DNA of 64,000 bases from Nitratireductor arenosus (GTDB taxonomy: Bacteria; Pseudomonadota; Alphaproteobacteria; Rhizobiales; Rhizobiaceae), in contig NZ_WPHG01000001.1 in assembly GCF_009742725.1 (NCBI RefSeq), forward strand, positions 186,001 through 250,000, in the 5' to 3' direction. Numbering within the stretch: the first letter of the stretch is position 1; each line of letters begins with the position of its first letter. Positions 1-64,000 of this stretch are shown here, in pieces. Under the pieces are notes generated by a model, which saw only the letters and a list, made by a program, of their open reading frames with translations, was not told the origin of the DNA and did not search any database. The translations under genes and the position numbers were made by a program.

Positions 1-250
1 GCGAAAAACCCTTGACGTGAAAATCGACGATATGGGCGACACGCGGATCGTCGACCGGCATGTCGGGCCAGTAGGCGTGGCCGGTGATCGAGACGAAGTC
101 GAGCTGCCTGCGGGCGTTGTCCAGCGCCGTCTCGAGCTCGCCATGCCCGTAGGACAGATTGCAGTGATTGTGCAGATCGCCATAAAGCGGACGCAGGCCG
201 GCGGCGACGGCAAGCGGCATCAGGCGATCGGGGAGCGGTTGTGTCGGCAA
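1..250 (-). CDS. PHP/DUF3604-like metal-dependent hydrolase (3' part only)
   Basis: Partial gene that runs off the left edge, so only the first 83 codons are visible. The visible protein carries GDLHNHC followed by an SYGHGELE stretch and a VSITGHA motif, which resembles the N-terminal HxH metal-binding motif of PHP/DUF3604-type phosphoesterase-like proteins. The start is placed at a TTG at 250 because GGAGG lies 8 bases upstream. An in-frame ATG further in would cut little before the HNH motif. It follows the glucokinase gene by 18 bases and is likely the distal gene of the same operon. The substrate is unknown; the family assignment is from motif recognition only. Confidence 0.6.
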   Translation of the reverse strand, partial: MPTQPLPDRLMPLAVAAGLRPLYGDLHNHCNLSYGHGELETALDNARRQLDFVSITGHAYWPDMPVDDPRVAHIVDFHVKGFS

Positions 251-268
251 GACGTGGTCCTCCGCCGG

Positions 269-1249
269 TCAGGTCGGCCCGGCGGCGCAAGCGCCGCGGA
301 CATTGTTGCTGGGAAGGTCTGGCCAAGCGAGGCAGCCGACCAGGGCGGCGCTGTCGTCCACCACCAGGTCGAGCGCGAAACCCTGCATCAGCTCGCGCAT
401 CCGCCCCTTGGCGAGGAAGGCGCGTGCGAACGGACTGTCGGCGCCCTGGATGAACGGCGCCAGTGCGCGCGTCACGCCGCCGGTCAAATAGATGCCGCCG
501 CGCGGCAGGAAAGTGAGCGCCAGATCGCCGGCCGTCCGCCCGAGCATGCCGGCAAGCGTGCCGCAGGCGAGAGCCGCATCGGCATCGCGCCCGCCAGCGC
601 CTTCGGCCGTCACCGCCGCGGCATCGTCCAATTGGGCCGCCCGGCCGGAGCGCCCGCAGGCCAGCCGGTAAAGCGCGACAAGGCCGGAGCCGGACAACAC
701 GCGGTCGAGCGAGCAGCGGCCGAAGCGGCCGGCAAAATGGTCGCGCAGCTCCGTCTCCAGCCCCGGCTCGGGCGCAAAGCCCGTATGGCCGATCTCGGCT
801 GCCAGCACATGGCCGTCAGCAACCAGCGCGCTGGCATTGAAGCCGGTGCCCGCACCGAGCACCAGCTTGACGCCCTGCTCCGCGGCGCCCGGGAGGACCG
901 GCCTTGTGGCCAACGCCTCGGAGCGCGACAGCGCCGCACCGAGCGCGACGAAATCGTTGATCAGCACGACGTCGCCAGTGCCGGCGATTTGGGCGATTTC
1001 GGCGCGCGCGATCGTCCAGTCGCGATTGGTCAACCTTATCGTGTCGCCGTCGATCGGGGCGGCCAGAGCCACGACGGCGCGGTCGACCCCGCCGACCCGA
1101 GCCTGGCCGAGATAGTGTTTCAACGCCGCACCGAAGCCGGAGAACCGGTCGTTCGGGAGCTGCACGACCGATTCGGGGTCGAGGCGGCCGTCGATGCCGA
1201 GCCCGAAGCGTACATTCGTTCCGCCGAGATCGCAGGCCAGCGCCCTCAT
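269..1249 (-). CDS. glk: glucokinase (Glk family, PF02685-like)
   Basis: Cytoplasmic ATP-dependent hexokinase of 326 residues, the usual size for bacterial Glk. The phosphate motif DLGGTN is at residues 7-12, the sugar-site loop LTNRDW near 73-78, the catalytic Asp in INDF at 99, the ATP-site GAGTGF near 132-137 and the sugar-binding EIGH at 152-155. The start ATG overlaps the stop of the upstream SIS gene (ATGA), implying coupled translation. In this operon it could phosphorylate glucose, glucosamine or an N-acetylated amino sugar, feeding the SIS-domain enzyme encoded just upstream. Family call is firm; exact sugar is inferred. Confidence 0.88.
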   Translation of the reverse strand: MRALACDLGGTNVRFGLGIDGRLDPESVVQLPNDRFSGFGAALKHYLGQARVGGVDRAVVALAAPIDGDTIRLTNRDWTIARAEIAQIAGTGDVVLINDFVALGAALSRSEALATRPVLPGAAEQGVKLVLGAGTGFNASALVADGHVLAAEIGHTGFAPEPGLETELRDHFAGRFGRCSLDRVLSGSGLVALYRLACGRSGRAAQLDDAAAVTAEGAGGRDADAALACGTLAGMLGRTAGDLALTFLPRGGIYLTGGVTRALAPFIQGADSPFARAFLAKGRMRELMQGFALDLVVDDSAALVGCLAWPDLPSNNVRGACAAGPT

Positions 1250-2253
1250 GTCGTCACCGTCACCTTGGCAAGCCTGGCCGGCCGGTCGGGATCGCGCCCC
1301 AACATCACCGACAATTGCTCGGCGAACCGGTAAAAACTCACCACCTGGCAGATCGGGTCGAGCAGCACATGACCGGCATCGACCGTCGGCAGCGCCTCAC
1401 GCGGTCCGGCGACGAACACGGCAGCGCCGGCCTGGCGCAGGGCGCGCACCGCCTCGCCGATGCTGGCGGCGGACCGGTCGCGGGCCGCAAACACCAGCGC
1501 GGCCAGATCGTCTCCCGCCAGCTCGATCGGCCCATGGCGCAGTTCGGCCGCGCTATAGGCCTCGGCATGCAGCCGGCAGGTTTCCTTGAGCTTGAGCGCG
1601 GCCTCGCAGGCGATCGCGAAGCCCGGCCCGCGCGCCACCATGTAAAGACTGCCACCGGCCGAAAACGGCGCCAGCGCCGCCGACCAGTCCGTGGCGGCGG
1701 CCCTGGCAAGGCTGGCCGGTAATTCGCGGATGGCGGCGGCGAGATCGGCATCGTCGAGCCAGCCGGCAATGAGAGCGGCCAGCGCGACCAGCGACGTCAC
1801 GAAGGTTTTGGTGGCCGCCACCGCGCGTTCCTCGCCGGCATGCAGCGCCAGGCAGAATTCCGCCTGCCGGGCCAGCGTCGAACTTGCCGTGTTGGTGAGG
1901 GCGAGCGTCGGCGCCCCACCGGCGCGCGCGGCTTGCTGCAGGGCGACAATGTCGGTGCTGGCACCTGATTGCGAGATGCTGACGAGCGGCACATCGGCCA
2001 TTTTCAACGGTGTCTCGTAGATCGAGGCGACCGAGGGGCCCATCGAGCCGACCGGGATGCCGATTTGGGTCTCGACCAGATATTTGAAATAGGTCGCCGC
2101 GTGATCGGAACTGCCGCGCGCGCAGGTGACGACACAGGCCGGCGCGCGCCGCTTGAGCATGCGGCCGGTCTCCAGATAGTCATCCATCGCCGCGGCAAGC
2201 TGGTGCTCGACCACGCCGGGCACGGCGCCGATTTCGCGCGCCATCCAGGTCAC
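1246..2253 (-). CDS. double-SIS sugar isomerase/deaminase (GlmS-isomerase-like, NagB-II/AgaS type)
   Basis: About 335 residues with two SIS domains and no glutaminase domain. Sugar-phosphate motifs are ARGSSD near 45-50, SISQSGAST near 92-100, EAALKLKE near 217-224 and ELRHGPIE near 237-244; the C terminus ends AKVTVTT as in GlmS isomerase domains. Proteins of this build without the amidotransferase domain often deaminate glucosamine-6-phosphate (NagB-II) or a related amino-sugar phosphate. The GTG at 2253 overlaps the upstream stop as GTGA; an ATG at 2244 is the alternative start. Next to a glucokinase this suggests a kinase-then-deaminase step of amino-sugar catabolism, which is inference. 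Confidence 0.8.
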   Translation of the reverse strand: MTWMAREIGAVPGVVEHQLAAAMDDYLETGRMLKRRAPACVVTCARGSSDHAATYFKYLVETQIGIPVGSMGPSVASIYETPLKMADVPLVSISQSGASTDIVALQQAARAGGAPTLALTNTASSTLARQAEFCLALHAGEERAVAATKTFVTSLVALAALIAGWLDDADLAAAIRELPASLARAAATDWSAALAPFSAGGSLYMVARGPGFAIACEAALKLKETCRLHAEAYSAAELRHGPIELAGDDLAALVFAARDRSAASIGEAVRALRQAGAAVFVAGPREALPTVDAGHVLLDPICQVVSFYRFAEQLSVMLGRDPDRPARLAKVTVTT

Positions 2254-3302
2254 GGCCCGACCTCGGGATAGTCGATCGGCATCATCCGCCCCTGCCGGGC
2301 CGCCTCGTAGGCCGCCTCGATCATCGCGGAGGCGTAGAGCCCGTCGCGCACGCCGGTCGGCATCGCGGTGCCACCGACAAGCGCGTCGATGAAGGCCCAG
2401 GCGACATGTTCGTGGAACACGCCGGTCTTGAAATGCGGCACGATGTCGGAAACCTGCCAGCCGCGCGTGGTTCCGTCGCGGCGGAAGACCTGCAAAAACG
2501 CCTCTTCGCGCGTTGGCCGCGAGGCGATGTCGACGCCGCTGACCAGCACGGTGCCGCCCGTGCCGTAGATCTCGATCGAATGATCGGCGGCGGCGAAACA
2601 CCAGCTTGTCGCGACCTCCGCCAGCAGGCCCGATCGATAGGAGAACGTCGCCAGCGCCGTATCCTCGACCGGCAGGCCCAGCGTGTGCGCCGACAGGGCG
2701 GCGAAAGCCCGCTCCGGCTCGCCGAACAACAGTCGCAGCAGGTCGGCCGCGTGCACCCCCTCGTCGAGCAGGGTCCCGCCGCCGGACTTTTCCGGGTCGA
2801 CGAACCAGGCCTTGCAAAAATCGTCGCTCAGCCCGTGGCTGTGGCCGTGTCTTATGCGGCACAGCGTGACCGTGCCGAGATCGCCGGAGGCCACGATCTT
2901 GCGCACGGCTTCGCTCACCGGGTCGAACCGCTTGGGGAAACCCTGCATGAACGGCACCGGCGAAGCGGCCAGCATGCGGCAGATCTCGAGCCCCTCGCGC
3001 ACATTCACCGAAAGCGGCTTTTCGCACAGGATCGGCTTGCCGGCATCGATGGCCGCCGCGATCAGCTCCCTGTGCTCGATCGTGGTCGAACAGATCGCGA
3101 CCGCGTCGCATTCCTGCAGCAGCGCCTGCCGGTCGCCGAAGACGGTGAGGGCGTAGGCGTTGGCGAACTTTTCGGCCAGCGCGGGGTCGCTGTCCCAGAT
3201 GCCGGCCATGGCGGCGTCCTTTCTGGCCAGGATCGCCTTGGTCCAGAAATTGGCGTGATAGTGCTGAACCCCCAACAGGGCGATGCGGATCGGCTGGGTC
3301 AT
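2250..3302 (-). CDS. Gfo/Idh/MocA-family NAD(P)-dependent oxidoreductase
   Basis: 350-residue Gfo/Idh/MocA dehydrogenase. An N-terminal Rossmann fold (IALLGVQHYH at 7-16) is followed by the family EKP motif at 94-96 (CEKPLS) and a C-terminal alpha/beta substrate domain with GGGTLLDEGVHAAD, whose His and Asp fit the usual catalytic pair. Such enzymes oxidise or reduce a sugar or inositol ring hydroxyl. The ATG overlaps the stop of the upstream paralogue (ATGA). Two non-identical family members in tandem suggest successive redox steps or a heteromer in the sugar pathway. Substrate not predictable. Confidence 0.85.
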   Translation of the reverse strand: MTQPIRIALLGVQHYHANFWTKAILARKDAAMAGIWDSDPALAEKFANAYALTVFGDRQALLQECDAVAICSTTIEHRELIAAAIDAGKPILCEKPLSVNVREGLEICRMLAASPVPFMQGFPKRFDPVSEAVRKIVASGDLGTVTLCRIRHGHSHGLSDDFCKAWFVDPEKSGGGTLLDEGVHAADLLRLLFGEPERAFAALSAHTLGLPVEDTALATFSYRSGLLAEVATSWCFAAADHSIEIYGTGGTVLVSGVDIASRPTREEAFLQVFRRDGTTRGWQVSDIVPHFKTGVFHEHVAWAFIDALVGGTAMPTGVRDGLYASAMIEAAYEAARQGRMMPIDYPEVGP

Positions 3303-4363
3303 TTGACCTCGTGCTCCTTGGGCGTTGGGCAGGCGACCGCGACCCGTCGCCCTTCGCCGGCGGCGCGATAGATCGCCTCGGCGACAAGGATCGAGGCCAG
3401 GCCGGCGGACGCGCTGTCGTCGGGGAGCGCCTGCCGGCGCACGATGTCGAGCCAGTGCCGGTGATGCGCTGCCCCCAGCGCCTCGTCGGCAAGCGGCGGG
3501 CTCACCCAGCCGTCCTGCCCGGTTATCTCGGGCGCGTAGATCGCCGCCGGTCCGCGTTCGGTACGAAGCCAGACCGTGCCCTTGTCGGCATAGAGTTCGA
3601 GGCGAAACCGATCGCAGCCGGCGATCTCGGTGTAGCTCATCTCGTGGCTGACCAGCGCGCCGTTTGCGAGCGTGTAGCTCGCCACGACATTGTCCTCCAG
3701 CGCGGTGGTCACCGCGCGCCCGTCTGCCAGTCGGCGGTTCGGCCGGGCCGTTGCCAGGCTGGCCGTCACCTCGGCGATCGGACCGAACAGATGGGCGCAT
3801 AGATCGATGCCGTGCACGCCGAGCTGCATGACCACGCCGCCGGAAACATTTTCCGGCGAATAGAACCAGTCCGCCCAGTCGGCGCCGGGCGTGGCATTGC
3901 GGATGCGCACGGAATGGACCCGGCCGAGCGCGCCGTCGTCGAGCAGCCGCTTGAGCCAGCGCACCTCCGGGAAATAACGATGCATGAAACTGACGGTCAG
4001 CGGCGCGCCGGAAGCCTCCGACGCGGCGATGATCTCGGCGCATTGCGCCGTGTCGAGCGCCATCGGCTTCTGCAAAAGCACCGCCTTGCCCTGCGACAGG
4101 GCGGCGATGGCGTGATCGCGATGCAGCCCGTCCGGCGTTGCGACCACCACGCCGTCAATGCCGGGATCGGCAAGTACCGCGGCCAGTTCGGTCGCCGCGT
4201 TTTCGATGCCGAATTCGGCAGAGCGCGCGCGGGTTCGCGCCGGGTCGCGGCCGACCAGACACGCGATCGCGACATCGCCGGCCGCCGTCAGGCCGCGGAC
4301 GTGATAGTCGCTGATGAATCCCGCGCCGAGGATGGCGATGCGGGGTTTGGCCGGGCTGACCAT
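3299..4363 (-). CDS. Gfo/Idh/MocA-family oxidoreductase (second paralogue)
   Basis: 354-residue dehydrogenase. The Rossmann motif ILGAGFIS is at 11-18, and at 98-100 the family EKP motif reads QKP, keeping the conserved Lys but replacing the Glu. The catalytic-domain motif GGVVMQLGVHGIDLCAH places His and Asp as expected. It lies downstream of the ABC binding protein gene, separated by a strong hairpin at 4407-4431, and its stop overlaps the start of the next dehydrogenase gene. Likely acts on the imported sugar or amino sugar; substrate unknown. Confidence 0.85.
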   Translation of the reverse strand: MVSPAKPRIAILGAGFISDYHVRGLTAAGDVAIACLVGRDPARTRARSAEFGIENAATELAAVLADPGIDGVVVATPDGLHRDHAIAALSQGKAVLLQKPMALDTAQCAEIIAASEASGAPLTVSFMHRYFPEVRWLKRLLDDGALGRVHSVRIRNATPGADWADWFYSPENVSGGVVMQLGVHGIDLCAHLFGPIAEVTASLATARPNRRLADGRAVTTALEDNVVASYTLANGALVSHEMSYTEIAGCDRFRLELYADKGTVWLRTERGPAAIYAPEITGQDGWVSPPLADEALGAAHHRHWLDIVRRQALPDDSASAGLASILVAEAIYRAAGEGRRVAVACPTPKEHEVK

Positions 4364-4406
4364 GTCGATCGGTCTCCAGATACTGATTGGAACGGTGCCT
4401 GGTAGC

Positions 4407-4431
4407 GGCGCCCCGGAAAAACCGGGGCGCC
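4407..4431 (-). terminator. intercistronic hairpin behind the ABC binding-protein gene
   Basis: Perfect 10-bp inverted repeat (GGCGCCCCGG / CCGGGGCGCC) with a 5-base A-rich loop, just 3' of the binding-protein stop at 4443. No T run follows in the direction of transcription. It more likely protects the 3' end of the upstream message or gives partial termination than full termination. Confidence 0.7.
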
Positions 4432-4442
4432 TGGGAGGAGCG

Positions 4443-5477
4443 TCAGGGCTTCCACTGGCCCTCGACGGACACGAGCGCGCTGTCGGCGGCAGCCAGCGGC
4501 TCGGAATAGGTGAAGGTCAGCGCGTCGCGCCGGTCCTTGATCCTGTTGGTGGCTTCCAGGAAGTCAGCGATCGCCGCCATGTCCTCGACATAGGTTTCGT
4601 CGATCGAAGCGTCGAACGTATAGTTCGACAGCAGCGCCTGGTTCATCTCCAGCGGCTGCTCCTGGAAGTTGGAGAAGATCTTCAGCACCTCGTCGCGATT
4701 GGCCGGGTCGCTGACATAGTTTTGCGTACGCACCAGGACCTCGACGAGCGCCTTGGTCGCGTTGGGATTGTTTTTAACCCAGTCCTGCGAGGCGACCCAA
4801 ACGGTGCGGTTGTTGGAAACCTGGACCGCCTCGCCGTCATTCTGCGCGAAGCCGCTCATCGTGCCGGTGTGCACCACCTTGGTGTCGAGCTCGGTCAGCG
4901 CGCGATACGGCCACGGCTCCCAGAACACGATGCCCTGGATCTCGTTGTTGGCGAGGCTGGCCATCGCCTCCGGCGGAGCCAGATTGACCGCCTGGATCTT
5001 GTTGAAGTCGAGGCCGTAATGCTTGGCGACATTGCCCAGCAGCGCACCCGAGGTCGAGCTGACCAGCAAGCCGAGCTTGACGTTGTAGAGGTCCTCCGGC
5101 TTTTCGACATTGGCGTCCTTGCGTACGACGATCTTTTCCAGACCGTGGCTGACCGCGTTGCTGCCCAGGATGACGACCGGCACGCCATTATGGGCCATGG
5201 CGATCGGCGGCAGGTTGCCGGGCGTCCAAAGCTGGATCTCGCCGGCCAGCAGCGCCTCGCCGGCAAGATTGCCCGACTGGAACTTCTTGAATTCGACATT
5301 GGTGAAGCCGGCCTCGGCGAGCCAGCCCTTTTCCTTGGCCACGACATGGACCAGGAACGGCAGGTCCACGCCGATACTGATCGACAGCGTGTCGGTCTCC
5401 ACGTCCGCGGCCGAGGCGTTGGCGGCGAAGGTCGCCACGAGCGCGGCCAGCGCCGCGCTCTTCAATCGTTTCATCAT
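4443..5477 (-). CDS. ABC transporter substrate-binding protein, NMT1/SsuA/TauA type
   Basis: About 344-residue periplasmic binding protein of the NMT1/THI5-like superfamily. It begins MMKRLKSAALAALVATF and ends its signal peptide near AASA-AD, about 24 residues in. The body has SISIGVDLPFLVHVVAKEKG, GEALLAGEIQ and VFWEPWPY, typical of sulfonate/nitrate/pyrimidine-precursor binding proteins. GGGAGA lies 7 bases before the ATG pair at 5477, so this start is preferred to a longer in-frame one at 5549. It supplies substrate to the two permeases and the ATPase encoded upstream on the same strand. The ligand is not evident; genes downstream hint at a sugar derivative, which is unusual for this transporter type. 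Confidence 0.88.
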   Translation of the reverse strand: MMKRLKSAALAALVATFAANASAADVETDTLSISIGVDLPFLVHVVAKEKGWLAEAGFTNVEFKKFQSGNLAGEALLAGEIQLWTPGNLPPIAMAHNGVPVVILGSNAVSHGLEKIVVRKDANVEKPEDLYNVKLGLLVSSTSGALLGNVAKHYGLDFNKIQAVNLAPPEAMASLANNEIQGIVFWEPWPYRALTELDTKVVHTGTMSGFAQNDGEAVQVSNNRTVWVASQDWVKNNPNATKALVEVLVRTQNYVSDPANRDEVLKIFSNFQEQPLEMNQALLSNYTFDASIDETYVEDMAAIADFLEATNRIKDRRDALTFTYSEPLAAADSALVSVEGQWKP

Positions 5478-5515
5478 GACTAATCTCCCTTTGTTGATTG
5501 TGTCTTGCGCAGTCC

Positions 5516-6289
5516 CTACACGCCGCTGCCGTGCCAGCGTCCGATCCACCGCTGGATCGCGCTGCCGATGACGGCGTCGGTGAGCAGATTGAGAAACCCG
5601 ATCAAGAGAATGCCGACGATGATGACACTGACCGAACCGCCGGTGTTGCGCTCGTTCATGATCATGTAACCAAGCCCGCGATCGGCGGCGATCAGCTCGG
5701 CGGCGACCAGCACCCCGAAGCTCAGCCCCCAGCCGATGCGGATGCCGGTCGCAAGATCGGGCGCGGCGGCCGGCAGGACGATGCGGGCAAGCAGCGACCA
5801 GCCGCGCACGCCGAACGTGCGCGCCGCGCGCACCAGGGTCGGGTCGACATAGGTGACGCCGTGATAGGTGGCGGTGACGACGGGAAAGAACGCGCCCAGA
5901 AAGATGATGAAGAATTTCGACGGTTCGCCCAGACCGAACCAGATGATCGCCAGCGGGATCCAGGCCAAAGGCGGAATCGGACGCAGCAATTCGATCAGCG
6001 GTCGGGCGATCAGACCGAACCAGCGGTACCAGCCGGCGAGAACGCCGACCGCAATGCCGGCGGCAACCCCGATCGCAAAGCCGGAAAACACCCGAAACAG
6101 GCTCCAGGCCATGTGTTCGCCGACAGTGTCGGCCGACAGCCGGCCGGAGGCCTCGATTATTGCCGTGATCGGCCCGGGAAAGACGCGCGGATCGATCGCA
6201 CCCAGCCGCGACGCCGTTTCCCAGGCGCCAACCACGATCAGCGTGCCGATCAGCGGCAGGGCGATATTGGTCAGACGATCCCGGCTCAT
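5516..6289 (-). CDS. ABC transporter permease (SsuC/TauC-like)
   Basis: 257-residue BPD-type inner-membrane permease with about six hydrophobic segments. It carries the EAA-loop region FGVRGWSLLARIVLPAAAPDLATGIRIGWG that docks on the ATPase. A PLAWIPLAIIWFGLGE segment is characteristic of taurine/sulfonate-type permeases. The ATG at 6289 overlaps the stop of the other permease (ATGA), showing tight coupling. Partner of the permease at 6286-7080 and the ATPase at 7077-7895. Confidence 0.88.
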   Translation of the reverse strand: MSRDRLTNIALPLIGTLIVVGAWETASRLGAIDPRVFPGPITAIIEASGRLSADTVGEHMAWSLFRVFSGFAIGVAAGIAVGVLAGWYRWFGLIARPLIELLRPIPPLAWIPLAIIWFGLGEPSKFFIIFLGAFFPVVTATYHGVTYVDPTLVRAARTFGVRGWSLLARIVLPAAAPDLATGIRIGWGLSFGVLVAAELIAADRGLGYMIMNERNTGGSVSVIIVGILLIGFLNLLTDAVIGSAIQRWIGRWHGSGV

Positions 6290-7080
6290 GCGCGCGCGCC
6301 CTCCGACGTCGAACCCCAGGGCAAAAGCATGCGCTCGAGCGCGGCCAGGCCGGTCGAGATCACGAAACCCAGCACGCCGATCACGAGCATGCCGATAATG
6401 GTGATTTCGCTGCGGTAGAAGGTGCGCGCCTCCATGATCAGCGCGCCGAGCCCCTCGATCGTGCCGATCATCTCGGCGCCGACGATGACCATGAAGCCGA
6501 CACCGAGCGCCATGCGCGCGCCGGCGAACATGCGCGGCAATGCCGCCGGTAGCACGATCTCGCGATAAAGCGCGACGCCCTTGAGGCCGAATGAGCGGCC
6601 GGCCCTGATCAGCACCGGATCGACATAGACGACGGCGGCGATCACGTTGGACAGCATGACCCAGAAGCAGCCATAGGCGATCAGGATCACCTTGGTCAGT
6701 TCGCCGGCGCCGAACCAGACGATGACCAGCGGCAGCAGGCTGAGCGTGGCGATCGACCGGCAAAACACGATCAACGGTTCGAGCATCTTGTTGAGGAGCG
6801 GAAAGGCGCCGATCACAAGCCCGACGGGAACCGCCAGCACGATCGCCGCCAGATAACCTTGCAGGATGCGCGTGACGGTCGTCAGAATGTGCGACCAGAT
6901 GGTGATGCCGGTCGGAAAGCCATTCGTCGCGATCTCGACGAAACCTTCGGCGATCCTGCTGGCCGGCGGAAACTGGTAGGCCTTCAGATAGCCGGTCTTA
7001 ACGCCGAATTCCCACAACGCGATCGCGCCGACAATGACGGCGGCCGACATCGCATATTGAAGGACAAGGCGGCCCCTCAT
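6286..7080 (-). CDS. ABC transporter permease (SsuC/TauC-like), second subunit
   Basis: 264-residue inner-membrane permease of the same family as its neighbour. It has six predicted membrane segments, a SLLPLVIVWFGAGE segment and the EAA loop FGLKGVALYREIVLPAALPRMFAG. The start ATG at 7080 overlaps the ATPase stop (ATGA). Two distinct permease genes imply a heterodimeric channel, whereas many transporters of this type use a single permease gene. Confidence 0.88.
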   Translation of the reverse strand: MRGRLVLQYAMSAAVIVGAIALWEFGVKTGYLKAYQFPPASRIAEGFVEIATNGFPTGITIWSHILTTVTRILQGYLAAIVLAVPVGLVIGAFPLLNKMLEPLIVFCRSIATLSLLPLVIVWFGAGELTKVILIAYGCFWVMLSNVIAAVVYVDPVLIRAGRSFGLKGVALYREIVLPAALPRMFAGARMALGVGFMVIVGAEMIGTIEGLGALIMEARTFYRSEITIIGMLVIGVLGFVISTGLAALERMLLPWGSTSEGARA

Positions 7081-7895
7081 GACGACAGGCCCTTCCAGAT
7101 CTCCTCGTGCAGGGCGACGAAGCGCGGATCGGTGCGCGGGCGCGGGCGCGGCAGGCTGATCGCCAGATCGCGCTCGATGCGGCCGGGATGCGGCGCCAGC
7201 AGGATGACGCGGTCCGACAGCACCAGCGCCTCGTTGATCGAATGCGTGACGAACACGACGGTTTTCTTGCGCGCCTCCCAGATCCGCAGCAGCTCCTGCT
7301 GCAATTCGATGCGGGTCAATTCGTCCAGGGCACCGAACGGCTCGTCCATCAGCAGGATTTCCGGGTCCAGCGCCAGCGCGCGGGCGATCGCAACACGCTG
7401 CTGCATGCCGCCCGACATCTCGCGCGGATATTTGTCGGCCGCCGCCGACAGTCCTACGAGCTGCAGCAATTCGCGGGCCCGCTCCTCCTTGTCCGATTTG
7501 GAAAGCGACTTGTCGCGGAAGCCGAACGCGACGTTCTTGCGCGCCGTCATCCATGGAAACAGCGCATGCTGCTGGAAAACGACGCCCTGACCCTGGCCCG
7601 GTCCCCGCACCTCACGGCCGTGGATTTCCACCGTGCCGGAGGTCGGGCGTTCCAGCCCGGCGATGATGTTGAGCAAGGTGGTCTTGCCGCAGCCGCTACG
7701 ACCGACCAGCGAAACGAATTCGTTCTCGCGCACGGTCAGATCGATATTCTGGAGCACGGTCGGGCCGTGCCCGGCCGCGCCGAACGATTTGGTGACATTC
7801 GAAATCTGGATGGCGTTCGCCGCAGACAGCCCCGCCCCGGCCCGAACCGACGCGTCCGGTCTTGTCTGCGAATGCCCTTTGCGTCCGACAGTCAC
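7077..7895 (-). CDS. ABC transporter ATPase (SsuB/TauB-like)
   Basis: 272-residue ATPase and first gene of the operon. Walker A GRSGCGKTT is at 65-73, the Q-loop is in VFQQHALFPW near 106-115, the signature SGGMQQR at 161-167, Walker B ILLMDEPF at 180-187 and the H-loop in FVTHS. About 30 extra N-terminal residues precede the domain, so an internal start is possible. The upstream gap carries the TACAAT palindromes described separately, so expression is probably controlled by the divergent regulator. Confidence 0.9.
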   Translation of the reverse strand: MTVGRKGHSQTRPDASVRAGAGLSAANAIQISNVTKSFGAAGHGPTVLQNIDLTVRENEFVSLVGRSGCGKTTLLNIIAGLERPTSGTVEIHGREVRGPGQGQGVVFQQHALFPWMTARKNVAFGFRDKSLSKSDKEERARELLQLVGLSAAADKYPREMSGGMQQRVAIARALALDPEILLMDEPFGALDELTRIELQQELLRIWEARKKTVVFVTHSINEALVLSDRVILLAPHPGRIERDLAISLPRPRPRTDPRFVALHEEIWKGLSS

Positions 7896-7945
7896 ATCTT
7901 CCTCCCCGGACCACCCAGCCTGTCACCGGCAAATGCAATCACAGA

Positions 7946-7960
7946 TACAATACGATTGTA
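7946..7960. promoter_or_regulatory. candidate operator palindrome 1 (TACAAT-N3-ATTGTA)
   Basis: Perfect 6-3-6 inverted repeat in the 237-base divergent gap between the ABC/sugar operon and the GntR/LacI-type regulator. Probable binding site of that regulator, since its half-site recurs three more times in the gap (7970-7984, 7989-7995, 8090-8095). Confidence 0.6.
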
Positions 7961-7969
7961 AAGGCCAAG

Positions 7970-7995
7970 GATACAATTTTTGTACTTTTTGTATC
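7970..7995. promoter_or_regulatory. candidate operator palindromes 2 (TACAA-N3-TTGTA nested in GATACAA ... TTGTATC)
   Basis: A 5-3-5 inverted repeat (7972-7984) nested in a wider 7-bp repeat (7970-7976 and 7989-7995), sharing the TACAA half-site of the palindrome at 7946-7960. The AT-rich stretch around 7970-8030 contrasts with the GC-rich genome and probably also holds the promoters. Confidence 0.55.
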
Positions 7996-8033
7996 TCATC
8001 AGAACTAAGATCTTGAAAATATATATTTTATCG

Positions 8034-8057
8034 CGAGCGCTCAGCGTTTCGCGCTCG
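8034..8057. repeat. inverted repeat in regulator leader (CGAGCGC-N10-GCGCTCG)
   Basis: Perfect 7-bp inverted repeat with a 10-base spacer, between the AT-rich operator region and the regulator start. It could be a leader hairpin or a second protein site; its role is unknown. Confidence 0.4.
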
Positions 8058-8132
8058 TCGTTTCCCGGAGCATTCGGTCGACTTGCAAGATTGTATTCGG
8101 CAATGTAACTATCAGGCTAAAGGAGACGACCA

Positions 8133-9251
8133 TTGCGGGCAGGATCCTCGGACATGATCGCGCAATCGCTCATCGAGCAAATCGATGCTGCCGACGATGG
8201 CGCACGCCTGCCGACCGTGCGCGAGCTGATGGCCCGGCACGGCGTCGGCCAGGCGACCGTGCAGGAGGCGTTCGCGCGATTGCGCGCTATGGGGCTGATC
8301 AGCTCGCAGGTCGGCCGCGGCTCGTTCGTGGTCAAGCCGCATGCCCGCGCCGCGTCCCGCTCCGCCGTCACGGCTGCGCCCACCCATCGGGGCGGATTGC
8401 GCAGCCTTCTGATCCTCGCCAATTCCAGTATGAACGAGCGCTGCTCGCTGGTGCAGAACCGGATCGTCGAGGTCGTCGGTGCCGATGGTGGAAAGGTCGT
8501 GCAGATGTCCTACCACGACACCGACCATCTGCTCGACATCCTGAAATCGATCCCGACCTTCGACGCGGTAATCCTGCAGTCCCATTACGAGGTTATTCCG
8601 GTTCGTCTCTTGGCCATGCTGCAGAGCAAGACGCGCGCGCTGGTGGTCGACGGCCACACCGTCTCGGGCGTCGACATCGACCGCATGGGCATCGACTGGG
8701 AAGAGGCGCTCGACCACGCGCTCGATCACCTGACCGGCCTCGGTCACCGACGCATAACGCTGGTCTCGCTCGACAGCTCCGCCCAGCCGATTCTTGGCGG
8801 GCGGCGCTATTTCGCCCGCATGAACCGCTGGCGGGGCCAGGAGATCGACGGCCGGCTGATGGTGCTGGAAGGGATGAAGCATCCGACCCAGGGCGTCGCG
8901 ACAGCGCTTGAGAAGGCGCTCACGCGGTTGCGCGCGGACGAGACGCAATCTATGCCGACCGCTCTGATCTTCATCGGATTTTCCGACTGCATGGGGATTC
9001 GCGAGGTCATACGCGACATGCAAATCGACATCCCGGACGAGCTCAGCATAGTCATATTGGGTCACCCCGACGTCGCGACCGAGCATCTGGGCCTGTTCAC
9101 CATGGTCGGCGGCACCCATGAGGATGGCGCCGAGGCGCTGATCGAGATTATGAAGGCCAGGATCGAGGCTCCCAAGCAGCCCCCGCAGATCGTCTATCTG
9201 GACTGCAAGATGCACGTCAGGGATAGCACCGGGCCAGCCCGCGCGAACTGA
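8133..9251 (+). CDS. transcriptional regulator: GntR winged helix fused to LacI-type sugar-binding domain
   Basis: 372 residues. The first ~65 form a GntR-type winged helix (LPTVRELMARHGVGQATVQEAF, then GLISSQVGRGSFVV). The rest, from about 90 on, is a periplasmic-binding-protein-like effector domain (FDAVILQSH, GLGHRRITLVS, PTALIFIGFSD, LSIVILGHPD), the AraR-like architecture. The start is a TTG at 8133 with AAAGGAG 7 bases upstream; an ATG at 8154 is the alternative. It is divergent from the ABC/sugar operon and probably regulates it and itself through the palindromes in the gap, with a sugar-like ligand as inducer. Confidence 0.8.
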   Translation: MRAGSSDMIAQSLIEQIDAADDGARLPTVRELMARHGVGQATVQEAFARLRAMGLISSQVGRGSFVVKPHARAASRSAVTAAPTHRGGLRSLLILANSSMNERCSLVQNRIVEVVGADGGKVVQMSYHDTDHLLDILKSIPTFDAVILQSHYEVIPVRLLAMLQSKTRALVVDGHTVSGVDIDRMGIDWEEALDHALDHLTGLGHRRITLVSLDSSAQPILGGRRYFARMNRWRGQEIDGRLMVLEGMKHPTQGVATALEKALTRLRADETQSMPTALIFIGFSDCMGIREVIRDMQIDIPDELSIVILGHPDVATEHLGLFTMVGGTHEDGAEALIEIMKARIEAPKQPPQIVYLDCKMHVRDSTGPARAN

Positions 9252-9256
9252 AGGCC

Positions 9257-9292
9257 CCGGCCGGGCAAGCCCCGCTTTATCTTCCCGACCGG
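9257..9292. terminator. possible bidirectional terminator between convergent genes
   Basis: Imperfect inverted repeat (CCGGCCGGG at 9257-9265 and CCCGACCGG at 9284-9292, 8 of 9 pairing) between the convergent ends of the regulator and the MarR gene. T and A runs are short, so termination efficiency is uncertain. Confidence 0.35.
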
Positions 9293-9314
9293 CGCGGCCC
9301 GCCCAAGAAAAACC

Positions 9315-9794
9315 TCAGGACCGCATCACCGCCGAGCGCAGCAGATCGGGACCGGTCGCGATCTTTCGCGCCAGTTCGAAGAATACGGCCCGCTCCTCGG
9401 TCGATAGCGGCCCGAGCAGCTCCTCCTGGCGCTGGCGCGAAACCTCGATCAGGTCGGCGAGCACCGCCGTGCCGGCCTCCGTCGCAACCAGCCGCTTCTC
9501 CCGGCCGTCGGAATCGGACGGGTTCTGCACGATGAAGCCCCGCGCCTCGAGCAGCGAGACCGCGCGGCTGATCGTGTTTTGCGGGCGCGGGAAAAGGTGG
9601 CGGATCTCCTTGGCGCGGATGCCGGGAAATTTGTCGATCGCGTAAAGCGCCGACCAGGCCTGCACGGGCATCCGGAACCTGCGTTCGATATAGCGGGTTG
9701 TGACGGCGTTGTTGCCCAGCACGATGTAGCTGATCACCATCAGCTCGCGCAGATCTCCGGCAAAAATGGTCTCAAGCAGTTTGTCCGCGCTCAC
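9315..9794 (-). CDS. MarR-family transcriptional regulator
   Basis: 159-residue winged-helix regulator. The recognition region IRAKEIRHLFPRPQNTISRAVSLLEARGFI and the wing SDSDGREKRLVATEAG give a clear MarR pattern. It is divergent from the hydantoinase/ABC operon, with an 11-bp perfect inverted repeat in the short gap (9840-9875), so it most likely represses that operon and possibly itself until substrate or product is bound. Confidence 0.85.
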   Translation of the reverse strand: MSADKLLETIFAGDLRELMVISYIVLGNNAVTTRYIERRFRMPVQAWSALYAIDKFPGIRAKEIRHLFPRPQNTISRAVSLLEARGFIVQNPSDSDGREKRLVATEAGTAVLADLIEVSRQRQEELLGPLSTEERAVFFELARKIATGPDLLRSAVMRS

Positions 9795-9839
9795 GTTCGA
9801 TCAGCCTCCATTGCCGTACATCGGTCCTAGCTCCTAAAC

Positions 9840-9875
9840 CCATTTGGATTCAACTTGCCATTTCAATCCAAATGG
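9840..9875. promoter_or_regulatory. candidate MarR operator (CCATTTGGATT-N14-AATCCAAATGG)
   Basis: Perfect 11-bp inverted repeat with a 14-base spacer in the divergent gap between the MarR gene (start 9794) and hyuA (start 9910). It is a good candidate for the repressor binding site. Its spacer is long, so it may represent two half-sites bound by two dimers. Confidence 0.65.
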
Positions 9876-9909
9876 ATCAATGTCGCCTCATGGTCTTGTG
9901 GAGGCAGGA

Positions 9910-11982
9910 ATGATTGCACTGGGCGTCGACGTCGGCGGAACGTTTACCGATCTGATCCTGGCGGATCTGGCGAAGGGAGACGTCACCATCCACAAGACGC
10001 CTTCCACGCCGAGCGATCCGGCCAAAGGGGTGATCAACGGCGTCAGGGGGATCTGCGAACTCACCGGCACCGAACCGGGCCGGATCGACGCCATCTTCCA
10101 CGGCACGACGGTCGGCACCAACGCCATGCTCGTCCACGACGGCGCGGTGACCGGCATGATCACCAATGAGGGTTTTCGCGACATCCTCCATATCGGTCGC
10201 CACCAGCGACCCCAGCATTATTCGATCATGCAGGACCTGCCCTGGCAGAGCCGCCCCCTGATCCGCCGCCGCTTCCGCAAGACGGTGGCCGGACGGCTGG
10301 ACGCCAAGGGCAACGAACTGGTTCCGCTCGACGAGGAGGCCGTCGCAAAGGCCGCCCGCGACCTGGGCGCGGCCGGCGTCGAGGCGATCCTGGTCGGCTT
10401 CCTGTTCTCCTACGTCAATCCCGCGCACGAACGGCGCGCCGCCCAGATCGTGCGCGCCACGCTGCCCGACGTCTTCGTGACCACTTCGGCCGAGGTCTCG
10501 CCGCAGTTCCGCGAGTTCGAGCGCTTCACCACCGCGGCGATGTCGGCCTTCATCGGACCCAAGGTACGGCGTTACGTCAGCAGGCTTTCCGACGAACTGC
10601 GCGAGATCGGCGTCAATGGCGAATTGCGGGTCATGACGTCGAACGGCGGCCTGGCCACGCCCGAAATGATCGCCGAACGCCCGGCGACCACCCTGCTGTC
10701 CGGCCTGGTCGCCGGCGTGCGCGGCGGCGCCTGGGTCGGTTCGCATGCCGGCACCGACCGGCTGGTAACGCTCGATATCGGCGGCACCAGCGCCGATATC
10801 GGCATCATCCGCAACGGGCGGCTGGCCGAAGCGGACGCGCGCAGCGCCAAGATCGCCGATTTCCCGGTGATGCTGCCGATGATCGACATCCACACGGTCG
10901 GCGCCGGCGGCGGCTCGATCGCTTATATCGACCGCGGCAAGGCATTCCGCGTCGGACCGCAGAGCGCGGGCGCCGATCCGGGCCCTGCCGCCTACGGACG
11001 CGGCGGCACGGTTCCCACCGTCACCGACGCCAACCTGGTGCTCGGCCGGCTGGTCGCCGACAATTTCCTTGGCGGGCGCATGGGGCTCGACGCGAAAGCC
11101 GCGGCGCGCGTCATCGGCGAGCTTGCCGAAAAACTCGGCCGCACGCCCGAGGAAACGGCGGAAGGCGCCCTCACCGTGCTGAACAGCAACATGGCCAACG
11201 CCATTCGTTCGCGCACCGTGCAGAAGGGCATCGACCCGCGCGACTTCACCCTGTGCGGCTTCGGCGGCGCAGGCCCGCTGCACGCGGCCGGGGTGGCAAC
11301 GATGCTCGACATGAAAAACGTGCTCATCCCGCCGCATCCGGGCATCACGTCCGCAGTTGGCCTGCTGACCGCCGATCTCGAATATCACGCGCTCAGAACC
11401 GCGTTCGCGGTCAAGGGCGCGCTCGACATCGCCCGGCTGCAGACGCTCTACGATGACATGGAGCGCGAACTCGGCGCGATCTTCGCACGCGACCGGGTGC
11501 CTTCCGACAAGATCAAGATGCTGCGTCAGGCCGATCTGCGTTATGTCGGCCAGGGTTACGAGCTGAAGATCGACGTGCCGGACGGCCCGCTTACCGAAGC
11601 CGCGCTCGACCGGGTTTGGCAGGCGTTCCACGACCGCCACCGCGAGGAATACGGCCACGCCTTCGAGGCGAGCCCGATCGAGATCGTCACGGTGAAGCTA
11701 CGCGGCCTCGGCATGGTGGACAAGCTCGCCGAACCGCCGGCCTACACGGTGTCGTCGGAGCCGAAGCAGGTCGGTGTCGGTCGCTGCGTGTTTCGCGTCG
11801 ACGACACGCTGGAAACCCACGACACACCGCATATCGAGCGGAACTCGCTGCCGGTCGAGCGCAAGTTCGCCGGCCCGGCGATCCTGCTTCAGACCGATAC
11901 CACGACCGTGGTGCCGCCCGGCTGGACCTACTGGGCGGACCGACACGGCAATGTGCGCATGACGCACGACAACCAGGCTTGA
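9910..11982 (+). CDS. hyuA: hydantoinase/oxoprolinase subunit A (HyuA)
   Basis: 690-residue ATP-dependent hydantoinase/5-oxoprolinase alpha subunit of the actin-like ATPase superfamily. The N-terminal phosphate motif GVDVGGTFTD is at 5-14, followed by GTTVGTNAML, the second ATP motif LDIGGTSADIG and the FGGAGPLHA signature. The ATG at 9910 has GGAGG six bases upstream. An upstream in-frame extension to 9844 would overlap the operator and is rejected. It works with HyuB (13 bases downstream) to open a cyclic imide such as a hydantoin, N-methylhydantoin or 5-oxoproline using ATP. The M20 amidohydrolase in the same operon favours a hydantoin. Confidence 0.9.
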   Translation: MIALGVDVGGTFTDLILADLAKGDVTIHKTPSTPSDPAKGVINGVRGICELTGTEPGRIDAIFHGTTVGTNAMLVHDGAVTGMITNEGFRDILHIGRHQRPQHYSIMQDLPWQSRPLIRRRFRKTVAGRLDAKGNELVPLDEEAVAKAARDLGAAGVEAILVGFLFSYVNPAHERRAAQIVRATLPDVFVTTSAEVSPQFREFERFTTAAMSAFIGPKVRRYVSRLSDELREIGVNGELRVMTSNGGLATPEMIAERPATTLLSGLVAGVRGGAWVGSHAGTDRLVTLDIGGTSADIGIIRNGRLAEADARSAKIADFPVMLPMIDIHTVGAGGGSIAYIDRGKAFRVGPQSAGADPGPAAYGRGGTVPTVTDANLVLGRLVADNFLGGRMGLDAKAAARVIGELAEKLGRTPEETAEGALTVLNSNMANAIRSRTVQKGIDPRDFTLCGFGGAGPLHAAGVATMLDMKNVLIPPHPGITSAVGLLTADLEYHALRTAFAVKGALDIARLQTLYDDMERELGAIFARDRVPSDKIKMLRQADLRYVGQGYELKIDVPDGPLTEAALDRVWQAFHDRHREEYGHAFEASPIEIVTVKLRGLGMVDKLAEPPAYTVSSEPKQVGVGRCVFRVDDTLETHDTPHIERNSLPVERKFAGPAILLQTDTTTVVPPGWTYWADRHGNVRMTHDNQA

Positions 11983-11995
11983 AGGGGACCGAAAG

Positions 11996-13756
11996 ATGCA
12001 AACACGCGTTGATCCCTTCCTTGCAGCGGTCATCCACGGGGCGCTGGAAAACATCGCCATCGAGATGGGCCACAAGCTCATGCGCATGAGCTATTCGAGC
12101 ATTATCCGCGAAAGCGAGGATTTCGGCGCGGCGCTGACCGACGCGACCGGCCGTCAGCTTTGCGAATGCACGATGAGTACGCCGCTCCAGTCCGGCCCGA
12201 TTCCCGGCTACATCGCAGGCATTCTGCGCGAGTTGGAAAACCGTGGCGACCGGGTGAAACCCGGCGACGTGTTCATGCACAACGATCCCTATGGCGGCGC
12301 CTCGCACGGCCCCGACGTCGGTTTCGTCGTTCCGATCTTCCACATGCAGGAACTGGCCGGTTTTTCGGTAACGACCGCGCATCATCTCGACATCGGCGCG
12401 CTGACGCCGGGAAGCTGCGGCATCGTCGATGCGGTCGACACCTACGCCGAAGGGCTCCAGTTCAAGGCGGTGCGCGTCTACGAGGACGACCGCAAGGTGG
12501 AACCGGTCTGGCAGATCCTGCGCAGCAACATCCGCATCGCCGACCTCGTCGTCGGCGACATGGAGGCCCAGGTCGCCGCCGCCCGGATCGGCGCGGAGCG
12601 CTACTCCGCGCTTCTCGACCAATACGGCCTCGACACGGTCACCGGCGCCTACGAGGACCTGCTCGACTATTCCGAAAACCTAATGCGCGACGCCATCGCG
12701 CACATTCCAGACGGGCGCTACAATGCCCGCACCTTCATCGACGGCTATCTCGACAGCCCCGATCCCGCGCTGAAGGAACTGCCGATCGAGGTAACGCTGA
12801 CCATCACCGGCTCCGATATCCATGTCGACCTGACCGGAACCGCGCCGCAAACGCCGAACAAGCCGATCAACATGCCGCTGGTCGGCACGGTCGACTGCGC
12901 GGTCTGGCTGACGCTGCGCTCCATCCTGCTCGACAGCGACGTCTACGGGGCGATCCCGCAAAACAGCGGCCTGACCCGGCCGATCACCATCCACGCTCCG
13001 CAAGGCTGCCTCGCCAACCCGACCTTCCCGGCCCCCGTCATCGCGCGCTTCTGCCCCGGCAACGCCGTGGCCGACACCGTGATGAAGGCGATCGCGCCGG
13101 CGGTTCCAAAACAGGTCAGCGCCGGGATCGGCAATCTGCGGGTGATGGCGTTCAGCGGCGTCTCCAACAGCGCGCCCTGGGTCCATATGGAGATCATGGA
13201 GGGCGCCTATGGCGGCCGTTACGGCAAGGACGGCATGGACGCCGTCGACACGCTCTACGCCAACACGCGCAACAATCCGATCGAGGACATCGAATCGCAT
13301 CTGCCCTTGCGGGTGCTGAACTACGAACTGCGCGAGAACGTCGCCGGCCCGGGCGCCTCGCGCGGCGGCATCGGATCGATCCGATCGTTCGAACTGCTCG
13401 AGGACGGCGCGGTCTCGATCGAAGGCGACGGCCAGCGCTTCGATCCCTGGGGGTTTCTGGGCGGCGCCGACGGATCGCCGGCTAAGATCGAATTGGTGCA
13501 GGCGCGCGGCGCCACTGTCGAACTGCCGTCGAAGCTTCCCTATCGGCAACTGTCCAAGGGTGACCGCATCACCGCCTACGGCCCGTGCGGCGGCGGATAT
13601 GGCGATCCGCTGGAGCGCGATCCGCAGGCCGTTCTCGACGACGTGCTCGACGGCCTGATCGATGCCGCCTCGGCACGCGCCGACTACGGCGTCGTCGTGG
13701 ACGGACAAGGCGTGGACGAGGCGGCGACGCGGGAGCTGCGCGCCGGCCGCACCTAG
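11996..13756 (+). CDS. hyuB: hydantoinase/oxoprolinase subunit B (HyuB)
   Basis: 586-residue beta subunit of ATP-dependent hydantoinase. Family motifs include MSYSSIIRESEDF, HNDPYGGASHGPDV, ITGSDIHVDLTGTAPQ and GGYGDPLERDP near the C terminus. Its length is normal for HyuB. A 13-base gap from hyuA places the ribosome site GGGGA before the ATG. It forms the catalytic complex with HyuA; cytoplasmic. Its product, a carbamoyl-amino acid if the substrate is a hydantoin, would go to the M20 hydrolase at 17486-18736. Confidence 0.9.
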   Translation: MQTRVDPFLAAVIHGALENIAIEMGHKLMRMSYSSIIRESEDFGAALTDATGRQLCECTMSTPLQSGPIPGYIAGILRELENRGDRVKPGDVFMHNDPYGGASHGPDVGFVVPIFHMQELAGFSVTTAHHLDIGALTPGSCGIVDAVDTYAEGLQFKAVRVYEDDRKVEPVWQILRSNIRIADLVVGDMEAQVAAARIGAERYSALLDQYGLDTVTGAYEDLLDYSENLMRDAIAHIPDGRYNARTFIDGYLDSPDPALKELPIEVTLTITGSDIHVDLTGTAPQTPNKPINMPLVGTVDCAVWLTLRSILLDSDVYGAIPQNSGLTRPITIHAPQGCLANPTFPAPVIARFCPGNAVADTVMKAIAPAVPKQVSAGIGNLRVMAFSGVSNSAPWVHMEIMEGAYGGRYGKDGMDAVDTLYANTRNNPIEDIESHLPLRVLNYELRENVAGPGASRGGIGSIRSFELLEDGAVSIEGDGQRFDPWGFLGGADGSPAKIELVQARGATVELPSKLPYRQLSKGDRITAYGPCGGGYGDPLERDPQAVLDDVLDGLIDAASARADYGVVVDGQGVDEAATRELRAGRT

Positions 13757-13886
13757 GACGCGGTCCGCAACCGGGCGTGTCGGTAGCCAGACCCGTCGCG
13801 TCCGCATGAGGAAATGACCGCGATGCGGCTCGCATGAGCCCGCCTCCAGGTCAAAGGGGATCCAACGCGTGAAAAGGGAGAATGGC

Positions 13887-14993
13887 ATGACACGCCTAAA
13901 AACATTGACCGGTCTCGCATCCGCCTTCGTTCTCGCCAGCCTGCTGCCCGCCGCGGCACAGGACGGCGTCGACCAGGCGCGTGCCAACATCGAAACCTAT
14001 TCGGGCATTCCCGATTTCGTGGCCCCGGGGGAACCGTTCGACGCCAAATCCTGCATGGCCGGCAAGAAGATCTTCACGATACCGGCCTCCAGCTCGATCC
14101 CGTTCATCAAGACGATCAGCGATCACAAGGGCAAGCTCGCCGCCGAGCTCGGCTTCGAGCACATGGAATGGGAGAACCAGGGCAATCCCACCCAGTGGAT
14201 CCAGGGCATCGAGCACGCCGCCAACAATGGCTACGACCTGGTGAGCCTGCTCGCCGGCGCCGATCCGCGCTTCTTCGAGCCCCAGGTCGCCCAGGCCCAG
14301 GCCGCTGGCGTCAAGATCGTCACCTCGCACCTGACCGGGCTCGAGCAGGATGCGCCGGCCGGCGTCGACGCCGCCGTGGCTATCGACTACCGCAAGGCCG
14401 GCGAATTGATGGCCGACTGGACGATCGCCCAGACCGGCGGCAAGACCAATGCACTGGTTCTGGTCTCCAACGAGGCGCTGTCGACGGATTCGATCGTCAG
14501 CGGCCTCAAGGAAGCCTTCGACACGCGCTGCCCCGACTGCAAATACGAGATCGTCAACGTGCCGATCACCGATTGGGCGACGAAGATCCAACCCACGGTC
14601 GCCGGCGCGCTGCAAGCCGATGCCGACCTCAACTACGTGATCCCGATCTACGACAGCATGTCGAGTTTCGTAACACCGGCGATCGCGATCGCCGGCCGCA
14701 ACGACCGGGTCAAGGTCGCGACCTTCAACGGTACGCCTTTCGTGCTCGACCTGATCCGCGCCGGCGACGTGGAGATGGATATCGGCGAGAACCTCGACTG
14801 GATCGCGCACGCCATGCTCGACGCCGAGATGCGGCTGTTGTGCGGCAAGGAAACCATCCGCGACTCCAAGGTTCCGCTGCGCGTCTTCGACGCGGACAAT
14901 ATCGGCGAGGTCGGCGAGCCGGCCGATGCGGCCAAGGGGTACGGCGACGCCTATGTGACGGGCTACCGGAAGCTGTGGCAGCTGCCTGAGTGA
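13887..14993 (+). CDS. ABC transporter periplasmic binding protein, sugar/nucleoside type (Peripla_BP_4)
   Basis: 368 residues with a signal peptide ending near PAAAQ-D (about residue 25). It shows type I binding-protein features: KIFTIPASSSIPFIKTISDH, DYRKAGELMADWTI, NYVIPIYDSMSSF and VATFNGTPFVLDLI. The ATG at 13887 is preferred over a GTG at 13869 because GGGAG lies 6 bases before it and the signal peptide starts there. It ends in a GTGA overlap with the ATPase. In this operon it probably binds the cyclic amide to be opened by HyuAB rather than a sugar. Confidence 0.85.
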   Translation: MTRLKTLTGLASAFVLASLLPAAAQDGVDQARANIETYSGIPDFVAPGEPFDAKSCMAGKKIFTIPASSSIPFIKTISDHKGKLAAELGFEHMEWENQGNPTQWIQGIEHAANNGYDLVSLLAGADPRFFEPQVAQAQAAGVKIVTSHLTGLEQDAPAGVDAAVAIDYRKAGELMADWTIAQTGGKTNALVLVSNEALSTDSIVSGLKEAFDTRCPDCKYEIVNVPITDWATKIQPTVAGALQADADLNYVIPIYDSMSSFVTPAIAIAGRNDRVKVATFNGTPFVLDLIRAGDVEMDIGENLDWIAHAMLDAEMRLLCGKETIRDSKVPLRVFDADNIGEVGEPADAAKGYGDAYVTGYRKLWQLPE

Positions 14994-16540
14994 ACGAGCG
15001 GCATCCTCCCAGGCTGGCGATCAGGGGACTGTCGAAATCGTTTGGCGGCGTCCACGCGCTTTCGGGCGCCGACCTTGCCGTCATGCCGGGCGAGATCCAC
15101 GGGCTTCTCGGCAAGAACGGCTCCGGCAAGTCCACGCTGATCAAGATCCTGTCCGGCTTTCACAAGCCGGACGGGGGCGCACTCGAGATCGACGGAAAAC
15201 CAGTGCCGCTGCCGATACCGCCCGGCCGCAGCGAGCGCATCGGATTGTCCTTCGTCCACCAGAATCTGGGCCTGCTGCCCGAAGCCACGGTGCTCGAAAA
15301 CCTGATCGCCGGCGATCATGAGCGGGTCGCGTCCTGGTTCATCAACTGGCAGGCGGAAGCCGCGCGGGCGCGCCGGCTGTTTGCGGAGCACCACCTCGAT
15401 CTCGATCCCTGGGCCGCGGTCGAGGAACTGACGCCGGTCCAGCGCGCCCAGCTCGCCATCATCCGCGCGGCCGACCGCGTCGGCTCGCACAACGAGCAGG
15501 CCACGCCGGGGCTTCTGGTGCTGGACGAACCGACGCCTTTCCTGCCGATCGAGGACGTTCGCGAACTCTTCGCCATGATGCGCCGGCTCAAGCAGTCCGG
15601 GGTCAGCATCATCTTCGTCTCGCACGACATCGACGAGGTGATGGAGATTACCGACCGCGCCACCGTGCTGCGCGACGGCCAGGTCATCGGCAGTTTCGAA
15701 ACCGGCCGCACCGACCGCTCCGAAATCGTCGCCGCGATCGTCGGCCGCTCAATGAGCCAGGCCAGACTCGTCGGCGACGCGCCTTCCGGAACTGACGCGG
15801 CAACGGTGGTCAAGGGGCTGCGCGGCCGGTTCGTCGACGATCTCGACCTAAGGGTCGCGCCCGGCGAAATCCTCGGCCTGACCGGACTGATCGGTTCGGG
15901 TTACGACGAGGTCCCCTATCTGCTGTCGGGCGCGTCAGCGGCGATAGCCGGCACGCTCGCCATCAACGGCCGAAACCACCATCTGCGCCATCTCAAGCCG
16001 GCCGACGCGATTGCGGCCGGAATCGTGTTCATTCCCGCCGACCGCCAGAAGGCGGGCCTGGCGCTCGACCTCACGCTCGCCGAAAACGCGATGCTGCCGG
16101 CCATCGTGCAGGGCGACGGTCGCCTGCGGATCGATCACCGCGGCAACAGGACGATCACGGCCGAATTGATGCGCCGCTTCGTCGTCAAGGCGCAGTCGCC
16201 GCAGCAGGCGGCCTCGGAACTGTCGGGCGGCAATCAGCAGAAATTACTGCTTGCCAAATGGCTGCGGCTCGAACCGAAACTGATCCTGCTCGACGAGCCC
16301 ACGCAGGGCATCGACGTCGGTGCGCGCCGGGAGATCTACGACCGGCTGCTGGAGGCGTGCGCCCGGGGCGCCGCCATCATCTGCGCCACATCGGAGTTCG
16401 AACAGCTCGAAATGATCGCCCACCGCGTACTTGTGTTCGAGCGCGGCCGCGTCAAGGCGGAGCTGCGCGGTGACGCGGTCGCAAAATCGTCCATCGAGGC
16501 GGCCTGTTACGGGGAGAGCAGAATTCATGCGTCAGTCTAG
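14990..16540 (+). CDS. ABC transporter ATPase, tandem-domain sugar type (RbsA-like)
   Basis: 516 residues with two ABC domains, as in RbsA/XylG. The first domain has Walker A GKNGSGKST at 41-49 and Walker B LLVLDEPT, but its signature region reads ELTPVQRAQLAI instead of LSGGQ-like. The second domain has a degenerate Walker A (LTGLIGSGYDEV) and intact LSGGNQQK near 409 with LILLDEPTQGID. Asymmetric domains are normal in this family, though the first signature is unusually divergent. The GTG start overlaps the binding-protein stop (GTGA). Confidence 0.87.
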   Translation: MNERHPPRLAIRGLSKSFGGVHALSGADLAVMPGEIHGLLGKNGSGKSTLIKILSGFHKPDGGALEIDGKPVPLPIPPGRSERIGLSFVHQNLGLLPEATVLENLIAGDHERVASWFINWQAEAARARRLFAEHHLDLDPWAAVEELTPVQRAQLAIIRAADRVGSHNEQATPGLLVLDEPTPFLPIEDVRELFAMMRRLKQSGVSIIFVSHDIDEVMEITDRATVLRDGQVIGSFETGRTDRSEIVAAIVGRSMSQARLVGDAPSGTDAATVVKGLRGRFVDDLDLRVAPGEILGLTGLIGSGYDEVPYLLSGASAAIAGTLAINGRNHHLRHLKPADAIAAGIVFIPADRQKAGLALDLTLAENAMLPAIVQGDGRLRIDHRGNRTITAELMRRFVVKAQSPQQAASELSGGNQQKLLLAKWLRLEPKLILLDEPTQGIDVGARREIYDRLLEACARGAAIICATSEFEQLEMIAHRVLVFERGRVKAELRGDAVAKSSIEAACYGESRIHASV

Positions 16541-17489
16541 TGTCGGCTATCAAGTCGAGCGGTTCGGGCTCGTTCTGGTGTGGCTGGCCGTCATCGCGAT
16601 CTTCGGCGCCATGCGCCCCGAGACGTTTTTGAGCTGGTCCAACTTCTCCAGCATCTTCGGCTCCGAGGCCGTGCTGGTGATCGTCACCCTCGGCTTGATC
16701 ATTCCCCTGACCGCCGGCGATTTCGATCTGTCCATCGCCCAGACCCTGACATTCGTGTCGATGCTGACCGCGATCTTGAGCGCGCGCCTGGGCGTGCCGC
16801 TCGTCTACATCATTCCGATCGCGCTGGCAGCCGGCGCTCTGGTCGGCATGGTCAATGGAACGATCGTGCTGTTTTTCCGCGTCCATTCGCTGATCGTCAC
16901 GCTCGGAGTGGGGACGTTTCTGCATGGCATCACGCTGTGGATGAGCGACAGTCAGACGATCAGCGGCGTCTCGCGCATGCTCATGCAATATGTGATCATC
17001 CACCGGATATTCGGCATCCCGATCAGCTTTTATTACGCGATCGCACTGGCCGCGATCATCTGGTACGTGCTTTCCCACACCGCCTACGGGCAGCAATTGC
17101 TGTTTACCGGGCGCGGGCGCGAGGTCGGCCGCCTCACCGGCGTGGCCGTCGGGCGCGTGCGCATGATCGCCTTCGCGGCCTCGGGCATGATGGGCGCGGT
17201 CGCCGGCATGCTCTATACCGGCACCACCGGCTCGGCCAATCCGAACTCGGGAACGACCTTGCTGCTGCCCGCCTTTGCCGCGGCCTTTCTCGGCGCGACC
17301 TGCATCAAGCCGGGCCGCTTCAACGCGTGGGGATCGGTGATCGCGGTCTATTTCCTGGTGACGGGCATCAACGGGCTTTCCGTGCTCGGCTTCCGCACCT
17401 ATGTGCACGATCTTTTCTACGGCGGCGCCCTGGTGCTGGCGGTGATGATTTCTCAACTCGTCAGCGGGCGCAGGGAGAGGACGCTTTGA
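16527..17489 (+). CDS. ABC transporter permease, sugar type (RbsC-like)
   Basis: 320-residue inner-membrane permease of the BPD_transp_2 family with about eight to ten hydrophobic segments. LIIPLTAGDFDLSIAQ near the first third matches the conserved loop of RbsC-like permeases, and FTGRGREVGRLTGVAVGRVRMIAFAASG the late cytoplasmic loop. The ATG at 16527 overlaps the ATPase end by 14 bases and has GGGGAGAG upstream. Only one permease gene is present, so the channel is probably a homodimer. Confidence 0.87.
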   Translation: MRQSSVGYQVERFGLVLVWLAVIAIFGAMRPETFLSWSNFSSIFGSEAVLVIVTLGLIIPLTAGDFDLSIAQTLTFVSMLTAILSARLGVPLVYIIPIALAAGALVGMVNGTIVLFFRVHSLIVTLGVGTFLHGITLWMSDSQTISGVSRMLMQYVIIHRIFGIPISFYYAIALAAIIWYVLSHTAYGQQLLFTGRGREVGRLTGVAVGRVRMIAFAASGMMGAVAGMLYTGTTGSANPNSGTTLLLPAFAAAFLGATCIKPGRFNAWGSVIAVYFLVTGINGLSVLGFRTYVHDLFYGGALVLAVMISQLVSGRRERTL

Positions 17490-18736
17490 CCCGGATTGCC
17501 AACGATGCCATGCCCCCGCTGCAGATCAACGCCGATCGACTGTGGGCGCGCCACATGGACATCGCCCGGATCGGCGCGATCGCCGGCAACGGATCCTGCC
17601 GCCTTGCCATGACGGCGGAGGACGCAGAAGCGCGCGCGCTCTTGGCGTCCTGGTGCCGCGACGCCGGTCTCGAGCTAAGAGTCGACCGCGCCGGCAACAT
17701 GGTCGCGGTCCGCCCCGGCAGCGATCCGGCGCGCGGCATCGTGGCCTCGGGAAGCCATCTCGACACCCAGCCGCACGGCGGCCGCTTCGACGGCGTCTCG
17801 GGCGTGCTGGCCGCGCTGGAAGCGGTGGAGACGCTCAACGATGCGGGCATTGCGACCGCGGCGCCGCTGGCTGTGGTCAACTGGACCAACGAGGAAGGCG
17901 TGCGTTATGCGCCGGGCCTGCTCGGTTCGGCCTGGTATGCCGGACTGTTGACGGATGAGGCGCTTTCCGACACCCGCGCCGCCGACGGCATGCTGTTCGA
18001 CGACGAGGCGCGCCTGCGCGGCTGGCTCGGGGACTCTTCGGAAAAAATCCCGCTCGCGGCGTTCCTCGAACTGCATATCGAGCAGGGACCGGTCCTGGAG
18101 CGGGAGGAAAAGCAGGTCGGCGTCGTCACCTCCGTCCAGGGCCTGACCTGGCTCGACGTCAGGGTTTCGGGCACCGACGCCCATGCCGGCACCACGCCGC
18201 TGGACCACCGGCAGGACGCGCTGCTGGCGGCCGCCCGGATGCTGGCGGCGCTCAACGAGGCCGGCTTGGAATGCGGCCCGGCGGCACGCGTCAGCGTCGG
18301 CCGTCTGACAACCGCCACCGACGGGCCGAGTACCGTCGTCGGCGAAGCCGCCTTCGTGATCGACATCCGCCACCCCGACACCGGAACGTTGGCCGGGCTG
18401 ACCGCCAAATGCACCGCGATCTGCGAAACCCTCGCCGTCCAATCCGGATGCACGGCCACTGTTACGCAGCGCATCTCCGTTTCGCCGACCCAGTTCGACG
18501 CAAGCTGCGTTCGCGCCCTTGAGGACGGCGCCGCGCGACGCGGCTACGCCTATCGCAAGATCGCCAGCGGCGCGCTGCACGACGCCGCCAATGTCGCCAA
18601 GGTGGTGCCGACAGCGATGGTGTTCGTGCCGTGCCGGGACGGCATCAGCCACAATGTCAACGAATACGCATCGCCCGAAGACCTGGCGGCCGGAACCAAC
18701 GTGCTGCTCGACGCCCTGCTCGACCTGGCGCGGTGA
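17486..18736 (+). CDS. hyuC: M20-family Zn hydrolase: N-carbamoyl-amino-acid hydrolase / allantoate-amidohydrolase type
   Basis: 416-residue binuclear metal hydrolase. Metal ligands are visible: His91 (SHLDTQPHGG), Asp102 (GGRFDGVSG), Glu136/137 (NWTNEEG), His197 (LHIEQGP) and the C-terminal His in ISHNVNEY. The dimerisation motif DAHAGTTPL is intact. This is the HyuC/AtzF-AllC-like group that removes a carbamoyl or ureido group. The TTG at 17486 overlaps the permease stop (TTGA) behind GGGAGAGG; an ATG at 17510 is the alternative. It would complete a hydantoin to carbamoyl-amino acid to amino acid route with HyuAB. Confidence 0.85.
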   Translation: MTRIANDAMPPLQINADRLWARHMDIARIGAIAGNGSCRLAMTAEDAEARALLASWCRDAGLELRVDRAGNMVAVRPGSDPARGIVASGSHLDTQPHGGRFDGVSGVLAALEAVETLNDAGIATAAPLAVVNWTNEEGVRYAPGLLGSAWYAGLLTDEALSDTRAADGMLFDDEARLRGWLGDSSEKIPLAAFLELHIEQGPVLEREEKQVGVVTSVQGLTWLDVRVSGTDAHAGTTPLDHRQDALLAAARMLAALNEAGLECGPAARVSVGRLTTATDGPSTVVGEAAFVIDIRHPDTGTLAGLTAKCTAICETLAVQSGCTATVTQRISVSPTQFDASCVRALEDGAARRGYAYRKIASGALHDAANVAKVVPTAMVFVPCRDGISHNVNEYASPEDLAAGTNVLLDALLDLAR

Positions 18737-18858
18737 TAGAACCGGTTTTCGCAACAACCGCCCTTGTGTGCCATGCCGGTCGGCAAGAGTGCACGAGCGA
18801 AGCACCCTCGCGGCCGACGATCCGGCCGGCCCGAGGATTTCGGTTCGCCGGGCGCCGG

Positions 18859-19851
18859 CTACCGCACCGCCCCCCACAGCCGGTGCACCATCGCCTCGTA
18901 GTCGAAGCGCTCGAGCACCTCGAGGCTCGGGCGCAGGCCGAAAATATCGGCGCCCGCCGCCGCCAACTCCTCGATGCCGGCCCGGCATTCCTCCGCCGAG
19001 CCGATCACGGCGATCCGGTCGATATAGTCATCCGGGATCAGGTCCGGTCCGACCTTGGTCGCGCCGCCGCGCATGACGGCGCGGATCTTCTCGACCTCGT
19101 CCTTGTCGATCCCCAGGATCCCCGTCACCTTGCTGTGCGAATTGGCGATGGTGCGCGCGGTGATCAGCCGGATCGTGTCGTACATGGCCGATTTTTCCTC
19201 GCCGCAGAGGGCAAAATTCCAGGCCACGATCTTGACCGCGTCTTCCGGCCGGCCGGCCGCCGCCGCCGCCTCGCGGATCCACCCCGTCACCGTCCTCATC
19301 GCGTCGGGACGCCCGACATTGCCGACGATCACGCCGTCGGCAACCTCGCCCGCCATGCGGAAGGCGCGCGGATGGGTAGTGGCGACATAGATATCGACCG
19401 GGTTCTTCGGCTTGAACTCCATATGCGCGTTGTCGAAACGAAAGACGTCGTTTGCGACCGAATGATGCTCACCCGCCAGCACCGCCTTCATCGCCACGAT
19501 GGCGTCGCGGGTGGTTTCGGTGAAGTCTCCGTCCGGCGCGGCCATCGCCTTGCGCGTCGGCTTCAGCCCCGCGCCAATGCCCAGCACGACGCGGCCCTCG
19601 CACAGATCGGCCACCGTGCCCACGGCCCGGGCTATCTGGATCGGGTGCCGCGTATAGGGATTGGCGATGCCGACCCCGAGCCTGATCGTGCTGGTCTTGG
19701 CCGCGATCGCGCCCAATAGCACGTACGGATCGCGCATGAAGGTCTCGTCGGGCACCCAGACCATGGGAATGCCGGCGTCCTCGGCCCGCTGCACCATCTC
19801 GATGACCTCGGCCGCTGTTTGCCGCGGCAATGCGCAAAATGAAAAATCCAT
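18859..19851 (-). CDS. LLM-class (luciferase-like) F420/flavin-dependent oxidoreductase, Mer-like
   Basis: 330-residue TIM-barrel LLM oxidoreductase. LGVGIANPYTRHPIQIARA and GRVVLGIGAGL closely resemble methylene-tetrahydromethanopterin reductase-like F420 enzymes, and WVPDETFMRDPYVLLGAIA fits the cofactor-facing strands. It is the last gene of the minus-strand operon with the molybdoenzyme and TRAP genes, starting 12 bases after the 2Fe-2S subunit. With F420 biosynthesis genes 12 kb away, F420H2 is the likely cofactor, but FMN cannot be excluded by reading. Substrate unknown. Confidence 0.83.
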   Translation of the reverse strand: MDFSFCALPRQTAAEVIEMVQRAEDAGIPMVWVPDETFMRDPYVLLGAIAAKTSTIRLGVGIANPYTRHPIQIARAVGTVADLCEGRVVLGIGAGLKPTRKAMAAPDGDFTETTRDAIVAMKAVLAGEHHSVANDVFRFDNAHMEFKPKNPVDIYVATTHPRAFRMAGEVADGVIVGNVGRPDAMRTVTGWIREAAAAAGRPEDAVKIVAWNFALCGEEKSAMYDTIRLITARTIANSHSKVTGILGIDKDEVEKIRAVMRGGATKVGPDLIPDDYIDRIAVIGSAEECRAGIEELAAAGADIFGLRPSLEVLERFDYEAMVHRLWGAVR

Positions 19852-19863
19852 ACCGTCCTCTCG

Positions 19864-20358
19864 TTAGCTCGTTGCCGCTTTCGCCGCGGTGGCTTGGCTC
19901 TTGGTCTCGATGACATGCGCGATCGCGCGGACAATGCCGCGATAGCCGGTGCAGCGGCAGATGCAGCCGGCAAGCTCGGCGCGGATCTGCTCGATATCGG
20001 GCCGGTCGTGACGCAGCACGATGTCGCGCGCCGTGGCCAGCATGCCCGGCGTACAATAACCGCATTGAAGCGCGTGCTCGTCGCGGAAGGCCTGGCGCAG
20101 CCGGGCGACCACCGGATCGTCGTCAAAACCTTCGACCGTGGTGACCCGCACGCCCTCGCACGAGGCCGCCAGCGTGATGCAGGAGCGCATCGGCATGTCG
20201 TCCACCACGACCGTGCAGGCCCCGCAGGCGCCATGCTCGCAGCCGAGATGCGTGCCTTTCAGCGCCAGGTTCTCGCGCAGGAAATCGGCCAGGCTGAGCC
20301 GCGGATCGATCTCGGCGCGCACCGGCCCGCCGTTGACGGTAAGCGAAAGCGTGGTCAC
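19864..20358 (-). CDS. xanthine-dehydrogenase-family 2Fe-2S subunit (CoxS-like)
   Basis: 164 residues. The plant-type ferredoxin cluster motif is CEHGACGACTV near 40-50 with a further Cys about ten residues on. The second 2Fe-2S domain has CGYCTPGM and CICRCTGY. The GTG start overlaps the stop of the FAD subunit (GTGA). It is the small electron-transfer subunit of a three-subunit molybdenum hydroxylase with the genes at 20355-21179 and 21176-23518; cytoplasmic. Confidence 0.9.
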   Translation of the reverse strand: MTTLSLTVNGGPVRAEIDPRLSLADFLRENLALKGTHLGCEHGACGACTVVVDDMPMRSCITLAASCEGVRVTTVEGFDDDPVVARLRQAFRDEHALQCGYCTPGMLATARDIVLRHDRPDIEQIRAELAGCICRCTGYRGIVRAIAHVIETKSQATAAKAATS

Positions 20359-21179
20359 GACAAAACCTCCTTCATGGCACGGCGCAGGCAGGTGGCATGG
20401 ATCTGCATCTCGTAGCGGTCGAGATCGGGTTCGCGCTCAGCAAGCGCGGCGCGGATCGCTGCCTCCGCCGCCAGGCTTCCGGACGCAACCGCCCCTTCCA
20501 GAGCCTCCAGCCGACACGGCCCGCCGACCGCGCTGCTGCCGGCGACGACGCGGGTGAAGCCGCGCGCGGGATCGTGCACCACCGCTGCGATCGCCTCGCC
20601 GAAGGCCCCTGCCTTCTTGCGCATCTTGCGGTAGGACCAGCGGGCCGAAGGCGACAGTTTCGGCAACCGGATCCCAGTCAGCATCTCGTCTTCTTCGAGC
20701 GCCGTGGTGAAAACGTCGACGGAAAAGTCCTTGGCCGCCAGCGCCCGTTCGCCATCGGGACCGGCAAGCAGCATGGTGGCGCCGAGCGCCATCATGGCCA
20801 CCGGCCAGTCGGCTGCGGGGTCGGCATGGCACAGGCTGCCGCCCAGCGTGCCGCGATTGCGCACGGCGCGATAGGCGATGTCGCGGGCGACGAAGGCAGT
20901 CATGCCGCGCCAGTGATCGCCCGACGTACCGTCCTCAAGCGTTGCGTGGGTGACGCCGGCACCGATCCGCACGGTTTCGCCTTCGTCAACGACGGCACGC
21001 AGGTCGGCGATCGCGCCAATGTCGATGAGCGTCTCGGCAAAGACGACGCGCAAATTGAGCATCGGCACGAGCGACTGGCCGCCGGCGAGTATCCGCGCGC
21101 CGCCGGCGCCTTTGGCGAGCGCGGCAACGGCCTCGGCAATGGTGGCGGGACGCAGATAGTCGAACGCGGGAGCCTTCAT
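20355..21179 (-). CDS. xanthine-dehydrogenase-family FAD-binding subunit (CoxM-like)
   Basis: 274-residue FAD subunit (FAD_binding_5 plus CO_deh_flav_C). ILAGGQSLVPMLNLR near 30-44 and RNRGTLGGSLCHADPAADW near 108-126 are the two FAD-contact motifs. The ATG at 21179 overlaps the large-subunit stop (ATGA). It passes electrons from the 2Fe-2S subunit to FAD and then to an acceptor, usually quinone, NAD or oxygen. Confidence 0.9.
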   Translation of the reverse strand: MKAPAFDYLRPATIAEAVAALAKGAGGARILAGGQSLVPMLNLRVVFAETLIDIGAIADLRAVVDEGETVRIGAGVTHATLEDGTSGDHWRGMTAFVARDIAYRAVRNRGTLGGSLCHADPAADWPVAMMALGATMLLAGPDGERALAAKDFSVDVFTTALEEDEMLTGIRLPKLSPSARWSYRKMRKKAGAFGEAIAAVVHDPARGFTRVVAGSSAVGGPCRLEALEGAVASGSLAAEAAIRAALAEREPDLDRYEMQIHATCLRRAMKEVLS

Positions 21180-23518
21180 CGCGCGACCTCCTTCCTGCCG
21201 GCGGCGCGGTCCTGGGCATCGAAGATCGCCTGCAGTACCCGACGCGGCGTGGCCGGAACGGCGCACAGCTCCGCCCCGGTGGATCGGAGCGCGTCGTTGA
21301 TGGCGTTGACCACGGCGGCCGGCGGGGCGATGGCGCCGCCTTCGCCGACGCCCTTCACGCCGAAGCGCGTATAGGGCGAGCGCGTTTCCATGTGGTCGAG
21401 CCGGATCATCGGAATCTCGCTCGCCGCCGGCACCGAATAGTCGCCAAACGTGGTTGCAAGCGGCTGTCCCTGGTCGTCGAAGGGCACTTCCTCGAACAGC
21501 GCCGTACCGATCCCTTGCGCGACGCCGCCCAGCACCTGGCCGTCGACGATCATCGGGTTGACCCGGGTGCCGCAATCGTCGACCGCGACATAGTCGAGCA
21601 CCTCCACGGTTCCCAACTCCGGGTCGACCGCCACCCGCGCGGCATGGGCGGCATAGGCGAAGGGCGCCCGATCGCCGTCGGGGCGATAGCCGCCGGTGAC
21701 CTCCAGCCCATCGCGCAAAAGCTCCTCGGGTAGATCGAAGGGACGGAAATGCCAGATCACTGCTGCTTCCTCGATCGTCATCGAGGCTCCCGGCCCGACG
21801 AGTTCGCCGGCCTCCAGCCGCACATCGTCGGCCGTGCACTGCATCATGTGCGCGGCGATTCCCCTGAGCTTGAACGCAAGCTTGTCGGCGGCGGCGGCCA
21901 CCGCGCCGCCGGTCATGACGACGGCGCGCGAAGCGTAAGTACCGGTCGAATAGGGCGAAAGCGCCGTATCGCCATGGCGCACCGACACGCGCTCGGGATC
22001 GATGCCCAGCACTTCCGACGCGATCTGGGCCAGTGTCGTCTCCATGCCTTGCCCGTGCGACTGCACCCCGACCCGGATCTCCAGGCTGCCGTCCGGCTGC
22101 ATGAGGGCGGCGGCCTGCTCGAAGCCGGGCATCATCTGCACGCCGATCTGGGAGATGGTGGCGGTCGAGACCGCGGTGTGCTCGGTATAGACGGCATAGC
22201 CGGTGCCGATCAGCCTGTCGGGTCCGGCCTCCGACGAAACCGCGTCGACCAGCACACGCGCACGGCGCAGCGAGGCTGGGTAGTCGCCGCTGTCATATTC
22301 CTTGCCGGTGATCGCCTTATAAGGCATCGCCGCTGCGGGAACGAGGTTTTCCAGCCGCACCTCGACCGGATCGCGGCCGACTGCCCGCGCCACCGCGTCG
22401 ACGAGGGTCTCCATGGCGAAGCAGGCGCCGGGGCGCGCGACCGCCCTGTAGGGCGAAAGCGGCGGCTTGTTGGTCGCGACCGTCATCGTACGTACCCGGT
22501 AGCCGCCAATATCGTAGGGGCCGGTCAGGATGCCGCTTGCCTGGATGGCGTCGAAACCATTGGTGTGCGGCCAGATCGAATAGGCGCCGGCATCGGTGGT
22601 CAGCACCGCGTCAAGCGCCAGGATGCGGCCGCGATCGTCGGCATGCGCCGTCATCTGGTAACGATGCTGGCGCGCGTTGGCGCCGGCGGTCAGGTGCTCG
22701 AACCGGTCTTCCAGCCAGCGGACCGGCCGTCTTAGCCGCAGCGACAGCCAGGCGACGATCACTTCCTCGGGATGCAGGATCGCCTTGTAGCCAAAGCCGC
22801 CGCCGACGTCGGGCGCCACGACACGTATCTGGCGCTGCTGCAGGCCGAGGCACTGGCAAAGCGCGTTGCGGATCATGTGCGGCGACTGGGTGGAGGAATA
22901 CACGACAAGCTGGCCGTCGCGGGCATCGAAATGGGCGAGCGCGCCCTTGCCCTCGAGCGGGACCATCGCCTGGCGCGCCATGTCGAGCGTGCGCGTCACC
23001 TGCACGGTTGCGCGCGCCACCTGCTCCTCGATACCGCTGTCGAAGCGGGTTTCCATCGATAGATTCGTGCCCCAGTCCGCGTGCACAAGCGGCGCGCCCT
23101 CAGCCATCGCCGCGTCGATCGACGCCACCACGGGCAGTTCCTTCAGGTCGGGGACCACCTGCTCGGCCAGATCCTCGGCCTGTGCCCGGTTCGGAGCGAG
23201 ACAGGCGGCGATGATCTCGCCGACGAAACGCACGCGGGTCAGCGCCATTGGCGGGCTGCCTATGATCCGGTGTCCGGCCACGTTGGACGTGGGCCGGATC
23301 GGCACCACGCCATCCATGTCGTGCGCGGTGAAGACCCGCTCGCCGGCCTCTTCCGGTTTTTCGATCCCCACGATCTCGGCATGGGCCAGCGGGCTGCGCA
23401 CGAAGGCCACGTCCAGCATGCGCGGCATTTCGATATCCGCGAGGTAGCGGCCGCGCCCGTGAAGAAAGCGGTCATCCTCCTTGCGCGGAAGAGACGCGCC
23501 GACGCCTGTGTGTGTCAT
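21176..23518 (-). CDS. xanthine-dehydrogenase-family molybdopterin-binding large subunit (CoxL-like, not CO dehydrogenase)
   Basis: 780-residue molybdenum-cofactor subunit of normal length. It has GASLPRKEDDRFLHGRGRY at the N terminus, the Mo-pterin motif VAPDVGGGFGYK, and GVKGVGEGGAIAP near the C terminus, whose Glu is the catalytic base in this family. The active-site loop reads YRAVARPGACFAMET, not the AYxCSFR loop of form I CO dehydrogenase, so a hydroxylase acting on an N-heterocycle or aldehyde is more likely. The ATG at 23518 has AAGGA upstream; an extension to 23566 would overlap the TRAP gene. Follows the TRAP permease gene in the operon. Confidence 0.88.
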   Translation of the reverse strand: MTHTGVGASLPRKEDDRFLHGRGRYLADIEMPRMLDVAFVRSPLAHAEIVGIEKPEEAGERVFTAHDMDGVVPIRPTSNVAGHRIIGSPPMALTRVRFVGEIIAACLAPNRAQAEDLAEQVVPDLKELPVVASIDAAMAEGAPLVHADWGTNLSMETRFDSGIEEQVARATVQVTRTLDMARQAMVPLEGKGALAHFDARDGQLVVYSSTQSPHMIRNALCQCLGLQQRQIRVVAPDVGGGFGYKAILHPEEVIVAWLSLRLRRPVRWLEDRFEHLTAGANARQHRYQMTAHADDRGRILALDAVLTTDAGAYSIWPHTNGFDAIQASGILTGPYDIGGYRVRTMTVATNKPPLSPYRAVARPGACFAMETLVDAVARAVGRDPVEVRLENLVPAAAMPYKAITGKEYDSGDYPASLRRARVLVDAVSSEAGPDRLIGTGYAVYTEHTAVSTATISQIGVQMMPGFEQAAALMQPDGSLEIRVGVQSHGQGMETTLAQIASEVLGIDPERVSVRHGDTALSPYSTGTYASRAVVMTGGAVAAAADKLAFKLRGIAAHMMQCTADDVRLEAGELVGPGASMTIEEAAVIWHFRPFDLPEELLRDGLEVTGGYRPDGDRAPFAYAAHAARVAVDPELGTVEVLDYVAVDDCGTRVNPMIVDGQVLGGVAQGIGTALFEEVPFDDQGQPLATTFGDYSVPAASEIPMIRLDHMETRSPYTRFGVKGVGEGGAIAPPAAVVNAINDALRSTGAELCAVPATPRRVLQAIFDAQDRAAGRKEVAR

Positions 23519-23552
23519 GGGATTGTCCTTCGTTCCTTCGCTCCGGCCGCCC

Positions 23553-24872
23553 TCAGATCCCGACAAAGGAGGTGAGCCACAAGGCGGTCGCCGGAAAGAA
23601 ATAGACGATCAGCATCACCAGCACCTGGCAGGCCACGAAGGGCATCACGCCGAGCGCCATCTGGCGGTAACTCATGTCCGGCGGCGCGATCGAGCGCAGA
23701 TAAAACAGCGACGGCGCCATCGGCGGGGTCAGATAGCTGGTCTGCAGGGCTATGATGGCAAGCACCGCGAACCAGACCGGATCGATGCCGGCGGCGCGCA
23801 GGAGGGGATCGTAGATCGGCACGCAGATCAGCACGATCGAGATCCAGTCCAAAACGAAGCCGAGGATCATGATGATCAAAAGCACGATCAGGATCAGTTC
23901 GCCCGACGACAGGTCCATCGCCAATATCGTCGACTGGATCAGTTGGCGGCCGCCATTGATCTGGAAGATGCTGGTGAACATCGTTCCGCCGACGACAATG
24001 AACATGACCATCGCGGTGATCACCAGCGTCGCGCGCGTCGCCGACCATAGAACCTCGATCGTGAGACGCCGGTAAAACAGTGTCAAAATGATCGTTCCGA
24101 GCGCGCCAACGCCGGCGGCTTCCGTCGGCGCGGCGATCCCGGCGATGATCGACCCGACCACGGCCAGCACCAGCCCCAGCGCCGGCAGCAGCGAGGTCAC
24201 CGTGATCCAGATCTTGTCGCGCGTCGGCATGGCGATGTCCTCGTCCGCCACCGGAGGACCGTCCTGGGGACGCAGCGCGCAGCGCACCAGCGCGTAACCC
24301 AAGAAGCAGGCGACCATCAGCACGCTCGGGATGATGACCGCGGCGAACAAATCGCCGATCGAAAGCTGCCCTTGGGTGGCGTAGACCACGACGACGATCG
24401 ACGGCGGGATCATGGTGCCGAGCGAACCGCCGGCGCAGATCGTGCCGGCGATCAGGTCGTTGGAATAGTTGTATTTCTTCATCGCCGGGATCGCCATCAT
24501 GCCGACCATGACCTCGACCGCGCCGACAATGCCGGTTCCGGCGGCGAAGATCGCGCACATCGACAGCGCGGCGAGCGACAGTCCGCCCGGCAACCGGCCG
24601 AGCCATAGCCGCATGGCCTCGAACAGGCGCGCCGCGATCCCGGAGCGCTCCAGCATGGCACCCATGAACACAAACAGCGGGATGGCCGCGAAGGTCGGCT
24701 GGGAAGCGACCTTGTCGACGAAACGGTAGAGCTGGGCCGGCGCGATGTCGCCGAAGGCCAGAAGCGCGAAGCCGAAGGCGGTGACGATCAGGCTAAAAGC
24801 GACCGGCAGTCCAAGCAGGATGAGGAGGAAAAGGGTCGGGAACATCAACCCCGCGAGCAAGGGATCACCCAT
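23553..24872 (-). CDS. dctM: TRAP transporter large permease (DctM)
   Basis: 439-residue inner-membrane subunit with about twelve hydrophobic segments. IPLFVFMGAMLERSGIA, the GSLGTMIPPSIVVVVYA region and SYLTPPMAPSLFYLR are standard DctM motifs. The ATG at 24872 has AGGG upstream; a GTG at 24875 is possible. It overlaps the small permease end by 8 bases. It drives Na+- or H+-coupled import of an organic acid together with the genes at 24865 and 25419. Confidence 0.9.
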   Translation of the reverse strand: MGDPLLAGLMFPTLFLLILLGLPVAFSLIVTAFGFALLAFGDIAPAQLYRFVDKVASQPTFAAIPLFVFMGAMLERSGIAARLFEAMRLWLGRLPGGLSLAALSMCAIFAAGTGIVGAVEVMVGMMAIPAMKKYNYSNDLIAGTICAGGSLGTMIPPSIVVVVYATQGQLSIGDLFAAVIIPSVLMVACFLGYALVRCALRPQDGPPVADEDIAMPTRDKIWITVTSLLPALGLVLAVVGSIIAGIAAPTEAAGVGALGTIILTLFYRRLTIEVLWSATRATLVITAMVMFIVVGGTMFTSIFQINGGRQLIQSTILAMDLSSGELILIVLLIIMILGFVLDWISIVLICVPIYDPLLRAAGIDPVWFAVLAIIALQTSYLTPPMAPSLFYLRSIAPPDMSYRQMALGVMPFVACQVLVMLIVYFFPATALWLTSFVGI

Positions 24873-25356
24873 CACGCCCTGCCGCTTTCAAGGAGGCGCG
24901 CAGGCCGGTCACCAGGATCTGGGCGGTGAGCATCACCATACCCGCCGCCAGCGCGGCGTAGAAAGGCCACAATTGCGATGCGAACGCGCTGACCGGGTCG
25001 ACCTCGCCCCTTTCGTAGGCGCGCAGCGCCTTGGCGACCGCGACATAGCTGATCGCCGAAAAGCTCGGTAGAGCGAGTGTGAGAAGCAATACGGCGCCGA
25101 TGCCGGAGCGTAGGCGCTCGGGCAGCATCAGCACGAGGAAGTCGATGCTGACATGACCGTCCTCCTTCAGGCAGAAGGCGGCCGCGCACAGGAACAGCGC
25201 ACCGCCCAGCATATAGGTCAGGTCTCCCGCCCACAGCGTCGGGCTGCCGAAGACGTAACGGCTGACGACCTCGAAGATCATCACCGCGATCAGCAGAAAG
25301 ACCATGATGCCCGAGAGGAAGGCGAAGCCGGCCGATAGTCTGTCGATGAGTTTCAT
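24865..25356 (-). CDS. dctQ: TRAP transporter small permease (DctQ)
   Basis: 163-residue four-helix membrane protein. FEVVSRYVFGSPTLWAGDLTYML and KEDGHVSIDFLVLMLP are diagnostic DctQ motifs. The ATG at 25356 has AGGAA about nine bases upstream. The longer in-frame extension to 25422 would read through the hairpin at 25379-25410 and is rejected. Partner of the large permease. Confidence 0.88.
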   Translation of the reverse strand: MKLIDRLSAGFAFLSGIMVFLLIAVMIFEVVSRYVFGSPTLWAGDLTYMLGGALFLCAAAFCLKEDGHVSIDFLVLMLPERLRSGIGAVLLLTLALPSFSAISYVAVAKALRAYERGEVDPVSAFASQLWPFYAALAAGMVMLTAQILVTGLRASLKAAGRDG

Positions 25357-25378
25357 TGTGACTTCCTGCTGGAAGGCC

Positions 25379-25410
25379 GGGCCCGGAGCCGCGAAGCGCG
25401 ACCCGGGCCC
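25379..25410 (-). terminator. intercistronic hairpin between dctP and dctQ
   Basis: Very GC-rich near-perfect inverted repeat (arms of 15 and 14 bases, one bulge, loop AAG) between the binding-protein stop at 25419 and the dctQ start at 25356. No U run follows. Hairpins here commonly raise the yield of binding protein over permease by mRNA stabilisation or partial termination. Confidence 0.7.
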
Positions 25411-25418
25411 GGGTCCGA

Positions 25419-26486
25419 TCATTTCCGATCCAGGTGCTTAAAGGAAGCGCCGTCGGCATAGAGATCCTGATAGGCGAAGTAGCTCTCGCCGATCTTCTTC
25501 ATCCACTCATTGCCGCTTGCGGTCTGCTCCTCGGCCTTGGTCGTGGCCCATTTGCGGCCCGCCATGGTGATCGCCTCGGTGACTTCCGCCGGCAATTCCT
25601 GGAGTTTGTTGTTGCCCGCGCGCAATTCCTTCATCGCGACCAGGTCGGCCATGCCCGACTGCAGGTAGCTTTCAAACACGGCGAGCTTGGCAGCCGCGGT
25701 CACGATTTCCTTGAGGTCATCGGGCAACGCGTCCCACTTTTCCGCCGTGACGATGAATTCGTTGATCCCGGCGGGGAAGTGAAGACCCGGCGTGATGATG
25801 TACTCGGCCGCGTTTTCCAGTCCCGCGATCTGATTGTCGGCCGGCCCGGACCATTCGGCGATGTCCACCCCGCCGCGATCGAGCATCTGGTATACCTCGC
25901 CGCCGGTGACGAAGACCGGCGCGGCTTCGAATTCCTCCGACAGGATGGAGGCCCAAGAGCCCGCGGCGCGGAACTTCAGGCCCTTCAGGTCTGCGACGCT
26001 TTCGATCGGCTTGTGCGAATGCCAAAGCTCCGTGCCGACGACGCCGCCGACCAGGGAATGCAGGCCGAGCGTATCGCGCTTGAACTGCGTCAGCAGATCC
26101 TGCCCGCCGCCTTCATAGAGCCAATAGAGCATGGTTTCGGGTCCCATGCCGCCGGGATGGCCGGCGTAGAAGCTGTTGGCCGGATCGGCGTTGACCGCGT
26201 AGAGCGGTGTGATCATCGCCGCATCGGCGGTCCCGTCGAGCACCGCCTCGTAGTTTTTCGTCGCCGGAGCGAGCACGTCGACCGGGTACGGCTCGATCAC
26301 CAGCCGGCCCTCGGAGAGTTCGTTCACGCGCTTGGTGAAGGGCATGACGATGTTTTTCCACAGGCCCCAGGTCTCGCCGGCATAGCTCGACATTCGCCAG
26401 GTGATCGGTTCGTCCTGCGCCAGAGCCGGGAGCGTGCCGGCAAAGGTTGCGACCGCCACAAGGGCCGCCTTTGTCCACCGTTTCAT
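25419..26486 (-). CDS. dctP: TRAP transporter substrate-binding protein (DctP/TakP-like)
   Basis: 355-residue periplasmic binding protein. The signal peptide MKRWTKAALVAVATFAGTLPALAQ is cut near ALAQ-DE. ITWRMSSYAGETW, GLKFRAAGSWASILSEEF and GGEVYQMLDRGGVDIAEWSGP match the TakP/7-family binding proteins that bind alpha-keto acids or aromatic acids; the Arg in FRAAG would contact the ligand carboxylate. The ATG at 26486 has AGGAG upstream. First of the three TRAP genes, downstream of the PLP enzyme. Confidence 0.87.
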   Translation of the reverse strand: MKRWTKAALVAVATFAGTLPALAQDEPITWRMSSYAGETWGLWKNIVMPFTKRVNELSEGRLVIEPYPVDVLAPATKNYEAVLDGTADAAMITPLYAVNADPANSFYAGHPGGMGPETMLYWLYEGGGQDLLTQFKRDTLGLHSLVGGVVGTELWHSHKPIESVADLKGLKFRAAGSWASILSEEFEAAPVFVTGGEVYQMLDRGGVDIAEWSGPADNQIAGLENAAEYIITPGLHFPAGINEFIVTAEKWDALPDDLKEIVTAAAKLAVFESYLQSGMADLVAMKELRAGNNKLQELPAEVTEAITMAGRKWATTKAEEQTASGNEWMKKIGESYFAYQDLYADGASFKHLDRK

Positions 26487-26508
26487 GTGTTGGTTCTCCT
26501 GTTGATCC

Positions 26509-26530
26509 CCTCCGGTTGGTTTTTCGGAGG
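26509..26530 (-). repeat. inverted repeat between the PLP-enzyme and dctP genes
   Basis: Perfect 6-bp repeat (CCTCCG / CGGAGG) with a 10-base loop in the 105-base gap upstream of dctP. Could be a processing or attenuation hairpin; weak evidence. Confidence 0.35.
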
Positions 26531-26591
26531 CCATTGGTTCTTTTTCATCTGTGTCCAAAAATGCTTGCTCTGCAGGTACCCTCCACATCGG

Positions 26592-27869
26592 TCAGATTTC
26601 CAGTCCGTAATTTTCGCGGAGCGCGCGCGTGGCGTCCTCGAAGGAGCCGTCCGTTTCCGGCAGGCCCTCGCCCGCCCCGTCGACATCCTTCATTCCGCTC
26701 GCAGTCGCCAGACAGACCACCGGGCCGTCGGGCAGCCGTTCGCGAGCGGCCTGTTGGCGCAGGCCGGCGAGCCCGGCCGCGGCGGAGAATTCCACCCAAA
26801 GCCCCGACTGCGCGAGCTTGGCGCGCGCGGCCTCGATCTCCTCGTCGTCCATCGCGAGAGCGGCGCCACCGCTTTCCAGGATCGCGCGGCGGCCGCGCAG
26901 TCCGCCGACCGGTGTGGCGATCGACAGCGCCTTTGTGCTGCCGTTGGGCGACGGCACGCTTACGACAGGCTGATCGTCACGCATGGCACTGTGGAGAGGA
27001 CCGTAGACGGTCGATTCGCACGAATAGAGCTGCGGAACGCGCTCTATCAGCCCCAACGCCCTGAGTTCGGCGAACCCTTTCCACACGCCGTAGAGCAGTT
27101 CGCCGTAGCCGGTGGGCACGAAAACCGACCCGGGCGCATTTCCGCCGAGATCGCGGAAGATCTCGTAGGCGATCGACTTGTAGCCCTCGATCGCGAACGG
27201 ATGTCCGGTATGGGCCTGTGGCGTCAGATTGCTGACCGGATGGAATCCGGTCTTGGCCTGCAGCCGGGCCATCAGGTCCCAGCGGCGTTCGGACGGTACG
27301 GCGAGTGCCGCGGCGCCATAGGCGGCAACGAAGCGCTGCATGGCGAGCGGCGCGGTGGAACTCGCCAAGACGATGCAGGGCAGGCAGGCCGCGGCCGCGT
27401 AGGCCGAGGCCGAGGCGCCGTGATTGCCGGATGAGGCAACGATGACGCCCGGCGCGCCGTCGAGCTGCGCGGCGCTGACGGTACAGCGGTTGAGACGGTC
27501 CTTGTGGCTCCAGGTCGGATTGCGGCCCTCGTCCTTGATGAAGACGGGACGGTCTATGCCGGCCCAATCGGCAAGCGCCGCCAGTTCGAAGAACGGCGTT
27601 TCGCCCTCACCCAGATTGGTTTGCGGCGTCAGCGGCGGCATCAGCGGGCCCCATGCGCCAAGCCCGAGACTGGGGCCGCATCGCGGCGCGTCAAACAGGC
27701 TCACGTCCAGCGCGGAATAGTCGAAATCCAGCTCCAGAGGCCATGGCAGCGACGGATCGGCGTCCCGGCGAAACTCACCGACCCGCGGCGGAAACAGCGG
27801 AAAATCGACGGAGAGGTCGCCCATCGCGGTTTGCCGAAGCGCCAGGGAGTGGGTGTGCTTGGTGTGCAT
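26592..27869 (-). CDS. threonine-synthase-like PLP-dependent enzyme (fold type II)
   Basis: 425 residues. NLGEGETPFFEL and the PLP-lysine motif TWSHKDRL (the Lys of SHKD) are followed by VASSGNHGASASAYAA and VPTGYGELLYG, the order seen in threonine synthase and related beta-eliminating lyases. A classical thrC would normally sit with hom or thrB. Here it heads a catabolic operon with TRAP and molybdoenzyme genes, so an amino-acid-like or beta-substituted intermediate is a plausible substrate. It is divergent from the IclR regulator, with a candidate operator in the gap. Confidence 0.75.
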   Translation of the reverse strand: MHTKHTHSLALRQTAMGDLSVDFPLFPPRVGEFRRDADPSLPWPLELDFDYSALDVSLFDAPRCGPSLGLGAWGPLMPPLTPQTNLGEGETPFFELAALADWAGIDRPVFIKDEGRNPTWSHKDRLNRCTVSAAQLDGAPGVIVASSGNHGASASAYAAAACLPCIVLASSTAPLAMQRFVAAYGAAALAVPSERRWDLMARLQAKTGFHPVSNLTPQAHTGHPFAIEGYKSIAYEIFRDLGGNAPGSVFVPTGYGELLYGVWKGFAELRALGLIERVPQLYSCESTVYGPLHSAMRDDQPVVSVPSPNGSTKALSIATPVGGLRGRRAILESGGAALAMDDEEIEAARAKLAQSGLWVEFSAAAGLAGLRQQAARERLPDGPVVCLATASGMKDVDGAGEGLPETDGSFEDATRALRENYGLEI

Positions 27870-27915
27870 GAGGTCAGGGAATCCAATCGCCAGTAGATGT
27901 TTCTGTTTTTGATTG

Positions 27916-27935
27916 ACCGTTCCGATTACTGGAAT
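27916..27935. promoter_or_regulatory. candidate IclR operator (TTCCG-type box) between PLP enzyme and iclR
   Basis: The 13-mer ACCGTTCCGATTA (27916-27928) is followed by CTGGAAT, giving a TTCC-N7-GGAA palindromic core. The same 13-mer recurs exactly at 30232-30244 before the LLM/F420 operon. Probably the binding site of the IclR protein encoded next door. Confidence 0.6.
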
Positions 27936-28002
27936 GTATTCACGTTATGGGTCAAGTGAGCGGCACCGTCGCCGGCTTGCCCGACAGCCAGTCGAGGTCG
28001 AA

Positions 28003-28815
28003 ATGCCGCCATCGAACGTTTCCCGGACCGACGAGATCGATCCGCGAACCCAACCCAATCTGAACCTGGCGCGCGGGCTGCGCATCCTTGAGGCATTCGA
28101 CAGCGAACATCCCGAATGGGGGGTTCGGGAATTGGCGCGCGCGCTCGACGCCAATCCGACGACCATTCACCGGCTTCTGACCACGCTTGAGAATTTCGGC
28201 TATGTCGAACACTCGAAGAACTCGCAGCGTTATCGGCTGAGCGCCAAGGTGATGCGCCTGGCCGGCCGCTACGCGGAACAAAACCCGGTTCAGGACGTGG
28301 CGCGCCGCGTGTTCGAGGAATTGTCGGGAGAGTTCGAACACAGTTTTTATCTCGGCGTCCTGAACAACTTCGAAGTGGTCTACACCGCCGTGGTGGAAGG
28401 GCGCGGCGCGCTGAAGATCTCCACCCATGTCGGAGAGCGCATCCCGCTGCACACGACCGCGATCGGCAAGGTGCTGCTGGCCGCGCAGGACGGCGCCTAC
28501 TTCGAGCGCTTCATCGCCGCCGGGCCGCTGACCCGGCGCACCGACAAGACCAAGACCACGCCCGAGGCGCTGCAGGAAGATATCGAGGAAGTGCGCCGCT
28601 CGGGCTTCGCCGTCAGCCTCGGCGAGAATTTCGAGGATATCGGCGCGATCGGCGTACCGCTCTACGACGCCCAGGGAAGCGTCGTCGCAGGCCTTTCGCT
28701 CGGCTTTCCGCTGCATCTGCTCACGACCGGACGTCTCGAAATCACCGCGCTCGTTAAGCTGGCGCAGGCGCTGTCGGCGGGCATAACCTACCGGATCGAC
28801 GGCCGGCTGCCCTGA
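28003..28815 (+). CDS. IclR-family transcriptional regulator
   Basis: About 270 residues. The helix-turn-helix WGVRELARALDANPTTIHRLLTTLENFGYVE is followed by an IclR effector domain (ERIPLHTTAIGKVLLA, SGFAVSLGENFEDIGAIGVPLY, LSLGFPLHLL). The ATG at 28003 has GAGG close upstream; an in-frame ATG at 27913 would place the start before the operator-like box and is less likely. It is the probable controller of the minus-strand PLP/TRAP/molybdoenzyme/LLM operon and of the M24 and LLM/F420 genes 2 kb away, all carrying related upstream boxes. Confidence 0.85.
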   Translation: MPPSNVSRTDEIDPRTQPNLNLARGLRILEAFDSEHPEWGVRELARALDANPTTIHRLLTTLENFGYVEHSKNSQRYRLSAKVMRLAGRYAEQNPVQDVARRVFEELSGEFEHSFYLGVLNNFEVVYTAVVEGRGALKISTHVGERIPLHTTAIGKVLLAAQDGAYFERFIAAGPLTRRTDKTKTTPEALQEDIEEVRRSGFAVSLGENFEDIGAIGVPLYDAQGSVVAGLSLGFPLHLLTTGRLEITALVKLAQALSAGITYRIDGRLP

Positions 28816-28850
28816 TCGCGGGACGTCGCTGTAAAGCTTGCCGGCCTCAC

Positions 28851-30059
28851 TCACGGCTCCACCACCATCAATTCGCGGGCCAGCCCGGTCAACAGCACGT
28901 TCGCCCCGTCATCGCCCAGCACGAAGGGATCCTCGACATGGATGCCGCCGGTCCCGAACTCGTAGTAGGGCGTCTCGACATTCAGCACCATGCCGGCCTC
29001 CAGCACCAAATCGTTGCCTGGAGTGAGAACCGGCTTTTCATAGATCTCCGCACCGATGCCGTGCCCGACATGATGACGCCGATAATGCGGGATGCCCGCC
29101 TGACGGACCCCGTCGACCATCAGGTCGAAAAGCGCGCCGGCGGTCATGCCGGGGCGCGCTGACTCAATCGCCACATCCTCGCCGTGCTTGAGGGCGGCGT
29201 AGTAGGTCGCGACCCGCAGATCGGGCTCGCCGAAGGAAACATTGCGCGCGATATCGGACCAGTAGCCATCGCGCGTACAGGCGACGTCGAACCAGATCGT
29301 ATCGCCCTTGCGCAACCGGGTCAGGTCGGGCAGCACCTGCCCGCCGACGCCGTTGCGCCCGAACCGGATCATGGTCAGTTGCGGGATCGCCCCCTGCGAG
29401 GCGATCGCCCGGTTGAACTCGAGCATCATCCCGCGCTCGGTCACGCCCTCCTCAAGCACCGCGACAACGGCGCGGATCGCCTGCTCGGTGGCAGCCGCGG
29501 CGCGGCGCAGGCGGCGGACCTCCTCCGCCGTCTTGACCCGCCGCGTCCAAGACAGAAGGTCCGAAGCATTCGAAAACCGCGCCTCCGGCAACAGACGCCG
29601 GAGCTCCTCGCCGATACCGGGTTTCATGCCGTCCTCGTCGAGACCGATATGCCCGCGCGCGAGCCCCGCCGCCTTGAGCGCGGAGGCCAGCGCGGCAGCC
29701 GGCGCGCCCGACGAAGCAAGCTCCACCGAGGCCGCCTTGAGCCGCGCCTCGGCTTCCGTCAGCCGCAACGGCCCGTCGTCACGCATTTCCCGATAGAACG
29801 TGCCGAAAGTCGCCGCGACCTCGACACCATCGAAGGAATCGAGCACCTGATCGACCTCGCCGACGCTCGACACGAGCTTCGCGCCGCCGGTCGAGCCGGC
29901 GGTCACGAAGGCGTAGCAATTCCCGAAATAGGGATGGATCTTCAGGGAGACGCTGCCGATCCCCGTGAAGTAGCGGACGTTCTCGAATGTGGCAGCGACA
30001 ACCGCGTCGACTTTATTTTCCGCAAGAGCGCGGTCCAGACGTTCGCGGTTCAACAGCAT
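28851..30059 (-). CDS. M24-family metallohydrolase (Xaa-Pro peptidase/creatinase fold)
   Basis: 402 residues. An N-terminal creatinase domain (NVRYFTGIGSVSLKIHPYFGNCY) is followed by the pita-bread catalytic domain with all five dinuclear-metal ligands: Asp258, Asp269 (FDVACTRDGYWSDIAR), His333 (HHVGHGIG), Glu362 (NVETPYY) and Glu376 (HVEDPF). The complete set fits a peptidase/prolidase rather than a metal-free creatinase. The ATG at 30059 has GGAGAAAG upstream; a longer frame to 30104 would contain the palindrome at 30082-30100 and is rejected. It may hydrolyse an amide or peptide-like intermediate of the F420-linked pathway. Confidence 0.82.
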   Translation of the reverse strand: MLLNRERLDRALAENKVDAVVAATFENVRYFTGIGSVSLKIHPYFGNCYAFVTAGSTGGAKLVSSVGEVDQVLDSFDGVEVAATFGTFYREMRDDGPLRLTEAEARLKAASVELASSGAPAAALASALKAAGLARGHIGLDEDGMKPGIGEELRRLLPEARFSNASDLLSWTRRVKTAEEVRRLRRAAAATEQAIRAVVAVLEEGVTERGMMLEFNRAIASQGAIPQLTMIRFGRNGVGGQVLPDLTRLRKGDTIWFDVACTRDGYWSDIARNVSFGEPDLRVATYYAALKHGEDVAIESARPGMTAGALFDLMVDGVRQAGIPHYRRHHVGHGIGAEIYEKPVLTPGNDLVLEAGMVLNVETPYYEFGTGGIHVEDPFVLGDDGANVLLTGLARELMVVEP

Positions 30060-30081
30060 GCACTTTCTCCAACCGATCGAG

Positions 30082-30100
30082 TGTACCGTTTTTCGGAACA
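30082..30100. promoter_or_regulatory. candidate IclR operator (TGTACCG-N5-CGGAACA)
   Basis: Near-perfect inverted repeat: 6 of 7 positions match between arms, 5-base T spacer. It lies 23 bases before the M24 start codon. Its CGGAAC arm is the complement of the GTTCCG element in the boxes at 27916 and 30232. TGTTCCG-like palindromes are common for IclR-family proteins. Confidence 0.6.
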
Positions 30101-30231
30101 CCATTTCGATATTTTCAGGTTAGAGGACGCTAGCCTGACATGTCAACATCTGTTACCACGAACTTCAGATTTGCAAAATTGACCTACCGAAGCTTGACAA
30201 AGGAATTTCCGCGCCTGATGATTTTCGCAAC

Positions 30232-30250
30232 ACCGTTCCGATTATCGAAT
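30232..30250. promoter_or_regulatory. candidate IclR operator before the LLM/F420 operon
   Basis: Exact copy of the 13-mer ACCGTTCCGATTA found at 27916-27928, followed by TCGAAT, 29-47 bases before the LLM oxidoreductase start. Suggests one regulator coordinates this operon with the PLP/TRAP/molybdoenzyme operon. Confidence 0.6.
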
Positions 30251-30278
30251 TAACGTGCGGACATAGGGAAACGAAACC

Positions 30279-31283
30279 ATGAAAGTAAGCGTAGGCCTGC
30301 CGACCGGCATGGAAGGCATGATGTACCCGGTGCCGTTTGCCGGAGTTCATGACCTAGTGGACATGGCAAAGCGAGCGGAAGCGCTGGGCTACGATTCCGT
30401 GTGGGGCAACGACCACATGACGACCCAGCAATATGTCCGCGAGGAATTTTCCCAGGCGCCCAATTTCTGGGAGATCCTGTCGACCTACGCCTATATCGCC
30501 GCCGAAACGACCTCGTTGCGGCTGGGCACCGGCATGCTGGTCCTGCCGATGCGGCGCGACATCGTCGTGGCGGCCAAGCAGATCGCCACGATCGATCATC
30601 TCAGCCGCGGTCGTCTGGAGATCGGCATCGGCATCGGCGCCTATCGCGAGGAGTTCGAGGCGCTGCATCCCGGCTGGAAGGTTCATCGCGGCCGTATGGT
30701 CGAGGAGGCGTTCCAGGCGCTCGACCTGCTTTACAACCAGCGCTCCGCCAGTTTCGACGGCGAGTTCTACAAGTTCAACGATATCGAGATGTACCCCAAG
30801 ACGTTCCAGCCGGTCTTGCCGACCTATGTCGGCGGCAACAACGTCAACGCCCTGCAGCGCACCGTCGACTACGCAACCGGCTGGCTGCCGGCCTGCCTCG
30901 CGGTTGAGAAGCTGCGTGAGAACGTCCAGAAACTGCACGCCCTGGCCGAACAGAAGAACCGCGATCCCAAACAGATCGAAGTGGCGCCGCAATATGTCGT
31001 CTATGTCGGCCGCACCCGCGAGCAGGCCATCGCGCGGTTCCAGGAAAGCCAGATGCACAAGCATCTTGTCTCGCTGTCACAGTCGACGCTGAAGGATCAG
31101 GGCGAGGTCCGGCACGAGGACATCAACCTGATCGGCACTCCCGAGCAGGTGATCGAGAAGGCGCAGGCGCTCAAGGCAGCCGGCGCGACCCATCTTCTGG
31201 GACTGTATTTCGCCGTCAACACCCTGCCGGAACTCTACGACCAGATGGAAATCTTCGCCAAGGAAGTCGTGCCGCACATCTGA
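30279..31283 (+). CDS. LLM-class F420/flavin-dependent oxidoreductase (second)
   Basis: 334-residue luciferase-like TIM barrel. YDSVWGNDHMTT, LRLGTGMLVLPMRRDIVVAAKQIATIDHLSRGRLEIGIGIG and PTYVGGNN are the family motifs around the cofactor phosphate and the substrate pocket. A longer insertion around FSQAPNFWEILSTYAYIA follows the first motif. It is the first gene of the operon that continues with npdG and the cof/fbi genes, the strongest contextual sign in the window for true F420 use. Substrate unknown. Confidence 0.85.
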   Translation: MKVSVGLPTGMEGMMYPVPFAGVHDLVDMAKRAEALGYDSVWGNDHMTTQQYVREEFSQAPNFWEILSTYAYIAAETTSLRLGTGMLVLPMRRDIVVAAKQIATIDHLSRGRLEIGIGIGAYREEFEALHPGWKVHRGRMVEEAFQALDLLYNQRSASFDGEFYKFNDIEMYPKTFQPVLPTYVGGNNVNALQRTVDYATGWLPACLAVEKLRENVQKLHALAEQKNRDPKQIEVAPQYVVYVGRTREQAIARFQESQMHKHLVSLSQSTLKDQGEVRHEDINLIGTPEQVIEKAQALKAAGATHLLGLYFAVNTLPELYDQMEIFAKEVVPHI

Positions 31284-31325
31284 AGCGACGTCCGACATCC
31301 CGAGCAAGGCAAGGACATTCGAGAC

Positions 31326-32006
31326 ATGACTGACATAAAAAGCATAGCTATCGTGGGCGGCACAGGCGCGCTCGGCGGCGGGCTGGCCATGGCCTGCGCA
31401 CGCGCCGGGCTCACCGTTTTCATCGGTTCGCGCGACGTGGCGCGGGCCGAGGCGGCCGCCGCTGAAATCGCCGAAAGCACGGGCGCGAAAGTCGTCGGGC
31501 TCGACAATGTCGCTTGCGCGGAGGCCGGCGAGATCGTGGCCATCACCGTGCCCTCGGCCAGCCACGTGAGCACGCTGGAGACCATCGCCGACAAGGTCGC
31601 GGGTAAGATCGTGCTCGACACCACCGTACCGCTGGTGCCGCCGAAAGTGGCGCGCGTCCAGATGCCTCCCGAGGGCTGCGCGGCCAATCGGGCGGCTGCG
31701 ACGCTCGGCCCGCAGGTACGGTTGGTGACCGGTTTTCACAGCGTGTCGGCGCAGAAGCTGCGCAAGGGCGAAAAGATCGACGGCGACGTGCTGCTGTTTT
31801 CCGACGACGTGGCGGCCCGCGAGACGATCGTGGCGCTGGCGGACCGGATCGGCCTGCGCGGCATCCATGCCGGGCCGCTCGCCAACTCGGTCGCCGCCGA
31901 GGCGCTGACGTCGGTGCTGATCGGTATCAACAAGCGCTACAACATTCCGGAAGGCGCCGGCATCGTCGTCACCGGAATCCGGGACAAGGCCGCCGAACGG
32001 GCGTGA
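31326..32006 (+). CDS. npdG: NADPH:F420 oxidoreductase (NpdG/Fno)
   Basis: 226 residues. The N-terminal GGTGALGGGLA at 11-21 and GSRDVARAEAAAAEI match the Fno nucleotide-binding fold, and FHSVSAQKLR the F420-contact region seen in NPD(F420) reductases. It transfers hydride between NADPH and F420; in aerobic bacteria it usually makes F420H2. The gene precedes cofE with a GTGA/TGATG overlap. It therefore supplies reduced cofactor for the LLM enzymes in this neighbourhood. Confidence 0.87.
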   Translation: MTDIKSIAIVGGTGALGGGLAMACARAGLTVFIGSRDVARAEAAAAEIAESTGAKVVGLDNVACAEAGEIVAITVPSASHVSTLETIADKVAGKIVLDTTVPLVPPKVARVQMPPEGCAANRAAATLGPQVRLVTGFHSVSAQKLRKGEKIDGDVLLFSDDVAARETIVALADRIGLRGIHAGPLANSVAAEALTSVLIGINKRYNIPEGAGIVVTGIRDKAAERA

Positions 32007-32782
32007 TGACCGGGATCGGACCCATCCATATCCTAAGGCTGGCCGGCCTGCCGATGATCGGGCCGGACAGCGATCTCTGCGTGGAAATCGCGGGCGCGAT
32101 GGAGCGCAGCGCCATCGCCTTGCAGGACGGCGACATCGTCGTGGTGGCGCAGAAGATCGTCAGCAAGGCGGAGGGCCGCAAGCGAGCCTTGAACGACTAC
32201 GTTCCCTCGCCGGCCGCGCGCGACCTCGCCGGCACGGTCAACAAGGATGCCAGACTGGTCGAGGCCGTCCTGTCGGAAAGCCGCGCCGTCATCCGCGCCG
32301 TCCCAAACGTGCTGATCGTCGAGCACAAGCTCGGGCACATCATGGCCAATGCCGGCATCGACCAGTCCAATGTCGAAGCGGACGGCGCAGACGGCGAGAC
32401 GATCCTGCTCCTGCCCGAGGATCCCGACGCCTCCGCCCGCGCGCTGCGCGACCGGCTTCGCCCGCACGGCGTCGAGCGCATCGGCGTGGTCATCTCCGAC
32501 AGTTTCGGCCGACCCTGGCGGATCGGCACGACGGGAATCGCGATCGGCGTCGCCGGTGTTCCGGCTGTCGTCGACCGGCGCGGCGAGCAGGACCTGTTCG
32601 GACGGGTGATGCAGGTGACGGAAGTCGGCTTCGCCGACGCGGTTGCCGCCGCCGCGTGCCTGGCAATGGGCGAAGGCGCGGAAGCGATCCCGGTCGCGAT
32701 CGTGCGCGGGCTCGACTGGCAGGCCGGCGTGCACGACGCCAGCGACGGGCTGCGCGATCCGGAAAGGGACCTCTTCCGATGA
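32003..32782 (+). CDS. cofE: coenzyme F420-0:L-glutamate ligase (CofE)
   Basis: About 258 residues. GDIVVVAQKIVSKAEGR, VPNVLIVEHKLGHIMANAGIDQSNV, LLPEDPDASARALR and VVISDSFGRPWRIGTTGIAIGVAG are the metal- and GTP-site motifs of CofE. It adds the glutamate tail to F420-0. It is a single-domain protein, lacking the C-terminal nitroreductase-like dehydro-F420 reductase found in actinobacterial FbiB. GTG at 32003 or ATG at 32006 can serve as start, both overlapping the npdG stop. Confidence 0.9.
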   Translation: MMTGIGPIHILRLAGLPMIGPDSDLCVEIAGAMERSAIALQDGDIVVVAQKIVSKAEGRKRALNDYVPSPAARDLAGTVNKDARLVEAVLSESRAVIRAVPNVLIVEHKLGHIMANAGIDQSNVEADGADGETILLLPEDPDASARALRDRLRPHGVERIGVVISDSFGRPWRIGTTGIAIGVAGVPAVVDRRGEQDLFGRVMQVTEVGFADAVAAAACLAMGEGAEAIPVAIVRGLDWQAGVHDASDGLRDPERDLFR

Positions 32783-33756
32783 GCCGCACCGCTTTCTCAA
32801 CCGCTGCCGACGGCCGCGTCGTTGCGCTGTGCGGCGGCATCGGCGGCGCCAAGCTGGCGCTCGGCCTGTCGCGCGTGGTGCCGTCCGACAGGCTGACCAT
32901 CATCGTCAATACGGGCGACGATTTCCGCCATTTCGGCCTGCATGTCAGCCCCGACATCGATACCGTCACCTATACGCTCGCAGGCCGCTCCAACCGCGAC
33001 AGCGGCTGGGGCCGCGACGGCGAGAGCTGGCGTTTCATGGAGGCCGTCAAGGAACTGGGCGGCGAGAGCTGGTTCGGGCTCGGCGATACCGATCTCGCCA
33101 CCAAGGCCGTGCGCACCCAGCGTCTGGCGCAGGGCGCGCGGCTGACCGAAATCACCGGCGAGATCGCCCGCGCCCTCGGCGTCGGCTGCACGATCCTGCC
33201 GGCGACCGACGATGCCGTGGCCACGATCGTCGACACCGACGAGGGCGCCCTGCCCTTCCAGCATTATTTCGTCGGCCGGCGCTGGCAGCCGCGGATTCGC
33301 GCCCTGCGTTTCGACGGCGCCGAGCGGACGCGCCCGACCCGGGAAGCGCTGGCCGCGCTCAGCGCCGAGCCCCTCGCCGCGCTGGTGATCTGCCCGTCCA
33401 ACCCCTATCTGTCGATCGATCCGATGCTGGCGATCCCCAGCCTGCGCGCCGCGATCCGCGCCGTGCGCGCGCCGGTTGTGGCGGTGTCGCCGCTGGTCGG
33501 CGGCAAAGCCGTCAAGGGTCCGCTTGCCAAGATGATCGGCGAACTCGGCCACGCAGCAACGCTGCAAACGATCGCCGACCACTATGCGGATTTCCTCGAT
33601 ATCCTGATCGCCGACGAGGCCGACAGCGGCGCCGCGGTGACCGGCCCGAAAACCCTGTTCGCGCCAACGCTCATGCATGGCCTCGAGCAGTCCGTGGCGC
33701 TGGCCCGCACGGTGCTCGCCGCAGCCGACGCCCACGCAGCGGACGCAAAATCATGA
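32779..33756 (+). CDS. cofD: 2-phospho-L-lactate (or PEP/3-PG) transferase CofD
   Basis: 325 residues. CGGIGGAKLALGL at 18-30, NTGDDFRHFGLHVSPDIDTVTY and WFGLGDTDLATKAVRTQRL are the FO-binding and nucleotide-site motifs of CofD. It transfers the phospho-acyl moiety from the guanylylated donor made by CofC to FO, giving F420-0 or a variant. The start overlaps cofE (ATGA). Which donor it uses (2-phospholactate, PEP or 3-phosphoglycerate) cannot be read from the sequence. Confidence 0.92.
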   Translation: MSRTAFSTAADGRVVALCGGIGGAKLALGLSRVVPSDRLTIIVNTGDDFRHFGLHVSPDIDTVTYTLAGRSNRDSGWGRDGESWRFMEAVKELGGESWFGLGDTDLATKAVRTQRLAQGARLTEITGEIARALGVGCTILPATDDAVATIVDTDEGALPFQHYFVGRRWQPRIRALRFDGAERTRPTREALAALSAEPLAALVICPSNPYLSIDPMLAIPSLRAAIRAVRAPVVAVSPLVGGKAVKGPLAKMIGELGHAATLQTIADHYADFLDILIADEADSGAAVTGPKTLFAPTLMHGLEQSVALARTVLAAADAHAADAKS

Positions 33757-34451
33757 GCCGCGGCGCCTGGGCCCTGATTCCGGTCAAGGAAGGCGCGCGG
33801 GCCAAATCCCGCCTCGCCGGCATCCTGACGCCGCGACAGCGCACCGACCTGCAGCAGGCCATGCTGCTCGACCTGCTCGACGAGCTGCGTGCTTCGCAGC
33901 TTCTGTCCGGCATCGCGCTCTGCGGTCCCGATCCCGCGACCGCGACCCTGGCCGCGCGATCCGGTCACACCTTCATCCACCAGCCCACCGGCACCGACGG
34001 GCTCAACGCCGCCGTCGCCTTCGCGACCCGCACCCTCTCATCCAGCGGCGCGCGGATCGTGGCCGTGCTGCCCGCCGACCTGCCGTTTCTGGACAGCGCT
34101 GAACTGGACATCGCCATCGCCGCCGCTGCGCTGGCGCGCGTCTGCGCGGTCGTGCCGGACCGGCACGGCACGGGTACCAACGGCCTCGTTTTTCCGGCAT
34201 CGACGCCGCCCGAGTTCCGTTTCGGCCCGGACAGTTTCCGTCGCCATCTCGACCGACCCAGCGACCGGCGCCTGCCGCCGAGGCGCGCGCTTCGCCTCGC
34301 CTCGCTGGCCTGCGACATCGACCTGCCGAACGATCTGGAACAGTTGCGCGACGCGGTATCGGGCGACAGCGCCCACAGAGCTCGCGCTCTGGTCCGCGCA
34401 TTGCCACGACACAACCGCGCCCAGGGCACGAAAGAGGAGATTGTGCAATGA
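33753..34451 (+). CDS. cofC: 2-phospho-L-lactate guanylyltransferase-type enzyme (CofC/FbiD)
   Basis: 232 residues. IPVKEGARAKSRLAGILTPRQR at the N terminus, VLPADLPFLDSAEL in the middle and the C-terminal GTGTNGLVFPASTPPEFRFGPDSFRRH are typical CofC/FbiD motifs of the nucleotidyltransferase fold. It activates the three-carbon acid with GTP for CofD. The start overlaps cofD (ATGA) and its stop overlaps fbiC (ATGA). The tail beyond residue 200 is Arg-rich and poorly conserved-looking. Confidence 0.88.
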   Translation: MSRGAWALIPVKEGARAKSRLAGILTPRQRTDLQQAMLLDLLDELRASQLLSGIALCGPDPATATLAARSGHTFIHQPTGTDGLNAAVAFATRTLSSSGARIVAVLPADLPFLDSAELDIAIAAAALARVCAVVPDRHGTGTNGLVFPASTPPEFRFGPDSFRRHLDRPSDRRLPPRRALRLASLACDIDLPNDLEQLRDAVSGDSAHRARALVRALPRHNRAQGTKEEIVQ

Positions 34452-36904
34452 CCACGCCGCCGATCGCACAGTGGAGCAAGCGCCTCATCAAGGGCGGCAG
34501 GATCGATGACGACGAGGCCCTGCTGCTTGCCGGGTGCGACGAGCTCGACGACCTCGTCGCCGCAGGCGGCGCAATCCGCGATGCCGGTCACGGCGACGTC
34601 GTCACGGTCTCGCGCAAGGTGTTTATTCCGCTCACCCAGCTCTGCCGCGACGTCTGCCATTACTGCACCTTCGCGCAGGCACCGCGAAACTGCGGCGCAG
34701 CCTTCCTGACGCCCGAGCAGGTTTTGGCAATCGCCAAGGACGGCGTCAAAGCAGGCTGCGACGAGGCGCTGTTCACGCTCGGCGACAAGCCGGAGCTGCG
34801 CTACCGGATCGCCCGCGAGGAACTGGGCGCGCTCGGCCACGAAACCACTGTCGATTATCTCGCCGCGATGGCTGACATGGTGCTGCGCGAGACCGGTCTG
34901 CTGCCCCATATCAATGCCGGCGTGATGAGCGAGGACGAAATCCGCGTGCTGCGCGCAGTCTCCGTCTCGCAGGGCATCATGCTGGAAACCGCGTCCGAGC
35001 GGCTGAGCGAACGCGGCGGGCCGCATTTCGGCTCGCCCGACAAAAACCCCGCCGTAAGGCTGGCCACGATCGCGGCGGCAGGCCGCGCCAAGGTGCCGTT
35101 TACCAGCGGCATCCTGATCGGTATCGGCGAGACCCGGCGCGAGCGCGTCGAGGCGCTGCTCGCCCTGCGCGCGCTTCACGCCGAGCATGGCCACATTCAG
35201 GAAATCATCGTCCAGAACTTCCGCGCCAAGCCCGGCACCAAGATGGCAGATGCGCCCGAGCCGAGCCTGGACGACCAGCTCTGGACGATCGCCGTCGCCC
35301 GGATGATCTTCGGTCCCGAGATGGCGATCCAGTCGCCACCCAATCTGCGCGCCCACGGGCTGAAGCCGCTGATCGACGCCGGCATCAACGATTGGGGCGG
35401 CGTCTCGCCGGTCACCCCCGATCATGTCAATCCGGAAGCGCCCTGGCCGGAGCTCGAGCGGCTCGCAGCCGAGACCGCGCGCGCCGGCAAGACGCTCGCG
35501 CCGCGCCTGGCCGTCTACCCGGCCTGGCTGGACGAAGCCGGCACCTGGCTGGCGCCGGAACCGCGCAAGGCCGCTTTGCGCCGCCAGGACACGTCGGGCC
35601 TTGCCCATGAAAGCGGCTGGCGCGTCGGCCGGACCGAGCGCGGCCATGATTTCCCGGCCGCCGCCACCCTACCCTCGCGTGCCGCCGCCGCCATGCGCGC
35701 GATCGACATGGCCGTCGCCGGCCGGCCGCTCGACGAGCAGGCGATCGTGTCGCTTTTCGAGGCGCGTGGATCGATGGCCGACGCCGTCATCGACGCCGCC
35801 GACGCGCTGCGCCGCGAGACGGTGGGCGACACGGTTGGCTACGTGGTCACACGCAACATCAACTACACGAACGTGTGCACTTATGGCTGCCGGTTCTGCG
35901 CCTTTTCCAAGGGCCGGACGGCAGCCCATCTGCGCGGACGCCCCTACGATCTGGAATTGTCGGAAATCACCCGACGGGTCGGCGAAGCTTGGGAGCGCGG
36001 CGGCGTCGAGGTCTGCATGCAGGGCGGCATCCACCCCGACTATACCGGCGAGACCTATCTGGAAATCTGCCGCGCCGCCAAGCGCGCCGCCCCCGGCATC
36101 CACGTTCACGCTTTCTCGCCGCTCGAGGTCAGTCACGGCGCGCAATCGCTCAACATTCCGGTACGCGAATTCCTTGAACGGCTGAAGGAGGCCGGGCTCG
36201 GCAGCCTGCCGGGCACGGCGGCCGAAATCCTCGACGACGAGATACGCGCGGCGCTGTGCGCACAAAAACTGTCGACGGAGGACTGGCTCGGCGTGATCGA
36301 GGCCGCGCACGAGATCGGCCTGCGCACCACGGCCACCATCATGTTCGGCCATGTCGAGCGCTATCGGCATTGGGCACGGCACATTCTGCGCATCCGCGCC
36401 CTGCAGGAACGAACCGGCGGCTTCACCGAATTCGTGCCGCTGCCCTTCGTGCACATGGAAGCGCCGATCTATCTCAAGGGCGACGCCCGCCAGGGGCCGA
36501 GCTTCCGCGAAGCGGTGATGATGCATGCCGTGTCGCGCCTAGCCCTGAACCCGGTGATCGCCAATATCCAGGTCTCCTGGGTGAAGATGGGCGAGGAGGG
36601 CATCGCCGCCGCGCTGCGGGCGGGCGCCAACGACCTCGGTGGCGTGCTGATGGACGAATCGATCAGCCGCGCCGCCGGCACCCGCCACGGGCAGGAGTTC
36701 CCGCCGCATCGCATGGACGAGACGATCCGCGACGCCGGCCGCAACCCGCGCCAGCGCACCACGCTCTACGGCACCCCGAACGAGGTGCAGCAGCGCCGGT
36801 CGCGTCAGGCGCCGCCGCTGGCCGAGCGCGTCCAGGCGCCGGCACTCAAACGTGCCCGCATCGGCAGCCGGCACGCCCTGGCCGAAGCCGGCTTGGCAGG
36901 CTGA
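34448..36904 (+). CDS. fbiC: 7,8-didemethyl-8-hydroxy-5-deazariboflavin (FO) synthase, fused CofG-CofH (FbiC)
   Basis: 818-residue bifunctional radical-SAM protein, as in actinobacteria; archaea use separate CofG and CofH. The first CxxxCxxC cluster site is CRDVCHYC (Cys66, 70, 73) in the CofG half, the second CTYGCRFC (Cys477, 481, 484) in the CofH half. It makes the deazaflavin FO from tyrosine and a flavin-pathway intermediate. Other motifs include GVMSEDEIRVLRAVSVSQGIMLETASERL and VCMQGGIHPDYTGETY. It starts in an ATGA overlap with cofC behind GAGGAGA, completing an unbroken npdG-cofE-cofD-cofC-fbiC transcription unit. Confidence 0.95.
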   Translation: MTTPPIAQWSKRLIKGGRIDDDEALLLAGCDELDDLVAAGGAIRDAGHGDVVTVSRKVFIPLTQLCRDVCHYCTFAQAPRNCGAAFLTPEQVLAIAKDGVKAGCDEALFTLGDKPELRYRIAREELGALGHETTVDYLAAMADMVLRETGLLPHINAGVMSEDEIRVLRAVSVSQGIMLETASERLSERGGPHFGSPDKNPAVRLATIAAAGRAKVPFTSGILIGIGETRRERVEALLALRALHAEHGHIQEIIVQNFRAKPGTKMADAPEPSLDDQLWTIAVARMIFGPEMAIQSPPNLRAHGLKPLIDAGINDWGGVSPVTPDHVNPEAPWPELERLAAETARAGKTLAPRLAVYPAWLDEAGTWLAPEPRKAALRRQDTSGLAHESGWRVGRTERGHDFPAAATLPSRAAAAMRAIDMAVAGRPLDEQAIVSLFEARGSMADAVIDAADALRRETVGDTVGYVVTRNINYTNVCTYGCRFCAFSKGRTAAHLRGRPYDLELSEITRRVGEAWERGGVEVCMQGGIHPDYTGETYLEICRAAKRAAPGIHVHAFSPLEVSHGAQSLNIPVREFLERLKEAGLGSLPGTAAEILDDEIRAALCAQKLSTEDWLGVIEAAHEIGLRTTATIMFGHVERYRHWARHILRIRALQERTGGFTEFVPLPFVHMEAPIYLKGDARQGPSFREAVMMHAVSRLALNPVIANIQVSWVKMGEEGIAAALRAGANDLGGVLMDESISRAAGTRHGQEFPPHRMDETIRDAGRNPRQRTTLYGTPNEVQQRRSRQAPPLAERVQAPALKRARIGSRHALAEAGLAG

Positions 36905-36918
36905 AGAAAGCAGCTTTT

Positions 36919-36950
36919 CCCGCCGCGCCGGCGAATGGCCGGCATGCGGG
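36919..36950 (+). terminator. possible terminator/hairpin after fbiC
   Basis: Inverted repeat of CCCGC and GCCGGC arms pairing with GCCGGC and GCGGG, with a GAATG loop. It begins 15 bases after the fbiC stop and is followed by only a short T run. May partially separate fbiC from pntAB. Confidence 0.45.
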
Positions 36951-37030
36951 CGTTTCGGTACGGCCGCTGCGCAGGCTGTCGGGCCGCAACGCCCTTCGCC
37001 GCCTCCACCAACAATAAGAGGACAAAAAAA

Positions 37031-38605
37031 ATGAAAATCGGAACGCCAAGGGAGGTGCTTGACGGCGAGGCCCGCGTCGCGATGACACCGGACAGCGCCA
37101 GGATGCTGCGGAAACTCGGCTTCGCCTGCGCCATCGAGACCGGTGCCGGCGAGAAGGCCGGCTTCACCGACGCCGCCTATGAAGAAGCCGGCGTCGAGAT
37201 CGTCAAATCGGCCGAGCGCCTGTGGGCGGATGCCGACCTCGTCGCCAAGGTTCGCCCGCCGACCGAGACTGAGATCGAGCGGCTGAGCAAGGGCAAGGTG
37301 CTGATCTCCTTCTTCCACCCGGCCCAGAACGAGGCGCTGATGCGCCAGGCCGCCGACAGAGGCGTGACCGTGGTGGCGATGGACATGGTGCCGCGCATCA
37401 GCCGCGCCCAGAAGCTCGACGCGCTGTCGTCGATGGCCAACATCGCCGGCTATCGCGCGGTGATCGAGGCCGGCAACAATTTCGGCCGCTTCTTCACCGG
37501 CCAGGTGACCGCCGCCGGCAAGGTGCCACCGGCCAGGGTGCTGGTGGTCGGCGCCGGCGTCGCCGGCCTCGCCGCGATCGGCACCTCCACCGCGCTCGGC
37601 GCGATCACCTACGCCTTCGACGTTCGCCCGGAAGTGGCCGAGCAGATCGAATCGATGGGCGCGGAATTCGTCTATCTCGATTTCGACAGCGACCAGCAGG
37701 ACGGATCCGCCAGCGGCGGTTACGCCGCGCCGTCCTCGCCCGAGTTCCAGGCCAAGCAGCTCGAAAAATTCCGCGCGCTCGCGCCCGAGATCGACATCGT
37801 CATCACCACCGCTTTGATTCCCAACCGCGACGCGCCTGTGTTGTGGACCAGGGACATGGTCGAGGCGATGAAGCCCGGCTCCGTCATCGTCGACCTGGCC
37901 GCCGAACGCGGCGGCAATTGCGAACTGACAGTCAAGGACGACAGGATCGTCACCGACAATAAGGTGACGATCATCGGCTACACCGACTTTCCAAGCCGCA
38001 TGGCAACCCAGTCCTCGACGCTTTATGCCAACAATGTCCGCCAGTTCGTGGGCGAGCTCGCGCCGGCCAAGGACGGCACGCTAATTCACGACATGGACGA
38101 CGACGTCATCCGCGGATCGACCGTCGCCCATCAGGGCGCCGTGACCTATCCGCCGCCGCCGCCGAAAGTACGGGCGATCGCGGCAGCACCGCGCAAGGAC
38201 AAGCCGAAGGAGCCGAGCCCGGAAGAAAAGCGCGCGCTGGAAATCGCCGCCTTCCGCGCCCAGACGCGGCGCCAGGCCGGCCTACTCGTCGCCGGGGCGG
38301 CGCTGATCGCCCTTGTCGGCGCGGTCGCGCCGGCCTCCTTCATGCAGCATTTCATCGTCTTCGTGCTCGCCTGCTTCATCGGCTTCCAGGTGATCTGGAA
38401 CGTCAGCCACGCGCTGCACACGCCGTTGATGGCGGTGACCAACGCCATCTCGGGCATCGTCGTGCTCGGGGCGCTGCTGCAGATCGGCTCGGGCGACTGG
38501 CTCGTCGTGACACTCGCCGCCATTTCGATGCTGATCGCCACCATCAACATCGTCGGCGGCTTTCTGGTCACGCGCCGCATGCTCGCAATGTTCCAGAAAT
38601 CCTGA
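37031..38605 (+). CDS. pntA: NAD(P) transhydrogenase alpha subunit, fused form (PntA)
   Basis: 524 residues, similar to E. coli PntA (about 510). NAD-binding domain I has [44 protein letters not shown] and [16 protein letters not shown] Pro/Lys-rich linker near 375-410 leads to four membrane helices, with [22 protein letters not shown] containing the conserved proton-path region. The ATG at 37031 follows GAGGACA. It couples NADH to NADP+ reduction using the proton gradient, together with PntB. Located 126 bases after fbiC, where it could supply NADPH to NpdG. Confidence 0.93.
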
Positions 38606-38619
38606 GGCGGAGGCAGCAT

Positions 38620-40062
38620 ATGTTCGCACAACCATTGGTTACCTCCGCCGCCGTCGCGGCGAGCGTGCTCTTCATCCTGTCGCTCGGCGGGCTCTCCAAT
38701 CAGGAAAGCGCCAAGCGCGCGGTCTGGTACGGCATCGCCGGCATGGCGCTCGCCGTGGTCTTCACCGCGCTCGGGCCGGGGGTCAGCAATTACGGGCTGA
38801 TGCTGGCCATGGTGCTCGTCGGCGCCGTGATCGGCACGGTCGTCGCCCGGCGGGTGGAAATGACGCAGATGCCGCAACTGGTCGCCGCGCTGCATTCCTT
38901 CGTCGGCCTCGCCGCCGTGTTCGTCGGGCTCAACGCCGAGATGGAACGGCTGCGCGTTGAGGGGTTGCGGGCGGCGGGCGAGAGCCTCGACGGCCTGGCC
39001 GCCTTCGCCGCCAGGCTCGCCACCAAGACCCCGACCGAGATCGCCTTTCTTCAGGTCGAAGTCGTGCTCGGCGTCTTCATCGGCGCGGTCACCTTCACCG
39101 GGTCCGTGGTCGCTTTCGGCAAGCTCGCCGGCAAACTGGACGGCAAGCCGGCGCAACTGCCGGGCGGACATCTGCTCAACGCCGCCGCCGCACTCGCCTG
39201 CGTGGTGCTGGCGGTCTATTATCTGGCGTTCGGCGGCATGCTGCCCCTGATCGCGATCACGGTTCTGGCGCTGTTCATCGGCTACCATTTGATCATGGGC
39301 ATCGGCGGCGCCGACATGCCGGTGGTCGTCTCGATGCTCAATTCCTATTCGGGCTGGGCCGCGGCCGCGATCGGCTTCACTTTGTCCAACGACCTGCTGA
39401 TCGTCACCGGCGCGCTGGTCGGTTCCTCGGGCGCGATCCTGTCCTACATCATGTGCAAGGCCATGAACCGAGCCTTCGTGTCGGTCATTCTCGGCGGTTT
39501 CGGTGGCGCGAGCGGCTCGCAAATGGCGGTCGAGGGCGAAATGATCGCCACCACCGCCGACGAGGCGGCCGCCGCGCTGGACGACGCCGACAGCGTGGTC
39601 ATCGTGCCGGGTTACGGCATGGCGGTCGCCCAGGCGCAAAGCGCGGTTTCCGAACTCACGCGCAGGCTTCGCGCCAAGGGCAAAGAGGTGCGCTTCGCCA
39701 TCCACCCTGTCGCCGGCCGCCTGCCCGGGCACATGAACGTGCTTCTGGCCGAGGCCAAGGTGCCCTACGACATCGTTCTGGAGATGGACGAGATCAACGA
39801 GGATTTCTCCGACACCGAGGTCGCCATCGTCATCGGCTCGAACGACATCGTGAACCCGGCAGCCCAGGACGATCCGAACTCGCCGATTGCCGGCATGCCG
39901 GTCCTGGAGGTCTGGAAGGCCGGTACCGTCATCGTGTGCAAGCGCGGCCAGGGAACCGGCTATTCCGGCATCGAGAACCCGCTGTTCTTCAAGGACAATG
40001 CCCGCATGCTGTATGGCGACGCCAAACAGTCGATCAACGAGTTGCTGACCAAGATCGGCTGA
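38620..40062 (+). CDS. pntB: NAD(P) transhydrogenase beta subunit (PntB)
   Basis: 480 residues. The N-terminal part forms about nine membrane helices (domain II). [15 protein letters not shown] and [19 protein letters not shown] lead to NADP-binding domain III with [32 protein letters not shown] and [25 protein letters not shown]. The gene starts 15 bases after pntA behind GGAGGC. It ends the plus-strand run and is followed by a strong terminator at 40085-40112. Confidence 0.95.
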
Positions 40063-40084
40063 ACGGTTTCCCTCTGCCGACGAA

Positions 40085-40112
40085 AAAGGCCCGGCGCACG
40101 CGCCGGGCCTTT
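40085..40112. terminator. strong bidirectional Rho-independent terminator
   Basis: Near-perfect hairpin AAAGGCCCGGCGC / GCGCCGGGCCTTT with a minimal loop, 23 bases after the pntB stop and 28 before the end of the convergent RidA gene. A and T runs on both sides allow termination in both directions. Confidence 0.9.
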
Positions 40113-40139
40113 CTTGTGCGCGCGAGCGCCCGAGGCCGG

Positions 40140-40517
40140 TCAGTCGACCTCGATCACCGCTTCGACTTCGACCAGCGCGCCTTTCGGCAGGGCCGAGACC
40201 TCGTAGCAGGCGCGGGCCGGATAGGGCTCGGCGAACGCCTTGCCGTATTCCTCGTTGATGGCCGCGAACCCACCCAGATCAGTCAGAAGTATGGTGGTCT
40301 TGACCGTGCGCGAAATGTCGCTGCCGGCTTCCTTGGCGATCGCCGCGATATTGGCCAGGCACTGGCGCATCTGACCGACCGCGTCCGAGGTCGCGAATTC
40401 GCCCGTCGCGGGGTCGATCGGCAACTGTCCCGAAACGAACAGCAGCGAGCCGGTGCGCACGGCCTGCGAATAAGGACCGATCGCGGCAGGCGCGGCGGCG
40501 GTGGAAACTGGCTTCAT
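40140..40517 (-). CDS. ridA: RidA/YjgF family enamine/imine deaminase
   Basis: 125 residues, the full RidA length. AIGPYSQAVRTGSLLFVSGQLP and the C-terminal ARACYEVSALPKGALVEVEAVI contain the family's conserved Arg and Glu. It hydrolyses reactive 2-aminoacrylate-type imines formed by PLP enzymes. GGAGAAAG precedes the ATG at 40517. Its placement between pntAB and an FCD regulator suggests a catabolic rather than housekeeping copy, but that is only context. Confidence 0.9.
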   Translation of the reverse strand: MKPVSTAAAPAAIGPYSQAVRTGSLLFVSGQLPIDPATGEFATSDAVGQMRQCLANIAAIAKEAGSDISRTVKTTILLTDLGGFAAINEEYGKAFAEPYPARACYEVSALPKGALVEVEAVIEVD

Positions 40518-40710
40518 TCGACTTTCTCCGTGGTTGAGCCGGGTCCTCGTCGGCACGAAAGCCCGGACTGGGTGAGCTGCAATTGCGGTGCGGACCGGCT
40601 GAGACGGAAGCCGGTATCGTGTTGCGGTCGGCCCAAAAGGCCTGCGGCGCGGCGATCTTGACGTCACCATCCCCGCATCGGCCGAACGGCCGGCCCGTCG
40701 ACCCCGGGAT

Positions 40711-41427
40711 TCAGCGCCTGCTGCCGGCTGCCATGGCCGGAGCGATATTGGCCTCGTTCAAGCTCGAATATTGGGTGATGCCGTCCATGACCATCTGGCG
40801 CACGCTATCGATATGCGCGATCGTGGTGGCGCGTGCCGTCGCCTTGTCGCCCTGCGCCAGCGCCTCGATCAGCGTGTGGTGCTCGGCGCGCACCTCGGTC
40901 GGGCGCTCGCGCAGCACGTAGCCCAAATGCAGAAGCCGTGTCATTTCGTCGAGGATCTGTTCCAGCAGCGCAGTCAGCCGCGAATTGTTGGCCGCACGTG
41001 CGATCTCGAGATGAAACGCCTTGTTGGCGGCAATAAAATGGGCCTCGCTTTCCACCTCGCCCGGCACGTAGCCGTGCGCGCAGCGCGCGTCCAGTTCCAG
41101 CAGCCGGTCGCCATCGACCCCGCCGCAGGCCATCTCGCTGATCGCCGGCTCGACGATCCGGCGCAGCTCGAACAATTCGCGCATCGCCTTCAGTGTGACC
41201 GGCGCGATCACATGTCCCCTCCGCGGCTGCGGCACGACATAGGATTCCTGCGACAGGCGCGACAAGGCCGCACGGATCGGAGCCTTTCCGAAACCGTAGA
41301 GACCGCAAAGCTTGGTTTCGCTAACCTCCTCGCCGGGACGGAGTCGGCACCAGACGATGTCGTCCTTTATCTTCGCGTAAGCCTGTTCGCTCAGGCCGAT
41401 CCGCGGCAGCTCCTCGGACGTGTTCAT
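40711..41427 (-). CDS. GntR-family transcriptional regulator with FCD domain
   Basis: 238 residues. The N-terminal winged helix is (AYAKIKDDIVWCRLRPGEEVSETKL, GFGKAPIRAALSRLSQESYV). The all-helical FCD domain has the metal-site His/Asp pattern ELDARCAHGY, NKAFHLEIARAANN and EHHTLIEAL. It lies upstream of ridA on the same strand, 193 bases away, and could regulate it. An inverted repeat at 41498-41516 is a candidate autoregulatory site. Confidence 0.85.
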   Translation of the reverse strand: MNTSEELPRIGLSEQAYAKIKDDIVWCRLRPGEEVSETKLCGLYGFGKAPIRAALSRLSQESYVVPQPRRGHVIAPVTLKAMRELFELRRIVEPAISEMACGGVDGDRLLELDARCAHGYVPGEVESEAHFIAANKAFHLEIARAANNSRLTALLEQILDEMTRLLHLGYVLRERPTEVRAEHHTLIEALAQGDKATARATTIAHIDSVRQMVMDGITQYSSLNEANIAPAMAAGSRR

Positions 41428-41497
41428 AGGCCTGTTGGTCTCCTGTCGGCGAGCTTTGAGTCACCGTTCTTAGTATCACTGACCTTGCATCGAGGGC

Positions 41498-41516
41498 AAA
41501 CTGACATGTGCAGTTT
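41498..41516. promoter_or_regulatory. candidate operator (AAACTG-N7-CAGTTT)
   Basis: Perfect 6-bp inverted repeat with an ACATGT palindrome inside, 71 bases upstream of the FCD-GntR start. It lies in the 249-base gap 41428-41676, which otherwise shows only a further 7-5-7 inverted repeat (GCCGACG / CGTCGGC, 41579-41597) and no convincing gene. Confidence 0.4.
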
Positions 41517-41676
41517 ATTCGCGCTGGATAGTCGATGGAACAAGCTGGGATCACGCGATGGCGCGACATCATCGCCGAGCCGACGCGAACCGTCGGCGAC
41601 GTGCATTGGCAGGGATTTCGACCAACGCACGGGGCGCGGATCACGGCAAAGCCAGGACGATGCTCAACGTCGCAAA

Positions 41677-42171
41677 TCAGTCTCCCGGAACGCCGGCCGC
41701 GGTTCTACCCGGTCCGGCTTCCCAGCCGAGCCGTCGCAGCGCAAGGAGGGCGAGAGCGGCGAGCAAGACCGCCTTGGCGGTTTCGGCGACCGCGTAGAGG
41801 AGATGATGCCAGCTTGCCGGCTCCGGTCGCCCCTGGATGACGGCTTCGACCCGCGCGTCGAGGGCCGGCAGTAGCCAGATCGCCTCCACCGCGACGAACG
41901 CGAGCACGGCCGCAGCCAGCAGCCGGGCGCCCCGTCCCGCGCCGGGTAGACCAACGGAAACCGCGAGCAGAACGGCGAAGCCCCACTCGACCCGCGAAAA
42001 CAGGCCAAAAGTGACCCGGCCGACCTCAAGGGCGACCGGCAGCGCGAGCGAAGGCGCCTGGAATTTGACCGGTGTCGCCAGGAAGGACACGCCGACGACC
42101 ATGCCAAGCCACACGGCCGCCGCAAGCGCGGTCAGCGCCGCGGGCAGACGGACAGGCATTCGCTTCGCCAT
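41677..42171 (-). CDS. small integral membrane protein, unknown function
   Basis: 164 residues with four predicted membrane helices (around 10-30, 60-78, 83-105 and 125-145). Conserved-looking stretch: VVGVSFLATPVKFQAPSLALPVALEVGRVTF then SRVEWGF; I recall similar uncharacterised proteobacterial membrane proteins (DUF4149-like) but cannot assign a function. It starts one base after the end of the truncated hemoglobin gene, so it is probably translated from the same NsrR-type controlled message. Confidence 0.65.
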   Translation of the reverse strand: MAKRMPVRLPAALTALAAAVWLGMVVGVSFLATPVKFQAPSLALPVALEVGRVTFGLFSRVEWGFAVLLAVSVGLPGAGRGARLLAAAVLAFVAVEAIWLLPALDARVEAVIQGRPEPASWHHLLYAVAETAKAVLLAALALLALRRLGWEAGPGRTAAGVPGD

Positions 42172-42172
42172 A

Positions 42173-42643
42173 TCAGACCTCGTGCGTCGACGCCGGACCG
42201 CCGGACGCCGTAACCCCGGCTGCCGGCAGCCGGTAAAACATCGCCAGCTTCAGGCTTGTAGCGATCCGTTCGGCCCGCTCGACGAAGACGGCGGCAAGCG
42301 CCGGTTCGCAAGCCCGTGAAACCGTCTGCCGAAAAAGGCCGAGCCAGATATCGAAATCCTCGGGACGCACCTGTTTCAGCTTCAAATGGGCCGGAACCGG
42401 GCGGCCCTCATAGGCGCCGTTGCGCAAGATCACCGAACACCAGAAATCCGTCATCTTCTCCAGATGCGGCTCCCATGCCTCGCCGATCTCGCCGGCAAAG
42501 ATCGGCCCCAGGCGCGGATCGGCACGAACCCGGCCATAAAAATCGCGCACCAGCCGGCCGATAAAGGCCCGGTCGACGCCCTCGGGAACCGCAAGCTCGC
42601 GCGGCGGAGCCGGCCGGGCGCGCAACGGGAAATGATCGGACAT
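42173..42643 (-). CDS. group III truncated hemoglobin
   Basis: 156 residues. FIGRLVRDFYGRVRADPRLGPIF (helix B with the FY pair), WEPHLEKMTDFWCSVIL (helix E) and the proximal His86 in PVPAHLKL, then FDIWLGLF, are the group III TrHb pattern. Probably handles NO or oxygen chemistry in the cytoplasm. The ATG at 42643 is used because an NsrR-like palindrome lies directly upstream (42656-42678); the in-frame extension to 42721 would cross it. Confidence 0.87.
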   Translation of the reverse strand: MSDHFPLRARPAPPRELAVPEGVDRAFIGRLVRDFYGRVRADPRLGPIFAGEIGEAWEPHLEKMTDFWCSVILRNGAYEGRPVPAHLKLKQVRPEDFDIWLGLFRQTVSRACEPALAAVFVERAERIATSLKLAMFYRLPAAGVTASGGPASTHEV

Positions 42644-42655
42644 GGGCGATCCTAA

Positions 42656-42678
42656 AAGAAGTATTTCAGATATAGCTT
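42656..42678. promoter_or_regulatory. candidate NsrR-type operator before the truncated hemoglobin gene
   Basis: Imperfect 11-1-11 palindrome (AAGAAGTATTT, C, AGATATAGCTT). One arm differs from the usual NsrR half-site AAGATGTATTT at one position, and the arms match each other at 7 of 11. It lies 13 bases upstream of the hemoglobin start, matching NO-responsive repression. Could also affect the divergent folE gene. Confidence 0.55.
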
Positions 42679-42788
42679 TTAACGATCCCGGCGGCGCGCC
42701 GCAAGAGCGCGTGTGTCGCACCGGTCGGTATTCGCGCGCGCGCCGTCATGCGCAGGCGGACCGGAAAGCCGCATTGTCAAACAGTCGC

Positions 42789-42811
42789 GGCGGGAACCTT
42801 CGGCCGCATCC
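42789..42811 (+). promoter_or_regulatory. candidate ECF-type promoter before folE
   Basis: GGCGGGAACCTT followed directly by CGGCCGCATCC. The 12-mer and the GGCCGCATCC decamer both recur at 43531-43560 before the periplasmic/cupredoxin/sigma operon. GGAAC is the usual -35 core of ECF sigma factors; an ECF sigma gene lies 1.8 kb downstream. Confidence 0.45.
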
Positions 42812-42852
42812 CGCATCGAACGGTCGAATGCAGCCGGCACGGAGAACAGATC

Positions 42853-43527
42853 ATGGATATCGCGACGGAGGGTCCGCGGCACGCGACCCGCGCCACGACC
42901 TCGCTCGAAGACCACGGCCGCGCCGCCGCCAAAGCGCGGCGACGTCAGAATAACAGCCCTGCCCTGACCCGAAGCGAAGTCGAGGCCGCGGTGGCGGTGC
43001 TGATACGCTGGGCCGGCGACGATCCAGCCCGGCCAGGCCTGGCCGACACTCCGGCGCGCGTGACACGCGCGTTCGAAGACTGGTTCGGCGGCTACGACCT
43101 AGCGCCCGACGACATTCTGGGCACCACATTCGACGAGATCGGCGGCTACGCGGACCCCGTCGAGTTGCGCGACATCGCCTTCTTTTCCTGGTGCGAGCAC
43201 CACATGGCGCCGATCCGCGGCAAGGCGCATATCGCCTATCTGCCTAGTCAAAGGGTCATCGGCATTTCCAAGCTCGCCCGTCTCGTCGACGCCTTCGCGC
43301 GCCGGCTGCAGATCCAGGAACGTATGACCGACCAGATCGGGGCCGCTATCCAGCAGGTCTTGCAACCGGCCGGCGTGGCCGTCGTCGTCGAGGCACGGCA
43401 CGACTGCATGAGTTCGCGCGGCATACGTGCCTGCGGCACCGGCCTAGTGACGAAAGCCATGTTCGGCGCCTACCGGGAGGATGCGGCGCTGCGCGGCGAA
43501 TTCCTCGCCTCGCTTCAATTGCGTTGA
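42853..43527 (+). CDS. folE: GTP cyclohydrolase I (FolE)
   Basis: 224 residues. Zinc ligands are Cys114 and His117 in WCEHHMAP and Cys185 in HDCMSSRG. PSQRVIGISKLARLVDAFARRLQIQERMT and the CGTGLVTKAMFG end motif are complete. It makes dihydroneopterin triphosphate for tetrahydrofolate or pterin synthesis. The N-terminal 35 residues are Arg-rich and non-conserved. The ATG at 42853 follows GGAGA; a longer frame to 42748 would include the candidate ECF promoter. Placement near a stress-type sigma factor suggests stress-regulated pterin supply. Confidence 0.92.
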   Translation: MDIATEGPRHATRATTSLEDHGRAAAKARRRQNNSPALTRSEVEAAVAVLIRWAGDDPARPGLADTPARVTRAFEDWFGGYDLAPDDILGTTFDEIGGYADPVELRDIAFFSWCEHHMAPIRGKAHIAYLPSQRVIGISKLARLVDAFARRLQIQERMTDQIGAAIQQVLQPAGVAVVVEARHDCMSSRGIRACGTGLVTKAMFGAYREDAALRGEFLASLQLR

Positions 43528-43530
43528 ACC

Positions 43531-43560
43531 GGCGGGAACCTTTGCGGTCCGGCCGCATCC
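43531..43560 (+). promoter_or_regulatory. candidate ECF-type promoter before the periplasmic/cupredoxin/sigma operon
   Basis: Second copy of GGCGGGAACCTT plus GGCCGCATCC, here with an 8-base insertion between them, beginning 4 bases after the folE stop and 77 bases before the ATG at 43608. See the copy at 42789-42811. Confidence 0.45.
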
Positions 43561-43607
43561 AATTGCTGTCGCTCCATAACGGGGCGGACTATGGAAAGGA
43601 CAAACCG

Positions 43608-44033
43608 ATGAGAACGATCCTTCTGGGCGCCGCCGCCCTTGCCCTCGCCTTTGCCGCGCCGGCCCTTGCGCATGATCCCGACGAAGCGGTCGCAAAATCG
43701 CCGCCGGCCGCGCCCTACCAGCAGGTGTCCAAGCTGGTGAAACTGCCGGATTTCATCCCCGGCCTCGGCCAGCTTTTCGTCGATCCCGCAAGCCTGCCCG
43801 CCGGGCCGTTCCTTGCCTATGACCGCGACGGCGCTCTGGTCAGCACCATCTATATGGTCCCGGTCGCCGACCTGAACCCCGACACGTCCTTCGACAATCT
43901 GGCAGTGCCCGGCGGCACCGTCGACCATGTCGATATCTATTATAATGCCGGCCATCCCGGCGTGGAGGTGCCGCACGCCCATATCGTGTTGTGGCATGTC
44001 GCGGCCGATGAGGAGGCGCGGGTCGGGCAATGA
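43608..44033 (+). CDS. periplasmic protein of unknown function, His-rich motif
   Basis: 141 residues with a signal peptide cut near ALA-HD (residue 21). The mature part has LPDFIPGLGQLFVDP, FLAYDRDGALVSTIYMVP and a striking YNAGHPGVEVPHAHIVLWHV, with several His residues suited to metal binding. It resembles uncharacterised DUF5602/TTHB210-like proteins as I remember them, not verified. Its stop overlaps the start of the cupredoxin gene (ATGA), so the two probably act together in the periplasm. The ATG at 43608 follows AAGGA. Confidence 0.7.
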   Translation: MRTILLGAAALALAFAAPALAHDPDEAVAKSPPAAPYQQVSKLVKLPDFIPGLGQLFVDPASLPAGPFLAYDRDGALVSTIYMVPVADLNPDTSFDNLAVPGGTVDHVDIYYNAGHPGVEVPHAHIVLWHVAADEEARVGQ

Positions 44034-44551
44034 CGATCAGCAGGCGTCAATTCCTGTGGGCGGGCGGCGGCTTGGCCGCCCTCCTGCCCATCCTCGCGCG
44101 GCCGGCCCTGTCGGCCGACATCGTGGAAATCGACATGGGCGGTCGCGACAACGGCGCCCATGTCTGGTTCGACCCGGCAGGCCTTCTAATCGGGCCTGGC
44201 CAGACGGTCCGCTGGACCAATCGAGATAAGGGAAATTCGCACACCGCCACCGCCTACCACCCGAAAAATTATGATCGGCCGCGGCGCATGCCAGCGCGTG
44301 CGGCGCCCTGGGACTCCGATTTCCTGTTGCCGGGCGAAACCTATTCGCTCACGCTCACCCAACCGGGCGTCTACGACTATTATTGCATTCCGCACGAACA
44401 TGCGGGCATGGTCGGACGCATCATCGTCGGCGGTCCCGTCAAGAGTGGGTGGATCGAGGGCGACCCGGCGGGCGACCTGCCCGAGGTCGCGCTGCGCGGC
44501 TTTCCGAGCATCGACGAAATCATGGCACGCGGCGTCGTGCGACGCTCATGA
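44030..44551 (+). CDS. Tat-exported cupredoxin (plastocyanin/azurin-like copper protein)
   Basis: 173 residues with a twin-Arg signal SRRQFLW at 4-10 and cleavage near ALSA-D (29). Type-1 copper ligands are visible: His71 (GNSHTATAYHP), Cys119, His122 and Met127 (YYCIPHEHAGMVG), with an extra His at 124. A short extension after residue 140 is unlike simple plastocyanins. Likely a periplasmic electron carrier or copper-handling protein. Cotranscribed with the upstream His-rich protein and followed 28 bases later by the ECF sigma gene. Confidence 0.85.
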   Translation: MTISRRQFLWAGGGLAALLPILARPALSADIVEIDMGGRDNGAHVWFDPAGLLIGPGQTVRWTNRDKGNSHTATAYHPKNYDRPRRMPARAAPWDSDFLLPGETYSLTLTQPGVYDYYCIPHEHAGMVGRIIVGGPVKSGWIEGDPAGDLPEVALRGFPSIDEIMARGVVRRS

Positions 44552-44579
44552 CCACAAGAGGGAGCGAAACGAGGTTGTG

Positions 44580-45281
44580 ATGGAACAGCATCTTGCCACC
44601 CGCACAGAACCGGGCCCGGCCAATGACGCAGCCCTTGTCGCTCGCGCCAAGAGCGGCAGCGAGGAGGCGGTTCGTGTCCTGGTCAAAAAGCACAACCGAC
44701 TCTTGTTTCGTCTCGCGCGCGGCTTCGTGCGCGACGACGCCGAAGCGGAAGATATCGTGCAGGAAACCTATGTGCGCGCCTTCAGCCGGCTCGACGGTTT
44801 TCGCGGCGACGCGGCGGTCTCAACCTGGCTGTCCCGGATCGCCATCAACGAGGCGCTCGGCCGCTTGAGAAAACGCCGGCCCATGGCCGACCTCGCCGAA
44901 CTGGAGAACGGCGCGGCGCGCCCGGCTGGAGACAATGTCCTCATGTTCCCGATAGTGCCGACCGTCCCGAACCCTGAAACGGAGACCGCCCGCGAACAAA
45001 TCAGGAAGACGCTGGAACGGGCGGTCGACACGCTGCCATCCGCCTTCCGGGCGGTGTTCATCCTGCGCGACGTCGAAGGCATGAGCACGGAGGACACCGC
45101 GACCTATTTGTCGATCAGGTCCGAGACGGTCAAAACCCGCCTGCACCGCGCCCGGCGATTGTTGAAAAAGGCTATCGAGGCGGAACTTTCGTCCGGTTTC
45201 GCCGACCTGTTCCCGTTCGACGGCGACAGATGCGCCCATATGGCCGACAAGGTCATGGAACGACTGAGGCAAAGCTGGTGA
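44580..45281 (+). CDS. ECF-family RNA polymerase sigma factor
   Basis: 233 residues. Region 2 has NRLLFRLARGFVRDDAEAEDIVQETYVRAF and WLSRIAINEAL; region 4 has TLPSAFRAVFILRDVEGMSTEDTATYLSIRSETVKTRLHRARRLLKKAIE. About 30 residues follow region 4, containing a Cys-x-His pair (DRCAHMADKVMERLRQSW). No anti-sigma gene is adjacent; the tail may act in sensing, or the regulator is elsewhere. It may transcribe from the two GGAACC-type promoter candidates at 42789 and 43531, forming an autoregulated stress module. Confidence 0.88.
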   Translation: MEQHLATRTEPGPANDAALVARAKSGSEEAVRVLVKKHNRLLFRLARGFVRDDAEAEDIVQETYVRAFSRLDGFRGDAAVSTWLSRIAINEALGRLRKRRPMADLAELENGAARPAGDNVLMFPIVPTVPNPETETAREQIRKTLERAVDTLPSAFRAVFILRDVEGMSTEDTATYLSIRSETVKTRLHRARRLLKKAIEAELSSGFADLFPFDGDRCAHMADKVMERLRQSW

Positions 45282-45286
45282 GAAAC

Positions 45287-46003
45287 ATGGCAGAGAGCGA
45301 AGGCGCAACGTCGGGCTTCGTGGTCGACGCCGTGCTGGTCGGCCAGGTCGCGCCGCTCGGGCCAAGACAGATAGCCAGCGGCATCCGCAAGGCACCGGTG
45401 CGCGGCCCCGTGCGTCTGACCCGCGAGGGGCTGGTCGGCGACCAGCAGGGCGACCGCAAGCATCATGGCGGCCCGGAAAAAGCGCTTCACCATTATCCGG
45501 CCGACCACTACCCGGCTTGGCGCGACCACCATCCCGACATCGCCGCCACCCTGGCGGCGATCGGCGCCTTCGGCGAAAACCTGTCCTCGCGCGGCGTCAC
45601 CGAGGCTGAGATCTGCATCGGCGACGTCTTTCGCCTCGGCGGCGCGACGGTTCAGGTCTCGCAGGGGCGGCAGCCCTGCTGGCGTCTCAACGAGCGTTTC
45701 GGCGAACGCCAGATGGCGCGCCGAGTCCAGGAGAGCGGCCGGACCGGCTGGTATTACCGGGTGATCGAGGAAGGCGAAATCGAAGCCGGCGCGACGGCCG
45801 AGCTGATCGACAGGCCGGCCGGAACCTGGACGCTGTCCCGGCTGGCGCATACGCTCTACCGCGACATGCTGAACCACGACGCGCTTGCAGAGATGGCCGA
45901 GCTTGCCGTCCTGTCGACCTCATGGCGCGATCTCGCGCGGCGGCGGCTCGCCCGCCGCGCCGTCGAGGACTGGACGTCGCGGCTTTCGACGCCGGCCAGC
46001 TGA
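45287..46003 (+). CDS. MOSC-domain protein (YiiM-like)
   Basis: 238 residues. The MOSC core LTREGLVGDQQGDRKHHGGPEKALHHYPADHYPAW, GAFGENLSS and the Cys in QGRQPCWRLNERFG mark the molybdenum-cofactor-sulfurase C-terminal fold; YiiM-type proteins reduce N-hydroxylated bases such as 6-hydroxylaminopurine using Mo-cofactor. The C-terminal ~50-residue helical extension is as in YiiM. It starts 5 bases after the sigma gene, so it is probably in the same transcript. Confidence 0.87.
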   Translation: MAESEGATSGFVVDAVLVGQVAPLGPRQIASGIRKAPVRGPVRLTREGLVGDQQGDRKHHGGPEKALHHYPADHYPAWRDHHPDIAATLAAIGAFGENLSSRGVTEAEICIGDVFRLGGATVQVSQGRQPCWRLNERFGERQMARRVQESGRTGWYYRVIEEGEIEAGATAELIDRPAGTWTLSRLAHTLYRDMLNHDALAEMAELAVLSTSWRDLARRRLARRAVEDWTSRLSTPAS

Positions 46004-46022
46004 GCGGCCTGACGCGAATACT

Positions 46023-47195
46023 CTACACCGCGCCGTCGATCGCAGCCTCAAGGATTGAGCGGGCGCCTTCTGCCGTCAGCTCGACCGGATTGCCGCCGGC
46101 GGTCGGGTCGACGATCGCCATCTGCGCGATCAGCTCCTTACGGGCGGCATCCATGTCGAGCCCCGCGATAAGGCCGCCGAGCCGATGCGGCACCTGGAGA
46201 CGTTCGCGCAGGGCAAGGATCTCGCGGGCAAAGCCGTCAAAGCCACCGGAAATGTCGCAATAGGCCGCGAGCCGGGCGATGCGTCCGTCGATTGCCGGAC
46301 GGTTCGCCGCCAGCACATAGGGCATGAACACCGCGTTGGTCATGCCGTGATGAGTGTCGTAGAGCGCGCCGATAGGGTGCGAAAGCGCGTGGATCGCGCC
46401 GAGCCCTTTCTGAAATGCCGTTGCGCCCATCGCCGCGGCCGCCATCATCTGCGCGCGACCGGCAATGTCGGTGCCATCGGCAAAGACCCTAGGCAGATTC
46501 TCCAGCACCAGCCTCACGCCTTCGGCCGCGATCCCCGCAGCCATTGGATGAAAGCCGGGCGCACAATAGGCCTCCAGACAATGCGCCAGCGCATCCATTC
46601 CGGTCCCGGCGGTGATGAAGGGCGGCATACCGACGGTCAGCTCCGGATCGGCAATGACGACCGCCGGCAGCATTTTGGGATGAAAGATCACCTTCTTGGT
46701 GTGTGTCGCCTCGTTGGTGAGCACGCCGGCGCGCCCGACCTCCGAGCCGGTTCCCGCCGTCGTCGGCACGGCCACGACCGGCGCTATCCGGTCGGCGTCG
46801 GCACGCGTCCACCAGTCGCCGACATCCTCGAAATCCCAGACCGGCCGGTTCTGACCGGCCGCAAAGGCGATCAGCTTGCCGAGATCGAGCGCCGACCCGC
46901 CGCCGAAGGCGATCACGCCGTCATGACCGCCCGTCGCGAAGGCCGAAACGCCGGCCGTCAGATTGGCTTCGACCGGGTTCGGCTTGACCTCGGAAAAGAC
47001 GCCATGGGCGATTTTGGCCTCCTCCAGCACCGCCAGCGCCCGTCCGACGACCGGCAGCTTCGCCAAGCCGGGATCGGTGACGAAAAGCGGTCGGGCGATG
47101 CCGGCGATACGCAGCGCCTCGGGCAGTTCCGCGATCCGGCCCGGGCCGAAGCGGATCGCAGTGGGAAAACTCCAATTGGCGGTTAACGAGGTCAT
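46023..47195 (-). CDS. iron-containing alcohol dehydrogenase
   Basis: 390-residue group III (Fe-ADH) dehydrogenase. The NAD-binding GGHDGVIAFGGGSALDLGK is followed by VPTTAGTGSEVGRAGVLT and the metal-binding His set MDALAHCLEAYCAPGFHP and HALSHPIGALYDTHHG. Acts on an alcohol/aldehyde pair. Downstream of the aldehyde dehydrogenase gene on the same strand (81-base gap), suggesting sequential alcohol-to-aldehyde-to-acid oxidation. Substrate not evident. Confidence 0.9.
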   Translation of the reverse strand: MTSLTANWSFPTAIRFGPGRIAELPEALRIAGIARPLFVTDPGLAKLPVVGRALAVLEEAKIAHGVFSEVKPNPVEANLTAGVSAFATGGHDGVIAFGGGSALDLGKLIAFAAGQNRPVWDFEDVGDWWTRADADRIAPVVAVPTTAGTGSEVGRAGVLTNEATHTKKVIFHPKMLPAVVIADPELTVGMPPFITAGTGMDALAHCLEAYCAPGFHPMAAGIAAEGVRLVLENLPRVFADGTDIAGRAQMMAAAAMGATAFQKGLGAIHALSHPIGALYDTHHGMTNAVFMPYVLAANRPAIDGRIARLAAYCDISGGFDGFAREILALRERLQVPHRLGGLIAGLDMDAARKELIAQMAIVDPTAGGNPVELTAEGARSILEAAIDGAV

Positions 47196-47276
47196 GGCAA
47201 TCCGGTTCGTTTAATTGACAGGAGGAAAAACCCACTCATCCGAGCGCAACGGGGCCGGAGGAGGGGCATGCAAACG

Positions 47277-48665
47277 TTACGACACGTCCCTCAGATGATA
47301 GCTTTTGGGCCGGGTCAGGTTCTCGTAGCCGACCACCGACATCGCCCCACCCTTGCCGGTATCCTTGACGCCGGTCCATACCAGCCCCGGATCGACATAG
47401 TCGCAACGGTTCATGAACACCGTGCCCGTCTCCACGCGGTCGCCTATCGCGGCGGCGTGGTCGGTGTCGGTCGTCCAGATCGAAGCGGTGAGCCCGTAAG
47501 GGCTGTCGTTCATCAGCGCGACCGCCTCGTCGTCGTTACGCACCTTCATGATGCCGACGATCGGCCCGAAGCTCTCCTCGCGCATCACGCTCATCTGATG
47601 ATCGACATCGGTGAGCACCTCGGGCGCGATATAGGGCGAGCCTTCTCGATCGTTGTCGACCTTCATGCCGATGTGGGCCCTGGCGCCCTTGCGCAATGCC
47701 TCGGCCTTCTGTTCGCGGATCAGGTCGGCAAAACGCGTCTGTGCCATCGGCCCCATCGTGGTCGCGGTCTCGAGCGGATCGCCGACGACGTAGTTTTTCG
47801 TTTCAGCCACGAAACCGTCGACGAAATCGTCATAGATGTCGGCATGCACATAAACCCGCTCGATGCCGCAGCAGCACTGGCCGGTATTGTAGAAAGCGCC
47901 GTCGACCAGATTGGCGATAGCATGGTCGAGCTTGACGTCGGGCAGCACATAGGCGGGATCCTTGCCGCCGAGTTCGAGTCCGAGCGTGGTGAAGGTGCCG
48001 GCCGCCGCCTTCTCGATCGCGCGCCCGCCGCCGACCGAGCCGGTGAAGTTGCAATGGTCGACCTTGCCCGACGCCAAAAGCCGTTCGGTCTGGCCGTGAT
48101 TCATCACCAGGTTCTCGAACAGGCCTTTCGGCAGGCCGGCCCTGTCGAACGCGGCCTGGAACCGTTCGCCGACCAGAAGGGTCTGGGCGGCGTGTTTCAG
48201 CAGCACCGCATTGCCTGCCATCAGCGCCGGCACGATCGAGTTGACTGCGGTCAGATAGGGATAGTTCCACGGCGCGATGGTGAAGACGACGCCCAGCGGC
48301 TCGCGTTTCAGATAGCGCCGGAAGCCGGGTCTGTCGTCCGGCGGAACAAACGGCTTGAGCGCGGTCTCGGCCAGCCCCACCATGTAGCGGGTGCGCTCCT
48401 CCACGCCGCCCTTTTCGCCGCCGTAACGCACCGGCCGGCCCATCTGCCAGGCAAGTTCCGGCACAATCTCCTCGTTCATGGCCAAAAGTGCGTCGAGAAA
48501 GCCGAGCAGATAGGCGCCGCGCTCGGCGATCGGCACCTGAGCCCAGTCGGCTTGCGCTCTCCGCGCCCGCTCGACGGCGGCGTTGATCTGCTGGTCGGTC
48601 GCGAGCGGTCGCTCGGCGTAGACCGAACCGTCGACGGGGGATTTCAATTTCACGGTACTGGACAT
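47277..48665 (-). CDS. NAD(P)-dependent aldehyde dehydrogenase
   Basis: 462 residues. APWNYPYL with the catalytic-site Asn, FTGSVGGG at the cofactor site, LELGGKDPAYV with the general-base Glu, and the nucleophile in FYNTGQCCCGIERVYV near residue 262. The triple Cys run at the active site is uncommon but seen in betaine/gamma-amino-aldehyde-type relatives. MREESFGPIVGIMKV is intact. Probably paired with the iron alcohol dehydrogenase downstream. Confidence 0.9.
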   Translation of the reverse strand: MSSTVKLKSPVDGSVYAERPLATDQQINAAVERARRAQADWAQVPIAERGAYLLGFLDALLAMNEEIVPELAWQMGRPVRYGGEKGGVEERTRYMVGLAETALKPFVPPDDRPGFRRYLKREPLGVVFTIAPWNYPYLTAVNSIVPALMAGNAVLLKHAAQTLLVGERFQAAFDRAGLPKGLFENLVMNHGQTERLLASGKVDHCNFTGSVGGGRAIEKAAAGTFTTLGLELGGKDPAYVLPDVKLDHAIANLVDGAFYNTGQCCCGIERVYVHADIYDDFVDGFVAETKNYVVGDPLETATTMGPMAQTRFADLIREQKAEALRKGARAHIGMKVDNDREGSPYIAPEVLTDVDHQMSVMREESFGPIVGIMKVRNDDEAVALMNDSPYGLTASIWTTDTDHAAAIGDRVETGTVFMNRCDYVDPGLVWTGVKDTGKGGAMSVVGYENLTRPKSYHLRDVS

Positions 48666-48680
48666 GGGCGCTCCGTCAGG

Positions 48681-49097
48681 TCAGCAAGGCAGGGCGCGGA
48701 CATGGCCCTGCTGCGCATAGTCGAGGATGGCCTGGTCTCGCGTCACGATCGTCAGGCCGACCGATCGCGCCGTCGCGATCAGGATGCGATCGGCGGGATC
48801 CCGATGAAGCGCGCCAGGCAGGAATGACGATTCGATCAGGACCTCCGGAGAAAGAGGCTCCAACCTCACCCCCTCCGTGGCGATCACCTCGCCGAAAATG
48901 GCCATGGGTGACCTGGCTGCCGCGAGCCGTCCCCTGGCACTCAACAGCCCCAGCTCCCACGCCGAGATCGGCGACACGCGGACCTTTTCGGCAGCGGTCA
49001 TGGCGGAACTCATCGCAGCCCTGGCTTCCGGCTTGATCGGCTCGTTCAGCGCGATCCAGATAAGGGCACAAGTATCCAGCAGAAGTTGATCTGACAT
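48681..49097 (-). CDS. PIN-domain toxin (VapC-like)
   Basis: 138 residues. The acidic quartet of PIN ribonucleases is complete: Asp8 (LLDTCALIW), Glu48 (ISAWELG), Asp100/103 (LHRDPADRILIATA) and Asp121 (VTRDQAIL). It starts 5 bases after the stop of an upstream gene (49103-49558) that ends with an antitoxin-like tail, so it is almost certainly the toxin of a toxin-antitoxin pair. The ATG at 49097 is the only sensible start; the longer frame to 49622 covers the antitoxin gene in another frame. Confidence 0.87.
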   Translation of the reverse strand: MSDQLLLDTCALIWIALNEPIKPEARAAMSSAMTAAEKVRVSPISAWELGLLSARGRLAAARSPMAIFGEVIATEGVRLEPLSPEVLIESSFLPGALHRDPADRILIATARSVGLTIVTRDQAILDYAQQGHVRALPC

Positions 49098-49102
49098 GTG
49101 AA

Positions 49103-49558
49103 TCAATCGGGCTCGAACGCCGGTTTGGTGTAGTCGTACCCTGGCACCAGTGTCACCTTTCCCCGCCATATTCCGAAGAGCGGATGATCCGCTCCGCCTG
49201 CGGCGTCGCTCGTGGCTACGTGGTCGGCCTGATCCGCTTCGCCCCAGCCTGTACGAGCCGCGCCGGGTCGCTTCGTCAGATCGGGAGCGCGGTACCCGTT
49301 GGGCCACCCTTCCAGTTGGAACACGATTTTTTCGCCCGCCAGGTCCACCTGCGACGTCCTGTAGTTGGCACGTAGCCACGACAGGGCCTGACTGTGACCT
49401 TTCGCATTGTTGCTCCACCATTCCTTTCGTCGACGCGCGGAAGGCGCAAGTTTCGCGCCGATGACCTTCTCGACCTCGGCAAAGCTCATCTCGACGCGAC
49501 CCTGTCCCGAAAACAGGAGATGCTCGAAGAGAGGATGGTACTTCGTTCCTTCGGTCAT
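49103..49558 (-). CDS. DUF7662-like protein with antitoxin-type C-terminal tail (candidate antitoxin)
   Basis: 151 residues. The N-terminal part (YHPLFEHLLFSGQGRVEMSFAEVEKVIGAKLAPSARRRKEWWSNN) is the compact DUF7662-type domain found in many uncharacterised bacterial proteins. The C terminus (PLFGIWRGKVTLVPGYDYTKPAFEPD) looks like the short neutralising tail of VapB-type antitoxins, which carry G-x-(M/W)-(K/R)-G-x-V followed by a D-x-(T/S)-x-P segment. Directly precedes the PIN toxin. The tail assignment is by resemblance; the DUF number is from memory. Confidence 0.65.
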   Translation of the reverse strand: MTEGTKYHPLFEHLLFSGQGRVEMSFAEVEKVIGAKLAPSARRRKEWWSNNAKGHSQALSWLRANYRTSQVDLAGEKIVFQLEGWPNGYRAPDLTKRPGAARTGWGEADQADHVATSDAAGGADHPLFGIWRGKVTLVPGYDYTKPAFEPD

Positions 49559-49608
49559 GCGTCACAGATAACATCAGCCAGATACGGTCACAAGGAACCC
49601 ATTTCCTA

Positions 49609-50979
49609 TCAGTACCTTTCAAAGCCGCGATGCAGTTCCCAATCCGTCACCCGACGGTCATATTCGAGTTGTTCCCAACGGGCTGTGTGCACGTAATGCT
49701 CGATCACCTCCTCGCCGAAGGCCTGTTTGAGCATTTTCGACTTCGCCATCGTCTCGGTCGCTTCGCGCAGGGTCTTCGGGATCTCCTTCAGCCGCGCGCC
49801 GTGATAGGCATCACCCTCGAACGGGTCGGCAAGATCGAGCTTTTCCTCGACGCCCGCCAGACCGGCGGCGATCAACGCGGCGAAGGCGAGATGGGGATTG
49901 AGATCGGCGCCGCCGATCCGGCATTCGATGCGAATGCCCTTGGTCCCCTCCCCGCATAGACGGAAACCGGCCGTGCGGTTGTCGCGGCTCCACACGATCT
50001 TGGTCGGCGCGAAAGTGCCGACCTGGAAACGCTTGTAGGAATTGATGTAGGGCGCCAGGAACCAGGTGAACTCGCTGGCGTATTTAAGCTGGCCGGCGAC
50101 CCAGGCGCGCATCAGCGGCGTCATCGTGTAGCGGCCAGTCTTGTCGAAAAACAGCGGCGTCTTGCCGTCGGCGCTCCACAGAGAATTGTGGATGTGGCTC
50201 GAATTGCCAGCAAGCGCGTAGTCGTATTTGGCCATGAAGGTGATCGATTTGCCCATGGCCGTGGCGATGTCCCTGCAACCGGTCTTCAGCACCGCGTGCC
50301 GGTCGGCCATCTCCAAAACCTCAGCGTAGCGGACATTGATCTCCTCCTGGCCCGGGCCCCATTCGCCCTTGGAATTCTCCACTGGAATCCCGGCGCCCTG
50401 AAGTCCGTTGCGGATCGCCCGCATCACCTCCTCTTCCTTGGTGGTGAGGTGGATCACGTAATCCTCGATATAGGGCGAGGCGGTGTCGAGGCCCCGCCAG
50501 TGTTTTCCGCGCGCGCTGCGAAAGGTTTCGTCGAACAGGTAGAATTCCAGCTCGGAGGCGAAATAGGCGAGCCACCCACGCTCCCGCAGCCGCGCGACCT
50601 GGCGCTTGAGGATGCCGCGTGGCGAATGTGGCAGGTCGGCATGCGTGGCATGATCCTGGATATCGCAGATCACCAGCGCAGTCTTTTCCAGCCACGGCAG
50701 CGGCCGGATCGTGGCGAGGTCCGGCTTCATAACGAAATCGCCGTAACCCTTGGTCCAACTCGCCGCCTTGTAGCCCGGCACCGGCTCCATATCGATGTCG
50801 TTGGCCAGCAAGTAGTTGCAGCCATGGGTTTCGCCATGGGCGGTTTCGACAAAATAGCTGCCGATAAAGCGTTTGCCGATCAGCCGTCCCTGCATGTCGA
50901 CCGCTGCGGCAAGCACCGTGTCGATATCGCCGGCGCCAACCGCCCGTTTCAGTTCCTCAAGGGTCATCGTTGCGGACAT
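49609..50979 (-). CDS. glutamine synthetase-like ligase (GSIII/PuuA/GlnA3-type)
   Basis: 456 residues. Catalytic GS motifs include FASELEFYLFDETF, GPGQEEINVRYAE, NSSHIHNSLW and the Arg-rich FRLCGEGTKGIRIECRIGGADLNPHLAF. The adenylylation-loop sequence of GSI is not seen, and the gene sits in a catabolic operon rather than beside glnB. More likely a gamma-glutamyl ligase for an amine or imine than the house-keeping GlnA. The ATG at 50979 has GGAGAG upstream. Downstream of the TRAP binding protein gene, with a hairpin between. Confidence 0.82.
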   Translation of the reverse strand: MSATMTLEELKRAVGAGDIDTVLAAAVDMQGRLIGKRFIGSYFVETAHGETHGCNYLLANDIDMEPVPGYKAASWTKGYGDFVMKPDLATIRPLPWLEKTALVICDIQDHATHADLPHSPRGILKRQVARLRERGWLAYFASELEFYLFDETFRSARGKHWRGLDTASPYIEDYVIHLTTKEEEVMRAIRNGLQGAGIPVENSKGEWGPGQEEINVRYAEVLEMADRHAVLKTGCRDIATAMGKSITFMAKYDYALAGNSSHIHNSLWSADGKTPLFFDKTGRYTMTPLMRAWVAGQLKYASEFTWFLAPYINSYKRFQVGTFAPTKIVWSRDNRTAGFRLCGEGTKGIRIECRIGGADLNPHLAFAALIAAGLAGVEEKLDLADPFEGDAYHGARLKEIPKTLREATETMAKSKMLKQAFGEEVIEHYVHTARWEQLEYDRRVTDWELHRGFERY

Positions 50980-51060
50980 CAAGCTCTCCGCCGGCGGCAC
51001 CGGCCAGTTTCGTTTTCGCCGAGGCCCGGCACCAATCGGCCGACCCCGTCCCGAGTGCGC

Positions 51061-51088
51061 CGGCCGGAACAAAGAGGCGTTCCAGCCG
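51061..51088 (-). terminator. intercistronic hairpin between TRAP dctP and the GS-like gene
   Basis: Inverted repeat of two 5-bp arms (GGCC-side and GGAAC / GTTCC) separated by one mismatch, loop AAAGAGGC, located in the gap after the binding-protein stop at 51157. No U run. Third binding-protein gene in the window followed by such a hairpin. Confidence 0.5.
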
Positions 51089-51156
51089 GTCGCGATCATG
51101 ATCTATCGTCTTTTGCCGGCATGGTGCGTTCCCAACACCGACACCCAAATCATGGT

Positions 51157-52209
51157 CTAGGCATAGCGGTAGGGCGGACCCGCCTTGCGCATGGTGTCGC
51201 GGTATTCCTTCAGGATTTTCACCACCCGCGCGCTGCGATCGCTTTCGCCCGCGATCTCCTCCCACAGCTTTTCGGCCGCGTCCTCCACCTGTTGCCATTC
51301 GGATTCGGGGATGGTGGTGAGCTCCAGCTTGGTGCCGCCGGTCCTGAGTTTGGCCTCGCCGCCCCAGTACCAGTGCTGGCGATAATAATGCGAGGAATCC
51401 ATGCACAGCCTGAACAGCGTCTGCAGCCGCTCGGGAATAGCGTTCCAGCGTTCCGAATTGGCGAAGAACGAACCGATCCAGGCACCCGTGATGTTGTTGG
51501 TCAGGAAGTAGTTGGTGACGTCGGCCCAGCCGACCGTGTAATCCTCGGTGATGCCCGACCAGGCCATCCCGTCGAGCTCGCCGGTCTGCACCGCGACCTC
51601 GGCGTCCTCGTAGGGGATGTTGACCGGCACCACCCCGAACTGGCTCAGAAAGCGTCCAGCGGTCGGAAAGGTATAGACGCGCAGCCCCTTCAGGTCTTCC
51701 AGGCTGCGGATCGGCTTGGTCGTGTTGAAGTGGCACGGATCCCAGGAGCCGGCGCTAAGCCAGGTGACGTTTTCGACCTCGGAATAGGCCTCCTCCCAGA
51801 TCTCCTTGAGCCCGTATTGGTTGAACAGCACCGGCACGTCGAGCGAATAGCGCGTGGCCGACGGGAAATAGCCGCCGAACACCGACACGTCGACCGGCGC
51901 GGCCATGGAATCCTCGTCGCTCTGGACCGCATCGAGGGTGCCGGCCTGCATGGCCCGGAACAGCTCGCCCGTCGGCACGATCTGGTCGGCGGTGTAGAGC
52001 TCGATAACCATTTCGCCGTCGGCGACCGTGTTGAAGGCGTCGATCGCCGGCTTGATGACATGTTCGGCGAGCGCGACGCCGGCATAGGTCTGCATCCGCC
52101 AGCGGATCGGGCTTTGCGCGCGCACATAGGGCGTGGCCAGCGTCGTCGCACCGGCGGCGGTGACACCGGCGAGGCCGGCCTTCTTGATGAATTGGCGTCT
52201 GTTGTGCAT
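51157..52209 (-). CDS. dctP: TRAP transporter substrate-binding protein (DctP), Tat-exported
   Basis: 350 residues. The twin-Arg signal RRQFIKKAG at 4-12 and VRAQ cleavage near 32 indicate folded export. RWRMQTYAGVALAEHVI, GSWDPCHFNTTKPI and GLRVYTFPTAGRFLSQFGVVPV match the TakP/mannitol-chloroaromatic group of TRAP binding proteins. The ATG at 52209 follows AGGAGGAAG; a longer frame would cross the hairpin at 52240-52264. Works with the permeases at 52330 and 53652. Confidence 0.88.
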   Translation of the reverse strand: MHNRRQFIKKAGLAGVTAAGATTLATPYVRAQSPIRWRMQTYAGVALAEHVIKPAIDAFNTVADGEMVIELYTADQIVPTGELFRAMQAGTLDAVQSDEDSMAAPVDVSVFGGYFPSATRYSLDVPVLFNQYGLKEIWEEAYSEVENVTWLSAGSWDPCHFNTTKPIRSLEDLKGLRVYTFPTAGRFLSQFGVVPVNIPYEDAEVAVQTGELDGMAWSGITEDYTVGWADVTNYFLTNNITGAWIGSFFANSERWNAIPERLQTLFRLCMDSSHYYRQHWYWGGEAKLRTGGTKLELTTIPESEWQQVEDAAEKLWEEIAGESDRSARVVKILKEYRDTMRKAGPPYRYA

Positions 52210-52239
52210 CGTCTCTTCCTCCTGTTCGTTCACCCTCAT

Positions 52240-52264
52240 CAGGCCGCCCGTACGGGTCGGCCTG
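52240..52264 (-). repeat. hairpin between TRAP dctM and dctP
   Basis: CAGGCCG and CGGCCTG arms around the palindrome CCCGTACGGG, in the 120-base gap before dctP. Could stabilise the downstream transcript or terminate part of the permease message. Confidence 0.5.
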
Positions 52265-52329
52265 TCGGCTCGCGGTTTTTGAACGTCACCTCCTTTCGCA
52301 CCCGCTTTCATGGTCGAAGACCTCCGTCT

Positions 52330-53652
52330 TCAGCGAAGATAGACATGCTGCGGCAGCCACAGCGCGATCTGCGGAAACGCCATCACCACGACGAGGCCGA
52401 AGATCATCACCGCGACGAACGGAATGATGGAACGATAGATGTCGCCGAGGCTGATTTCCGGCGGCGCCATGGCCCGCATCAAAAACAGGTTGTAGCCGAA
52501 GGGCGGCGTCATATAGGCGATTTGGCAGGTGATCGTGTAGAGCACGCCGTACCAGATCAGATCAAAGCCGAGCAGCTTGACCAGGGGCACGTAGAGCGGC
52601 GCGACGATCACCAGCATCGCCGTGTCATCGAGGAACATGCCCATGATCAGGTAGGAAAGCTGCATCAGGATCAGCACTTCCCACGGCGTCAGGCCGAGCC
52701 TGTCGACAAAGAAATACTCGATCGCCTTGACTGCGCCGAGCCCGTCGAAGACCGCGCCAAAGCACAAGGCGGCGACGATAATCCACATGAACATGCACGA
52801 CACGGCCAGCGATTTGCGCACCGTGTCATGCAGCACCGTGCGCGTCAGCTTGCCCTTGACGAGCGCGGCGAGCGTCGCCGCCACCGCGCCGACGGCGGAG
52901 CTTTCCACCAGGCTGGTGTAACCCATCAGGAACAGCCCCGTCATCATGAAAAAGATGAAAAACGGCAGTATGCCGGCCTGCAGAAGCCGCAGCTTCTCGC
53001 GCAGCGGCACGTTGCGCTCGCCGGCCGGCAGCACCGGACCGAGGCTGGGCTGGAGCCAGCAGCGCGCCGCGATATAAACGACGAACAGGGTCGCCATCAA
53101 AAGGCCGGGAAAGACGCCGGCCAGCCAGAGCTGACCGACCGGCTGGCGCGCGATCATGCCATAAAGCACCAGCACCACGCTGGGCGGCACCAGGATGCCG
53201 AGCGAGGATCCGGCCTGGATGACGCCGGTCACCATCACCTTGTCGTAGCCGCGCCTGAGCAGTTCGGGCAGGGCGATCGTCGCCCCGATCGCCATGCCGG
53301 CGACCGACAGGCCGTTCATGGCCGAGATCACCACCATCAACCCGATCGTGCCAATCGCGAGCCCGCCGCGCACCGGGCCGAACCAGACATGGAACATCTT
53401 GTAAAGATCGTCGGCGATGCCGGATTCCGACAACATGTAGCCCATGTAGATGAACAGCGGCAGCGTCAGCAGCGGATACCATTTCATCAGCTTCATCGCC
53501 GCCGAGAAACCGAGTTCGGACCCACCCGTCCCCCACAGCAGAAAAGCGAAGATGACGGCGACGAAGCCGATCGCGCCGAAGACGCGCTGCCCCGTCAAAA
53601 GCAGCACCATCATGGAGGAGAACATCGTGACGGCGATCAACTCGTAGCCCAT
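52330..53652 (-). CDS. dctM: TRAP transporter large permease (DctM)
   Basis: 440 residues with about twelve membrane helices. LPLFIYMGYMLSESGIADDLYK, SAMNGLSVAGMAIGATIALPELL and SSLGILVPPSVVLVLYG are standard DctM signatures. The ATG at 53652 overlaps the small-subunit stop by one base (TGATG). It belongs to the operon that starts with N-formylglutamate amidohydrolase. Confidence 0.9.
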   Translation of the reverse strand: MGYELIAVTMFSSMMVLLLTGQRVFGAIGFVAVIFAFLLWGTGGSELGFSAAMKLMKWYPLLTLPLFIYMGYMLSESGIADDLYKMFHVWFGPVRGGLAIGTIGLMVVISAMNGLSVAGMAIGATIALPELLRRGYDKVMVTGVIQAGSSLGILVPPSVVLVLYGMIARQPVGQLWLAGVFPGLLMATLFVVYIAARCWLQPSLGPVLPAGERNVPLREKLRLLQAGILPFFIFFMMTGLFLMGYTSLVESSAVGAVAATLAALVKGKLTRTVLHDTVRKSLAVSCMFMWIIVAALCFGAVFDGLGAVKAIEYFFVDRLGLTPWEVLILMQLSYLIMGMFLDDTAMLVIVAPLYVPLVKLLGFDLIWYGVLYTITCQIAYMTPPFGYNLFLMRAMAPPEISLGDIYRSIIPFVAVMIFGLVVVMAFPQIALWLPQHVYLR

Positions 53653-54158
53653 CAGAACTCCTCGCCGCGAACGCGCGCGACATCGCGGAAGAACTGGGCC
53701 GCCGCCTGCAGGATCATGAAGATGATGCCGATGCACATGACGATCTTGATCGGCGCCATGTAGGGCGCCCACGCCGAATAGCTCTTCTCGCCATAATGCA
53801 GCGCGTACCCGGTGCTGGAAAATCCGCCGTAAAGCAGCATGAAAAGATAGAAGATCAAAAACAGGATGGTGACGGCGTCGATCGCGGCGCGCCGGCGCGG
53901 GCTCCAGCGACCGTAGATCAGGTCCATGCGCACATGGGCATCGTTCTGCAACGACCAGCCGCCGCCGAGCATGTAGTAGCCGACCATCAGGAACTGGGCC
54001 ATTTCCAACGTCCACAGCGGTGGGATCGCCACCGCCTTCATGATCGAGGAATATAAAAGCACGCCCATGATCGCGAAGATGAGATACATCGCAAACAGCC
54101 CGACGACGCGGTTGACCGCGTCGACGGCGCGCACGAACCGCTTCACGGGCTCAGGCAT
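53652..54158 (-). CDS. dctQ: TRAP transporter small permease (DctQ)
   Basis: 168-residue four-helix membrane subunit. LEMAQFLMVGYYMLGGGWSLQNDAHVRMDLIYGRWS contains the DctQ loop motif. It starts 36 bases after the N-formylglutamate amidohydrolase stop and is coupled to the large permease. Confidence 0.88.
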   Translation of the reverse strand: MPEPVKRFVRAVDAVNRVVGLFAMYLIFAIMGVLLYSSIMKAVAIPPLWTLEMAQFLMVGYYMLGGGWSLQNDAHVRMDLIYGRWSPRRRAAIDAVTILFLIFYLFMLLYGGFSSTGYALHYGEKSYSAWAPYMAPIKIVMCIGIIFMILQAAAQFFRDVARVRGEEF

Positions 54159-54194
54159 TGCGGGGCCCCGCTATCGCCGATCCGATCATTGCCA

Positions 54195-54974
54195 TCACGC
54201 CCCCTCCTGCGCTGCGTAGCCCATCGTGGCCAGGATGTCGCAAAGCCGCCCGGCCCACAGGCGCTGCCCCTCGTCGGTCGCGATTCCATCATTGCGGATT
54301 TCAATCATCGCGCAAGGCAGGCTTCGCGCACGCGCATGCCTTGCAAGCGAGTAATAAACTCCATCCTGCGGCGAATAGGGCTGATTGTCGCCGACAACGA
54401 TGCCCGGCAGCCGCGCCAAACCCGCGAGCATCGGTCGTGCCATGCGCGCGTCGGCGTCGTGCACAATCCCGACATGCCAGGGTCGGTGGCGACCGCGATA
54501 GACTGGTGTATAGGAGTGAACCGAAACCACCGCCGCCGGGCGATTGGCCGCGATTCTCTCCTCGATCAGCCCGGCGACGGCGGCGTGGAACGGCGCGTGC
54601 GCCATCGCGATGCGACGCGCGCGGCCCCTGGCATCCAGGCCGCGATTGCCGGGCACCGACGTCGTTTCGCTGATCTCAGGCGCGAGATCGGCTGCGTCGG
54701 GCAGGCGATTGCAATCCGCCACCAGCCGCGACACGGTCGATTCGACCAGTGCCGCGCCCAGCCGCCCGGCCATGGCGCGCGCGACCGCCGCCGCACCTGG
54801 GTCCCAGGCGATATGGCTTTGCAGCGCGGCGACCGGCAGGCCGAGGTCGGCCAATTCGGCGGGAACGAAATTGGATGCATGCTCGCACAAAAGCACAAGC
54901 GGTCCCGGTGCCGAACGCCCGGAAAGGCGGACCGGATCGAACGTCTCCGCACTCTGCGACGGCGCCGCTCCCAT
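54195..54974 (-). CDS. N-formylglutamate amidohydrolase family protein (HutG-like)
   Basis: 259 residues. LVLLCEHASNFVPAELADLGL near 26-46, HIAWDPGAAAVARAMA, VADCNRL and VSVHSYTP are the FGase family motifs, with His in CEH and VHS as probable zinc ligands. It hydrolyses N-formyl (or other N-acyl) glutamate-like amides. No hut genes surround it; a TRAP importer and a GS-like ligase follow, so it probably serves a different gamma-glutamyl or acyl-amino-acid route. Its promoter region contains the palindrome at 54999-55013. Confidence 0.83.
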   Translation of the reverse strand: MGAAPSQSAETFDPVRLSGRSAPGPLVLLCEHASNFVPAELADLGLPVAALQSHIAWDPGAAAVARAMAGRLGAALVESTVSRLVADCNRLPDAADLAPEISETTSVPGNRGLDARGRARRIAMAHAPFHAAVAGLIEERIAANRPAAVVSVHSYTPVYRGRHRPWHVGIVHDADARMARPMLAGLARLPGIVVGDNQPYSPQDGVYYSLARHARARSLPCAMIEIRNDGIATDEGQRLWAGRLCDILATMGYAAQEGA

Positions 54975-54998
54975 TGTCTGCGCAGATCCCTTTTTCGT

Positions 54999-55013
54999 AA
55001 CGTATGATACGTT
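54999..55013. promoter_or_regulatory. candidate RpiR operator (AACGTAT-N1-ATACGTT)
   Basis: Perfect 7-1-7 palindrome in the divergent gap between the N-formylglutamate amidohydrolase operon (start 54974) and the RpiR gene. It is AT-rich with the poly-T/TATAAT-like tract at 55012-55024. Most likely the binding site of the RpiR regulator. Confidence 0.65.
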
Positions 55014-55119
55014 TTTTATAATGTTGCGCGTCTATGGATGATTTCATACAATTTTTTCGGACGTGTCAAATGGCTTTTCCGCCGAAAGCAAGGCGGCGCG
55101 CCGCAAGGAGGATGGCGTC

Positions 55120-55950
55120 GTGGCCACCAGCATTGCCGAACTGATCGCGGACCGGATGGACGCCATGCCGACGGGCGAAAAACGCGCTGCGCAGACCCTG
55201 ATCGCCAACTATCCCTTGATCGGGTTGAAGACCGTCGCCGATTTTTCGCATCAAGCCGGTGTCAGTTCACCGACCATCCTGCGTTTCGTCGCCAGGCTCG
55301 GTTTCCACAACTACGCCGAGTTCCAGTCGGCCCTTCAGGACGAGCTCGCCGCGCAACTCCAGTCGCCGCTCACGCGCACGGCACAGACCCCGCCCTCGCG
55401 CGGCAGGACGGCGCAGACGGTGGACGCGACGCTGGAAAACATCCACGGAACGTTCCAGCACGTCTCCGACCGCCAGATCCGCGACATCGTCACATTGTTG
55501 TCGAACCGGCGCTGCGGCATCCATCTGGTCGGCGGCCGCTTCACCGATCCAATCGCGCGCTACATGGCCGCCCACCTGACGATCATCCGCCCGAACGTCT
55601 CCCATCTCACCGGCCAGGAGAGCAACTGGCGCGACCGCCTGATCGACATGGGAAAGCGCGACGTGCTCGTGATCTTCGACATCAGACGCTATCAGGACAG
55701 CCTGCTGCACTTCGCCGAACTGGCAGCCAAACGCGGCATCCACATCGTTCTGGTAACGGATCAATGGCTGTCGCCGATCGCCCGCTTCTCGCGCCACGTC
55801 ATCGCCGGGCGCACCGCGGTGCCGTCGGCCTGGGACTCTTCGGCCGCGCTGTTCGTGATCGCCGAAATCCTGATCGGGGAACTCACCCGCGCGCTGGAGA
55901 CCGAGAGCCAGGGGCGTATCCGCGAGATGGAAGCGCTGCGCGGCGGCTGA
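55120..55950 (+). CDS. RpiR/MurR-family transcriptional regulator
   Basis: About 276 residues. The N-terminal HTH_6 domain has KRAAQTLIANYPLIGLKTVADFSHQAGVSSPTILRFVARLGFHNYAEFQ; the C-terminal SIS domain spans about 120-260 (GIHLVGGRFTDPIARYMA, RDVLVIFDIRRYQ, GIHIVLVTDQ). The GTG at 55120 has GGAGG 8 bases before it; a GTG at 55063 is possible but lacks a ribosome site. Divergent from the N-formylglutamate amidohydrolase/TRAP/GS operon, which it probably controls. Confidence 0.83.
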   Translation: MATSIAELIADRMDAMPTGEKRAAQTLIANYPLIGLKTVADFSHQAGVSSPTILRFVARLGFHNYAEFQSALQDELAAQLQSPLTRTAQTPPSRGRTAQTVDATLENIHGTFQHVSDRQIRDIVTLLSNRRCGIHLVGGRFTDPIARYMAAHLTIIRPNVSHLTGQESNWRDRLIDMGKRDVLVIFDIRRYQDSLLHFAELAAKRGIHIVLVTDQWLSPIARFSRHVIAGRTAVPSAWDSSAALFVIAEILIGELTRALETESQGRIREMEALRGG

Positions 55951-56146
55951 GTCCAACGCGGCGAAGGCGATAAACATGGACAAGATTTAACATTTTTCGG
56001 CGTGCAGGCACGCCGGAGAATTGTCATAAAGACAGCCTATTGACCGTTTGCGGAACCGGCCTCGCCCGCGCGCTCGCCTTTTGACGGCGGCGTAGCGGGC
56101 GGAAGCAAGCAAAAATGGCGGGTGACCGGCGGTCCCGGAGTGATGG

Positions 56147-57334
56147 ATGTCGATCTGGAAGCAAATTGCGCTGACCCTGCTGGTACTGCTTGTCACCGCG
56201 GCGGTATGGGTGCGGTTTTTCCCGGGCGCCGGCGAGCAACTTGCGCGCTGGGGCCTTGACTGGGTACCGGTGGCGGCGACCGAAACCGCCGGCGGTGACG
56301 GCCGCGCAGGCGGTCCAGCCCGCGGTCGTGGCGGCCGGCCAGCGCAAGCCGGGGTCGTGACCGGCCCCGTCCTGGAAAGCACCATCAATGACCGCCTCGT
56401 TGCCATCGGCACCGGACGCGCCGCGCGTTCCGTCACCGTGACCCCCTTTACCAGTGGCCGCATGACCGAATTGCTGGTCGAATCGGGCTCGCTCGTCGAG
56501 GCCGGCGAGGTGATCGCCCGGCTTGACGCGGAGGCCGAGCAGATCGCCTTCGATCGGGCCCGTATCGCGTTGCGCGATGCGGAAGCCCGGCTCGAGCGCG
56601 CGCGCGCGCTGCGAGCCTCCAACACCGCCAGCGCGGTCCAGGTCACCGATGCCGAACTCGCCGTCGACAATGCGCGCCTGGCGCTGCGCGACGCGCAACT
56701 GGAATTGTCGCGTCGCTCCGTCGCGGCCCCGATTGACGGCATTGTCGGCATCCTGCCGATCGCCGCCGGCAATTATGTCACTGCGCAAAGCGAAATCGCC
56801 TCGATAGACGATCGCTCGGAAATCCTGGTCGATTTCTGGATCCCCGAACGCTATGCCGGCTCGGTCTCCGTCGGCTCGCCGCTGACTGCCGCTGCCATCG
56901 CCCGCGCGGGCGAAACCATTCAAGGTAGTGTCAGCGCCGTCGACAACCGCATCGACGCCGAAAGCCGGACGCTGCACGTCCAGGCCCGCCTCGACAACAC
57001 CGCCGACCGACTGCGCGCCGGCATGTCGTTCCATGTTTCCATGCGCTTTCCCGGCGACACCTATCCCGCCGTCGATCCGCTCGCGGTGCAATGGGGTGCC
57101 GACGGCGCTTTTGTGTGGGCGGTGCGCAACGGACGCGCCGAACGCGTCGCCGTTCGGATTGTCCAACGCAACGCCGACAGCATCCTCGTCGACGCGCCGC
57201 TGGCGCTTTCTGACGCCGTGGTCACGCAGGGCGTTCATGCCGTACGCGAGGGCGCGGAAGTCCGCTTGGCAAGCCGTGACGGCGAAGCCGCGGCACCCGA
57301 GACGGGAACGCCGCGCCCCGCCAGCGGCTCCTAA
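56147..57334 (+). CDS. RND efflux periplasmic adaptor (membrane fusion protein)
   Basis: 395 residues. One N-terminal membrane helix (about 7-25), then a Gly/Arg-rich linker near 46-68, a lipoyl-type half motif (TPFTSGRMTELLVESGSLVEAGEVIARLD), an alpha-hairpin (120-185) and the second lipoyl half (RRSVAAPIDGIVGILPIAAGNYV), then beta-barrel domains. It is cotranscribed with the RND pump 14 bases downstream. No outer-membrane channel gene is present, so a shared TolC-like protein is implied. Confidence 0.9.
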   Translation: MSIWKQIALTLLVLLVTAAVWVRFFPGAGEQLARWGLDWVPVAATETAGGDGRAGGPARGRGGRPAQAGVVTGPVLESTINDRLVAIGTGRAARSVTVTPFTSGRMTELLVESGSLVEAGEVIARLDAEAEQIAFDRARIALRDAEARLERARALRASNTASAVQVTDAELAVDNARLALRDAQLELSRRSVAAPIDGIVGILPIAAGNYVTAQSEIASIDDRSEILVDFWIPERYAGSVSVGSPLTAAAIARAGETIQGSVSAVDNRIDAESRTLHVQARLDNTADRLRAGMSFHVSMRFPGDTYPAVDPLAVQWGADGAFVWAVRNGRAERVAVRIVQRNADSILVDAPLALSDAVVTQGVHAVREGAEVRLASRDGEAAAPETGTPRPASGS

Positions 57335-57348
57335 GCGGAACGGGGGCA

Positions 57349-60300
57349 ATGAGCACGAAAACCGATCCCGAACTCGGCCTGACGGCGCTTTTCGTCCGCC
57401 GCCCCGTGCTTGCCTTCGTGATGAACACGCTGATTGCCGTGGCCGGCCTTGCCGCCCTGCTCGGTGTCGAGATCCGGGAACTGCCCGAAGTCGACCGGCC
57501 GGTGATCACCATTCGCACCGAATATCCAGGCGCCTCGGCCGAAACCATCGACCGCGAACTGACCGGCCTGATCGAGGGCGCCGTATCGCGGATCGCCGGC
57601 GTGAAATGGATATCGTCGTCGTCTTCCTTCGGTCGCAGCACGGTGACGGTTGAATTCAACGACACGGCCAATATCGACACGGCCGCCTCCGACATGCGCG
57701 ACGCCCTCGGCCGGATCGCCCACGAACTGCCGGAGGACGCGGACGCCTCCCGTATCATCAAGGCGGATTCCAACGCCCAGCCGGTCATGCGGCTCGCCGT
57801 CACCTCGGCGACCATGTCGGTCCAGGACATGACGGTGCTGGTCGAAGACGAACTCGTCGACCAGCTCGCATCCGTCACCGGCGTCGCCGACATCCAGGTC
57901 TATGGCGAACGCGACAAGATCTTCCGCATCGACATCGACCCGGCCCGACTCGCCAGCCTTGGCCTGACCGTCGGCGACGTCCGCAACGCGCTGGCGTCGA
58001 TGGCCTTCGACGCGCCGGCAGGTTCGCTGACCAGCAACACCCAGGACCTGATCGTGCGCGCTTCGGCAACGGTCGCCACGCCCGAAGCGTTCGAGAAGAT
58101 CGTCGTCAAGGGCAATACCCGCCTCGGCGACTTCGCCTCTGTGACCCTGGGCAAGGATCTCGGCGAGACGCAATTACGCGCCAACGGCAAGACCGGCATC
58201 GGTATGGGCGTCATCCGCGCGGCCCAATCGAACACGCTCGAAATCTCGACCGGCATCCGCGAGGCGGCGGAGCGCATCCGCGAAAACCTGCCCGAGGGCG
58301 TATCGATCGACGTAACCAGCGACGACGCCACCTTCATCACCGGCGCCATCCACGAAGTCGAGATTGCGCTCGGCATCGCCGTCTCGGTCGTGCTTTTGAT
58401 CATCTTCCTGTTCCTGTGGGATTTTCGCGCCACGATCATACCGGCCGTGGCGATCCCGGTCGCCCTGGTCGGCACGGTGGCCGCCATCTACCTCGTTGGC
58501 TTTTCGATCAATATCCTGACCCTTCTCGCGCTGGTGCTGGCGACCGGCCTGGTGGTCGACGACGCCATCGTGGTGCTGGAAAATATCGTCCGGCGTCGCA
58601 ATCAGGGGCTCGGCCCGCGCGCGGCGGCCGTCTTGGGCACCGAGGAGGTGTTTTTTGCCGTCCTGGCAACCACTGCCACCTTGATCGCTGTCTTCGTGCC
58701 GCTGTCCTTCCTGCCCGGCCAGACCGGCGGCCTGTTCCGCGAATTCGGCTTCGTGCTGGCTATTTCCGTATTCCTGTCGTCGCTCGTGGCGTTGTCGCTG
58801 TGCCCGATGCTGGCCTCGCGCTTCCTGCGCACCAGCGAGCAGGCGCAGAACCACGGCGCGATGGGATCGCTCGGGCGCGGCCTGTCCGGGCTTTACGCGC
58901 GGGTGCTGCGCGTCTGCCTTGACGCGCCGCTTGTAGTCGTTGTCGTCTCGGCGCTAATCGCCGGATCGGCGGCCCTGCTCTATCCGACCATCAAGTCCGA
59001 ACTGACACCACGCGAGGACCGCTCGCTGGCGTTCATGCGGGTCTCGGCACCGCAAGGCGTCAGCCTCGATTACTTCGCCGACCAGATGCTGCGTATCGAA
59101 GCCCTGCTCGCTCCGTTACAGGAAAACGGTGAGATCGAGAGCACATTTTCCATCGCCGGCTCCGGCGGATCCTCCAACAGCGGCTTTCTGGTGATGCGTC
59201 TCGCACCGTGGGACGCGCGCGCGCGCTCCCAGCAGGACATTCTCGACGAGGCCAACGCCCTGGTCGCTCAGGTGCCGGGCGTGCGCGCCTTCGCCTTCCA
59301 GCCCAACAGCCTGGGCATACGCGGCGCCGGCAGCGGACTGCAATTCGCCGTCGCAGGCGCCAATTACGCCGTGCTCAACGAAACCGCTTCCGCGATCGTA
59401 GCCGAGATGGAAAAAGACCCGCGCTTTCGCCAGGCGCGCCTGTCCAGCGACACCACCCAACCCCAACTCGCCGTCAGGATCGACCGCGAGCGCGCGAGCG
59501 ACCTCGGCATCGAAATCGCCGGCATGGGCGAGGCGCTGCAGGCCATGCTCGACGGGCGCAAGATCGGCACGGTGTTCATCGACGACCGCAGCTTCGACGT
59601 GAAGCTGGTCTCCACCACCAATCCGATCAACGACCCCACCGATCTGGAAAACATCTTTCTGAAGACCCGCGACAACCGTTTCGTGCCGGTCTCCACCATC
59701 GCCACGCTGAGCGAGATGGCCGTGCCGCCATCGCTGTCGCGCGAGCAGCAGATGCGCGCCGTTTCCGTCACCTCCGCGCTCGACGCCGACTTCGCGCTCG
59801 GACCGGCCTATGAGCGCGCGCTGGAAATCGCCGAACCGCTGCTGCCGCCCGGCTACCGCATCATCCCGCTTGCCGAAACCGCCACGCTCGGCGAGCAGTC
59901 GGAAAGCATGATGACGACCTTCGGCTTCGCGATCATCATTATCCTCCTGGTGCTGGCGGCGCAGTTCGAAAGCTTCGTCAGTGCCCTCATCATCATGGCG
60001 ACGGTGCCTCTCGGGCTCGCCTGCGCGGTTTTCGCCATGCTTTTGACCGGCACGACGCTGAACGTCTACAGCCAGATCGGCCTGGTGCTGCTGGTCGGTA
60101 TCATGGCCAAGAACGGCATCTTGATCGTCGAGTTCGCCAATCAGCTCCGCGACCGCGGCCAGACCGTGCGCGAGGCTATCGAAAACGCCGCCAATGTCAG
60201 GCTGCGCCCGGTGATGATGACCATGATCTGCACGATCGTCGGCGGCGTGCCGCTGGTAATGGCGAGCGGGGCCGGCGCCGAAGCGCGGATCGCACTTGGC

Positions 60301-60468
60301 TGGGTGATCGTCGGCGGCCTCGGACTTGCAACGGTCTCGACCCTGTTTCTCACGCCGGTCGCCTATCTGCTGCTCGGCCACCTCGTGACGCCCAAGGCCG
60401 AGGAAGAGGCCAGACTGCACAGGGAGATCGATGAGGCGCGGCGTCCGGCGGCGACGCCTGGCGAGTAA
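57349..60468 (+). CDS. RND multidrug efflux permease (HAE1/AcrB-like)
   Basis: 1039-residue inner-membrane proton-driven pump. ELPEVDRPVITIRTEYPGASAETID matches the first porter domain. LVVDDAIVVLENI near 400 has the Asp pair of the proton relay, and the second half repeats (LLVGIMAKNGILIVEFANQLRD, the TM11 motif). Length and repeats match AcrB-type pumps. Substrate unknown. It ends before a bidirectional terminator at 60492-60517. Confidence 0.93.
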   Translation: MSTKTDPELGLTALFVRRPVLAFVMNTLIAVAGLAALLGVEIRELPEVDRPVITIRTEYPGASAETIDRELTGLIEGAVSRIAGVKWISSSSSFGRSTVTVEFNDTANIDTAASDMRDALGRIAHELPEDADASRIIKADSNAQPVMRLAVTSATMSVQDMTVLVEDELVDQLASVTGVADIQVYGERDKIFRIDIDPARLASLGLTVGDVRNALASMAFDAPAGSLTSNTQDLIVRASATVATPEAFEKIVVKGNTRLGDFASVTLGKDLGETQLRANGKTGIGMGVIRAAQSNTLEISTGIREAAERIRENLPEGVSIDVTSDDATFITGAIHEVEIALGIAVSVVLLIIFLFLWDFRATIIPAVAIPVALVGTVAAIYLVGFSINILTLLALVLATGLVVDDAIVVLENIVRRRNQGLGPRAAAVLGTEEVFFAVLATTATLIAVFVPLSFLPGQTGGLFREFGFVLAISVFLSSLVALSLCPMLASRFLRTSEQAQNHGAMGSLGRGLSGLYARVLRVCLDAPLVVVVVSALIAGSAALLYPTIKSELTPREDRSLAFMRVSAPQGVSLDYFADQMLRIEALLAPLQENGEIESTFSIAGSGGSSNSGFLVMRLAPWDARARSQQDILDEANALVAQVPGVRAFAFQPNSLGIRGAGSGLQFAVAGANYAVLNETASAIVAEMEKDPRFRQARLSSDTTQPQLAVRIDRERASDLGIEIAGMGEALQAMLDGRKIGTVFIDDRSFDVKLVSTTNPINDPTDLENIFLKTRDNRFVPVSTIATLSEMAVPPSLSREQQMRAVSVTSALDADFALGPAYERALEIAEPLLPPGYRIIPLAETATLGEQSESMMTTFGFAIIIILLVLAAQFESFVSALIIMATVPLGLACAVFAMLLTGTTLNVYSQIGLVLLVGIMAKNGILIVEFANQLRDRGQTVREAIENAANVRLRPVMMTMICTIVGGVPLVMASGAGAEARIALGWVIVGGLGLATVSTLFLTPVAYLLLGHLVTPKAEEEARLHREIDEARRPAATPGE

Positions 60469-60491
60469 AGTCGTTCCAATCGCATGGTAAA

Positions 60492-60517
60492 GGCCGCGCG
60501 ACGATCGCCGCGCGGCC
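60492..60517. terminator. bidirectional terminator between RND pump and Liv binding protein
   Basis: Perfect 9-bp stem GGCCGCGCG / CGCGCGGCC with an 8-base loop, preceded by AAA and followed by TCTATT, between the convergent ends of the pump (60468) and the binding protein (60540). Confidence 0.8.
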
Positions 60518-60539
60518 TCTATTCTTCAACTCATGCCGA

Positions 60540-61715
60540 TCAGTTCGACTGAGACGGGTCGACGCGGCCGACCTCGACCCATTTGTCGCCCACGATCTTG
60601 GAAATGATGATCAGTTCGCCGCCCTGATGGTCGGCGCCGACATCGACCGGAACGTCGTTGACCACATCCTGGAACTTCACGCCTTCCATGGCTGTGCGGA
60701 AGCTTTCAGACGTCAGATCCTTTCCGGCGGCCTCAAGCGCCATGACCAGCGTCTTGGCCGCGCCGTAACCGAGCTGGGCGGCCGTGTCCGGTGCCTTGCC
60801 GGCATAAGCCTCGTAGCTTTCGGCCCACTGCTTGACCTCGGGAACATCCATCCTGGCCTCGAAATCGACCCAGCCCGCCGCTGCATAATAGCCTTCCGTC
60901 ACCCCGCCTGGCACCTTGGCGACAGCGGTGTTGAAGCCAGCCGACGAACCGATGAAGGCGACGTCGGTCCAGCCGAGTTTCTTGGCCGTGCCGTAGGCGA
61001 CGATGGTCTGTCGCACGCCAAGCGCAGTGGCGACGATGTCGCAGCCGGCATCCTTCAGCTTCTGGATCGAGCCGACGAAATCCTGTTCGTCAGGCTTGTG
61101 CGTGGTCTCCGCCGCCCAGGTCAGCCCGAGATCCTCGGCCTTGCTCTTGGCGCCCTCCTCGATCTCCTTGCCGAAATCGGAAGGAATATACATCGCGCAC
61201 ACTTCCTTGGCGTCGTCCTGCTTGACCAGGAACTCCACGCCAGCGCGGATCTGGTCGTAGTACGACGAGAAGCCGGTATATTTGTAAGTGGTATCGCCTT
61301 CGATCATCTGGCGCGCGGCCGTCAGCGGCGATACGTTCGCCACCTCTTTCGATTCCATGATCTTGAAACCGGCGATGTTGTGCGGCGTGCCCAGATTGAG
61401 CAGCATGGCGAAGACCTTGTCGGAATTCACCAGCTTGTTGAAATTCTGTACCGCCTTGGGCACCTGATAGCCGTGATCCTCGACGACGAAGCGGATCTTG
61501 CGTCCATGGATTCCGCCCTTTTCGTTGACCTCGTCGAACACCTGCTGCGCCGCCTTGATGGCGCCCACGTTGAAGGCGGCGAACACGCCGGACAGGTCAC
61601 CGTTGGAACCGAGCACGATCTCGTCGTCGCTGACGCCCTGCGTGGCGTTGGCGGCCGAGGCCATCCCGGCCGCCATCGCGGCTGCGAGGATGGATCTGGT
61701 CAGTGTCTTCCTCAT
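60540..61715 (-). CDS. branched-chain-amino-acid-type ABC binding protein (LivJ/UrtA-like)
   Basis: 391 residues. The signal peptide is cut near ANA-TQ (residue 25). VSDDEIVLGSNGDLSGVFAAFN, GGIHGRKIRFVVEDHGYQVPKAV and SPLTAARQMI match type I binding proteins that feed Liv-type importers. The next gene upstream is an acyl-CoA ligase and then a LivF ATPase, the common arrangement for importers of aromatic or fatty acids that are activated to CoA thioesters on entry. Confidence 0.88.
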   Translation of the reverse strand: MRKTLTRSILAAAMAAGMASAANATQGVSDDEIVLGSNGDLSGVFAAFNVGAIKAAQQVFDEVNEKGGIHGRKIRFVVEDHGYQVPKAVQNFNKLVNSDKVFAMLLNLGTPHNIAGFKIMESKEVANVSPLTAARQMIEGDTTYKYTGFSSYYDQIRAGVEFLVKQDDAKEVCAMYIPSDFGKEIEEGAKSKAEDLGLTWAAETTHKPDEQDFVGSIQKLKDAGCDIVATALGVRQTIVAYGTAKKLGWTDVAFIGSSAGFNTAVAKVPGGVTEGYYAAAGWVDFEARMDVPEVKQWAESYEAYAGKAPDTAAQLGYGAAKTLVMALEAAGKDLTSESFRTAMEGVKFQDVVNDVPVDVGADHQGGELIIISKIVGDKWVEVGRVDPSQSN

Positions 61716-61741
61716 GGGTATTTCCTCCTTGGCAATTATGG

Positions 61742-63652
61742 TCAGGTTTTTGCATGGCCGGGCTGGCCATACATATCGTCGATCAGCTTTTTATGTTTTT
61801 GTTCGACAAAACTTCGCTTCAACTTCATCGTCGCGGTCAGTTCCTCATCTTCGGCCGTCAAGAGCACGTCGATCAAGCGGAAATCCTTGATCTGCTCGAC
61901 ACGGGCAAATTCGGCATTGGTCTCCGCGACGATGCCGGCGATGAGATCGCGCACTTCCTGCGCCGCGCACAGCGACTTGAAGTCGTTGAACGGCACGCGC
62001 CGGTCCTGCGCGAATTTCTCGACATTCTCCTGATCGATCATGATCAGGCTGGTCAGATATTTGCGCTTGTCGCCGATGATCACCGCGTCGGCGATGAACG
62101 GCGAGAACTTCAACCGGTTCTCGACCTCGGCCGGGGTGATGTTCTTACCGCCGGCGGTGATGATGATGTCCTTGACCCGTCCGGTGATCGTCAGAAAACC
62201 CTGATTGTCGAGCCGTCCGACATCGCCGGTCTTGAGCCAGCCGTCCTTAGTCACCGTCTCGGCCGTCTTGTCGGGTTTGTTCCAGTAACCCTTGAATACA
62301 TTGGCGCCACGGTACTGGATCTCGCCCTCGGGCGAGATGCGGAGCTCGCCGCCAGGGACCGGCTGGCCGACCGTGCCGGTCTTGTTGTCTTCGATCAGAT
62401 TAACCGAGATCACGCCGGCGCTTTCGGTCATGCCATAGCCTTCCAGCACGGTAATGCCGACGGCCCGGTACCATTTCAAAAGCGCCGGCGAGATTGGGGC
62501 CGCGCCCGTCGTCCCCCGCCTCAGCCGGTCAAAACCGAGCATGCGGCGCAGGTTCTTGAGCACCAGGAAATCCCAGATGGCGTAGGACATCCGCGTCGCA
62601 GCGGGAACCGTCTTCCCGTTTTCCAGCGCTTCGGCGCGTGCCATGCCGGCCGCGAGCGCGCGGCGGAAAGCCCATTTGCCGAGCGGCGTCGCCTCGTTGG
62701 CCATGATGGTGATGCGCGAATAGACCTTTTCCCACACGCGCGGCACCGCCGTGAACACGTGCGGCGAGACCTCGCGCAGATTGTCGAACACCGTCTCGGG
62801 ACTTTCGGCGAAATTGACTGTCGAGCGCAGGCCGATCGGCGTGAAGACGCTGATCAGCCTTTCCAGGATATGGCACAGCGGCAGGAAACAGACCTGTTCG
62901 TCGGTTTCGTCGACGGGCAGCGTCAAGACCGCGCCGGCGATCGACACGATGATGTTTTCATGGCTGATCATCGCCCCCTTCGGCGGGCCGGTGGTGCCGG
63001 AGGTGTAGACCAGGATCGCCGTGTCGTCCGGTTTCGATCCGGCGATCTCCTCCTCGAAACGCTGGGGATTCCGCTTCAGGAAATCACGCCCGAGCCGGTA
63101 AAGCTCGTCGAGGAAGATCACCCTGTCGTCGGAAAAGCCGTGCAGGCCGTCGGCATCGTAGACGATCACCTTGGCAAGCCCCGGCATCCCATCCTTGACC
63201 GACAAGTACTTGTCGAGTTGCTCGTCGTTTTCCACGAACAGGAAGCGGCTATCGGAATCGTTGACCAGATATTGCAGCTGCTTTGCCGAATCGGTGGTGT
63301 AGACCCCAGACGCGATGCCGCCCACTGACTGGACGGCGAGGTCCGTGTAGATCCATTCCTTATTGTCCTCCGACAGGATCGACACCACCTCGCCGCGCTT
63401 TAGTCCGAGCGCGAGCAGGCCGAGCCCGATCAGCCTTGCATGCTCGTAAAAATCCTCCCAGGTGTAGGACAACCAGATGCCGAACTGCTTTTCACGATGC
63501 GCGACACGACCGCCCAGCTCCTGGCAGCGATGACGAAACAGCTTCACCAACGTGTCGCAACCGTCGAACACATACGGCCCCCGCGACAGGTCCGCGTTGA
63601 AACTATGCCCGTGAACCGTCTGTTGCGGAGGCAGTTTTTCGGCAATCGTCAT
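61742..63652 (-). CDS. AMP-dependent acyl-CoA synthetase (long-chain fatty-acid-CoA ligase type)
   Basis: 636 residues. The ATP loop LVYTSGTTGPPKGAMISHEN is followed by the adenylate motifs GYGMTESAG and WLKTGDVGRLDNQGFLTITGRVKDIIITAGGKNI, and near the C terminus the catalytic Lys in LTATMKLKRSF. Length and insertions match FadD15/Faa-type ligases. The ATG at 63652 has AGGA upstream; a longer frame to 63685 would overlap the ATPase stop. Activates a carboxylic acid, probably imported by the flanking Liv-type system. Confidence 0.9.
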   Translation of the reverse strand: MTIAEKLPPQQTVHGHSFNADLSRGPYVFDGCDTLVKLFRHRCQELGGRVAHREKQFGIWLSYTWEDFYEHARLIGLGLLALGLKRGEVVSILSEDNKEWIYTDLAVQSVGGIASGVYTTDSAKQLQYLVNDSDSRFLFVENDEQLDKYLSVKDGMPGLAKVIVYDADGLHGFSDDRVIFLDELYRLGRDFLKRNPQRFEEEIAGSKPDDTAILVYTSGTTGPPKGAMISHENIIVSIAGAVLTLPVDETDEQVCFLPLCHILERLISVFTPIGLRSTVNFAESPETVFDNLREVSPHVFTAVPRVWEKVYSRITIMANEATPLGKWAFRRALAAGMARAEALENGKTVPAATRMSYAIWDFLVLKNLRRMLGFDRLRRGTTGAAPISPALLKWYRAVGITVLEGYGMTESAGVISVNLIEDNKTGTVGQPVPGGELRISPEGEIQYRGANVFKGYWNKPDKTAETVTKDGWLKTGDVGRLDNQGFLTITGRVKDIIITAGGKNITPAEVENRLKFSPFIADAVIIGDKRKYLTSLIMIDQENVEKFAQDRRVPFNDFKSLCAAQEVRDLIAGIVAETNAEFARVEQIKDFRLIDVLLTAEDEELTATMKLKRSFVEQKHKKLIDDMYGQPGHAKT

Positions 63653-63675
63653 TGCGTCCTCCCTGTTCAAGCGCG

Positions 63676-64000
63676 TCAGCGCCAAGTCTTTTTCTGCTTC
63701 CAGCGTTTCTGACCGCGTTGCGTCTCCTGCTGGACGCCGAGATAGAATTCCTGCACGTCCTTCGACTGCAGCAGGCGCTTTGCGTCGTCGGCCATGACGA
63801 TACGCCCGAGTTCCATCACATAACCGTAATCGGCCACTTCCAGGGCGACCTTGGCGTTCTGCTCGACGAGCAGCATCGTCACCTTCCGCTCGCGATTGAG
63901 GCGGCGGATGATCCTGAAGATTTCCTTCACCAGCAGCGGCGACAGGCCAAGGCTCGGTTCGTCCAGCAGCATCAGCGTCGGACGCGCCATCAGCCCGCGG
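63676..64000 (-). CDS. livF: Liv-type ABC transporter ATPase (LivF), N-terminal part outside the window
   Basis: The last ~107 codons of an ABC ATPase that runs off the right edge; the frame stays open to 64000. Walker B reads LMLLDEPSLGLSP, followed by VTMLLVEQNAKVALEVADYGYVMELGRIV, the D-loop, H-region and regulatory end of LivF. An internal ATG at 63990 is not the true start. It belongs to the operon continuing with the acyl-CoA ligase and binding protein genes. Confidence 0.88.
   Translation of the reverse strand, partial: RGLMARPTLMLLDEPSLGLSPLLVKEIFRIIRRLNRERKVTMLLVEQNAKVALEVADYGYVMELGRIVMADDAKRLLQSKDVQEFYLGVQQETQRGQKRWKQKKTWR

Follow-up and report, generated by a model that had tools for sequence, protein, structure and literature searches.

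What might a proteobacterium do with F420, a rare redox cofactor? A 2021 review notes that, in bacteria other than actinobacteria, neither F420H2-dependent reductases nor F420-reducing dehydrogenases had been studied experimentally, and that the purpose of F420 in Proteobacteria and Chloroflexi was an unanswered question. The DNA analysed here, 64,000 nucleotides from Nitratireductor arenosus (the window), places F420 biosynthesis genes next to a divergent operon for uptake and oxidation. A regulated island that produces and reduces F420, and probably consumes it as well, provides a concrete and testable candidate role for the cofactor in Proteobacteria. It comes with a candidate operator and a defined gene set, and Sinorhizobium, a tractable genus, has a related locus. 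If true, the reading developed below would add catabolic F420 use across two domains of life.

Gene content of the two operons

The plus-strand operon opens with LLM2, a luciferase-like (LLM) protein (30279–31283; TIGR03619, 187.7 bits, cut-off 166.9), followed by npdG (Fno), encoding NADPH:F420 oxidoreductase (31326–32006; TIGR01915, 161.8, cut-off 149.8), cofE (32003–32782; TIGR01916, 258.6, cut-off 180.65), cofD (start 32779, to 33756; PF01933, 151.7 bits, cut-off 30), cofC (start 33753, to 34451; TIGR03552, 133.1, cut-off 105) and fbiC, a CofG-CofH fusion (34448–36904; PRK09234, TIGR03550 and TIGR03551 above cut-off; 1125.1 against 1018). The F420 biosynthesis set is complete and intact, with open frames and with the FbiC, CofC, CofD and CofE models all passed; a second, unlinked F420 locus elsewhere in the genome encodes an FbiC that is 54% identical. 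The 3′ end of the operon is formed by pntA (36935–38605; TIGR00561, 690.9, above cut-off) and pntB (38620–40062; PF02233, 626 bits; PRK09444, 655.6, below the equivalog cut-off of 689), encoding the alpha and beta subunits of proton-translocating transhydrogenase.

The minus-strand operon runs from a threonine-synthase-like PLP enzyme of the PALP family (26592–27869; PF00291), through a TRAP importer and a molybdenum hydroxylase, to LLM1 (18859–19851; PF00296, 186 bits), a Mer-like luciferase-like oxidoreductase predicted to be F420-dependent. The importer comprises the solute-binding protein DctP (25419–26588; PF03480, 109 bits), the small permease DctQ (24865–25422; PF04290) and the large permease DctM (23553–24875; TIGR00786, 299.2, above cut-off). 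The hydroxylase belongs to the xanthine dehydrogenase family, and all three subunits are present together: the molybdenum-binding (Mo) large subunit (21176–23566, with a likely start near 23518; PF20256, PF02738, PF01315), the FAD subunit (20355–21179; PF00941, 154 bits), whose start was placed within a longer ORF from the family match and translation, and the 2Fe-2S subunit (19864–20358; PF01799, PF00111). The PLP enzyme is 33–48% identical to six relatives and shares the lysine motif S(H/F)KDR with all of them (7/7), and it scores well below curated threonine synthase models (best 160.9, cut-off 421).

A prolidase-like M24 metallohydrolase (28851–30104, minus strand, likely start 30059; PF00557) lies between the operons. 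The residues at five positions, which I take to be its metal ligands, are conserved in the alignment; with these positions conserved, a metal-free creatinase or ectoine hydrolase is unsupported. Beyond pntB, and also on the minus strand, are a Rid-family imine/enamine deaminase (40140–40670; TIGR00004 above cut-off), which adjoins pntB in Aquibium too, and a GntR/FCD regulator (40711–41427; PF07729, PF00392), retained in Aquibium. The pair hyuA-hyuB, of the ATP-dependent hydantoinase/oxoprolinase type (9844–13756, plus strand), is a tentative member of the island: this class is found in the core operon of relatives, and HyuAB is absent from the Aquibium contig. Orthology between the window pair and the HyuAB of the module is unsupported, HyuA identity being 33–39%, no better than the 36% found at locus L055.

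Curated and Pfam models thus confirm the gene inventory proposed by the sequence-only reading, to which pntAB has to be added; the pair was left unnamed there, in a block whose end coordinate is that of pntB. The same reading had all genes of the F420 operon overlapping slightly, and this applies from npdG to fbiC, with four 4-base overlaps, but a 42-base gap separates LLM2 from npdG, so the claim was slightly overstated for the whole operon. The locus is more than a chance grouping: its genes pass curated models, and N. alexandrii and Aquibium have them in the same order.

Candidate operators shared by the operons

An IclR-family regulator resembling PcaR/PobR (27913–28815, plus strand, likely start 28003; PF01614, PF09339) is encoded between the PLP and M24 genes; it scores 165.9 against TIGR02431, under the cut-off of 284.75. 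The likely starts of this gene and of the M24 gene were chosen by eye from ribosome-site-like sequence. Candidate operator 1, CGTTCCGATTACTGGAAT (27918–27935, plus strand), lies in the IclR/PLP control region, and candidate operator 2, CGTTCCGATTATCGAATT (30234–30251, plus strand), directly 3′ of the -10 element of a sigma-70-like promoter of the F420 operon (TTGACA-17-GATGAT; 30194–30222, plus strand). This promoter pattern is seen once against 0.6 expected from shuffles, and its segment TTGACAAAG is conserved in three genomes.

The 18-base pattern derived from the two sites themselves has exactly two perfect occurrences in the 4.8-Mb genome, both in the control regions of this locus, with zero sites at one mismatch and three at two. 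In N. alexandrii its only two exact sites are at the same two places, and in Aquibium two of the 13 sites with up to three mismatches are at the homologous places. Shuffles of the window alone gave two matches at three mismatches in 4/100 cases. The palindrome GTTCCG-N5-CGGAAC by itself occurs about as often as expected (7 observed, 6.4 expected), and the 18-base pattern was therefore used exclusively. A weaker palindrome 5′ of the M24 gene, GTACCGTTTTTCGGAAC (30083–30099; Aquibium counterpart GTTCCGTTTAAAGGAAC), has a window count not above chance. With the common 18-base pattern, the order kept in three genomes and the core recurring in distant lineages, the earlier proposal that the two operons are linked is well supported, and they apparently form one co-regulated unit.

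Conservation and co-occurrence with F420 genes

The block is syntenic in Aquibium and N. alexandrii. A core of LLM2, the Mer-like LLM1 and the PLP enzyme, often with M24, is also present in other Alphaproteobacteria, in Chloroflexota and in archaeal MAGs. At the 23 loci examined, the three-gene core was found 12 times (three being the present locus and two close kin), M24 eight times, and LLM2 without other core genes six times.

In a sample of 385 Alphaproteobacteria, five genomes carry LLM2 and all five are CofG-positive, against 60/385 for CofG overall (hypergeometric 5e-4 for 4/4, with the window genome left out; 3e-3 by genera); among alphaproteobacterial LLM2 carriers the figure is 8/8. 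In Chloroflexota, CofG is missing in five of six LLM2 carriers. CofE is present in 6/6 of these, which is weak support for F420 use, as 92/151 of the phylum carry CofE regardless. In G481, a genome from another family, F420 genes and the LLM module lie no more than about 10 kb apart, and in G318 and G707 the two are on separate contigs. The expectation that both parts would recur together in related genomes is borne out by the LLM core and F420 genes, whose co-occurrence is not rare, but the exact arrangement was found in three genomes only.

The LLM proteins

The best NCBIfam match of LLM1 is PRK02271 (Mer), at 186.4 against a cut-off of 276, and the other curated Mer score is likewise short (169.9 against 348.7). 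Its best solved relative is Mer (1z69), and 9/11 solved relatives at E 1e-8 are named F420 enzymes. The catalytic residue of Mer is Glu6, and the residue aligned to it in LLM1 is Cys6. The fold-search entries include an E6Q mutant structure of Mer.

All five LLM2 relatives tested pass TIGR03619. The copy on contig G318_C6, which has a flavin reductase neighbour, and the G413 copy, from a genome without a CofG match, both pass it, so the model leaves the choice between FMN and F420 unsettled. Fold does not separate the two classes either, FMN enzymes (SfnG) ranking above Mer in the LLM2 search. A plasmid search at E 1e-40 returned no LLM2 relative. Use of F420 by the system, as first proposed, is likely, on the co-occurrence in Alphaproteobacteria and the proximity of F420 genes to the module in G481.

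The molybdenum hydroxylase, the importer and the substrate

The Mo subunit has quinoline 2-oxidoreductase (1t3q) as its best solved relative, by a small margin (459 against 431 bits), and it matches CO and glyceraldehyde dehydrogenases as well. Two distinct Mo clades accompany the LLM core. The idea that the window clade is specific to F420 loci was rejected: its relatives at 53–55% from Azospirillum, Methylobacterium, Paracoccus and Geminicoccaceae lack any annotated F420 biosynthesis gene within 8–10 kb (4/4, in PLSDB annotation tables that are incomplete), and loci with and without such genes are intermixed in the tree. The Geminicoccaceae locus carries two LLM genes. Across 30 F420 loci, two of them near kin from Sinorhizobium, a Mo subunit of 51–53% is present at eight and pntB at three, counts that are possibly low because 23/30 pieces are at most 20 kb long.

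The best solved relatives of DctP are 4yzz and 4yic (118 bits), and among the solved proteins related to it are some that bind lactate or keto acids; its structure predicted from a three-row alignment has a pLDDT of 31. 4YIC was presumably solved with picolinate, which a literature search did not confirm, and this was not used as evidence. Cyclic-amidase classes recur at several such loci: G108 has carboxyltransferase genes, which I take to be PxpB/PxpC-like, and Agrobacterium rubi has PxpA together with carboxyltransferase genes. From these classes and the kinship with quinoline 2-oxidoreductase, I infer that the substrate may be an N-heterocycle.

Alternative explanations

RutA is an FMNH2-dependent oxygenase, and the LLM proteins could be enzymes of this type that let oxygen attack the ring, with F420 serving another enzyme and only the regulator in common. 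A flavin-reductase homologue directly follows LLM2 at 2/16 loci searched (G318_C6 and G707; 4/22 pieces), which fits this reading, as do the Chloroflexota carriers without CofG, the FMN enzymes heading the LLM2 fold search and the adjacent Rid gene. In a search for that one reductase family, confined to the locus pieces, no homologue was found in the window, N. alexandrii, Aquibium, G481 or G413. Taken with the position of LLM2 as first gene of the F420 operon itself, the CofG gene in 8/8 alphaproteobacterial carriers and the mostly F420-using solved relatives of LLM1, this makes FMN dependence rather improbable.

An F420-dependent catabolic island acting on something other than an N-heterocycle is unlikely but not negligible. 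The oxidase would then be aldehyde- or CO-dehydrogenase-like and the LLM pair would have an aliphatic amine, imine or keto acid as its substrate, in keeping with the DctP relatives that bind lactate and keto acids, the dehydrogenase matches of the Mo subunit and the Mer-like LLM1, the substrate site of Mer being an N-methylene group; the narrow lead of quinoline 2-oxidoreductase and the recurrent cyclic amidases speak against it. That two unrelated operons lie side by side by accident is very improbable: the separate contigs of F420 genes and LLM core in G318 and G707 would agree with it, but not the candidate operator common to both operons, the order kept in three genomes, the co-occurrence of LLM2 and CofG, or the independent case of proximity in G481.

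A proposed catabolic island

I favour, at a probability of about 0.45, the reading of the block as one inducible catabolic island in which F420H2 reduces an imported and hydroxylated N-heterocycle. The IclR-type regulator is probably a repressor that comes off the DNA in response to a compound of the pathway, and it would govern both operons by binding the common candidate operator. The TRAP system may import an organic acid, and the quinoline-oxidoreductase-like hydroxylase would oxidise the C-H beside the ring nitrogen to give a lactam. LLM1 and LLM2 would then reduce the ring or an imine with F420H2. The genes for making F420 (FbiC, CofC, CofD and CofE) are present and would supply the cofactor; PntAB would pass reducing power from NADH to NADPH, from which NpdG would transfer hydride to F420. 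Hydrolases (M24, with HyuAB and M20 as further possibilities) would open the reduced ring and trim it, and Rid together with the PLP enzyme may remove nitrogen from the open chain, the overall order being hydroxylation, F420H2-dependent reduction, hydrolysis and deamination.

It is tentatively suggested, with slightly less confidence, that this is an undescribed F420H2-dependent degradation of N-heterocyclic acids, with an LLM1/LLM2/PLP/M24 core common to Alphaproteobacteria, Chloroflexota and archaea, and that in Nitratireductor and Aquibium it travels as an island equipped with an F420 factory and an NADPH pump of its own. A still bolder version, and a long shot, has the molybdenum hydroxylase handing its electrons to F420, so that hydroxylation and reduction of the ring would close into one redox loop.

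Comparison with known systems

Among the matches listed in open-licence literature there is no publication on this locus. The picrate/2,4-dinitrophenol degradation cluster, whose genes bear the npd names, is not known to include a molybdenum hydroxylase, a TRAP importer, a PLP enzyme or PntAB. Its F420H2-using LLM hydride transferase, in the catabolic reduction of an electron-poor ring, resembles what is proposed here, but its hosts are actinobacterial (Rhodococcus, Nocardia and Nocardioides; PMC8498797).

Certain F420 loci elsewhere, among them those of Sinorhizobium megaplasmids, have a kit resembling that of the window. A 26-kb pSymA region of Sinorhizobium meliloti GR4, KH35c and KH46 has been linked to nodule competitiveness, and the paper describing it gives F420 genes, an LLM-family gene, a molybdenum hydroxylase, PntAB and M20, as well as a Liv-ABC system, a dihydroorotase and a diaminopropionate ammonia-lyase, the authors leaving its function open (PMC8407117). 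Sinorhizobium R28 has a locus of these gene classes, the likeness to GR4, KH35c and KH46 being by class only. Its Mo subunit is 52% identical to that of the window, but no LLM1/LLM2 core was found in it, and it has a Liv-type ABC rather than a TRAP importer and GntR rather than IclR. The Sinorhizobium-type loci L163 and L165 share with the window npdG-cofE-cofD-cofC-fbiC, with a molybdenum hydroxylase, PntAB and a TIGR03619 LLM protein nearby, and differ in gene order and remaining genes.

Mer, the methylenetetrahydromethanopterin reductase, is the nearest to LLM1 by sequence, yet LLM1 lies under the Mer cut-offs and has Cys6 for Glu6. The reductive nicotinate route, which has a 6-hydroxynicotinate reductase, is the closest in logic to the order of steps proposed here, with hydroxylation, ring reduction and lactam opening in turn; it differs in using ferredoxin-type electrons and an enamidase, not F420H2.

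Gene content of the island

Family-model searches recovered in the window every gene named in the sequence-only reading. The plus-strand F420 operon encodes LLM2 (a luciferase-like oxidoreductase), npdG, cofE, cofD, cofC and fbiC (a fused CofG-CofH), and ends with pntA and pntB, which had gone unnamed. The minus-strand operon encodes a PLP enzyme of the PALP family, the TRAP genes dctP, dctQ and dctM, the Mo, FAD and FeS subunits of a molybdenum hydroxylase, and LLM1, a second luciferase-like oxidoreductase. IclR and M24 metallohydrolase genes lie between the operons; hyuAB, a sugar-type ABC system and an M20 hydrolase flank the island on the left, a Rid protein and a GntR/FCD regulator on the right.

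Elsewhere in the window, consecutive genes at 42748-45281 encode GTP cyclohydrolase I, a TTHB210-like protein, a copper-binding protein and an ECF-type sigma factor. A separate minus-strand cluster at 46023-54015, perhaps for amine use, holds an iron alcohol dehydrogenase, an aldehyde dehydrogenase, a glutamine-synthetase-like enzyme and a second TRAP dctP and dctM.

A shared candidate operator and conserved synteny

The two operons probably belong together, a reading well supported by a common candidate operator and by conserved gene order. Comparison of the control regions revealed two 18-base sites, site 1 (27918-27935, CGTTCCGATTACTGGAAT) in the IclR/PLP region and site 2 (30234-30251, CGTTCCGATTATCGAATT) ahead of the F420 operon. 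A degenerate search pattern was derived from these two sites, so that their own exact fit is built in; the weight rests on the lack of any other close match genome-wide and on the conservation of the positions. Allowing up to three mismatches, the 4.8-Mb genome holds 45 matches (two exact, none with one mismatch, three with two, the remainder with three). N. alexandrii holds 46, of which two are exact and at the same positions, and Aquibium 13, every one with three mismatches, two of them at homologous places; the reversed pattern, as a control, gave 5, 13 and 3 matches, respectively. Within the window alone there are two matches at this threshold, against a shuffled mean of 0.38, and 4 of 100 shuffles reach two. 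Site 2 lies directly downstream of a promoter-like TTGACA-17-GATGAT, a placement as would be expected for a repressor, and is similar to PcaR-type sites.

The same gene order is found in N. alexandrii (82-98% identity) and in Aquibium (58-92%), where the conserved block spans LLM1 to GntR, and hyuAB was not found on the Aquibium contig bearing it. The linkage of the operons proposed from the sequence alone is supported, with one pattern in both control regions and the order kept in both relatives.

Recurrence of the LLM core

An LLM2 profile was searched at E <= 1e-60 against three samples, each including one profile-building genome. Relatives were found in 5 of 385 Alphaproteobacteria (4/384 without the profile genome), in 6 of 301 genomes from the phylum of the Anaerolineae MAG (5/300) and in 1 of 246 from that of the Halobacteriales MAG (0/245). 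With the single LLM2 sequence as query, four of 201 relatives reach this threshold, the next one (genome G004) standing at 5.8e-51. Named LLM2-type loci occur in MAGs assigned to Anaerolineae, Halobacteriales and Marine Group IV; the two archaeal ones share a nearly identical contig, and may represent one lineage.

LLM1, LLM2 and the PLP enzyme occur together at 12 of 23 loci or contigs, including the window and two close kin. M24 is present at 8/23, hyuAB at 6/23, and a molybdenum-hydroxylase subunit of some kind at 8/23, counting two short archaeal contigs that carry only its FAD and FeS subunits. Six of the 23 carry LLM2 without any further core gene. Absences in general weigh little, since MAG contigs are short. 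Beyond close kin, LLM1 identity is 21-39%, and the recurrence is therefore one of gene class, not of strict orthology. In genome G318, hyuA, hyuB, LLM2, PLP and LLM1 lie packed head to tail.

Variants of the locus were also seen. In genome G481 a series of several LLM genes lies between two LLM2 copies (L122:671-9646). In a Marine Group IV MAG (L039:1501-2967) a UbiD-type decarboxylase gene separates the molybdenum-hydroxylase FAD subunit from LLM2, and locus L040 has an ORF matching it in length, start and place.

F420 or FMN as cofactor

LLM2 of the window is predicted to use F420, with a probability of about 0.7. F420 use is favoured by co-occurrence: CofG is over the cut-off in all eight LLM2-bearing Alphaproteobacteria, as opposed to 60 of the 385 sampled class-wide, the sample's five LLM2 carriers all being among these 60. 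In G481, cofD, cofC, fbiC and cofE lie within about 10 kb of the core genes, with no npdG seen among them. LLM1 has methylenetetrahydromethanopterin reductase (Mer) as its best match, but below the Mer cut-off; of the 11 solved structures related to it at E 1e-8, nine bear the names of F420 enzymes.

FMN is the alternative. A flavin reductase homologue adjoins LLM2 in one G318 locus (G318_C6) and in G707 (2/16 loci or 4/22 pieces, from a single query), an arrangement that counts against F420 use. TIGR03619, the curated F420-dependent LLM family model, is passed by the window LLM2 and all five relatives tested, a point for F420; the G318_C6 copy and that of G413, a genome without a CofG match, nonetheless pass it, so the model cannot decide the cofactor. 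A fold search with LLM2 is neutral between F420 and FMN. A further point against F420 is that CofG is found in one of six Chloroflexota LLM2 carriers, though CofE in six of six (92/151 phylum-wide). The five with CofE over the cut-off and no CofG match (G413, G966, G886, G956, G1014) may take up FO, use an FO synthase of unknown type or simply be incomplete MAGs.

A second F420 locus

The genome carries a second F420 locus at C1:638014-640296 (L003:10006-12909), with an FbiC 54% identical to the window copy. Genes resembling npdG, cofE and cofD are present there, along with a 967-aa ORF; the beginning of this ORF suggests, judged by eye, a fusion of CofC to FbiC. Its neighbours include FAA-hydrolase and hydantoinase-B-like genes. 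A tree of 29 FbiC proteins places the window copy beside those of N. alexandrii and Aquibium, followed by G226 and G189 (100/100), and far from the genome's own second copy. N. alexandrii and Aquibium each have a single CofH and a single CofG match over the cut-off, both from the island-type locus.

Proposed pathway

Beside the gene set, gene order, candidate operator, synteny and co-occurrence, which are seen directly, a pathway can be proposed. The substrate would be imported by the TRAP system and hydroxylated by the molybdenum enzyme; among solved structures the latter is closest to quinoline 2-oxidoreductase (459 bits, versus 431 for CO dehydrogenase). LLM1 and LLM2 would then reduce the product with F420H2, supplied via PntAB and NpdG; with npdG as well as pntAB in the operon, the need seems to be for F420H2 and not for oxidation of F420. 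Hydrolysis could fall to M24 and perhaps HyuAB (HyuA is nearest to the solved N-methylhydantoinase, 665 bits), and nitrogen removal to Rid and the PLP enzyme, whose lysine motif is kept in 7/7 sequences.

Comparison with other F420 loci

Thirty F420 loci were compared: 20 from 18 genomes, three from LLM2-bearing genomes and seven from plasmids. A molybdenum subunit 51-53% identical to that of the window is present at eight, and pntB at three. This molybdenum clade is also found without annotated F420 genes nearby. The subunits of G318, G784 and G707 form a separate, distant clade in the tree, implying that a molybdenum hydroxylase joined such loci at least twice.

The G108 F420 locus has PxpB/PxpC-like carboxyltransferase-domain genes. 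On Agrobacterium rubi pW2_73_1 (L167), F420 genes occur with 5-oxoprolinase PxpA, two carboxyltransferase genes, gabT and an LLM gene, possibly a further lactam-linked locus. In the plasmid F420 loci of Aromatoleum, Novosphingobium and two Paraburkholderia, tblastn found no molybdenum subunit, and their incomplete gene tables contain no such amidase.

Loci on S. meliloti R28 pSymA (L163, L164) and in S. fredii GR64 (L165) encode a pyrC-like (dihydroorotase-like) protein, Liv-ABC, npdG, cofE (in R28 spread over two overlapping frames), cofD, cofC, fbiC, a CoA-transferase-like protein, a TIGR03619-type LLM, M20, pntA, pntB, Mo, FAD and FeS; this naming follows the S. meliloti record, and the S. 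fredii record carries none.

The individual parts of the island are already known. Among the open-licence papers listed, neither the LLM1/LLM2/PLP/M24 core nor its combination with a set of F420 biosynthesis genes was found, and the interest of the island lies in the open question of F420's purpose in Proteobacteria. For F420H2-dependent ring reduction, picrate offers a precedent (PMC8498797). The gene classes of the R28 locus recur in a pSymA region of 26 kb that three other S. meliloti strains carry, a likeness by class; a 2021 paper associates this region by k-mers with nodule competitiveness, offers no explanation for it and regards its role as worth further attention (PMC8407117).
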